NCBI GenBank assembly: GCA_030528715.1
Contig: JAUMYJ010000014.1
Coordinates: 1-34,199, forward strand
Direction of reading: 5' to 3'
Source: Bacteroidales bacterium
GTDB taxonomy: Bacteria > Bacteroidota > Bacteroidia > Bacteroidales > Bacteroidaceae
DNA: 34,199 nt
Both the position numbers and the translations under genes were made by a program. Positions 1-34,199 of this stretch are shown piece by piece; position 1 is the stretch's first letter, and the number at the start of each line of letters is the position of its first letter. Under the pieces are notes generated by a model. The model saw only the letters and a list, made by a program, of their open reading frames with translations, made no database searches and was not told the DNA's origin.

Positions 1-522
1 TTGCTGGCCAACGTATCAAGCTATGGTAACTATGAAACAGCCTTACGCTTAAATTTATATCAAATCTACTTCCCCACCATAGAGGTTGGGGTTGGTGTAT
101 GTAACCGACATCACGAAACAACACAGATACACTTCAAAACACGTGCACCTTATTTGCGCCTAGGCGCAGATCTAAACATTGCACGTGACAAGCAATCGGG
201 TAATCGTATTTTTCTAGGTCTACGCTATGGTGTGACAAGCTTTACATTTGACCTCACAGGACCACCCGTTATAGATCCAATCTGGCAAACACGTATTCCT
301 CTTGATTATCGTGGACAAAGTAGTACGATGCATTGGGGAGAATTTGTATTTGGCTTAGAAGCAAAAATTTGGAAAAACTTCCACATTGGCTGGTCAGGAC
401 GTTATCGTAAGCGTATCACACAGCGCTTGCCTGCATTTGGACAAGCTTGGTACGTACCAGGCTATGGCAAAAATAGTGGGCATGTATTCGGTGGCTCATT
501 TAACCTTACCTTCGACTTATAA
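1..522 (+). CDS. DUF6048 family protein, C-terminal part (5' truncated by window edge)
   Basis: This open frame enters from the left edge and ends at a TAA at 520-522, so the true start lies outside the window and the first codon (TTG) should not be taken as a start. The 173 visible residues are rich in alternating hydrophobic and aromatic residues and end in a short strand finishing FDL, as in an outer-membrane beta-barrel whose last strand carries the assembly signal. The sequence resembles the Bacteroidota-specific DUF6048 family of unknown function; that match is from memory. The gene ends 14 bases before apbE on the same strand, so co-transcription is likely. No enzymatic motif is visible. 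Confidence 0.75.
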   Translation: MLANVSSYGNYETALRLNLYQIYFPTIEVGVGVCNRHHETTQIHFKTRAPYLRLGADLNIARDKQSGNRIFLGLRYGVTSFTFDLTGPPVIDPIWQTRIPLDYRGQSSTMHWGEFVFGLEAKIWKNFHIGWSGRYRKRITQRLPAFGQAWYVPGYGKNSGHVFGGSFNLTFDL

Positions 523-536
523 CCTAACATCACTTT

Positions 537-1568
537 ATGACAATAGAACAACGTAATAAATTATTTTGGCAAATCCCCTTCTTACTTTTCTTGGTTATAG
601 GGACAGTATGGGTGCTTACCAAAAGTAGCTCTCAAAACATCTATCACACCAATACTGGCAAGATCTTTGGTACACAATATCATATTATCTATGCTCATGA
701 TCGAGATGTCAAGGGGCTGATTGAGCAACGCTTATCTGAGGTAAACCGCGTATTCTCAACATTTGACTCAACAAGTGAGATTTCGCGCATCAATCGTAAC
801 GAACCGGTTCAAGTAAGTGACGACTTCATCGGTATCTTTACCAAAGCGCGCCTAATCTCACAAAGTACAGAAGGAGCTTTTGATATCACGGTTGCTCCTA
901 TCGTAAATGCTTGGGGCTTTGGCTATACTGGCCATAAAAAAGCGAGTATAGAGCAACACGTGGTAGATAGTATCATGCACTTCGTAGGCTGGGAAAAAGT
1001 AAGACTCGAAGGACGACAAATTATTAAGTCTGACCCACGCATACTATTGGATTGTAGTGCTATTGCCAAGGGATATGGTTGCGATGCAGTGGCTAAGCTC
1101 CTAGACACAATGGGTATTGAGAACTATATGGTAGAGATTGGCGGGGAAATCATCGTAAAAGGGCACAACGACAAGCAACGCCCTTGGGGCATTGGTATCA
1201 ATCGTCCTCTTGAAGACTCTACTGGTATTGTAAATGAAATTTACGCTAAACTCAATCTCACGAATACAGCTATGGCAACTAGTGGGAATTATCGTAACTA
1301 CTATTACGATAATGGGAAAAAATTCTCACATACCATCGACCCAAATACTGGCTATCCCGTAGAACACTCAATACTATCAGTAACAGTTATCACAAAAGAG
1401 TGTGCCATGGCCGACGGCTATGCTACGGGCTTTATGGTAATGGGATTTGACCGCGCCAAACAGATACTGGATCACTCCCCCGATCTCAAAGCGTTTATCA
1501 TCTACGAAGACAAACAGGGCAACACACAAACATGGTGTTCACCCGAGCTCAAAAAAGTCATTGAGTAA
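537..1568 (+). CDS. apbE: FAD:protein FMN transferase (ApbE family)
   Basis: ApbE enzymes transfer FMN from FAD to a threonine of target proteins such as Nqr and Rnf subunits, on the outer face of the cytoplasmic membrane. The 343-residue length fits the family. A hydrophobic segment at about residues 12-28 is probably a membrane anchor; there is no clear lipobox Cys. Family signatures are visible in order: FGTQYHI, FSTFDSTSEISRIN, AFDITVAPIVNAWGFG, an AIAKGYG segment, a VEIGGEI segment, and the C-terminal IDPNTGYPV followed by the Asp/Ala/Thr-rich ADGYATGFMVMG, where family members bind Mg2+ and the pyrophosphate. It sits between the DUF6048 gene and rlmH on the same strand. No flavinylation target gene is present in the window. 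Confidence 0.95.
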   Translation: MTIEQRNKLFWQIPFLLFLVIGTVWVLTKSSSQNIYHTNTGKIFGTQYHIIYAHDRDVKGLIEQRLSEVNRVFSTFDSTSEISRINRNEPVQVSDDFIGIFTKARLISQSTEGAFDITVAPIVNAWGFGYTGHKKASIEQHVVDSIMHFVGWEKVRLEGRQIIKSDPRILLDCSAIAKGYGCDAVAKLLDTMGIENYMVEIGGEIIVKGHNDKQRPWGIGINRPLEDSTGIVNEIYAKLNLTNTAMATSGNYRNYYYDNGKKFSHTIDPNTGYPVEHSILSVTVITKECAMADGYATGFMVMGFDRAKQILDHSPDLKAFIIYEDKQGNTQTWCSPELKKVIE

Positions 1569-1599
1569 AACAGATGCCTACACTTAAATAATCACACCG

Positions 1600-2073
1600 A
1601 TGAAAACCGCATTATTAGTGGTAGGCAAGACAAAAGACAAACACTTAATTGCCTTGACCGATGAGTACACCAAACGCATACAGCATTATGTACCGTTTGA
1701 AATACTGACCATACCTGAGCTAACCAACACCAAAGCACTCACAGTAGAGCTACAAAAAGAGCGTGAGGCTGACTTGATACTTGACCAAGTAAAAGCAGGC
1801 GATTGGTTGGTATTGCTTGACGAAGGAGGATTAGAGTTTGGGTCAGTAGACTTTGCTACCTTTTTACAAAAACGTATGCTAGCTGCTCCCAAGCGTTTGA
1901 TGTTTGTCGTAGGTGGCCCTTATGGTTTCTCACCACGGGTATATAAAGTAGCAAAGCAAAAGGTATCTCTTTCGCGTATGACCTTTTCACACCAAATGAT
2001 ACGCCTCATCTTTACAGAACAGTTCTATCGTGCAATGACTATTCTTAAAGGCGAACCCTACCATCATGAATAG
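1600..2073 (+). CDS. rlmH: 23S rRNA (pseudouridine1915-N3)-methyltransferase RlmH
   Basis: RlmH methylates pseudouridine 1915 in helix 69 of 23S rRNA using S-adenosylmethionine. The 157-residue length matches this small SPOUT-class enzyme. Visible hallmarks are LLDEGG near residue 75, the knot glycines in VVGGPYGFS, and the C-terminal block LSRMTFSHQMIRLIFTEQFYRA ending in HHE, which is very typical of RlmH. The stop codon overlaps the start of the following exonuclease-like gene by 8 bases, indicating translational coupling. Confidence 0.97.
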   Translation: MKTALLVVGKTKDKHLIALTDEYTKRIQHYVPFEILTIPELTNTKALTVELQKEREADLILDQVKAGDWLVLLDEGGLEFGSVDFATFLQKRMLAAPKRLMFVVGGPYGFSPRVYKVAKQKVSLSRMTFSHQMIRLIFTEQFYRAMTILKGEPYHHE

Positions 2074-3127
2074 AGTTTTTTTAGTAGTCTTATGTTTCTT
2101 AGCCTACTCCATCATAGTATCTGCACAAGTAGTTACCGATAGCAGCAAGATTGACTATTTTAGGCTGCTCGAGCTCAACGTCGAAAACCTCTTTGACACA
2201 GCACATGATGAGGGCAAAGATGACTTAGAGTTTACTCCCACAGGGAGTCGTAAGTGGACTCTATCTCGCTACCGACGTAAACTGAGACGTACTAGCAAAA
2301 TAATTGCGGCAGCGAGCGATAAGCAACCCTTAGATCTCATCGCACTATGTGAGGTAGAAAACGATAGTGTAATGACCCACCTCACAAAACGCTATCCGCT
2401 ACGCCCTATCGGCTACGAATATGTTATGACTAACTCAGAAGATATTCGTGGTATTGACGTTGCACTTATCTACCACCCTTTACGCTTTCGTTATCTAGGC
2501 CACCAAAGTTTACGCATACCCCCTCCTAAACGCCAACGTCCCACAAGAGATGTATTGCATACTTGGGGTATTGTACCAACAGGTGACACACTACACGTCT
2601 TTGTAGCACACTTACCTAGCAAGCGTGGCGGTATTGCCGAGACAAATGCTTATCGTGAACTAGTAGCCCAACGTATACGACAGGTTTCTGATAGTATCTT
2701 ACGCTGTAATCCACATGCCAAGCTAATTATTACAGGAGATTTTAACGATACTCCTACCTCTACCACATTACGTAGAGGGTTAGGAGCTATACCTATTAAG
2801 AGTGGCCATACTTGGAAATCTAACGAGCTCTATCTCATGAGCCATTGTCTAAAAGCAGCACCAGGCATTACTGGAACCTATAAATACCAAGGAAGATGGG
2901 AACAAATAGACCACATCATAGTATCTGGTGCGCTCTTTGACCCTAATGAGAACATCTATACTCAGCCCGATGCTTGCCAAATCATGGCGTTTCCCTTTAT
3001 ACTCAAACCTGATCAAGGCGATGGTGGTGTCACACCATTTCGCACTTTTTTAGGTCCTCGCTATATGGATGGTTTTACAGATCATTTACCTCTGCTACTC
3101 ACACTTCAACTTAACTGGCCTGACTAA
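2066..3127 (+). CDS. secreted endonuclease/exonuclease/phosphatase family protein
   Basis: The protein has 353 residues with an N-terminal signal peptide at about residues 1-20 (hydrophobic run ending VSAQ). The mature part carries the whole EEP (DNase I-like) catalytic set: LNVENLFD with the Mg-ligand Asn, CEVEND with the Glu, GIDVALIY, the His in HLPSKRGG, TGDFND, and DHIIVSG plus the final DHLPLL. Family members cleave phosphodiester bonds in nucleic acids or phosphate esters; which substrate applies here cannot be read from the sequence. Export suggests a periplasmic or surface role such as scavenging phosphate or nucleotides. It overlaps rlmH by 8 bases and is followed 11 bases later by a porin gene. 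Confidence 0.9.
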   Translation: MNRVFLVVLCFLAYSIIVSAQVVTDSSKIDYFRLLELNVENLFDTAHDEGKDDLEFTPTGSRKWTLSRYRRKLRRTSKIIAAASDKQPLDLIALCEVENDSVMTHLTKRYPLRPIGYEYVMTNSEDIRGIDVALIYHPLRFRYLGHQSLRIPPPKRQRPTRDVLHTWGIVPTGDTLHVFVAHLPSKRGGIAETNAYRELVAQRIRQVSDSILRCNPHAKLIITGDFNDTPTSTTLRRGLGAIPIKSGHTWKSNELYLMSHCLKAAPGITGTYKYQGRWEQIDHIIVSGALFDPNENIYTQPDACQIMAFPFILKPDQGDGGVTPFRTFLGPRYMDGFTDHLPLLLTLQLNWPD

Positions 3128-3138
3128 AAACCTCTATT

Positions 3139-5316
3139 ATGTTTATTCGTATCCTTTGCACCATAGTCTTGTCGTATTATATGAGCATACCACTCATAGC
3201 TCAACGTATTATTACACAAGATGGCCATACACTTGACTCTGTCCACAACCATTTTGCTAGTGACTCTATTGATAGTAAAAGTATTCCCACAGGCCTCTAT
3301 GTATGGCGCGTTTCAGAGTACTTTGGTGACACAATTTCTGACACGCCAGACACACTAACACACCATTTCCCTAATAGCAACTACACGGCTGGCACCACAA
3401 TGCAATACAGCCATACGGGCAATATTGGCGCACCACGCCTATCACGCCTATTTAAGGCAATAAATACACTACACACCCCATTCATCTTTACGCAGCCCTA
3501 CGACTTCTTCTACAAGAAGCCGAGTGACGTTTTATTCACTAACACCAAGTCTCCATTCACCAACATTACTTATCACTCGCGTGGAAACCGCATTACAGGA
3601 GACGACCATTTCAAGCTACGCTTTGCTACAAATATCAACAAACGCTTAGGCTTTGGTGTAGACGTAGACTACATCTATGGTCGTGGCTATTATGCCTCTC
3701 AAGCTACGTCTTTAACTAGCGGTCGCTTACATGGCTCATATCTCGGACAGAACTATCACGCACATTTCTTTGTCGAATCTAACTATACCAAGATGGCAGA
3801 AAATGGTGGATTAGAAGACGATGGGTATATCATCACACCACAGAACTACTCAGCTAACTATTCTACGTCTGACTACCCAACTCGACTGACACAAACATGG
3901 AACCGCACAGGTCTATTCCGCACCTATCTTAGCCATCGCTATCTTCTAGGTATTCACCGCACTTATTTACCCAACGGAACATTGGTCAAAGAGCAAAAAG
4001 ACGCTTTTAGCAAAAAGCTGACACAACCTACTGACAGCAATCAAATAATAACGATTGACTCTATCCAGCACTTACCCTTTCTCCCGCAACCTCATACACC
4101 TATAGATAGTAGTGATGAGAGCTCAAACTCTCCCAGATACATACGACAGTTCACACCTATTATGAGCTTGTTTCATACTTTTCAGTTTGACAAAAGCTAT
4201 CGTAAATTCACACAAAACACTACACCTAATGCCTATTATACTAACGCTGAATTCTATCCAGCAGGCTCAGGAAGCAATGATAAGACAGAGTATTTAGGAC
4301 TCTCCAACCTACTTGGCATTGAGGTCATTGAAGGATTTAACAAATGGGTAAAAGCAGGAATGAAACTCTTTATACGCTACGACTTGCGCTCATTCCAGCT
4401 CCCTACTAACGCTACTCAGCTAGAACGCTATAATGACAACTTACTAAGTTTAGGAGCACTACTCTATCGCAAGCAGAGCCATTATTTTCGGTTTGAAGCC
4501 TTGGGAGAGCTCGCTACCAACGGCACTACTTGGGGCATGTTTAACCTCAAAGGAGAAGCCACTCTACGCATACCACTAGCTCACGACACACTCACAGCTA
4601 ACTTTTCTGCACGCTTGGCTAATGAAATTCCCACGTTTTACTACCGGCACTACCATAGTCGCTACACATGGTGGGACAACACTCACCTAAACAACATACT
4701 TACCTCACAACTTGGAGGAACTATCAGCCACAAGAAGAGCACCTTACGTCTCAACATACACAGCCTGCAAAACTACACTTATTTTGCTGAAACCGCGACA
4801 CCCAATAGTGGCAATACTTGGGGCTATACTACCGCTATTAGTGTAAAGCAAAGCAGCAAAAACCTGCAAGTTATAGCCTTTACAATCAAGCAACAATTCG
4901 ACTGGCGTATGCTCCATGGAGAGCTAAATGCTACATACCAAACCTCCTCAAACCAAGACGCACTTCCTTTGCCAAAGCTCACAGCCTATGCCAACCTCTA
5001 TCTACGCTTTCGCTTAGCTAAGGTCTTAGGCGTAGAATTGGGCATCGATGGTAGCTATTTTACAAAGTACTATGCACCAACCTATACTCCAGTTATTGGG
5101 CAATTTGCAACACAAGATGCTAACTATCGTACTAAAGTAGGCAATTACCCTGTACTCAATGCCTACGCAAACTTCCACCTAAGTAAATGCCGTTTCTATA
5201 TCGCTTACACCCACTTAAACCAAAACAGCAATGGTGGACGACCATTTATGATACCTCACAACCCTCTCAATCCTCGTGGCTTACAATTAGGTATTTCATG
5301 GACATTCCTAAACTAA
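3139..5316 (+). CDS. putative outer-membrane porin (Bacteroidota putative porin family)
   Basis: A 725-residue protein with an N-terminal signal peptide (about residues 1-21, ending LIAQ) followed by a long sequence dense in Tyr, Phe, Asn and Thr with alternating polar and hydrophobic residues. It ends in a strand reading ISWTFLN, as expected of a large beta-barrel. It resembles the family annotated as putative porin in Bacteroidota genomes. No plug or carboxypeptidase-like domain of the SusC type is seen, so a TonB-dependent receptor is unlikely. It starts 11 bases after the secreted EEP gene, so it is probably the last gene of the operon that enters from the left; the pheS promoter follows. 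The substrate is unknown. Confidence 0.82.
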   Translation: MFIRILCTIVLSYYMSIPLIAQRIITQDGHTLDSVHNHFASDSIDSKSIPTGLYVWRVSEYFGDTISDTPDTLTHHFPNSNYTAGTTMQYSHTGNIGAPRLSRLFKAINTLHTPFIFTQPYDFFYKKPSDVLFTNTKSPFTNITYHSRGNRITGDDHFKLRFATNINKRLGFGVDVDYIYGRGYYASQATSLTSGRLHGSYLGQNYHAHFFVESNYTKMAENGGLEDDGYIITPQNYSANYSTSDYPTRLTQTWNRTGLFRTYLSHRYLLGIHRTYLPNGTLVKEQKDAFSKKLTQPTDSNQIITIDSIQHLPFLPQPHTPIDSSDESSNSPRYIRQFTPIMSLFHTFQFDKSYRKFTQNTTPNAYYTNAEFYPAGSGSNDKTEYLGLSNLLGIEVIEGFNKWVKAGMKLFIRYDLRSFQLPTNATQLERYNDNLLSLGALLYRKQSHYFRFEALGELATNGTTWGMFNLKGEATLRIPLAHDTLTANFSARLANEIPTFYYRHYHSRYTWWDNTHLNNILTSQLGGTISHKKSTLRLNIHSLQNYTYFAETATPNSGNTWGYTTAISVKQSSKNLQVIAFTIKQQFDWRMLHGELNATYQTSSNQDALPLPKLTAYANLYLRFRLAKVLGVELGIDGSYFTKYYAPTYTPVIGQFATQDANYRTKVGNYPVLNAYANFHLSKCRFYIAYTHLNQNSNGGRPFMIPHNPLNPRGLQLGISWTFLN

Positions 5317-5337
5317 GTCTAACTAGGCTAAGCTCCC

Positions 5338-5369
5338 CTTGGCTAACTCATTTTTTTTCGTTAATTTTG
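5338..5369 (+). promoter_or_regulatory. pheS promoter (Bacteroidota -33/-7 type)
   Basis: The -7 box TAATTTTG (5362-5369) matches TAnnTTTG fully. CTTG at 5338-5341 lies 20 bases upstream and matches the TTTG -33 box in three of four positions. The predicted start of transcription is near 5376, giving a leader of only about 13 bases before the pheS ATG at 5389. Confidence 0.6.
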
Positions 5370-5388
5370 CATACAAAGAATAGATGGC

Positions 5389-6411
5389 ATGATAGCAAAG
5401 ATAGAAGCACTTTTACAGGAAATCAAAGCACAGACGGCTACTAACGAAGAGCAGGTAGAAAGCCTACGCATTAAATACCTCAGCAAAAAGGGACAAATAA
5501 ATGATCTTATGGCTGACTTCCGAAATGTTGCCGCAGAGCAAAAGAAAGAAGTAGGCATAAAGATTAACGAACTCAAACAATTCGCCCAAGAACACATCAA
5601 TAGTTTACGCGAAAGTTTTGCGCAAAAAACACAAGCCGAGGCCACTACACTCGACCTTACACGTACCCCCTACCCGATACGTTTAGGTACACGACACCCA
5701 CTCTCTATCGTGCGACAACGCATCATAGATATCTTCGCACGAATGGGCTTTACGTTAGCCGATGGCCCAGAGATTGAAGATGATTGGCATGTGTTTTCGT
5801 CTATGAACTTTGCAGACGACCACCCTGCACGCGATATGCAAGATACTTTCTTTATTGAAGCACGCCCCGACATAATCTTGCGCACACATACGAGTTCGGT
5901 ACAGAGTCGTGTGATGGCCAACCAAGCCCCCCCCATTCGTGTCATTTGTCCTGGTCGTGTATATCGTAACGAAGCCATTAGTGCTCGTGCACACTGCTTT
6001 TTCCACCAAGTAGAAGGGCTGTATATTGCCGAGAAAGTATCCTTTGCTGACCTTAAACAGGTATTACTCAATTTTGCCAAAGAGATGTTCTCACCCAGCA
6101 CACAAGTACGCCTCCGCCCTTCTTATTTTCCCTTTACTGAGCCATCAGCCGAAATGGACATAAGCTGTAATATTTGTGGTGGTAAAGGCTGTGGTTTTTG
6201 CAAACATACTGGCTGGGTCGAAATTTTAGGTTGTGGCATGGTAGACCCTGCCGTACTCGAAGCCAATGGTATTGATAGCAAACGTTTCAGAGGCTATGCC
6301 TTCGGTATGGGGGTAGAACGTATTACCAACCTAAAATACCAAGTTAGTGATTTGCGCTTATTCTCTGAAAACGATGTGCGTTTTCTAGAACAATTCAAGG
6401 GAGCACATTAA
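5389..6411 (+). CDS. pheS: phenylalanine--tRNA ligase alpha subunit
   Basis: The catalytic alpha subunit of the alpha2beta2 enzyme that charges tRNA-Phe in the cytoplasm. At 340 residues it has the usual layout: an N-terminal coiled-coil arm (about 1-90) that contacts tRNA, then the class II core with GPEIEDDWHVF, RTHTSSVQSR, the motif 2 region GRVYRNEAISARAHCFFHQ, and motif 3 GMGVERI near the end. Between motifs 2 and 3 lies a four-cysteine knuckle, C260-X2-C263-X4-C268-X2-C271, where the E. coli enzyme has no Cys cluster; I believe it is common in Bacteroidota. The beta subunit gene pheT is not in the window. A short MA-stop reading frame at 5383 precedes the chosen ATG, which gives the family N-terminus. 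Confidence 0.97.
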   Translation: MIAKIEALLQEIKAQTATNEEQVESLRIKYLSKKGQINDLMADFRNVAAEQKKEVGIKINELKQFAQEHINSLRESFAQKTQAEATTLDLTRTPYPIRLGTRHPLSIVRQRIIDIFARMGFTLADGPEIEDDWHVFSSMNFADDHPARDMQDTFFIEARPDIILRTHTSSVQSRVMANQAPPIRVICPGRVYRNEAISARAHCFFHQVEGLYIAEKVSFADLKQVLLNFAKEMFSPSTQVRLRPSYFPFTEPSAEMDISCNICGGKGCGFCKHTGWVEILGCGMVDPAVLEANGIDSKRFRGYAFGMGVERITNLKYQVSDLRLFSENDVRFLEQFKGAH

Positions 6412-6425
6412 ACCCTCTCTATATC

Positions 6426-6475
6426 ATGTTATGACGCCTTTGGCTCTTTACAGAGAGCCAAAGGCGTCATAACAT
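6426..6475. terminator. 22-bp perfect hairpin between convergent genes (bidirectional terminator)
   Basis: Arms 6426-6447 and 6454-6475 are perfectly complementary (22 pairs) with a 6-base loop at 6448-6453. It lies 14 bases after pheS and ends 1 base before the stop of the convergent gene at 6477. Neither side has a long T-run, so it would end transcription by strong structure alone. Confidence 0.75.
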
Positions 6476-6476
6476 A

Positions 6477-8531
6477 TTAAAATAGTCCACGTAGCTGCAC
6501 CGATATATCAGCTTTATTTCTCCCTATAATCTGCTGTGTACCCGTACCGATTGTGTTTGCTCCCCAATAATGTGTCCACCCCAACTTCACACCTATTCCT
6601 ATACGTTTGTGCCACAGATATTCTGACATCGCAGTTAGCCTTACACCTTTGTTATTTAACGATGTAAATCCAGAAGTATAGCGTAACGCAGGCTCATAGG
6701 CAGACAACCGTGTATAGCCATCTTCACTGTTAAACACAGCCATACTAACTGCCACACGCCACCACTCTGTATGCCAATTACCATAAGTATTCCAGCCTAC
6801 TCCCCAGCTTAATCCATTAAGCGGTGAATGATAAGCCCGTACGCTCATTGTGCTTTGAAATGTAAGGTGAGGGGGCACATTATATCCCACCTTTATACGC
6901 CATTGTTGTGTAGTGTGAAGTGCCTGCACTTTACCTTTTGTACCTGCCACGTTGCGCTGACGTGTGTTCAAAGCGTAGCGCACTTGCCATACCCATTGCT
7001 CAGTGGCTTTCCAGTCAAGAGATACACCACAGCTCCCCCCGTATGCACCCGTCGCGGCCAAAGTCGTTTGCCCTGGCTGATAGTAACCATCGGCATAAAC
7101 ATCAAGCATGAGGTATGGTGCTATTGCTCCCGAGAGCGAAAGGCGCATACCTAACTCATTTTGTACACGTCCTCCACTCTGTGCTGCCTTTGCTAAATAT
7201 GCTTGATAGCGTTCAGCATAGTAACGCGCTATCGCTTGCACACGCCAAAGCTCATTCATACGTACTTGCGCCGTTTGCAAAAAAGCGATATCCCCTTGCT
7301 TATCTACTGCAAGCTCTCCTCCAAGCTGCCAACGCGGCTTATTATAGAGATAGTATGCCCCCAAGTTAAAATGTGTTTGTGCTGAATAGTGTTGATGATA
7401 AGGCAGCAAGCGTATTGCAAAAGGATGACTATAATGTATCGTATTGGCTGTAACACCCCAAACCTTCTGCCTCTGATAGCCATATTGCACAGCAGCACCT
7501 AATGTACTCACACGAGTAGCATTTTTGCGTTGCAACTCGTAATAGGTACGATGTAGTCCAGACGTAGGCAATGATAGTATATGCCCAGTACTATCTAAAA
7601 GGGCGTCCACAGCATTAACTGCACCATACAGCAATACCTGCCACTTTGGCTTAGGTTTTACAGCAAGAGCGATACCACGCAAATAATTGCTCTCACTCGT
7701 ACTCGTATGTGCAGAAAGACGCAATGTTGCTCCATTATAACTTTGCACAAAGCTCTTCGTTGAAAGCATAAAGCCATTACCCGCCACTAAGCCAAGGCCT
7801 AGATGCACACGGAAGTCACCTATCGCAACCTGCCACTTACCATCATAACTTTTATAGCTAGCATGCACAGAATAAGCATCAAACCCCTTATTACCCCATT
7901 GCCCAAAAGGCTCGCCCGCATCTTTCTCCATCTGAAAACCATAACGCCATTGATTTTTGTAATTATAGCCATACTTCACGTTGTGATAGTACTTATTACC
8001 TAGATACCACTGCGTACGAGCGTGCGCAGCCGTTTCTGCCGTGCGACGCTGGCCTTGCCTCGTGTATAATGGTATGTCTATGCGTGTTGATAATTCATGC
8101 TTACCTTGCAATAAACGCTCACGCCACGTACTAGCTGCAATAGATTGACCTTTGCTTTTGCCACAATAGACAAAAAGTGAAAGATAATTGCGTGTTTTCC
8201 AATCCATACGCCACACTAAGAGCAATTCACCTAAACTAAGTATCTGTCCATTATATTGACGATAATCCAAGAGTGCAGAGATTTGCTCATCATCAAGAAA
8301 GGGGAGCTGTTCTAATTCCTCGCGTTCAGCAGTATTAAGGTTAATCGGGTTTGCTAAAAGTTCGCGCAAAAGGTCTTCATCAATTACGCTATTATCTTCG
8401 GTTATATTGGCATTATAGAGATAGTCCTCCTCAAACTGAGCCCAGCTATAAGTAAATTGTGCCCACGAATGGCTAGTACACCAGCACCATAAAACCAATA
8501 GTACAAGACAGCGCATCAATGCATTGCTCAT
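6477..8531 (-). CDS. secreted helix-hairpin-helix / beta-barrel protein
   Basis: The frame is open from 8663, but that upstream part overlaps the preceding gene and crosses a terminator-like hairpin. I place the start at the ATG at 8531; 8540 and 8516 are alternatives. A signal peptide (LVLLVLWCWC to HSWAQ) follows. Next, at about 25-110 of the mature part, come paired helix-hairpin-helix motifs of the ComEA kind (PINLNTAEREELEQLPFL, then a second hairpin around GQILSLGELL). The remaining 500 or so residues are aromatic, alternating sequence ending QLRGLF, like an outer-membrane barrel. Small HHH domains usually bind DNA backbone, so a role in surface DNA handling is conceivable but unproven. 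Conserved in Bacteroidota as HHH-domain protein. Confidence 0.82.
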   Translation of the reverse strand: MSNALMRCLVLLVLWCWCTSHSWAQFTYSWAQFEEDYLYNANITEDNSVIDEDLLRELLANPINLNTAEREELEQLPFLDDEQISALLDYRQYNGQILSLGELLLVWRMDWKTRNYLSLFVYCGKSKGQSIAASTWRERLLQGKHELSTRIDIPLYTRQGQRRTAETAAHARTQWYLGNKYYHNVKYGYNYKNQWRYGFQMEKDAGEPFGQWGNKGFDAYSVHASYKSYDGKWQVAIGDFRVHLGLGLVAGNGFMLSTKSFVQSYNGATLRLSAHTSTSESNYLRGIALAVKPKPKWQVLLYGAVNAVDALLDSTGHILSLPTSGLHRTYYELQRKNATRVSTLGAAVQYGYQRQKVWGVTANTIHYSHPFAIRLLPYHQHYSAQTHFNLGAYYLYNKPRWQLGGELAVDKQGDIAFLQTAQVRMNELWRVQAIARYYAERYQAYLAKAAQSGGRVQNELGMRLSLSGAIAPYLMLDVYADGYYQPGQTTLAATGAYGGSCGVSLDWKATEQWVWQVRYALNTRQRNVAGTKGKVQALHTTQQWRIKVGYNVPPHLTFQSTMSVRAYHSPLNGLSWGVGWNTYGNWHTEWWRVAVSMAVFNSEDGYTRLSAYEPALRYTSGFTSLNNKGVRLTAMSEYLWHKRIGIGVKLGWTHYWGANTIGTGTQQIIGRNKADISVQLRGLF

Positions 8532-8540
8532 CGTTAACAT

Positions 8541-8585
8541 AAAAGCGAGTATTACACTTTTGGCTCTGCCTGTGTAATACTCGCT
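8541..8585 (-). terminator. hairpin with U-run after the 195-residue hypothetical gene
   Basis: Arms 8544-8557 and 8572-8585 pair perfectly over 14 bp, with a 14-base loop. On the minus strand the hairpin is followed directly by TTTT (8541-8544), and it starts 10 bases after the stop of the gene ending at 8596. It supports a downstream start for the HHH gene. Confidence 0.65.
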
Positions 8586-8595
8586 AATGGATTGG

Positions 8596-9183
8596 TTATT
8601 CTTCCTCTTCTTCAACCAAACAGAGGTCGTTAGGTAAGGTTTTCCCATGATAGACAAATACAAAGTGATTGCCCTTAGCAGAGGGGAATTGGCTACGTAA
8701 ATCTACATCTTGACGCTCTTTGAGGTGTTCTACAATACGCTCATAGCATTCCATAGCCGAGTTGCATTTAACAAAGGCTGTAAAGCGTGTATCACGATAC
8801 TGAAACTTACCTGTCGTAGCTATGGGAATAACACGCTTAAAAGTCAGTGTACCCTCATACCAGCCAAAGGCCTCATTAAGCAGTGCCATAGCGCGTGTTT
8901 CTTTACGACTAGGTATATGTGTAGCAGTTGAAGTTTTTTTCTTCTCACTATACGCTTTAAATTCAGCCAAGCTCTGCACCTCAGTCTTTATCACGATAAA
9001 ATAGACCTTAGCACTTACCTTATAGCGGAGTGGATAAGCTCCCCCATTCACCTGATAGTTGGCTATCTGAGCCATCATCGTATCAGTGACCTCTATTTCA
9101 CCTGTACTAAGCAAAAAATCGCGTACCTCTTCAAGCGAAGATACAAGAGTTTCGTGATTAAAATATCTAATGTAAAGATTCAT
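8596..9183 (-). CDS. conserved hypothetical protein (195 aa)
   Basis: I recognise this only as a conserved Bacteroidales protein of unknown function. It is 195 residues, has no signal peptide or membrane segment, and so is probably cytoplasmic. It has a predicted mixed alpha/beta character, a Lys-rich stretch near residue 80, and an acidic tail of five consecutive Glu at the very C-terminus. No catalytic motif is visible. A hairpin terminator lies just past its stop, so it is probably monocistronic despite preceding the HHH gene. The start is the first ATG of the frame and no later Met gives a better fit. Confidence 0.7.
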   Translation of the reverse strand: MNLYIRYFNHETLVSSLEEVRDFLLSTGEIEVTDTMMAQIANYQVNGGAYPLRYKVSAKVYFIVIKTEVQSLAEFKAYSEKKKTSTATHIPSRKETRAMALLNEAFGWYEGTLTFKRVIPIATTGKFQYRDTRFTAFVKCNSAMECYERIVEHLKERQDVDLRSQFPSAKGNHFVFVYHGKTLPNDLCLVEEEEE

Positions 9184-9293
9184 ATTCTAGCACTGCCTTA
9201 TCTTTTCATCATTACTGGTGCTTGGCCTCTTATGCTACGAGTATCAAGCCTACCTCATGCGCAAGTTTGTGTTTAACCTTAGCTCAAAACGAC

Positions 9294-9321
9294 AAAAGGA
9301 GACGAACAATCGTCTCCTTTT
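9294..9321 (-). terminator. rho-independent terminator of the tRNA operon
   Basis: Perfect 12-bp stem (arms 9294-9305 and 9310-9321) with a 4-base loop, ending in TTTT on the minus strand. It begins 1 base beyond the 3' end of the last tRNA-Gly. Confidence 0.85.
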
Positions 9322-9322
9322 G

Positions 9323-9395
9323 AGCGGAAAACGAGACTCGAACTCGCGACCCCAACCTTGGCAAGGTTGTGCTCTACCAACTGAGCTATTTCCGC
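9323..9395 (-). tRNA. tRNA-Gly (GCC), copy 1
   Basis: A 73-base cloverleaf. Acceptor GCGGAAA pairs with TTTCCGC, the D-arm has AGCTCAGTTGGTAGAGC, the anticodon loop TTGCCAA gives anticodon GCC, and the T-loop is GTTCGAGTC. The discriminator is U and CCA is not encoded. It is the last gene of the four-tRNA operon and identical to the copy at 9645-9717. Confidence 0.95.
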
Positions 9396-9402
9396 AGCAA
9401 AG

Positions 9403-9486
9403 TGAAGAGGAGGAGACTCGAACTCCCACGTCACAATTGACACTACCCCCTCAAAGTAGCGCGTCTACCAATTCCGCCACCTCTCC
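9403..9486 (-). tRNA. tRNA-Leu (GAG)
   Basis: An 84-base class II tRNA with a long variable arm (stem GTCA/TGAC). Acceptor GGAGAGG pairs with CCTCTTC (one G-U). Anticodon stem CTACT/GGTAG encloses loop TTGAGGG, giving anticodon GAG for CUC/CUU codons. The discriminator is A and CCA is not encoded. Confidence 0.93.
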
Positions 9487-9526
9487 AATTTTACTGTTTG
9501 CAATTCATAGTTCAAAGCATAATTAG

Positions 9527-9609
9527 TGCCCAGGAAAAGACTCGAACTTTCACGTCATTACTGACACTAGTACCTGAAACTAGCGCGTCTACCATTCCGC
9601 CACCTGGGC
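9527..9609 (-). tRNA. tRNA-Leu (CAG)
   Basis: An 83-base class II tRNA with a long variable arm. Acceptor GCCCAGG pairs with CCTGGGC. Anticodon stem CTAGT/ACTAG encloses loop TTCAGGT, giving anticodon CAG for CUG. The discriminator is A and CCA is not encoded. Confidence 0.93.
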
Positions 9610-9644
9610 GTTTTTTTTACGCTTATGAATTGCTTCATCATGTG

Positions 9645-9717
9645 AGCGGAAAACGAGACTCGAACTCGCGACCCCAACCTTGGCAAGGTTGTGCTCTACC
9701 AACTGAGCTATTTCCGC
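9645..9717 (-). tRNA. tRNA-Gly (GCC), copy 2
   Basis: Identical 73-base copy of the gene at 9323-9395 and first gene of the operon, about 50 bases downstream of the predicted transcription start. Anticodon GCC, discriminator U, no encoded CCA. Confidence 0.95.
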
Positions 9718-9774
9718 ATTTTCACAAAACACCATTGTGTCCGCTTGCTAGCAGTCGTTTTCTCGATTGCGATG

Positions 9775-9805
9775 CAAAGTTACGCATTTTTTTGAAAACA
9801 CCAAA
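9775..9805 (-). promoter_or_regulatory. tRNA operon promoter (TTTG-N19-TAACTTTG)
   Basis: On the minus strand TTTG (9805-9802) is followed after exactly 19 bases by TAACTTTG (9782-9775), a full match to the Bacteroidota consensus TTTG/TAnnTTTG. The predicted start is about 9768, with a 50-base leader to the first tRNA. Confidence 0.8.
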
Positions 9806-10256
9806 CTCTACGACCATTTTTTTTGTAGAAAATGCGATTTTAAGCGAGGCCACCTTAGAACACAGCACAAAGCAAGCGCAATCGTGCATTTACTCTAAGG
9901 CTTTTTAAGCACAAGCGACTTTTACAACGTATATTCACGAGCAAAGTTGTTAACATACTTAGCCTAATAAGAAGAGGCTTATGACACATAAGCTAGGCTC
10001 CATTCATTGTGCCACGACACGAAACAAGTGTACCACGTTATGGTACACTTGTTTTCAGTCTGGGTACAATTGTGCCTTAACACGATACACCATGTTAGCC
10101 CTAAGTATGGCCATAGTAAGTAAAAGGAAATACAACACAATAGTAGCTTATTGTACAACCTAGCTAATACTTACATTTAGTCTCTTAAAACTCTCGAATA
10201 AATGCGTTTGGCACCTCACACGTTGGGCTCATAGCTCGCCATATAAAGAGATTAGC
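9806..10256. other. intergenic region between ilvC and the tRNA operon
   Basis: About 450 bases without a credible gene. The only frame of note, 9981-10163 (+), is stop-free largely because a 21-bp periodic array runs through it. The region holds that array and its inverted repeat (listed separately). A weak long-range inverted repeat, CCTTAGA 9853-9859 with TCTAAGG 9894-9900, is followed by CTTTTT on the + strand. I see no convincing ilvC terminator other than the array hairpin. Confidence 0.6.
10000..10104 (+). repeat. degenerate 21-bp tandem array A, with 14-bp inverted repeat
   Basis: Units begin at 10000, 10021, 10042, 10063 and 10084, each 21 bases. Opening hexamers are GAAACA (10021), GGTACA (10042), GGTACA (10063) and GATACA (10084). 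The 10042 unit reads CACTTGT then AGTC at the same offsets as CATTTGT and AGAC in arrays at 18243 and 25414. Arms 10022-10035 and 10041-10054 pair perfectly (14 bp, 5-base loop) and fall on two adjacent units. No function is known to me. Confidence 0.55.
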
Positions 10257-11300
10257 CTAGTTATTCTCTGGACGTAGCTTACGCACAGCACGGCCAGCTT
10301 GCCACATTTCGCTCTCACGCAAAGCCGTTAATTCGGCTTCGAGTTTTTCGCGATAGTCTGGCTGAGAGTTGCTATCAATACTTCTCTGAGCTTCTTCGCC
10401 TGAGGCTACACTTGCATAAAGCTGCTGCATCACGGGCTTGATAGCATCGTGAAAAGGCCCCATCCAGTCTAGTGCACCACGCTGAGCGGTAGTAGAGCAG
10501 TTAGCATACATCCAGTCCATACCTTTGGCCGCTATAAGCGGCATTAGCGATTGTGTGAGTTCTTCTACCGTTTCATTAAAAGCCTCCGAGGGGGTATGGC
10601 CATGCTCGCGCAACACCTCATATTGCGCTAAAAACAAGCCTTGTACAGCGCCCATCAGTGCGCCACGCTCACCCGTAAGGTCAGAGTATACCTCACGCTT
10701 AAAATCAGTACGGAACATATAGCCCGACCCAATACCAATACCCAATGCTAGCGTACGCTCGGTGGCACGCCCCGTAGCATCTTGAAACACACCAAACGAT
10801 GCATTTAAGCCACGCTTTTCGAGAAAGAGTGTGCGCAATGACGTTCCAGAGCCCTTAGGCGCAACTAGGATAACATCAATGTCAGTAGGAGGCACTATGT
10901 GTGTACGCTCCTTGTAAGTAATACCAAAACCATGTGAGAAATAAAGGGCTTTACCTGCTGTGAGGTATGGTTTAATAGTAGGCCAAGCATCAATCTGAGC
11001 CGCATCTGACAGGAGCATGCAGATGATAGTGCCACGCTGAGCCGCCTCTTCAAGAGAGAAGAGCGTCTCACCAGGCTTCCAACCATCGGCCACCGCCTTG
11101 TCATAAGTCACACCTGCACGCTGCCCTACGATGACGTTAAAGCCATTGTCACGTAGGTTAAGAGCTTGACCTGGCCCTTGCACACCATAACCGAGCACAG
11201 CAATCGTCTCACCACGGAGTGCATCAAGAGCTTTTTCAAGAGGAAATTCGTCGCGGGTAACTACTTCTTCGAGTGTACCTCCAAAATTAATTTGCGCCAT
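10257..11300 (-). CDS. ilvC: ketol-acid reductoisomerase
   Basis: Second enzyme of valine and isoleucine synthesis: it rearranges and reduces acetolactate or acetohydroxybutyrate with NAD(P)H and Mg2+ in the cytoplasm. At 347 residues it has the length of the short class. The Rossmann motif GYGVQGPGQ begins at about residue 37; most class I enzymes have GYGSQGHAQ here, so the Pro is a lineage variant. The knotted C-terminal domain shows DLTGERGALMGAVQGL, with the metal-binding Asp and Glu, and later NETVEELTQS. It is the last gene of the ilv operon, 22 bases after the thioesterase stop. Cofactor preference cannot be decided by eye. Confidence 0.96.
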   Translation of the reverse strand: MAQINFGGTLEEVVTRDEFPLEKALDALRGETIAVLGYGVQGPGQALNLRDNGFNVIVGQRAGVTYDKAVADGWKPGETLFSLEEAAQRGTIICMLLSDAAQIDAWPTIKPYLTAGKALYFSHGFGITYKERTHIVPPTDIDVILVAPKGSGTSLRTLFLEKRGLNASFGVFQDATGRATERTLALGIGIGSGYMFRTDFKREVYSDLTGERGALMGAVQGLFLAQYEVLREHGHTPSEAFNETVEELTQSLMPLIAAKGMDWMYANCSTTAQRGALDWMGPFHDAIKPVMQQLYASVASGEEAQRSIDSNSQPDYREKLEAELTALRESEMWQAGRAVRKLRPENN

Positions 11301-11322
11301 AATTATTAAGTATCAGTTTTTT

Positions 11323-12102
11323 TTACAGATTATGCGTATTATGCATTACGAAGACCAAGCAGATACGACAGACAACCGCAGTGGTATGGTCGCTACGCAT
11401 AGCATGTACCTCGAAGTGGTGTGTGAGCGGTGCAGGCATTTCGTGATAATAGTGAAGCGTATCACCAAAATAGGCTTCTGCACTATATGCCACTTCGCAA
11501 CGCGTAAGTTGATATGTACGATGAAAGTCTAAATCAAAAAAATCTAAGGCATGACTAATATAGCGAATGCTATTGACGTGCCCATTGATGTCAAGATCAG
11601 AAAAGCGTACTGCTAAACTAAAAACAGGTGTTTGCTTGTGTACACGCACACGCTCTGGCTTGGGTAGTGCACACTCATGAGCCACACAACATTGAGCCAT
11701 ACGCCCTTGGTCAAAAGCACATAGGTCAGTAGCCAAGCGTGAAGTTGTGTCAATGAGCGACCATACCGTAAGTGCACGAGCAAAAACCACGCCACGGCTA
11801 TCTGTAAGGCGATAATGACGATCTGAAAACTGACGATAACAGCTGGCAAACCACGTATGAATATCGTAAGTTTCGTGTGTCATTGGCATTATATTTAGCT
11901 CTATTTGCAAACGCGCCAACACCCAAACTTTGCCATGTGCTATCATATCGCGATAACCATAACCTACACTACCCGCATGCACATTGGCACAACGTAGTAG
12001 CAAATTGCCCAGCACGCTCACGGCCAAATGGCCTGTGGCATCTTCTTGAAAAGGCTCTACAGCAAAGGTATAATGCCCTTGCTTGGCTTGTTTCTCGTCC
12101 AT
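11323..12102 (-). CDS. acyl-ACP thioesterase (FatA/FatB-like, double hotdog)
   Basis: Hydrolyses fatty acyl-ACP to release free fatty acid in the cytoplasm. The 259 residues cover two hotdog folds: an N-terminal half with a long helix around NLLLRCANVHAGSVGYG, and a C-terminal half with the catalytic-type DLDINGHVNSIRYISH, in which the Asn and His match the plant and bacterial acyl-ACP thioesterase active site. It lies between ilvN (6-base gap) and ilvC (22-base gap), so it must be co-transcribed with branched-chain amino acid genes. I recall the same order in Bacteroides. The placement suggests, but does not show, a link between branched-chain precursor supply and branched fatty-acid turnover. 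Confidence 0.88.
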   Translation of the reverse strand: MDEKQAKQGHYTFAVEPFQEDATGHLAVSVLGNLLLRCANVHAGSVGYGYRDMIAHGKVWVLARLQIELNIMPMTHETYDIHTWFASCYRQFSDRHYRLTDSRGVVFARALTVWSLIDTTSRLATDLCAFDQGRMAQCCVAHECALPKPERVRVHKQTPVFSLAVRFSDLDINGHVNSIRYISHALDFFDLDFHRTYQLTRCEVAYSAEAYFGDTLHYYHEMPAPLTHHFEVHAMRSDHTTAVVCRICLVFVMHNTHNL

Positions 12103-12108
12103 AGTCTG

Positions 12109-12666
12109 TTAATCGTTAAGTGACTGACGGACATGCTCTCGCTGTGCTAAGAAATCTTCGAGTGGCTCTTCGGGACATCGGGTGATAGCAATTGCTCCCG
12201 AGCGCACGTATTGCAAGACACAATCATAAGGTTTAAGTGCTTCATGTAGCGACACAATCGTTTCGCTAAGGCCAGAGAGTGTCACGATAGCATAGACTTG
12301 ATTGACCTCTATGATACTAGCATTATGTAGGCGGATAGCCTTAGATATTTCAGGGCAATCCGTTAGCTTGTTAGTAGCTACTTTGAACAGGCCTGTATCC
12401 ATCACAAAAACTTTATCTTGCTCAAAATAGTGCGCTTGTAGCACGTCTACTTTCTTTTCAATTTGCTTCGTGACGATACGTATCGTAGCCTCATCGGTAC
12501 GTGTAGTAATTGTATAGCGATGAATACCTGAGATGCTCGAAGTAGAGGCATTGATACTATCAATACTAAGCATACGGCGTGTAAAGACGTGGGCTACCTG
12601 TGTGAGTACACCCGCACCACTCTCTGAGAAGATGATGATGGTATAGTTATTTTGCGTAGTTTCCAT
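12109..12666 (-). CDS. ilvN: acetolactate synthase small (regulatory) subunit
   Basis: Regulatory partner of IlvB that confers feedback control by valine and stimulates catalysis. At 185 residues it has an N-terminal ACT domain at about 5-80 (IIIFSESGAGVLTQVAHVF, then RMLSIDSINAS, corresponding to the usual GVL...F..R..NI.S pattern) and a C-terminal second ACT-like half. It starts 4 bases after ilvB ends and is followed 6 bases later by the thioesterase, in a tightly packed operon. The valine-site Gly and Asn cannot be judged by eye beyond the conserved GAGVL loop. Confidence 0.95.
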   Translation of the reverse strand: METTQNNYTIIIFSESGAGVLTQVAHVFTRRMLSIDSINASTSSISGIHRYTITTRTDEATIRIVTKQIEKKVDVLQAHYFEQDKVFVMDTGLFKVATNKLTDCPEISKAIRLHNASIIEVNQVYAIVTLSGLSETIVSLHEALKPYDCVLQYVRSGAIAITRCPEEPLEDFLAQREHVRQSLND

Positions 12667-12670
12667 GGTG

Positions 12671-14377
12671 TTATGTATGCTTTATTTCGAGTATCATATC
12701 ATTAATTGCACTACCTGGGCAGCACATCGGCATCACTGTTCCCTCTTGCTCTACACAAACCTCGAGTAAATAAGCTCCATCGGTCGACATCATCTCTGCG
12801 ATGGCCTCATCTAAGTGTTCTCGCTCGGTCACACGACGACTCTTGATACCATATCCTGCGGCTATGAGCTGAAAGTTAGGGTTGCGCATCGGAGAAAACG
12901 AATAGCGATGATTGAAAAACATTTCTTGCCACTGACGTACATTACCAAGATACTCATTGTTAAGTAGCACCATCTTAACAGGGCAACCATATTCTAATAT
13001 CGTGCCAAACTCTTCGATAACCATCTGTATACCTCCATCACCGACCATAAGAATAACGTCGCGCTCGGGAGCTCCAAATGTAGCTCCAATAGCTGCTGGG
13101 AGTCCATAGCCCATCGTTCCCATACCACCCGAGGTGAGCAAGCTACGCTTCTGGCTAAACTTAAAGTAGCGGGCTGCCATCATTTGATTTTGCCCGACAT
13201 CGGTCACACACACAGCTTTGTGCCCCGTAGCTTCGCTAATGCGATGGATAGCCTCGCCCATTTTGATAGGGCCTGTTGTGGGGAAGAGTTCGGGCTCTAC
13301 AACTCTGATGCGCTCACGCTCATGATAAGGCTCAAAGCTAGCACGCCATACACGATGGTCTTTCTTTTTGAGTAAACGTGTTACCGCTGGAAGTGTTACC
13401 TTGCAATCACCCAACACAGCCACGTCTACCTTAACATTTTTGTTAATCTCAACAGGATCTATATCAAAGTGGATTTTTTTAGCCTGCTTTGCATAGGTGT
13501 CAAGTTTGCCAGTAATACGATCGTCAAAACGCATACCTACGGCTATAAGTAAGTCACACTCTTGTGTCTTTATATTGTTTGCGAGTGTACCATGCATACC
13601 CAGCATACCCATATTGAGCGGATGAGCAGAGGGAAGTGCAGAGAGTCCCAGCAGCGTACAGCCAGCAGGCATATCGGCTAATTCTATAAAGGCACGTAGT
13701 TCTTCTTGTGCTTCACCCAGCTCTACGCCTTGCCCTACAAGCACTAATGGACGCTGAGCATTGTTAATGAGTGTCGCAGCTGATGCTATAGCCTCCTCAC
13801 ACATCGGAGGTACGGGCACATAGCTACGAATGTGGTTGATCGTTTGTGGTAAATATTCGGCAAGTTCAAGCTGTGCACTACGCGTAAAGTCGAGCACAAC
13901 AGGGCCAGGACGACCACTCCTCGCGATATAGAAAGCACGACTTACAGCCCAAGCGACTTCACTAGCCGAACGTATCTGATAGCTCCACTTCGTGATAGGC
14001 TGTGCTACATTTACGACATCGCACTCTTGAAAAGCATCACTACCGAGTAGATGTGCGGCTACTTGACCCGCAATTACCACGATAGGTGTACTATCCATCA
14101 GAGCATCTGCAATACCTGTAATCGTATTCGTAGCCCCAGGCCCACTAGTAACCAAGCAGACACCAACTTTTCCACTCACACGTGCATAACCCTCAGCAGC
14201 ATGTGCTGCGGCCTGCTCATGACGCACCAAAATATGCTGCAAGCTATCAGTATAATCAAAAAGTGCATCGTAGGTAGGCATAATAGCCCCTCCAGGATAG
14301 CCAAAGAGCGTTGTAACGCCCTCATGAATGAGCGAGCGCATCAAGATATGTGCTCCTGAAATTAGCTCCTTTGCCAT
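12671..14377 (-). CDS. ilvB: acetolactate synthase large (catalytic) subunit
   Basis: Thiamine-diphosphate enzyme that condenses pyruvate with pyruvate or 2-oxobutyrate, the first common step of branched-chain amino acid synthesis. Motifs in order: FGYPGGAIMPTYDAL, RHEQAAAHAAEGYARVSGK with the catalytic Glu, TSGPGATN, a central FAD-binding domain, then VGDGGIQM to LLNNEYLG, which is the GDG...NN ThDP/Mg site. The frame is open to ATGs at 14425/14422, but those 16 codons are A/T-rich and overlap the ilvD stop. MAKELISG from the ATG at 14377 matches the family N-terminus, giving 568 residues. It lies directly downstream of ilvD and upstream of ilvN. Confidence 0.96.
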   Translation of the reverse strand: MAKELISGAHILMRSLIHEGVTTLFGYPGGAIMPTYDALFDYTDSLQHILVRHEQAAAHAAEGYARVSGKVGVCLVTSGPGATNTITGIADALMDSTPIVVIAGQVAAHLLGSDAFQECDVVNVAQPITKWSYQIRSASEVAWAVSRAFYIARSGRPGPVVLDFTRSAQLELAEYLPQTINHIRSYVPVPPMCEEAIASAATLINNAQRPLVLVGQGVELGEAQEELRAFIELADMPAGCTLLGLSALPSAHPLNMGMLGMHGTLANNIKTQECDLLIAVGMRFDDRITGKLDTYAKQAKKIHFDIDPVEINKNVKVDVAVLGDCKVTLPAVTRLLKKKDHRVWRASFEPYHERERIRVVEPELFPTTGPIKMGEAIHRISEATGHKAVCVTDVGQNQMMAARYFKFSQKRSLLTSGGMGTMGYGLPAAIGATFGAPERDVILMVGDGGIQMVIEEFGTILEYGCPVKMVLLNNEYLGNVRQWQEMFFNHRYSFSPMRNPNFQLIAAGYGIKSRRVTEREHLDEAIAEMMSTDGAYLLEVCVEQEGTVMPMCCPGSAINDMILEIKHT

Positions 14378-14408
14378 AGGCTTATTATTATGAAAATTAT
14401 TCTTTTTA

Positions 14409-16223
14409 TTATTCTTCGGCATCATCTATCAAACGTACAGCTCCTTGATCTGCCGAGCTAACCATAGACGCATAGGCACGTAGCGCAGCAGACACCTTAC
14501 GTTTGCGTATTTTAGGCGTCATCGGTCTAGCTGCTAGCTCTTTGTCAGTAAGACGCACATTGATAGTGCGGCTAGGAATATCTATATCTATTATATCACC
14601 AGTTTGCACTTTTCCAATATTACCACCTGCTGCAGCTTCGGGCGATATATGACCGATACTTAGTCCAGAGGTGCCTCCTGAAAAGCGCCCATCAGTAATC
14701 AATGCACACTGTGTACCTAGCTGGCGACTTTTAATGTAAGACGTGGGGTAAAGCATTTCTTGCATGCCTGGGCCTCCCTTAGGGCCTTCATAGGTAATCA
14801 CAACGACATCTCCTGCTTGCACTGTGCCATCTAGGATACCACGGCACGCTGCATCTTGTGAGTCAAAAACTTGTGCACGTCCAGAAAAAGTCCAAATACT
14901 TTCATCTACCCCCGCTGTTTTAACTACACAGCCTTTTTGAGCGATGTTACCAAAAAGTACGGCCAAGCCACCATCTTGGCTATAAGCATGTGCAATATCG
15001 CGTATACAGCCATTGACACGATCTGTATCTAAGATTTTCCAACGTGCATCTTGGCTCCCCATTGTAGTGCTAAACCTGCCACCAGGGGCACTACGATAAA
15101 TGCGCTCAGCCTCTTTATCTATAACAGCCCGACAAATATCGTAGCGCACAATATCTTCACCCAAAGTACTTCCGTTGATACGATAACACGTTGGGTCAAT
15201 TAGTCCTCCTTTGTGTAGCTCACCTAGTAGAGCCATTATTCCGCCTGCCGCATTACACTCTTGGATAGAATAGCGATGTGAGTTTGGAGCTAGTTTACAC
15301 AAGCAAGGGACTTTTCGGCTCAGTGTATCAATATCATTGAGTGTAAAGTCTACCTTAGCCTCATGTGCCATAGCCAAAAGATGCAAGATTGTATTAGTCG
15401 AACCACCCATCGCAATATCTAATGTCATAGCATTGAGAAAAGCTTGTCGTGTAGCAATATTACGCGGTAACACACGCTCATCACCTTCCTCGTAATATTT
15501 ATAGGCATTCGCTACAACGAGAGCTGCAGCATCTTTGAATAGCTGGATACGATTGACGTGCGTAGCCAATATTGTGCCATTACCAGGTAAAGACAAGCCG
15601 AGTGCTTCGGTCAAGCAATTCATAGAGTTTGCTGTAAACATGCCCGAACAACTGCCACACCCAGGACATGCGCTAGCCTCAACCGTTGCAAGCTCTTCAT
15701 CGCTCACACGCTCATCTGCTCCCATTACCATCGCAGTTACCAAATCGATATTGTTACCATCATAGGTGCCTGCCTCCATAGGGCCACCACTTACAAATAC
15801 CGTAGGGATATTGAGACGCATCGCTGCCAAGAGCATGCCAGGCGTAATCTTATCACAATTACTAATACACACCAAAGCATCTGCCTTATGGGCATTGACC
15901 ATATACTCTACACTATCGGCAATAAGGTCACGACTAGGTAGCGAATACAACATGCCATCGTGCCCCATAGCGATACCATCGTCAATCGCAATCGTGTTAA
16001 ATTCAGCGGCATAGCACCCTAAAGCCTCTATCTCGCGTTTGACAAGCTGTCCTACCTCGTGCAGGTGCGTGTGGCCTGGCACAAATTGTGTAAACGAGTT
16101 GGCTATCGCGATAATTGGTTTACCAAAGTGTTCGCGCTTCATACCCCCCGCAACCCATAGGGCACGCGCACCTGCCATACGTCGGCCTTGCGTACTAAAC
16201 GCACTCCTTAGTCTATGCTTCAT
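14409..16223 (-). CDS. ilvD: dihydroxy-acid dehydratase
   Basis: Iron-sulfur enzyme that dehydrates dihydroxy acids to the 2-keto acids of valine and isoleucine. The start is the ATG at 16223, giving [20 protein letters not shown], the usual N-terminus; the frame is open to 16280 but the extra 19 residues look untranslated. Length is 604 residues. Cluster-binding Cys occur in [11 protein letters not shown] and [21 protein letters not shown]; the C-terminal part shows the substrate-site GRFSGGT. It is the first gene of the ilv operon, with a TATATTTG -7 box at 16318-16311. No leader peptide rich in branched-chain codons is visible between box and start, so classical attenuation is not supported. 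Confidence 0.96.
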
Positions 16224-16310
16224 GCGTATCTTATATTTTTTCCTAAATTTCCATACATTTACATCAATGCTTTTATTCACCGCAAAGAAGTAAAGTGTTC
16301 AATTTGCAGG

Positions 16311-16318
16311 CAAATATA
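16311..16318 (-). promoter_or_regulatory. ilv operon -7 box
   Basis: TATATTTG on the minus strand matches TAnnTTTG. No TTTG lies at the usual 19-21 spacing; the nearest is about 26 bases upstream. Predicted leader to ilvD is about 80 bases. The box begins 2 bases past the upstream kinase terminator. Confidence 0.5.
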
Positions 16319-16320
16319 AG

Positions 16321-16344
16321 AAAAAACTGCCGATTTAAGGCAGT
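16321..16344 (-). terminator. rho-independent terminator of the histidine-kinase unit
   Basis: On the minus strand ACTGCC, a 7-base loop and GGCAGT are followed by a run of six T (shared with the stem end), 59 bases after the kinase stop. It is placed so close to the ilv -7 box that the hairpin DNA forms the spacer region of that promoter. Confidence 0.8.
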
Positions 16345-16403
16345 CAAACTTGCATAGAGAGTAAATAAAGTACAAAAGCACCTCTCAATGTAACCAAAAT
16401 GAC

Positions 16404-17549
16404 TTATAAAACAATTCGAAAGCAGGTACCACGCCCGACTTCACTATATTTAACAAAGAGCTGTCCATGATGATAGCGCTCTACAATACGCTTGGCTAAG
16501 GACAAGCCTAGTCCCCACCCGCGCTTCTTTGTAGTAAAGCCCGGCTCAAAAATACGTTTATATAACTTACGAGGTATTCCCTTTCCTGTGTCTTGTAAAT
16601 CTATTATGATATGCTTATCATCACGTTTAGCTGTGAGTGTAATAGTGCCTTCTGCGCCTATCGCATCAATAGCATTGCGACACAAATTCTCAATAACCCA
16701 CTCAAATAACGGGGCATTAACTGCGCATAACAGTATAGGTGCTTCGTAATGTGTTTCAATACATACACGCCGAGGCATACGCTGCTGCATATAACATATA
16801 ACACGCTCTAATACCTCTACGAGATTACTCTCGCTAAGTGTTGGCACACTACCTATTTTTGAGAAACGCTCCGTTACAAGTTGCAAGCGCGCCACGTCTT
16901 TACCCATCTCACCCACAAGCGCATCATCAGGATATGTTTCTTTAAGTATTTCTACCCAAGCCATGAGTGACGAGATGGGGGTACCTAATTGATGTGCCGT
17001 TTCTTTGCTAAGACCCACCCACACCTTATTTTGCTCGGCACGCTTGGCACTTATAAAGGCCGAAAAAGCTAAAACAAAGAATACAGCAATAATAGCCAGC
17101 AAAGCATAGGGGTAGTAATAAAGGCGTTTAAGCACTGCACTTTCATCGTAAGCCACGGTAAGCGATCCAACCTCCATAGGCATGCGCATGTTATACCCAC
17201 GTGCTATCATAGCCTCGGCCTTAGAGCGTAGAGATGCAATAGAGTCTGCATGGGTAGAGGCATGGAGAGAAACATTACGATGTGTCAACACTTGACCTTG
17301 CTCAGAGAGCACAATAACTGGTATGCTCTGGTTGGCATTGATAACCTTCAACACCAAGCTAAGGTCGGTCGTTTCATCGGCATTATTGAGCGTAGTCATC
17401 GCTTCTGCCCAAAGTGCCATGTTACTCCGTTCAGTAGCCGCCAAATCACTCACGAAATGGTGAGAAGCAACCAAAGCTCCTACCGCTATAAGCATGGCTA
17501 CAAGATAGAGGTACCATTGCCTAACCCAATGCATCAGCATAGACATCAT
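16404..17549 (-). CDS. membrane sensor histidine kinase (orphan)
   Basis: A 381-residue sensor kinase. A transmembrane segment at about residues 10-30 is followed by a periplasmic sensor region of about 110 residues and a second membrane segment at about 145-165. The cytoplasmic part has the dimerisation/H-box with phospho-acceptor His at about 186 (ETAHQLGTPISSL), then the ATPase with the N-box ENLCRNAIDAIG, G1 DTGKGIP and G2 GWGLGLSLAKRIVE. There is no HAMP or PAS domain that I can see, and no response regulator beside it, so the partner is elsewhere. It follows engB after 11 bases and is probably co-transcribed. The signal is unknown. Confidence 0.9.
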   Translation of the reverse strand: MMSMLMHWVRQWYLYLVAMLIAVGALVASHHFVSDLAATERSNMALWAEAMTTLNNADETTDLSLVLKVINANQSIPVIVLSEQGQVLTHRNVSLHASTHADSIASLRSKAEAMIARGYNMRMPMEVGSLTVAYDESAVLKRLYYYPYALLAIIAVFFVLAFSAFISAKRAEQNKVWVGLSKETAHQLGTPISSLMAWVEILKETYPDDALVGEMGKDVARLQLVTERFSKIGSVPTLSESNLVEVLERVICYMQQRMPRRVCIETHYEAPILLCAVNAPLFEWVIENLCRNAIDAIGAEGTITLTAKRDDKHIIIDLQDTGKGIPRKLYKRIFEPGFTTKKRGWGLGLSLAKRIVERYHHGQLFVKYSEVGRGTCFRIVL

Positions 17550-17560
17550 CTAGGTTCTTT

Positions 17561-18166
17561 TTAGCTTAACGATAAGCTAGCCATAACTTCGTCAATATAG
17601 CTCAACACCTCAGCACGCCCCTGTTTTTTCAGTGAGCTAGAAACAAAATAAGGGGGGAGTGTCTCCCAGTCTGCTTGCAGTGTTTTAAGATAGGCCAGCA
17701 CATTTTTTTGTGTACCACCATTCGAGAGCTTATCAGCCTTAGTAAATACAATCGCAAAAGGAATACCATGTTCTCCGAGCCACTCAATGAATTCGAGATC
17801 GATAGTCTGTGGTTTATGCCTTACATCAATGAGTAAGAAGAGACAAGTCATCTGCTCGCGTTCGAGGATATAACCTTCAATGATTTCTTTGAGTTTATCG
17901 GCCTGTGCTTTGCTACGTTTGGCATAGCCGTAGCCTGGTAAGTCTACAAGATACCAAGCATCATTGACCAAAAAGTGGTTAATAAGCAACGTCTTACCTG
18001 GTGTAGCCGAGGTCATAGCAAGTTTGGTTTGCCCCGTAAGCATGTTGATAAGGCTACTCTTACCTACATTGCTACGCCCAATAAAAGCAAATTCAGGCTT
18101 ATTATCGCTAGGGCACTTACGATAGTCGCTATTACTGATGATGAATTTCGCACTTTTGATACGCAT
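17561..18166 (-). CDS. engB: ribosome biogenesis GTPase EngB/YsxC
   Basis: Essential GTPase that helps late assembly of the 50S subunit. Start at the ATG at 18166 ([12 protein letters not shown]), giving 201 residues; an upstream ATG at 18190 overlaps the -7 box of its own promoter and cannot be used by that transcript. G1 is GRSNVGKS (about residue 30), followed by the TPGKT switch I motif, G3 DLPGYGYA, G4 TKAD and the SSL G5 segment. The length fits the family. The orphan histidine kinase follows 11 bases later. Confidence 0.95.
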
Positions 18167-18187
18167 AGTGACAAGTTTGTTTATTTG

Positions 18188-18195
18188 CAAAGATA
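18188..18195 (-). promoter_or_regulatory. engB -7 box
   Basis: TATCTTTG on the minus strand matches TAnnTTTG. The predicted start is near 18181, about 15 bases before the engB ATG. No clear TTTG occurs 19-21 bases upstream. Confidence 0.55.
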
Positions 18196-18242
18196 CAACA
18201 AAGTTTTTTGTTATTGCCTAAGCCAACCTTCATTTCCACGAT

Positions 18243-18347
18243 TATATCTTTTGCCCGAAGACAGCAACCATTTGTATAAAGTCTCCAAACATTTGTCCGA
18301 AGACTTCGGACAAATGTTTGGAGACTGCAAGCAATACTTATCGTCTA
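18243..18347 (+). repeat. degenerate 21-bp tandem array B, with 23-bp palindrome
   Basis: Five consecutive 21-base units start at 18243, 18264, 18285, 18306 and 18327. At position 6 they read CTTTTGC, CATTTGT, CATTTGT, CAAATGT and CAATACT, and three of the five have GAC at positions 18-20. The 18243 and 18285 units also share CCGAAGAC. The 18285 and 18306 units form a palindrome with arms 18280-18302 and 18304-18326 (23 bp, perfect, 1-base centre). The array lies between the purine permease stop and the engB promoter. It matches arrays A and C in period and core. Confidence 0.65.
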
Positions 18348-18378
18348 CTAGCTCATTTGATAAGTTTTGACTTTGCTT

Positions 18379-18403
18379 ACACTAAGAAGAATGTGCTTAG
18401 TGT
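18379..18403 (-). terminator. weak hairpin downstream of the purine permease
   Basis: ACACTAAG (18379-18386) pairs with CTTAGTGT (18396-18403), with a 9-base loop. It lies about 35 bases after the permease stop, with no T-run on the minus strand. It could be a terminator. Confidence 0.3.
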
Positions 18404-18437
18404 GACACACCTTTTATAAAGAAAGCAGAACGAGAGG

Positions 18438-19754
18438 TTACATCTGCGCTTTGAATGCGTAAAGTAGCACCAGCATGATGCCCACGATCCAAAGTGTAAG
18501 GTTGATGTCTTTGTAATTACCACTAAGTACCTTGATGCCAATATAAGAAAGCATACCAAAGGCCATACCACTCGAAATGTCAAACGTAAGTACCATAAAA
18601 AGCATCGTAATAAAGGCAGGTAGTGCCTCGCTGATGTCGTTGAGCTTGATCTTGGGTACAGCGTCAATCATGAATACACCTACAATAATTAAAGCACTGG
18701 CTGTAGCGGCACTTGGCACTAGCAAGAAGACAGGGGCTAAGAATATGGCTATCAAGAATAAGCTCGCAGTAGTAAGTGCTGTAAGCCCTGTACGACCACC
18801 AGCGGCAATACCTGCTGTGCTCTCAACATAGGTCGTTACGGTAGACGTACCAATTGTAGCTCCAATGCTGGTAGCTACGGCATCAGCTAACATCGCTTGC
18901 TTGGCATGCTTGATATTGCCTTTCTTGTCAATCATCTCCGCTTTAGAGGCAGCACCAATAAGTGTGCCTAGTGTGTTGAATATGTCAATAAATACCAGCA
19001 TGAAGATAATGAAGATTAGTTTGAGGTCTAACTCTTTATAAAAAGGAGTGAAGTCAAACTGCAAGAAAGTAGGCGCGAGTGATTGAGGTGCTGATACGGG
19101 AGAGAAACCCTCGGGGAGAGGAACAATGCCAGCAATCAGACCTATCGCGGTGGTAATGATGATACCATAAAACAAGGCACCATTAACACCACGCTTTACC
19201 AGCGCACCACTAATGACAATACCTGCCATGGCCAATAGTGTGGTAGGCGTAAACTCGCCCAATTGTACCAATGTAGCCTCATTACCTGTAATGATGCCCG
19301 CACTTTTCAAACCTACGAAAGCAATAAACATGCCTATACCAGCCGATATGGCGTATTGCAGGTTGGTAGGTACACACTTTATGATAGCTTCGCGTACGTT
19401 AAATACAGTCAAAAGAATAAAGACAACGCCTTCGATAAAGACAGCAGCTAAGCCTACCTGCCATGAATAGCCCAAGGCTCCACACAACGTAAAGGCGAAG
19501 AAGGCATTGATGCCCATGCCAGGAGCTTGTGCAAAAGGCAAGCGCGCTACAAAAGCCATGAGTATCGTGCCAATAGCAGAGGCCAAAGCAGTAGCTGTAA
19601 ATACAGCACCTTTGTCCATGCCAGTGACTGAAAGAATGTCGGGGTTTACAGCCAAAATATAGGCCATCGTAAGGAAAGTGGTAAGGCCAGACATCAACTC
19701 AGTGCGCACGGAATGCTTACCACGAATAAAGCCTAAATAACGAAGAATATCCAT
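18438..19754 (-). CDS. NCS2-family purine permease (AzgA/GhxP-like)
   Basis: A 438-residue polytopic inner-membrane protein, nearly all hydrophobic helices. The N-terminus RGKHSVRTELMSGLTTFLTMAYI and the following FAQAPGMGINAFFAF are typical of the AzgA-like branch (adenine, guanine or hypoxanthine proton symporters). TSIGATIGTSTVTTYVES is the characteristic mid-protein motif. Which purine it carries cannot be read by eye. It lies 18 bases after the DUF5020 gene, which in turn follows a uracil permease, forming a nucleobase-transport group. Confidence 0.9.
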   Translation of the reverse strand: MDILRYLGFIRGKHSVRTELMSGLTTFLTMAYILAVNPDILSVTGMDKGAVFTATALASAIGTILMAFVARLPFAQAPGMGINAFFAFTLCGALGYSWQVGLAAVFIEGVVFILLTVFNVREAIIKCVPTNLQYAISAGIGMFIAFVGLKSAGIITGNEATLVQLGEFTPTTLLAMAGIVISGALVKRGVNGALFYGIIITTAIGLIAGIVPLPEGFSPVSAPQSLAPTFLQFDFTPFYKELDLKLIFIIFMLVFIDIFNTLGTLIGAASKAEMIDKKGNIKHAKQAMLADAVATSIGATIGTSTVTTYVESTAGIAAGGRTGLTALTTASLFLIAIFLAPVFLLVPSAATASALIIVGVFMIDAVPKIKLNDISEALPAFITMLFMVLTFDISSGMAFGMLSYIGIKVLSGNYKDINLTLWIVGIMLVLLYAFKAQM

Positions 19755-19772
19755 TGAGTATAATTTAGGCAG

Positions 19773-20486
19773 TTACTTAAATGTCCATTTGAGTGCAAGT
19801 GTAGGGTTCCAGCGGAGCTTGTTGTAGCCATAGACGAAGTTGTTGCTGATTTCTTGCTCTGTACCAATACTAAGGTTAAAGTCTTTGCTTACACCTTCGA
19901 GCTTGTTAAGGTTTAGCCAAAGTTGTGGTTCAGCTATAAATACCCAATTGTGTGTATGGTCGTTATCAAGCCAAAGGTCGGCAAAACCATTGAACGAAAA
20001 CATGCCATTGCGACCAAAATTTTTGTACCATACACCTGTGAGTTGTAAGTTATTGCGCTTCTTGTTACGAGCAATGTATTTGTAGAGTGTTTGTATGCTA
20101 AACCCTGCGGAATAGTCAGCTGCATTCCAAGTATAGGTAATACCTGCTAGGTAGGCGTTTTTGAATGAAAGGCTATTGTTGAGCCCACCATCGTATTCTA
20201 CATGTAAAGCAAAGGGAGATTTGCCAAGGTTAAACTCGCGAGCTATTTCCCAATAAGCCATCACCACACCATCTTTACGATAGTCCATGTCAACAAAGAA
20301 AAACGTGTTGCCATAGCGGTCGGGGCGAAACATCTCGACCGTAGTTGTGAGTCGTGGACGCGTTTGGTCGGTTTCGTAGATACTACGACCAAAGTCGTGG
20401 TGCAACTGAATGTTTTGAGCTACGGCAGGTATATTGACACCTACAATAGTAGCAATTGCAAGGACAAGGAAATGAATAACTTTCAT
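19773..20486 (-). CDS. DUF5020 family outer-membrane protein (Tsx-like)
   Basis: A 237-residue protein with a signal peptide (about 1-23, ending AVAQ) and a Tyr/Trp/Phe-rich beta-barrel body that ends in a strand reading LALKWTFK. It resembles DUF5020, which I recall as related to the nucleoside-specific channel Tsx. Position supports that: it lies between a uracil permease (74 bases upstream) and a purine permease (18 bases downstream). A reasonable inference is that it passes nucleosides or bases across the outer membrane to the two inner-membrane permeases. I found no -7 box before it, which fits read-through from the upstream permease. Confidence 0.82.
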   Translation of the reverse strand: MKVIHFLVLAIATIVGVNIPAVAQNIQLHHDFGRSIYETDQTRPRLTTTVEMFRPDRYGNTFFFVDMDYRKDGVVMAYWEIAREFNLGKSPFALHVEYDGGLNNSLSFKNAYLAGITYTWNAADYSAGFSIQTLYKYIARNKKRNNLQLTGVWYKNFGRNGMFSFNGFADLWLDNDHTHNWVFIAEPQLWLNLNKLEGVSKDFNLSIGTEQEISNNFVYGYNKLRWNPTLALKWTFK

Positions 20487-20560
20487 ACTTTCTTATTGAT
20501 TGAAATAATAAATGATTTTATACTTTGCGTACCTAAGATTAAATGGTTGGTATGTTCTTG

Positions 20561-21787
20561 CTAGCTGCTGGCTTTGGGTAGACGGTCGGCAGCCGTTTCG
20601 GGTAAAATGAGATTGAGTATTACAGCAACAACAGCAGATAAACCAATACCAGTGAGTGTAAAGTTACCAAACTGTAAGGCAGCTCCTCCAATACCAGTAG
20701 TAAGTGTCACAGAGATAATCACCATGTTGCGTGCACTACCAAAGTTTACGCGGCTGTTAAGTAGCGTAGAAATACCAGCTCCTGCAATCGTACCAAAGAG
20801 TAGTAGCATGATACCACCCAAAACCGCGGTAGGAATACTTGATAGCAGGGCACTAACCTTACCTATTAGTGAAAATACGATAGCCGTAACAGCTGCGATA
20901 CGAAAGACCACAGGGTCTGTCACTTTGGTCAGTGACATCGCCCCAGTTACTTCGGAGTAAGTCGTTACGGGAGGAGCACCAATAGCACCAGCTAGGCAGC
21001 AGGCCAAGCCATCGCCTGCCATCGTGCGATGTAGGCCAGGGTCTTCTACGAAGTTCTTGCCCGTAATGTTGTTGACGACATAGACGTCCCCAATGTGTTC
21101 AATAACGGGAGCTATGGCTACGGGTATCATAAAGAGGATAGGTTCCCAGCGTATATCGGCTGCCGTAGGTGTAATGAATTGTGGTAGAGCAAACCAATCA
21201 GCCTCATTAACTTTGGAAAAGTCTACGAGCTCTGGAAAGAATATCAAAGCCGCTATGTATCCTACTACAATGCCGATGAATATAGGAATGAGCTTGATAA
21301 TTCCTCGGGTATAGAGTGTCACGATGATAGCAGTGGCCAAAGCGATACCAGCAAGTGCCCAGTTGGTCTTAGCCATGTTTACAGCAGCAGGTGATAGTGA
21401 CAAGCCTATAAGCATAATTACAGGACCGATAACTACGGGTGGGAAAAGACGCTTGATAAAGCCAGTGCCTAGTGTACGTACGAGCAATGCCATAATGAGG
21501 TAGACGAGACCTACACCTATTAGGCCAAACAGTGTGCCACTCTGACCATAAATTTCGGTGGCACTCACGATAGGGGCAATAAAAGCAAAACTACTACCCA
21601 AGAAAATGGGCACTTTACCTTTTGATACAAAATGAAATAGTAGCGTGCCTATACCAGCCGAGAACAGAGCCGTAGAGGGGCTAAGACCGACAAGTAAAGG
21701 CACGAGTACTGTTGCGCCAAAAGCTACAAATAAATACTGAACACCCACTATCGTTTTTCGAGTGGGGGTAAGAATTAATTCGCTCAT
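20561..21787 (-). CDS. uraA: uracil/xanthine permease (NCS2/NAT family)
   Basis: A 408-residue inner-membrane proton symporter for a nucleobase. The frame is open from 21934, but the predicted promoter at 21858-21826 lies inside that extension, so the ATG at 21787 (MSELILTPTRKTIVGVQYLFVAFGA) is the start. The NAT signature region VIEHIGDVYVVNN carries the substrate-site Glu of the UraA-type EHIG motif, and TTYSEVTGA follows. The EHIG form points to uracil rather than xanthine, though I cannot exclude the latter. First gene of the nucleobase-transport group. Confidence 0.88.
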   Translation of the reverse strand: MSELILTPTRKTIVGVQYLFVAFGATVLVPLLVGLSPSTALFSAGIGTLLFHFVSKGKVPIFLGSSFAFIAPIVSATEIYGQSGTLFGLIGVGLVYLIMALLVRTLGTGFIKRLFPPVVIGPVIMLIGLSLSPAAVNMAKTNWALAGIALATAIIVTLYTRGIIKLIPIFIGIVVGYIAALIFFPELVDFSKVNEADWFALPQFITPTAADIRWEPILFMIPVAIAPVIEHIGDVYVVNNITGKNFVEDPGLHRTMAGDGLACCLAGAIGAPPVTTYSEVTGAMSLTKVTDPVVFRIAAVTAIVFSLIGKVSALLSSIPTAVLGGIMLLLFGTIAGAGISTLLNSRVNFGSARNMVIISVTLTTGIGGAALQFGNFTLTGIGLSAVVAVILNLILPETAADRLPKASS

Positions 21788-21825
21788 GAGTTGTTTTGGT
21801 ATTGTGTATTTTTTAGATTTTGGCG

Positions 21826-21858
21826 CAAAGTTACAAACAAGAAGGTTTTTAACCCAAG
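21826..21858 (-). promoter_or_regulatory. uracil permease promoter
   Basis: On the minus strand CTTG (21858-21855) is followed after 21 bases by TAACTTTG (21833-21826), a full -7 match. The predicted start is about 21818, with a leader of about 30 bases to the ATG at 21787. Confidence 0.6.
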
Positions 21859-21973
21859 AGAGAAGTACTGTTTTAACATTTACACCGCCCTTATTTAACA
21901 TTTGAAGCCCCCCAAAAAAGGGGAAATTAGACACGTAGGTTCACGTTTTGTGTTTTAAGCTTAGGACTCATCG

Positions 21974-24073
21974 TTAGGATATTGATGACCAATTATGCTT
22001 GTGGGCTTTTGTCATTTTGAGATGCTGCCATAGTAGCTGGTAGAGTGGTAGGCTCATATCGGGGTCACGTGCTAAAATTATTTGTGCCTGTTCACGTGCT
22101 TGGGATAATAGTTGGCCATCTTTGGCCAAGTTAGCTAGGCGGAGGTCGAAAGCGATACCACTTTGCTGTGTACCTTCAATGTCGCCTGGACCTCTCAACT
22201 TCATATCTTCTTCGGCTATGACAAAGCCATCGGTACTCTCAAGCATGATTTGCATGCGACGTTTCACGTTTTCACCGAGTTTATAGCTGGTTACTAAGAT
22301 ACAATATGACTGCTCTGCTCCACGTCCCACGCGTCCTCGTAGTTGGTGGAGTTGGGCAAGTCCAAAGCGGTTGGCACTCTGAATGACCATGACCGAGGCA
22401 TTAGGCACATTCACGCCTACTTCGATAACCGTAGTAGACACTAAAATATGCGTTTTATGCTGTGCAAAAGCTTGCATAGCTATCTCTTTTTCGGCCGCTT
22501 TCATTTTACCATGTAAGAAGCCTATATTGTGCTTTGGAAAGGCTTGACAAATCGTTTTATAGCCTTCTTCGAGACTCTGCATATCGGTTTTTTCACTCTC
22601 TTTAATGAGTGGATAGACGATGTACACTTGATGCCCTTTGGCTAGTTCTTGGCGAATACCATTAAAATAGCCCGCCGTATTGTCTTCATAGAAGTGTAGC
22701 GTTTTGATAGGCTTGCGCCCTGGTGGGAGTTGGTCTATGACTGATACATCTAAATCGCCATATACCGTCATGGCCAAAGTGCGTGGTATGGGGGTAGCCG
22801 TCATAACTAGCACATGCGGTGGAGTAGTGTTTTTATGCCATAATAGGGCACGCTGCTTTACCCCAAAGCGGTGTTGCTCGTCAATGATGGCTACGCCAAG
22901 GTTACTAAATACTACAGTGGGCTCTATAAGTGCGTGTGTGCCTACTAAGATATGTATGTGGCCTTGTGCTAAATCTTCTAATAGTTGTTTGCGCTGTTTG
23001 CCTTTTATGACACCTGTAAGTAAGGCTACGCGTAGACCGAGTGCCTCAACGAAACTATGTATACTAGCGTAGTGTTGTTCGGCCAATATTTCCGTTGGTG
23101 CCATCATGCAGGCTTGAAATCCATTATCTATGGCTAGAAGCATAGTCATTAGGGCTACGATAGTCTTACCACTACCGACGTCGCCTTGTACTAGACGGTT
23201 CATCTGTCGGCCAGTATTCATATCTATGCGTATTTCGCGTACTACACGCTTTTGAGCATCGGTTAGCTCAAAAGGGAGTATTTCATGGTAGAAGCGATTG
23301 AAGAAAATACCTACCTTGTCAAAGCGAAAGCCTTTGTAGCGTTGCTGACGCTGCTGAGCATAGCGCAAAATATCGAGTTGCAAGAAAAATAGTTCGTCAA
23401 ACTTTAATCGACGTTCGGCTTCGGGCAGGTCACTAGCAGATTGTGGGAAGTGAATGCGTTGCAGTGCTTTATAAAGTGGTAGTAATTGTAAGTTGCTTGT
23501 GATATGTGCTGGCAACATCTCTTGGGGAGGCTGTGAGGCTAGCCGCTCAAAGAGCGTGTAGATATAGCCTTGTAGTGTTTGTGATGTTACGCCAGCACGT
23601 TTCATGCGTTCAGTAGTGCTGTAAAATGCTTGTAGCCCCTGCGTATAGGGTAGCTCGCTATCAGTAGGGCTAAGGTCGGGGTGAGCTATGGATACGCTTT
23701 GATTGAAAAGCGTAGGCTTACCAAATACGATATACTCTGTACCAGCTTTGAGTTGTTTTTCCATAAAGCGGATACCTTGAAACCACATGAGCTCAATACT
23801 ACCACTGCCATCGCCAAAGATAGCACGTAGTCTACGCTTTCGCCCCTCTCCAAGAATTTCAAAACGATGAAGTGTACCACGTAGCTGTACAAATGGCATT
23901 CCCCCTGTAAGTTCGGCTATTCGATGTGTTTTTGTGCGGTCAATGTATTTGTAAGGGAAATAATAGAGTAGATCGCGTAGTGTACGTAGTTTTAACTCAT
24001 TAGCTAAGAGTTGAGCTCGTGTGGGCCCAACACCTTTGAGGTACTGCAAATCAAGTGATAAGAGGTCGTACAT
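21974..24073 (-). CDS. recG: ATP-dependent DNA helicase RecG
   Basis: Branch-migration helicase that remodels stalled replication forks and Holliday junctions. At 699 residues it has the usual order: N-terminal helix-hairpin region (LKGVGPTRAQLL), an OB-fold wedge domain (about 60-160), Walker A GDVGSGKT at about residue 297, DEQH box in IIDEQHRFG, MTATPIPRT, and the C-terminal helicase half with VSTTVIEVGVNVPNA and QLRGRVGRG, then LRGPGDIEGTQQSG. All key motifs are intact. It follows ispD after 15 bases in the DJ-1/ispD/recG operon. Confidence 0.97.
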   Translation of the reverse strand: MYDLLSLDLQYLKGVGPTRAQLLANELKLRTLRDLLYYFPYKYIDRTKTHRIAELTGGMPFVQLRGTLHRFEILGEGRKRRLRAIFGDGSGSIELMWFQGIRFMEKQLKAGTEYIVFGKPTLFNQSVSIAHPDLSPTDSELPYTQGLQAFYSTTERMKRAGVTSQTLQGYIYTLFERLASQPPQEMLPAHITSNLQLLPLYKALQRIHFPQSASDLPEAERRLKFDELFFLQLDILRYAQQRQQRYKGFRFDKVGIFFNRFYHEILPFELTDAQKRVVREIRIDMNTGRQMNRLVQGDVGSGKTIVALMTMLLAIDNGFQACMMAPTEILAEQHYASIHSFVEALGLRVALLTGVIKGKQRKQLLEDLAQGHIHILVGTHALIEPTVVFSNLGVAIIDEQHRFGVKQRALLWHKNTTPPHVLVMTATPIPRTLAMTVYGDLDVSVIDQLPPGRKPIKTLHFYEDNTAGYFNGIRQELAKGHQVYIVYPLIKESEKTDMQSLEEGYKTICQAFPKHNIGFLHGKMKAAEKEIAMQAFAQHKTHILVSTTVIEVGVNVPNASVMVIQSANRFGLAQLHQLRGRVGRGAEQSYCILVTSYKLGENVKRRMQIMLESTDGFVIAEEDMKLRGPGDIEGTQQSGIAFDLRLANLAKDGQLLSQAREQAQIILARDPDMSLPLYQLLWQHLKMTKAHKHNWSSIS

Positions 24074-24088
24074 CGTATGCGCGTGTGG

Positions 24089-24769
24089 TTAATCCTCTTG
24101 AGCGAGTAGTGTTTGGGCGAGTGCAAAGTCTAGTGGAGTAGTAAGCTTAAAGTTATGCACTTCCCCTTCGGTTAAGGCAATGTGTGTTCCTAAGGCCTCT
24201 ACCACCGAAGCATCATCTGTAAACTTCTTGCAAAAGGGTTGCTCGTAAGCTCTGCGTAGTAGCTCTAACCGAAAGGCTTGTGGCGTTTGTACAGCGCAGT
24301 AATGGCTACGGTCAAGTGCAGTGGAATGTCCATTGCTATGGCGTAGTCGCAAGCTATCTACTACTGGCACCACAGGTATGGCTGCACCATGTGCTGCCGC
24401 AGCTGCTATCACCCTATTTATCAAGTGTGTAGAGACAAAAGGTCGCACAGCATCATGCACCAGCACAATGTCTGTTGCTTTAGCATCGGTCAAAGCATTA
24501 AGTCCATTACATACAGAATGGTAGCGTGTAGCACCGCCCGAAACGAGGTGTAGAGGTGTAGTAAAGGCGTGTGCCTCACACAGCGATTGCCAATAGTCGT
24601 GCATCTCGGGGTGTAATACCAACACGATGTTAAATGCTATTGTACAATGCTGAAAGGCTTCGATCGTGTGCATTAGCACGGGCTTACCATTAAGTGGCAA
24701 AAACTGCTTGGGTAAAGTAGAGGCCATACGCTCACCTTTACCACCAGCTACAATAATGATGTGGTGCAT
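24089..24769 (-). CDS. ispD: 2-C-methyl-D-erythritol 4-phosphate cytidylyltransferase
   Basis: Third step of the MEP isoprenoid pathway: CTP + MEP to CDP-ME. At 226 residues it has the family size. The nucleotide-binding loop AGGKGERM (residues 8-15) is followed by the conserved LPKQFLPLNGKPV; VHDAVRPFV and the TPQAFRLELL segment are diagnostic for IspD, as is TDDASVVE. It sits between the DJ-1 gene and recG with 15-base gaps on both sides, so the three are surely one operon. Confidence 0.96.
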   Translation of the reverse strand: MHHIIIVAGGKGERMASTLPKQFLPLNGKPVLMHTIEAFQHCTIAFNIVLVLHPEMHDYWQSLCEAHAFTTPLHLVSGGATRYHSVCNGLNALTDAKATDIVLVHDAVRPFVSTHLINRVIAAAAAHGAAIPVVPVVDSLRLRHSNGHSTALDRSHYCAVQTPQAFRLELLRRAYEQPFCKKFTDDASVVEALGTHIALTEGEVHNFKLTTPLDFALAQTLLAQED

Positions 24770-24784
24770 CGGAAGTAAAGAGCA

Positions 24785-25333
24785 TTAAGGGCGTTGTAAA
24801 AGCATTGCCGTGCGAATTTCGTCAGCTTTTGCTTGTCCTAAAAAATGAGCTACGATAGCTAGTGCAAACTCAGGCGCTGCCGCAGGACCTTGCGCTGTAA
24901 TAACGTGACGATCTACCACAACGGCTGCATTTTCGATGGTAGCACCATGGAGTTCATTTTCAAAGCCAGGGTAGCATGTAGCACGCTTGCCGTGTAGTAA
25001 GCCATGCTTGCCCAGCACCATTGGGGCAGCACAGATAGCAGCACAAGTTTTCCCCTCTACTTGGTGCGTTAATAGGCATTTGCGTAGGCCCTCATGTGCG
25101 GCCAGGTGTTTGGCACCAGGCATACCACCTGGCAATATGAGCATCTCTCCAGCTTCGAGTTCTTGCTTACGAAATGCCGTGTCGGCTGTAATCGCTATAC
25201 CGTGTGCACCCGTTACGGTACGCGTGTTAGTGAGCGATGCAGCCTTGACTTCAAGGTTAGCACGGCGCAAAATGTCAAGTACACATACGGCTTCAATTTC
25301 CTCAAAGCCTTCGGCTAATACTAGGTAAATCAT
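24785..25333 (-). CDS. DJ-1/PfpI family protein
   Basis: A 182-residue class I glutamine amidotransferase-like protein of the DJ-1 branch (variously reported as glyoxalase III, deglycase or redox chaperone; activity not assignable here). Start at the ATG at 25333 (MIYLVLAEGFEEIEA), the standard DJ-1 N-terminus. The frame is open to 25462, but the extra 43 codons are only a read-through of the 21-bp repeat array. The reactive Cys is at residue 101 in AAICAAP, with the partner Glu in AEGFEE, and CYPGFE follows. First gene of the operon with ispD and recG. Confidence 0.93.
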   Translation of the reverse strand: MIYLVLAEGFEEIEAVCVLDILRRANLEVKAASLTNTRTVTGAHGIAITADTAFRKQELEAGEMLILPGGMPGAKHLAAHEGLRKCLLTHQVEGKTCAAICAAPMVLGKHGLLHGKRATCYPGFENELHGATIENAAVVVDRHVITAQGPAAAPEFALAIVAHFLGQAKADEIRTAMLLQRP

Positions 25334-25392
25334 AATAATAGTGCTATAAATAAGGAGTTTGTGGTGTGTGAGAAGCTGTACTAACTTAGGGG

Positions 25393-25497
25393 CAAAGTGT
25401 TGTGCCGTGTCTTGGTACATTTGTACACAGACGAGATACATTCGTGTCAGGTCTAGAAACATTTGTACCTAGGCGCGGTACAATGCGTTGAGCCTAG
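25393..25497 (+). repeat. degenerate 21-bp tandem array C, with inverted repeat
   Basis: Units start at 25393 (weak), 25414, 25435, 25456 and 25477. The last four open GGTACA, GATACA, GAAACA and GGTACA, and the middle reads CATTTGT, CATTCGT, CATTTGT and CAATGCG. The 25414 unit has AGAC at positions 16-19, the same offset from the core as in array B. GTACCTAGGC (25465-25474) and GCCTAGTAC (25492-25500) form an inverted repeat with one bulge, which could terminate pdxJ transcripts. The array lies 8 bases past the pdxJ stop. Confidence 0.6.
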
Positions 25498-25504
25498 TAC
25501 CAGT

Positions 25505-26233
25505 TTAGGCTAAACTAGCACGGTAGCGACGTATCGTCTCTTCTAAGCCTAGATATAAGGCATCACATATGAGGGCATGGCCGATACTTACTTCTGCCAA
25601 GAAAGGAATGGCTTGATGTAAAAAAGCCAAATTGTCCAAACTTAAATCGTGTCCAGCATTGACACCCAACCCTAAGGCGCGTGCGGTAGTAGCTGCATTA
25701 ACAAAGGGTGCTACTGCTGCCAGGCGTGCCTCGTCAGTCGTGGCAGCTGCATAGGCTGTAGCATAAGGCTCGGTGTAGAGTTCTATGCGGTCGGCACCAC
25801 AAGCTGTTGCCCCCTTGACCATCTGCGTGTCGGGGGCTATAAAGATAGATGTGCGTATGCCAGCTGACTTGAAATGAGCGATTACCTCTTGCAAAAAACT
25901 CTGGTGTGTCATTGTGTCCCAGCCTGCATTAGAGGTGAGTTGGCTAGGGGTGTCGGGCACTAGCGTGACTTGGGCAGGTTTGACACGCAGCACTAAGTCG
26001 GTAAACTCAGGTGTTGGGTTACCCTCTATGTTAAACTCTGTGTTGAGTCGTGGTGCAAGATCTATTACGTCTTGGTAGCGTATGTGGCGCTCATCGGGGC
26101 GAGGATGTACTGTAATACCCTGTGCACCAAAGCGTTCGCAGTCGGCAGCGACCTTCAAGAGATTGGGGTTGTTGCCACCTCGAGCATTGCGTAAGGTGGC
26201 AATCTTGTTGATATTGACGCTTAATTGAGTCAT
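25505..26233 (-). CDS. pdxJ: pyridoxine 5'-phosphate synthase
   Basis: Last ring-closing step of DXP-dependent vitamin B6 synthesis: joins 1-deoxyxylulose 5-phosphate and 3-amino-2-oxopropyl phosphate. At 242 residues it has the normal TIM-barrel length. Diagnostic blocks: [17 protein letters not shown] at the N-terminus with the phosphate-binding Asn, [13 protein letters not shown] with the catalytic His, FNIEGNP, VTLVPD, and [11 protein letters not shown] then VSIGHALI at the C-terminus. It has its own -7 box at 26315-26308 and is divergent from nadK. A repeat array lies immediately downstream. Confidence 0.97.
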
Positions 26234-26282
26234 AAGTAGGGTGAATTAGAGATAACGTAGCTGCTAACAGCGAGGAAATGCT

Positions 26283-26290
26283 TATATTTG
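26283..26290 (+). promoter_or_regulatory. nadK -7 box
   Basis: TATATTTG matches TAnnTTTG on the + strand. The predicted start is near 26297, with a leader of about 68 bases to the nadK ATG. No TTTG lies at -33. Confidence 0.5.
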
Positions 26291-26307
26291 CACTTTGTTC
26301 TCTAATG

Positions 26308-26315
26308 CAAATTTA
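26308..26315 (-). promoter_or_regulatory. pdxJ -7 box
   Basis: TAAATTTG on the minus strand matches TAnnTTTG. The predicted start is near 26301, a few bases from the nadK start on the other strand, so the two promoters face each other and overlap. No clear -33 box. Confidence 0.5.
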
Positions 26316-26364
26316 GGAGTTTTTTTTGTGAAACCTCCTCTGTGAACTAATAAAAAAATACAAT

Positions 26365-27267
26365 ATGCTTTCTGACGCCCCTCATAAGAGTTTGCATATA
26401 GCCTTGTTTGGCAATACGTTTCAAGCCGAAAAGGCAGCTGTGGTCTATCAGGTGGTAAAGGATTTGTGTCGCCAAGTATCGCATATTAGTGTGGAGCAAG
26501 CATTTTATGACTTTCTGACAAGGCAGCTTGGCTTATCTTTCCCAAATATGAGTGCTTGCGATGCTTGTGGTATGGAGGGGATAGATTTTGCCGTATCACT
26601 CGGTGGCGATGGTACTTTCTTGCGCACGGCTTCGCATATTGGGCAGAGTGCTACACCTATCATTGGCATCAACACTGGGCGTCTTGGTTTTTTATCACAC
26701 ATTACACCCGCCGAGGTCTCTCGTATCTTTGCGGCTATTGCACAAGGACACTACGAGATAGAGGAACGCACGCTCTTATCCGTTGAAAGTCAAGGCGAGA
26801 CACTCCATTGCACGCCCTACGCACTTAATGAGGTGGCTATCTTAAAACACGACAATTCCTCAACCATAGACATCGTGACGACTGTAGATGGGCAAGAGTT
26901 AGCGCGCTACATGGCTGATGGTTTAATCATAAGCACTCCTTCTGGCTCTACCGCTTATGCCCTCAGTGCCGGTGGCCCAATATTATCGCCCTCGGTTAAT
27001 GCTTGGGTACTTGCACCGATAGCTCCACATAGCCTTTCGATGCGCCCCTTAGTGCTAAGCGATAGCTCTACGTTACAACTCCATATCAATAGTCGCAATG
27101 ATAATTATCTTGTAGCTATTGATGGTCGAAACCAAAGTTTGCACGCTAGTACCACGCTTACACTACGCAAAGCTCCTTTTACACTTAAAGTAGTGCAATT
27201 CCCAGAGAAGAACTATTATGCTAACCTTCGCGAAAAACTTATGTGGGGAGCAGACCAACGACAATAA
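26365..27267 (+). CDS. nadK: NAD kinase
   Basis: Phosphorylates NAD to NADP, the only route to NADP in most bacteria. At 300 residues it has the family length. The GGDGT motif is at about residue 80 (SLGGDGTFLRTA), followed by GINTGRLGFLSHI, NEVAI, and the glycine-rich TPSGSTAYALSAGGPIL at about 193, which binds NAD. MRPLVLSD near residue 230 is also typical. It is the first gene of a + strand unit, 40 bases before the ABC exporter, and divergent from pdxJ. Confidence 0.96.
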   Translation: MLSDAPHKSLHIALFGNTFQAEKAAVVYQVVKDLCRQVSHISVEQAFYDFLTRQLGLSFPNMSACDACGMEGIDFAVSLGGDGTFLRTASHIGQSATPIIGINTGRLGFLSHITPAEVSRIFAAIAQGHYEIEERTLLSVESQGETLHCTPYALNEVAILKHDNSSTIDIVTTVDGQELARYMADGLIISTPSGSTAYALSAGGPILSPSVNAWVLAPIAPHSLSMRPLVLSDSSTLQLHINSRNDNYLVAIDGRNQSLHASTTLTLRKAPFTLKVVQFPEKNYYANLREKLMWGADQRQ

Positions 27268-27307
27268 TGATTAAATACGATACACCACCGCCTTTTAATA
27301 TCGGCTC

Positions 27308-29035
27308 ATGATAAGAAGACTCTTTGGCTCATCGCAACACTATACGAAGTTTTACCCTCTACGCACTATTTTGCTATGGCTGCGCACGATGTGGCGACAA
27401 CATCGTTTGCAAGCTACACTCAACACGCTTGTGGGGATAGTGACTGTACTCGTTCGTCTAGGTTTTGTGTGGTGTACCAAACTTATCGTAGATATAGCTA
27501 CGGGTGCTAACGATAGCTTGGCACTTTCGACAGCTGCAATGGTATTGATAGGCTTGGTGCTGGGCGAAATTGCGCTAAGTATCACATCGCGCTGGATAAA
27601 AGCGATATTAGGGGTAAAGGCAGAGAATGCGATGCAGGCACAGCTGTTTTCTCATTTGCTACGTGCTAATTGGGCAAGTTTGAAGACATTTCATAGCGGA
27701 GATTTGATAAATCGTGCCGAAAAAGACGTGACTAACCTCACGAACTTCTTGACAGACGAGTTGCCCTTAATGCTCACTACGCTGGTACAGTTTGTTGGTG
27801 CTTTCTTATTGCTCTACTATATGCATAGCCTTTTGGCTTTGATTGTAGTAGTGCTTATCCCAATATTTCTGCTCATGAGCCGTCTTTATATCAAGCGAAT
27901 GCGGCACCTTACACATCTTATACGTCAGCATCAAGGTGATATCCAAGCCACCTTGCAAGAGTCAGTGCAGCACCGTGCATTGATTAAAGCTCTGTGTTAT
28001 ACCAATGAAATTTTAGGTCGTCTAGGTGTGCAGCAATTTGCACTTCGACGGGATATTGTTGCACAGACACGCATTAGCACCATAACATCTACGGTGATGA
28101 TGCTAGGATTTTCAGGAGGCTATCTCATCGTTTTTCTATGGGGTGTTGTTCAATTAGAAGCAGGGCTAATTACGTATGGCTCACTCATGGCTTTCATACA
28201 GCTAGTAGGACAAATTCAATCGCCTGCACGCTCAATAACTAGGTTCGTACCACGTATTATTAGTGTACTTACGGCCACTGAGCGTTTGATGCAAGTATAT
28301 GCTATCGAGCAAGAAGCACAGCAGGCCGACTATATGCTGAAAGGAGCTGTAGGAGTTAAAATAGAAGGCATGAGCTACGTATATGACGATGGTGAACGTC
28401 AAATCTTTAATGATGTTTCGTTACACTTCCCAGCAGGTAGCCGTGTGGCTGTTGTAGGTGAAACCGGAGTTGGTAAGACTACGTTGATACGCTTACTATT
28501 GGCCTTTATCAGCCCTACGAGTGGCCAGATACTACTCTACGATACAAAGCAAACGTGTGAAGTCGCTCCTAAGTTACGTTGCAACTATGCTTACGTACCA
28601 CAAGGAAATACGCTGTTTAGTGGTACGATTGCTAGTAACCTTCGCATGGGTAATCCCCAAGCTACCAAAGCAGAAATGGAAGAAGCACTCCACGCAGCTT
28701 GTGCCGATTTTGTTTTTACCCTACCCGACGGAATAGATAGTCGCTGTGGTGAGATGGGTGATGGCCTGTCTGAGGGGCAGGCACAGCGTATTGCAATAGC
28801 ACGTGCATTGCTAGCTAATGGAGGATTGTTATTACTTGATGAGGCTACCTCGGCTCTTGACGTAGCCACCGAAGAACGTGTTGTTAAACACATCATGAGT
28901 CGTACACTGAGACCACAAACGATGATTTGTATTACACATCGTTATAGTATTATCAAGTATTGTACACATGTGGTCGAACTCGAACGTGGTAAAGTAACCA
29001 TGCGCAAAATTAGTACACAAGAACGAGAAGAGTAG
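27308..29035 (+). CDS. ABC exporter, fused permease/ATP-binding half-transporter
   Basis: A 575-residue half-transporter: an N-terminal membrane domain with about six helices (residues 30-310) and a C-terminal ATPase. Nucleotide-binding motifs: Walker A GETGVGKT at about 384, Q-loop YVPQGNTLF, signature LSEGQ at about 487 (one change from LSGGQ), Walker B LLLLDEATSALD with Asp511-Glu512, and the H-loop His in CITHR. All catalytic residues are present. It would act as a dimer; the exported substrate (lipid, peptide or drug) cannot be told. It is followed after 2 bases by a glycosyltransferase, which hints at a glycolipid or cell-surface glycan, but weakly. Confidence 0.93.
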   Translation: MIRRLFGSSQHYTKFYPLRTILLWLRTMWRQHRLQATLNTLVGIVTVLVRLGFVWCTKLIVDIATGANDSLALSTAAMVLIGLVLGEIALSITSRWIKAILGVKAENAMQAQLFSHLLRANWASLKTFHSGDLINRAEKDVTNLTNFLTDELPLMLTTLVQFVGAFLLLYYMHSLLALIVVVLIPIFLLMSRLYIKRMRHLTHLIRQHQGDIQATLQESVQHRALIKALCYTNEILGRLGVQQFALRRDIVAQTRISTITSTVMMLGFSGGYLIVFLWGVVQLEAGLITYGSLMAFIQLVGQIQSPARSITRFVPRIISVLTATERLMQVYAIEQEAQQADYMLKGAVGVKIEGMSYVYDDGERQIFNDVSLHFPAGSRVAVVGETGVGKTTLIRLLLAFISPTSGQILLYDTKQTCEVAPKLRCNYAYVPQGNTLFSGTIASNLRMGNPQATKAEMEEALHAACADFVFTLPDGIDSRCGEMGDGLSEGQAQRIAIARALLANGGLLLLDEATSALDVATEERVVKHIMSRTLRPQTMICITHRYSIIKYCTHVVELERGKVTMRKISTQEREE

Positions 29036-29037
29036 CT

Positions 29038-30141
29038 ATGCGTATCGCATTATTAGGAGAATATAGCAATGTGCATGCCACGCTAGCCGAAGGTTTACGT
29101 GCATTGGGACATAGTGTTGTGGTAGCCTCGGACGGAGATAGCTGGAAAAATTATCCACGTGACTTAGATTTGTATCGGCGTTCATTGAGTCCTTTATACT
29201 CTATATGGTACTATTATTCGCTACGCCGACAGATAGCTAGCTTGCGTGATTTTGATGTGGTGCAACTGATAAATCCAGTTTTCGTTCCCTTGCGTGCCAA
29301 ACGCATTCATCGCCTATATGAGATGTTGCGCGATAATAATCGTAGTATTTTTTTGGGGGCTTTCGGTATAGACCACTTTTGGGTAAAGGCTGGCTTAGAC
29401 TGTACTACTTTCCGTTATAGCGATTTTAATATAGGGCATGAATTGCGACACAATGCAGACAATACACTTTTTATTCGTGATTGGCTAGAAGGCGAAAAAG
29501 GTGTTCTTAACAAAAGAATAGCTGATGAATGTAAAGGCATTGTCTCTGGTCTTTACGAGTATCACGCTAGCTATCAGCCTTATTATGCCGATAAGCTGCA
29601 GCACATTCCCTTCCCGATCAATCGTGAAGCAATATCACCACGTGAGCTACATGAAGCAGATGGTAAGGTGCATATTTTTATTGGCATTCAGCGCACACGC
29701 AATGCCTATAAAGGAACAGATGTAATGCTGGCAGCACTAGAACGTTTGCAGCGAGCTTATCCTCAACGTGTGCATATTACTAAGGCTGAGAGTCTACCTT
29801 TTGCGACCTACCAACATCTTATGAATACCTCCGACGTCCTACTTGACCAACTCTATTCGTACACCCCTGCAATGAATGCTCTATTAGCAATGGCCAAGGG
29901 CTTGGTAGTATTGAGTGGGGCAGAGCCAGAGCATTATGAACTTCTTGGCGAAACACAACTACGCCCACTTATCAATGTACAGCCTACGGAAGAGAGTGTC
30001 TTTAATGAGCTAGAACAACTCATTTTACACCCTCATCGCATTACTCAGTATGCTGATGAGGCTAAGCAATATATAGCTAAGCATCATGACCACTTGCGGG
30101 TCGCTCAGCAGTATGTAGACTTTTGGCAGTCTAGGTTTTAA
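29038..30141 (+). CDS. glycosyltransferase, GT-B fold (family 1/4-like)
   Basis: A 367-residue cytoplasmic protein. It begins with the GT-B N-terminal Rossmann pattern (MRIALLGEYSNVHATLAEGL, then ALGHSVVVASDG). The C-terminal half has a donor-binding-like region: IFIGIQRTRNAYKGTDVMLAALERL, then SDVLLDQLYSYTPAMNALLAMAKGLVVLSGAEPE, which corresponds to the usual Glu-rich nucleotide-sugar site of GT4-like enzymes. Sugar donor and acceptor are unknown. It starts 2 bases after the ABC exporter stop, so the two are translationally linked. The strong hairpin 13 bases past its stop ends the unit. Confidence 0.82.
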   Translation: MRIALLGEYSNVHATLAEGLRALGHSVVVASDGDSWKNYPRDLDLYRRSLSPLYSIWYYYSLRRQIASLRDFDVVQLINPVFVPLRAKRIHRLYEMLRDNNRSIFLGAFGIDHFWVKAGLDCTTFRYSDFNIGHELRHNADNTLFIRDWLEGEKGVLNKRIADECKGIVSGLYEYHASYQPYYADKLQHIPFPINREAISPRELHEADGKVHIFIGIQRTRNAYKGTDVMLAALERLQRAYPQRVHITKAESLPFATYQHLMNTSDVLLDQLYSYTPAMNALLAMAKGLVVLSGAEPEHYELLGETQLRPLINVQPTEESVFNELEQLILHPHRITQYADEAKQYIAKHHDHLRVAQQYVDFWQSRF

Positions 30142-30154
30142 GCATACTTTGATT

Positions 30155-30189
30155 TAGCGGCTGTACCAAAGTGTTTGGTACAGCCGCTA
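30155..30189. terminator. 16-bp hairpin between convergent glycosyltransferase and galK
   Basis: Arms 30155-30170 and 30174-30189 pair perfectly (16 bp) with a 3-base loop. It serves convergent genes ending at 30141 (+) and 30222 (-). No long T-run on either side. The inner part, GTACCA...TGGTAC, resembles the hairpin in array A. Confidence 0.7.
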
Positions 30190-30221
30190 GTATTCGCTAA
30201 TATATTAAGTAAACTCAAATT

Positions 30222-31382
30222 TTAGCACACCTTGCGTGCACCATCACCGATTACAACATCAATAACGATAGGCTCTTTGCCATATTTTTGCATATAGGCT
30301 GCCTTCGCACGTTCAATAAATGGCGCATAGAGTGCATCGCTTACGAGGTTGATAGTGCAGCCACCAAAGCCACCACCCATTACGCGTGAACCTGTTACGC
30401 CACACTCCTTGGCAATATCATTGAGGAAGTCAAGCTCTTCGCAAGATACTTCGTATTGTTTGCTTAGGCCTTCGTGTGTTTCATACATCTTTTGACCTAC
30501 GGTCTCGTAGTCACCCTTAACGAGGGCATCACATACGGCTAGTACGCGTTCTTTCTCGCCTACCACGTATTCGGCACGTAGGTAGTCTTCCGCAGATACC
30601 TTATCTTTCACAAGAGGAAGCTGGTCTGCTTCGATGTCGCGGAGTGTCTCGGCCTTAATACCAAGTTCGTTGAAAGCAGCTACTACACGCTCACAGCTTT
30701 CGCGGCGTTTGTTGTAGGCAGATGAAGCGAGCTCATGTTTTACGAGTGAGTTTAGCAACACAAGACGATATCCTTCGGGCTTGAAAGGGAAGTATTCAAA
30801 CTCCATTGAGCGGCAATCTAAGCGCATCAACTTGTCTTTCTGACCAAAGACAGACGCAAACTGGTCCATGATGCCACACTTCACACCGATATAGTTGTGC
30901 TCTGTGCTCTGACCTACGCGAGCCAATGTAAACTTGTCAAGTTTATTGTCGTTAAATAAATCGTTTAGTGCGAAAGCAAAAGTGCTTTCGAGTGCAGCCG
31001 ATGAAGACATACCAGCACCAAGAGGCACATCGCCAGCAAAGGCTGTATTGAAGCCTTCTACAGGTACGCCTAGCTTCATCATCTCACGACACACACCATA
31101 TACAAAGCGGAAGTGGCTGGCTTTGGGGCCTTGTTCATCGTCAAGGCTAAACTCCGTATAGTCTTTGAGGTCAATGGCGTAAGCACGTACCATACGTGTA
31201 CCATTAGGCTTGATTTCGGCCATTACGCCCTGCTTTACTGCACCTGGGAATACGAAGCCACCATTGTAATCTGTATGTTCACCTATGAGGTTAATACGTC
31301 CTGCTGATGCATATATAGTACCTTCTGAACCATCAAAGTGCTTTACAAAGCGACTTCTTACATCTTCGATTTTGAGTTCCAT
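30222..31382 (-). CDS. galK: galactokinase
   Basis: Phosphorylates alpha-D-galactose to galactose 1-phosphate, entry to the Leloir pathway. The 386 residues have the GHMP-kinase layout: the galactokinase signature GRINLIGEHTDYNGG at about 28-42, the ATP-binding GDVPLGAGMSSSAALE at about 118-133, GIMDQFASVFG with the catalytic Asp, and the C-terminal GGFGGCTINLV. Third gene of a galM/transporter/galK operon, 47 bases after the transporter. Neither galT nor galE is present in the window. Confidence 0.96.
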   Translation of the reverse strand: MELKIEDVRSRFVKHFDGSEGTIYASAGRINLIGEHTDYNGGFVFPGAVKQGVMAEIKPNGTRMVRAYAIDLKDYTEFSLDDEQGPKASHFRFVYGVCREMMKLGVPVEGFNTAFAGDVPLGAGMSSSAALESTFAFALNDLFNDNKLDKFTLARVGQSTEHNYIGVKCGIMDQFASVFGQKDKLMRLDCRSMEFEYFPFKPEGYRLVLLNSLVKHELASSAYNKRRESCERVVAAFNELGIKAETLRDIEADQLPLVKDKVSAEDYLRAEYVVGEKERVLAVCDALVKGDYETVGQKMYETHEGLSKQYEVSCEELDFLNDIAKECGVTGSRVMGGGFGGCTINLVSDALYAPFIERAKAAYMQKYGKEPIVIDVVIGDGARKVC

Positions 31383-31429
31383 AATCTTGTGTATTTTAGT
31401 TGTGTTAAGACTTTTCTTTATCTCGTCTT

Positions 31430-32707
31430 TTAGTAGTTTCTATCGCATGTACCCGTAGGTCTAGACCCTATGAGTGCATAGAAGAGAATGTAAGCAGCGC
31501 AGAATATCACCACCCAGAACGATGTAATGTAGTTGGTAGCATCTGCTACATAGCCTTGAATACCCATCATGATAGCGCAGCCAAATACCATAGTCATAAA
31601 GATACCACTAGCAATAGCCGTGTACTTGCCTAAGCCTTCTACGGCAAGGTTGAAGATAGCACCCCACATGACCGAAGTACATAGGCCTACGAGCAAGAAA
31701 GCGAAGATACCTACGGGGATTTCTTGCCAAATGAGTTCTAGTTTACCCCAATCCACACCTGGGAAGTTTACTGTAACATGAGTAGGGGCAAACATGCCAA
31801 ACAATACGAGTATAATCGTAGCAGAAGATACGGCCGTAATCATAGCACGGCTGCTTACTTTACTACCGATACTAGCACCTACAAAGCGACCTACAAGCAT
31901 CATAAACCAATATACGGCTACGAGCATGCCTACTGTGCCCGCAGGGAGACCATCGGCTAAGAGGTATTGCATCACATAGTTAGGTACGCCTACTTCGATA
32001 CCCATGTAGAGGAAGATAGCCAAGGCACCGAGGGCAAAGTGACGATGTTTCAGAGCACCGCTGATGAGCTCTATTTGTACGGGGGCTTGTTCGGGTTCGT
32101 CAATCTTAGTGAAGTAAATAACAACGAAAGCAATAGCAAAGATGGCCAAAGCTATCAAAAGAGCGGGGGTGGCATCGGCTATCTTTGCTTTTGTAATATC
32201 TGCAATGAGTGCACCCATTAAGATATAGCAGGCTACAGCTGCTGTTGAGTTAAATACGCCACCGATTTGTATAAGCTGGTTACCAGAGTTACCACCTCCA
32301 CCAAGGAGGTTAAGCATAGGATTTACGACACAGTTGAGTATACACATACAAAGGCCTGCAATGAAAGCACCGAGGAGGTAGACACCAAAAACTAACCCTA
32401 AATTAGCTTGAGCATCAAGCTGGCCACTATACCATTGGATAGCGATACCAACAATACCTACGCAAAGACCGATGAGGGCTGTCTTTTTGTAGCCAAACTT
32501 AGAAATGAGCATACCAGCAGGAATACCCATCACGAGATAGGCTACGAAATTGCCGTAATTACCTATTTGGGCGAGTACATTAGAAATTTCGCCTTGATTT
32601 TTGATGATGGCTGCCATCGGTGTACAAAGGTTAGTCACGAAGGCAATCATAGCAAAGAGGGCAATCATTACGCCAATCGCGCCCCATTGTTTTGTAGATT
32701 GAGACAT
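31430..32707 (-). CDS. glucose/galactose MFS transporter (FucP/GluP family)
   Basis: A 425-residue inner-membrane proton-sugar symporter with about 12 hydrophobic helices. The N-terminus and first helices (FVTNLCTPMAAIIKNQGEIS, then MGIPAGMLISKFGYKKTALIG, the MFS loop 2-3 motif) and YFTKIDEPE at the central loop fit the FucP/GluP branch. Its place between galM and galK makes galactose, and possibly glucose, the likely substrate. The gap to galM is 46 bases and to galK 47 bases, with no terminator between. Confidence 0.88.
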   Translation of the reverse strand: MSQSTKQWGAIGVMIALFAMIAFVTNLCTPMAAIIKNQGEISNVLAQIGNYGNFVAYLVMGIPAGMLISKFGYKKTALIGLCVGIVGIAIQWYSGQLDAQANLGLVFGVYLLGAFIAGLCMCILNCVVNPMLNLLGGGGNSGNQLIQIGGVFNSTAAVACYILMGALIADITKAKIADATPALLIALAIFAIAFVVIYFTKIDEPEQAPVQIELISGALKHRHFALGALAIFLYMGIEVGVPNYVMQYLLADGLPAGTVGMLVAVYWFMMLVGRFVGASIGSKVSSRAMITAVSSATIILVLFGMFAPTHVTVNFPGVDWGKLELIWQEIPVGIFAFLLVGLCTSVMWGAIFNLAVEGLGKYTAIASGIFMTMVFGCAIMMGIQGYVADATNYITSFWVVIFCAAYILFYALIGSRPTGTCDRNY

Positions 32708-32753
32708 GGAATAGATTTATTTGTGTTAATGATAAGAGATTACAAAAAATAGC

Positions 32754-33842
32754 CTATTGCTCTACCCCAAACTTATAAATAGTCGTTTGTGTGTAAAGCT
32801 CGCCTGGGTTGAGCACCACGCTAGGAAAGTGAGGCTTGTTGGGCGAATCAGGGAAATGTTGTGCCTCGAAGCAGAAAGCACTGCGACGAGGGAACGTAGC
32901 CCCTTGACAGCCTCGGAAACCATTAGCCCAATTGTCTGAATAAAATTGTACACCTGGTTCGGTCGTATATACTTCCATAGTACGCCCACTCGTAGGGTCA
33001 AGTACGCGAGCTGCAAATGAGAGCTCTCCTACCTCCTGTTTGTTGAGCACGTAGCAGTGGTCATAGCCTGCGCCATTTTTGATTTGTTCGTGGTCTGCAT
33101 CGATACGTTCACCCATAGTGTGAGGTGTAGTGAAATCGAAAGGCGTGTCTTTCACACGGAGTATCTCGCCCGTAGGAATACAATTCTCGTCAATAGGAAC
33201 GTAGAAATCTGCATTAATTTCGCACACTAAGTTTTCGATAGTAGGCGTAGGGTTGGCAATTCCTTGTAGTGAGAAGAAGCCATGGTGTGTGAGGTTGACA
33301 ACAGTGCGTTCGTCTGTCGTAGCACGATAGTCAATACGTAGGGCATTGTTGTCATCAAAAGTGAAGCGTACTACGAGATCTAGCATACCTGGAAAACCCT
33401 CTTCATAGCTTGCCGAGGTGTAGCGTAACACAAGTGTGCGTGCGTTGATTTGTTCGGCCTCCCACACACGAGCATGGTAGCCTGTAGGCCCACCATGTAG
33501 GTGATTAGGCCCATTATTTACGGTGAGTGTATGCTCTACGCCATCAAGTGTAAATTTACCCCTAGCAATACGATTGCCATAGCGACCGATGAGCGTGCTC
33601 AAAAAAGGTTCAGGGCTGTTTATAACATCTTGAATATTGTCGTGTCCTTGTATAACGTTGGCCATACGTCCCTCGCGGTCAGGTACCATGATGGCTGCAA
33701 TTGCACCACCATAGTTGGTAATGGCTACCTCACAGCCGTTGGCATTGGTCAAGAAGTACAAATCGGTTGCTTTGCCTTGTACTGTGGCTTGAAAGTCGGC
33801 ACGTCTTAGGCCGCTCACAGTCTTTATTTCAGCGTTAGCCAT
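32754..33842 (-). CDS. galM: aldose 1-epimerase (mutarotase)
   Basis: Interconverts alpha and beta anomers of galactose and glucose so that galactokinase can use the sugar. At 362 residues it has the family size and no obvious signal peptide, so it is probably cytoplasmic. Conserved blocks: RYGNRIARGKF, NHLHGG with the first active-site His, LTHHGFFSLQG with the second, GYDHCYVL, and PGVQFYSDN near residue 300, then the catalytic-type Glu in CFEAQHFPDSPN. First gene of the gal operon, with a TTTG-N19-TTATTTTG promoter ending about 45 bases before the start. Confidence 0.95.
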   Translation of the reverse strand: MANAEIKTVSGLRRADFQATVQGKATDLYFLTNANGCEVAITNYGGAIAAIMVPDREGRMANVIQGHDNIQDVINSPEPFLSTLIGRYGNRIARGKFTLDGVEHTLTVNNGPNHLHGGPTGYHARVWEAEQINARTLVLRYTSASYEEGFPGMLDLVVRFTFDDNNALRIDYRATTDERTVVNLTHHGFFSLQGIANPTPTIENLVCEINADFYVPIDENCIPTGEILRVKDTPFDFTTPHTMGERIDADHEQIKNGAGYDHCYVLNKQEVGELSFAARVLDPTSGRTMEVYTTEPGVQFYSDNWANGFRGCQGATFPRRSAFCFEAQHFPDSPNKPHFPSVVLNPGELYTQTTIYKFGVEQ

Positions 33843-33887
33843 AAAGCTATTGATTTTAGTGTTAAGATGAGTGTTACATTCTTCCTA

Positions 33888-33918
33888 CAAAATAAGCTAA
33901 AACTTTTGTTACAGCAAA
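33888..33918 (-). promoter_or_regulatory. gal operon promoter (TTTG-N19-TTATTTTG)
   Basis: On the minus strand TTTG (33918-33915) is followed after exactly 19 bases by TTATTTTG (33895-33888), which differs from TAnnTTTG in one of six fixed positions. Predicted start about 33881, leader about 38 bases. Confidence 0.6.
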
Positions 33919-34184
33919 ATTTTATAGCTAAAAAAGCCACTTGAAGCGTATGAAAATACGACTTTGTCATAGGAATATACCTAAAACGTGTTGTGACTAT
34001 GTCTCGTGTAGTTATGATTTTGCTATTATAGTCTAAAAGTTATGCGATAGATTTAGGAGTAATCGTACTTTGTGTTATAGTGGCAATATATATATTTTTT
34101 TTTGGGGGGGGGGACAGTAGAGTCGTTAGTTTTATTTAAAAAGTAGTGTTTATCGTTTTGGTTATTTAGTCTTGAAGCCACAAT
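33919..34184. other. non-coding region at right end of window
   Basis: No credible gene on either strand. The stretch is A/T-rich, contains an alternating TA run (34086-34094), a T9 run (34095-34103) and a G10 run (34104-34113), and leads to a possible start codon at 34185. Confidence 0.6.
34101..34134 (+). promoter_or_regulatory. possible phase-variable promoter with G10 in the spacer
   Basis: TTTG at 34101-34104 could be a -33 box and TAGTTTTA at 34127-34134 a -7 box (five of six fixed positions). The spacer is 22 bases and includes nine of the ten G. A rival promoter is TTTA 34131-34134, 18 bases, TCGTTTTG 34153-34160. Confidence 0.3.
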
Positions 34185-34199
34185 ATGAAATATCGCACC
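34185..34199 (+). CDS. possible start of the next gene (first five codons only)
   Basis: ATG at 34185 opens a frame of only five codons before the window ends (M-K-Y-R-T). The position, about 70 bases after the G-tract and on the + strand, is plausible for a gene start. Nothing can be said about its product. Confidence 0.3.

Follow-up and report, generated by a model that had tools for sequence, protein, structure and literature searches.

The three tandem arrays in the stretch of Bacteroidales DNA analysed here (34,199 nucleotides, hereafter the window) belong to a large family scattered between the genes of this bacterium and of many relatives. Array A occupies positions 10007-10090 (unit starts 10007, 10028, 10049, and 10070), array B positions 18251-18334 (18251, 18272, 18293, and 18314), and array C positions 25400-25483 (25400, 25421, 25442, and 25463), with no strand assigned to any of them. 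The initial annotation had located all three correctly, although it counted four to five units in each, where we find four full ones. It had also treated the units as a single family, whereas array B represents a second subtype.

Unit design and genomic distribution of the arrays

The unit is a degenerate 21-bp palindrome, with the consensus TTGTRYCnnGnCnnGRYACAn in type I (arrays A and C) and TTGTCYGnnGnCnnCRGACAn in type II (array B). The CATTTGT-like core described initially does recur, but it marks the point where two palindromes meet, so that the units read on both strands, and the AGAC or AGTC noted eleven bases further on is present as the palindrome's G-N-C centre. Successive palindromes abut with linkers of about 4 bp rather than unique spacers, which argues against a CRISPR array. 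Arrays A and C reached template scores of 40/44 and 42/44, with 1-4 of 11 in the windows beside A and 4 and 1 of 11 in those adjacent to C, while the units of array B, itself one of the 39 elements from which the unit matrices were built, scored 16.2, 16.7, 30.6, and 17.5 against -21.8 and -29.3 for its flanks. Searching the whole genome with a covariance model returned arrays A and B, both outside the training set, at E values of 4.3e-11 and 6.2e-12, and array C, inside it, at 8.8e-17; within the window the model matched the three arrays and no other site, array A being matched on both strands.

The 21-bp periodicity and the further copies anticipated in the initial annotation were both borne out. 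Autocorrelation at lag 21 had its three highest peaks of the window in the arrays' gaps, where 45, 41, and 38 of 84 bases matched against a mean rate of 0.271, scores that are modest alone, since other lags gave 41-45 elsewhere in the window (e.g., 45 at lag 22); Tandem Repeats Finder detected none of the three arrays in the window. The decisive evidence comes from the whole genome, in which three cores spaced at lag 21 matched 146 times and the reversed pattern 3 times, and a two-unit type-I pattern gave 158 against 0 for the control. At least 64 sites are among the matches listed for this assembly, which is 71% complete. A scan of 333 kb recovered 16 elements, seven from the 39-element training set and nine new, and no element turned up in the larger scanned contig after its DNA was reversed or shuffled. 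Fourteen of the 16 had four positive-scoring units in strict 21-bp register, one had a degenerate third unit, and one had three units; clustering of single units on the scanned DNA produced 13 clusters of four, two of three, one of two, and none bigger.

All 16 scanned elements lay outside open reading frames (ORFs) of at least 100 aa, on contigs that are 86-88% coding. In the window, array A is flanked by a minus-strand tRNA cluster and a minus-strand ORF, and arrays B and C are each flanked by minus-strand ORFs; the longest ORF at array C (24785-25462) overlaps it, the true start probably being further inside. The co-directional minus-strand setting described initially thus applies to these three arrays but is not general: on the two contigs that were scanned almost completely, 11 of the 16 gaps were co-directional, three divergent, and two convergent, a distribution close to that of all gaps (orientation by ORFs only calls array A convergent, the tRNA cluster alongside making its setting co-directional). 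The fixed count of four and the strict placement outside genes are demonstrated for this genome only.

Among 30 type-I elements, conservation at the contact positions ranged from 85 to 100% (G.98, T.99, C.95, G.87, C.85, G.94, A 1.00, and C.98), with nearly free positions between them; the boundary letters AAG at the element edges were weak in this genome. The highest pairwise identity among the 39 elements was 76% over 84 bases, and 79% over the best 63 bases of the type-I elements, and half-sites were about as similar between elements as within one element (0.740, 0.738). Three loci (L053, L065, and L067) did not reach the template cut and stand outside the 40-element set, and an element containing Ns (L057) was left out of the identity, arm-pairing, adjacent-unit, and flank analyses.

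Occurrence and variation in relatives

The same architecture, spelled in other letters, was present in 13 of 39 congeners and in 13 of 294 other genomes of the order, often with four units and with a period of 21 or 22; in genus g21, arrays occurred in 6 of 17 genomes. Across species the dyad was retained while the letters changed, with 89.1% of cells paired (0/500 shuffles), and several types coexisted within single genomes. In one relative genus, the blocks in orthologous gaps stayed in register and were spelled with GTTCG, GTTCC, or GTTGC letters, though not at every locus. For example, GTTCG occurred in none of the eight half-sites of each of two G228 arrays, and in 8/8 and 7/8 half-sites of their G241 counterparts. 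Of the four G228 arrays fetched, two carried GTTCC, one GTTCG as in its G241 counterpart, and one GTTCA, so the letters do not switch at all loci together. In genome G173 the best pairwise identity between copies was 0.97-1.0, and these near-identical copies had additional palindromic flanks of 21 bp; the near identity indicates spread or gene conversion (homogenisation).

A mechanical count at 86 loci of other genomes, which often took flanking palindromes as an extra unit, gave four units at 35, five at 20, three at 17, and more than five at 14; three more loci, L074, L089, and L090 of G339, scored none but contain four units on visual inspection. Being built with four units, model R1 is biased towards four. 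For 13 of these 86 arrays in other genomes, 20 bases or more lay within an ORF of 120 aa or longer. No empty site was found in other g21 genomes at a second orthologous locus, one copy of which is in the opposite orientation, among those genomes, where the further matches (L226-L228) were proteins 42-64% identical. Two adjacent-gene coincidences (L055/L087 and L058/L079) placed arrays of other genera in the same gaps as in this genome and, with few loci involved, are judged not above chance. Exact-pattern matches in Desulfobacterales (L072) and Phycisphaeraceae (L073) were unlike the four-unit element, and a viral origin was rejected because the exact two-unit pattern had no match in the viral collection.

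Candidate roles of the arrays

The arrays display the hallmarks of a protein-binding array, namely conserved contacts with free positions, dyad symmetry, and fixed spacing. Conserved contacts, low identity between elements, and the lack of arm pairing together fit a protein-binding array under selection better than they fit hairpins of RNA or copies of recent origin. Among the possibilities raised initially, DNA-level conservation in an array of protein-binding sites therefore appears to be the best-supported reading of the sequences, the fixed number of units being a further feature consistent with it. We give an even chance to the proposal that the arrays are putative protein-binding sites of fixed architecture with a chromosome-level role. 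Each of the four palindromic operators, spaced strictly at 21 bp, could hold a symmetric protein dimer, and four neighbouring dimers, separated by about two turns of the helix, would form one nucleoprotein complex. Such sites would be read by a DNA-binding protein devoted to them and evolving fast, different paralogues may serve the different subtypes of a genome, and the role would lie in organising, anchoring, or insulating the DNA and not in controlling adjacent genes. Against this stand the patchy presence described above (13/39 congeners; 6/17 g21 genomes), which would be odd for an essential function, the mixed letters of the G228 arrays, the near-identical copies in G173, and the fact that arrays of three and of at least five units are common in other genomes. 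The initial suggestion that 21 bases would place every unit on the same helix face agrees with the strict register in this genome but is weakened by the period of 22 in some families.

A broader proposal, of an undescribed Bacteroidales chromosome-organising system with dispersed four-operator stations, candidate readers of quickly changing preference, and sites at conserved positions rewritten in all units when changing reader, strikes us as rather doubtful at present. Extragenic palindromes are common; a fixed count and phase at orthologous positions with letter changes in all units is unusual. Matched and mismatched sites occur naturally among the arrays, which offers a way to find the candidate binding protein and to follow how the specificity of a DNA-binding protein and the scattered sites it reads change jointly. 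We know of little work on chromosome organisation in Bacteroidales, and a role of this kind would open that question in the order.

It is possible, though we regard it as fairly unlikely, that the arrays are a mobile repeat spreading in intergenic DNA, non-autonomous and of a MITE or REP kind, whose palindromes would be transposase or processing sites and whose copies in this genome would be old. The patchy distribution, the near-identical G173 copies with their palindromic flanks, the several types side by side in one genome, and the placement of 16/16 elements outside ORFs fit such a repeat, whereas this genome has no recent copies and yet keeps the contacts and the 21-bp phasing intact, and the element is held in register at orthologous gaps despite differing letters. 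The decaying mobile repeat suggested initially is unsupported here, given the low identity and the intact motif, although the G173 copies show that spread or homogenisation can happen. As for a partner, the Y1 transposase (PF01797) was found in 15 of 22 genomes but not in five bearers of arrays, namely the present genome (71% complete), G450 and G002 (both 99% complete), G228 (62%), and G173 (85%). None of 30 Y1 loci had an array nearby, either by a palindrome finder that itself missed two of the three arrays in the window or by the covariance model, which recovered all three, at E up to 1. These results, confined to the Y1 family, do not support RAYT as the partner. Likewise, no GTAG or CGTC tag was found at the hairpin foot among the conserved unit or flank positions of this genome.

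Operator sites for a conventional global transcription factor that controls adjacent genes are unlikely: there are multiple palindromic sites between genes, and 14 of the 16 sites precede a gene start on one side or both, in co-directional or divergent gaps, but two cases are convergent, the orientation classes resemble those of gaps overall, and the neighbours are unrelated, no Pfam family being present in more than four of 85 neighbouring genes.

A structured RNA or a transcription terminator of four hairpins, which the palindromes and the arm covariation across species might suggest, is very improbable. Array B contains a perfect 23-bp inverted repeat (18280-18326; arms 18280-18302 and 18304-18326), and adjacent units are weakly complementary in this genome (pair 1-2, z 2.8; pair 3-4, z 2.1). 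However, arm-arm pairing within units was 0.383 against 0.422 in shuffled sequences (1822 of 2000 shuffles equal or higher), with no complementarity beyond composition in this genome whether or not G-U was allowed; Rfam at the gathering threshold returned only tRNAs in seven sources, and arrays are present in divergent gaps too. Some single elements, e.g., L061, carry near-perfect inverted unit pairs that differ in topology, so no common fold is seen.

Finally, parS-like centromere sites bound by ParB are the least credible reading, for although half-sites of some relatives, e.g., TGTTTCAC, resemble the parS half-site, they are held apart by the G-N-C centre, and ParB as a partner is not supported by the ParB_N search, with 0/5 matches in the g21 bearers tested (assemblies 62-85% complete) and one match in each of the other 11 genomes, bearers and non-bearers.

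Comparison with known repeat systems

Our literature search found no description of such arrays. REP/BIME elements with RAYT are short extragenic palindromes present in dozens or more per genome, with species-specific letters and more than one family per genome (PMC3733652, PMC6006769). The REP/BIME likeness proposed initially holds for the broad kind, our arrays also being extragenic palindromes in many copies with letters varying by species, but not for the tested hallmark of RAYT beside the repeats, in view of the Y1 results; they also differ in being tandem, with four units in this genome and a fixed period of 21 or 22 bp, and in occupying orthologous gaps in register with differing letters. 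The BrickBuilt MITE of Porphyromonas gingivalis has a 23-nt unit, AGAYCATARTATCCTCTCRTRTG, in 1 to 22.8 copies, with a leader and a tail bearing terminal inverted repeats, and is reported from P. gingivalis strains only (PMC4596501). It shares with our arrays the order Bacteroidales, an intergenic tandem repeat, and a unit of 21-23 bases, whereas the arrays here have a 21-bp unit of other sequence in four copies in this genome. Plasmid centromere arrays (ParR/parC) also consist of tandem sites of about 20 bp bound in a multi-dimer complex, as one segregation-linked locus per plasmid, in contrast to the scores of chromosomal copies seen here. Noc and SlmA sites are palindromic and, like our arrays, scattered over the chromosome, but they are single sites, where those described here form four-fold arrays.

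Architecture and abundance of the palindrome arrays

Three intergenic gaps of the window, described in the initial annotation as carrying four to five tandem 21-bp units, do contain such units, but the count is four in each, in consecutive order at positions 10007-10090 (array A), 18251-18334 (array B), and 25400-25483 (array C). Arrays A and C are composed of type I units, a degenerate palindrome of the form TTGTRYCnnGnCnnGRYACAn, and array B of type II units, TTGTCYGnnGnCnnCRGACAn. The CATTTGT core and the AGAC or AGTC following it, which had been singled out as the conserved features, are present, but they correspond to the junction of two palindromic units and to the G-N-C centre of the palindrome, respectively. 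Autocorrelation at lag 21, computed in the window only, showed maxima exactly at the three arrays, although other lags reached a similar height. Tandem Repeats Finder reported none of the three arrays in the window. The matches of a covariance model trained on 17 elements, six of them from the window's genome (G000), were limited up to E 1 to arrays A, B, and C, which it matched on both strands. Array A adjoins four clustered minus-strand tRNA genes (9323-9717). A perfect 23-bp inverted repeat lies inside array B (18280-18326). Near-perfect inverted unit pairs were also observed in other elements, with a varying arrangement (e.g., locus L061).

Further copies, for which the initial annotation had proposed a genome-wide search, were found in the G000 assembly (1.64 Mb, 42 contigs, 71% complete, the window being contig C31), where the pattern of three cores at lag 21 gave 146 matches vs. 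3 in the reversed control. A two-unit type I pattern gave 158 matches vs. 0 in its control, and the covariance model identified at least 64 distinct sites among the matches listed (113, both strands), including arrays A (E 4.3e-11) and B (E 6.2e-12), both outside the training set. Contigs C9 and C30 (333 kb) were scanned nearly whole, so that loci were not picked by their arrays, using unit matrices from 39 elements, 7 of them on these contigs. Sixteen elements were detected, and none in reversed or shuffled C9 by the same scan. In fourteen, all four units scored positive in 21-bp register, the lowest values being 2.8 and 3.1, and the neighbouring positions scored strongly negative; in another the third unit was degenerate (-5.0), although all 84 positions were still matched by the covariance model, and one had three units. 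When single-unit matches on both contigs were clustered at the lowest cut, clusters held four matches in 13 cases, three in two cases, and two in one case, and no cluster was larger; 30 matches were isolated vs. 19 and 15 in controls. All 16 elements lay outside ORFs of ≥100 aa, the coding share of these contigs being 86-88%, and occupied 11 co-directional, 3 divergent, and 2 convergent gaps, the corresponding numbers for all 91 gaps of ≥120 bases being 50, 22, and 19. The arrays constitute a family of extragenic palindrome arrays whose count and phase are fixed in G000. When considering the 97 genes beside 49 arrays, 85 of which were scanned for Pfam, the commonest families each occurred in 4 of the 85 genes.

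Conservation of the units and candidate partner proteins

Among 30 type I elements of G000, the contact positions were 85-100% conserved and the intervening positions nearly free; a weak boundary signal flanked the arrays at -6 to -4 (A.81, A.69, and G.49). Best pairwise identity over 84 bases was 76% (all pairs of 39 elements), and type I half-sites were as similar between elements (0.740) as within one element (0.738), ruling out recent mutual copying in G000. RNA hairpins were also ruled out, since arm complementarity within a unit (0.383) was slightly lower than in shuffled arms (0.422), likewise with G-U pairs. The 36 type II units gave the same outcome. Each half-site instead resembles a sample taken independently from a single recognition motif. 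The cross-species alignment of 17 elements showed palindromic covariation of the arms, 89.1% of its cells being paired (0 of 500 shuffles).

Judged from sequence, the arrays are best explained as putative multi-dimer protein-binding sites under selection. Literature searches in an open-access library gave no description of such repeats among the papers listed, and they may bear a name in subscription papers; the nearest known systems are the REP/BIME elements (PMC3733652, PMC6006769) and the BrickBuilt MITE (PMC4596501). Regarding candidate partners, REP-associated transposase (Y1/RAYT) genes had no match in several array bearers, two of them 99% complete. Neither the covariance model nor a palindrome finder, which itself picks up a single one of the window's three arrays, placed an array near any of 30 Y1 loci. 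The ParB_N domain had no match in nine genomes of the relative genus g21, bearers and non-bearers alike (G241, G173, G228, G145, G068, G201, G086, G021, and G047; 62-94% complete), and one match in each of the 11 other genomes searched; genus g21 may have lost ParB, or its ParB may have diverged beyond the model.

Variation of the arrays among relatives

Type I letters were absent from 57 other genomes of the window's genus, and the same architecture occurred with other half-site letters: GTTTG in genome G043, GTTCG and GTTCC in genus g21, and GTTTC with GTACC in a roe-deer Prevotella assembly. The covariance model matched 13 of 39 congeners (some by one hit only) and 6 of 17 g21 genomes. Of 294 other genomes in the order, 13 gave matches, some with arrays of period 22; the order-wide matches spanned nine families, including the window's own. 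In a phylum sample of 296 genomes, matches were confined to G000, one family member, and one genome outside the class (E 9.0e-6). The order and phylum counts are lower bounds because 15 candidates per genome were scored under strict filters. An accessory or selfish element fits this patchy distribution. Unit number varied outside G000. More than four units (7-13 by mechanical count) were seen at L116 (genome G705) and at L199, L211, and L212 in the window's genus, some with period 22.

Array loci of g21 species were linked by blastn into orthologous sets. In the first (L148 in G228, L147 in G241, L149 in G173), four units are all in register in the aligned gaps, and GTTCG occupies 8/8 half-sites in G241, 7/8 in G173 (the other being ATTCG), and 0/8 in G228, which carries GTTCC, GTTCA, or ATTCC. 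In the second, L154 (G228) and L165 (G241) are linked via both flanks and L189 (G173) via one, with GTTCG in 7/8 half-sites of G241 and 0/8 of G228. In the third, L162 (G228) is linked by one flank to L183 (G241) and by the other to L192 (G173) and L152 (G265); here, G228 resembles G241, with GTTCG or one-letter variants. G173 and G265 carry GTTGC units in that same register, with one array block in these two being a different palindrome. The fourth array examined in G228, L186 with GTTCA, had no counterpart among the loci compared. Letters at orthologous gaps therefore differ across all units of an array, yet arrays within one genome need not share them, as G228 shows. These mixed letters slightly reduce the likelihood of the boldest reading, an undescribed Bacteroidales chromosome-organising system with sites rewritten between fast-changing readers, which we consider less likely than not; they leave the odds of the other readings as they were.

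In G173, 10 of the 12 arrays examined were GTTGC elements almost identical to one another (over 63 bases, best pairwise identity 0.97-1.0). They contain three or four units, additional palindromes flank them in register with the 21-bp period, and individual units are flipped between arrays that are otherwise similar; these properties fit spread or gene conversion. The flips concern single 17-bp units in G173 arrays sharing the same linkers (L155, L163, L187-L193, and L195; e.g., L192, L189, and L191), as though a recombinase or template switching inverted hairpin loops. At L187, L188, L191, and other loci of this genome, CCCTTAAGGG and CCCCTAGGGG occur in outer 21-bp blocks that are in phase with the inner units.
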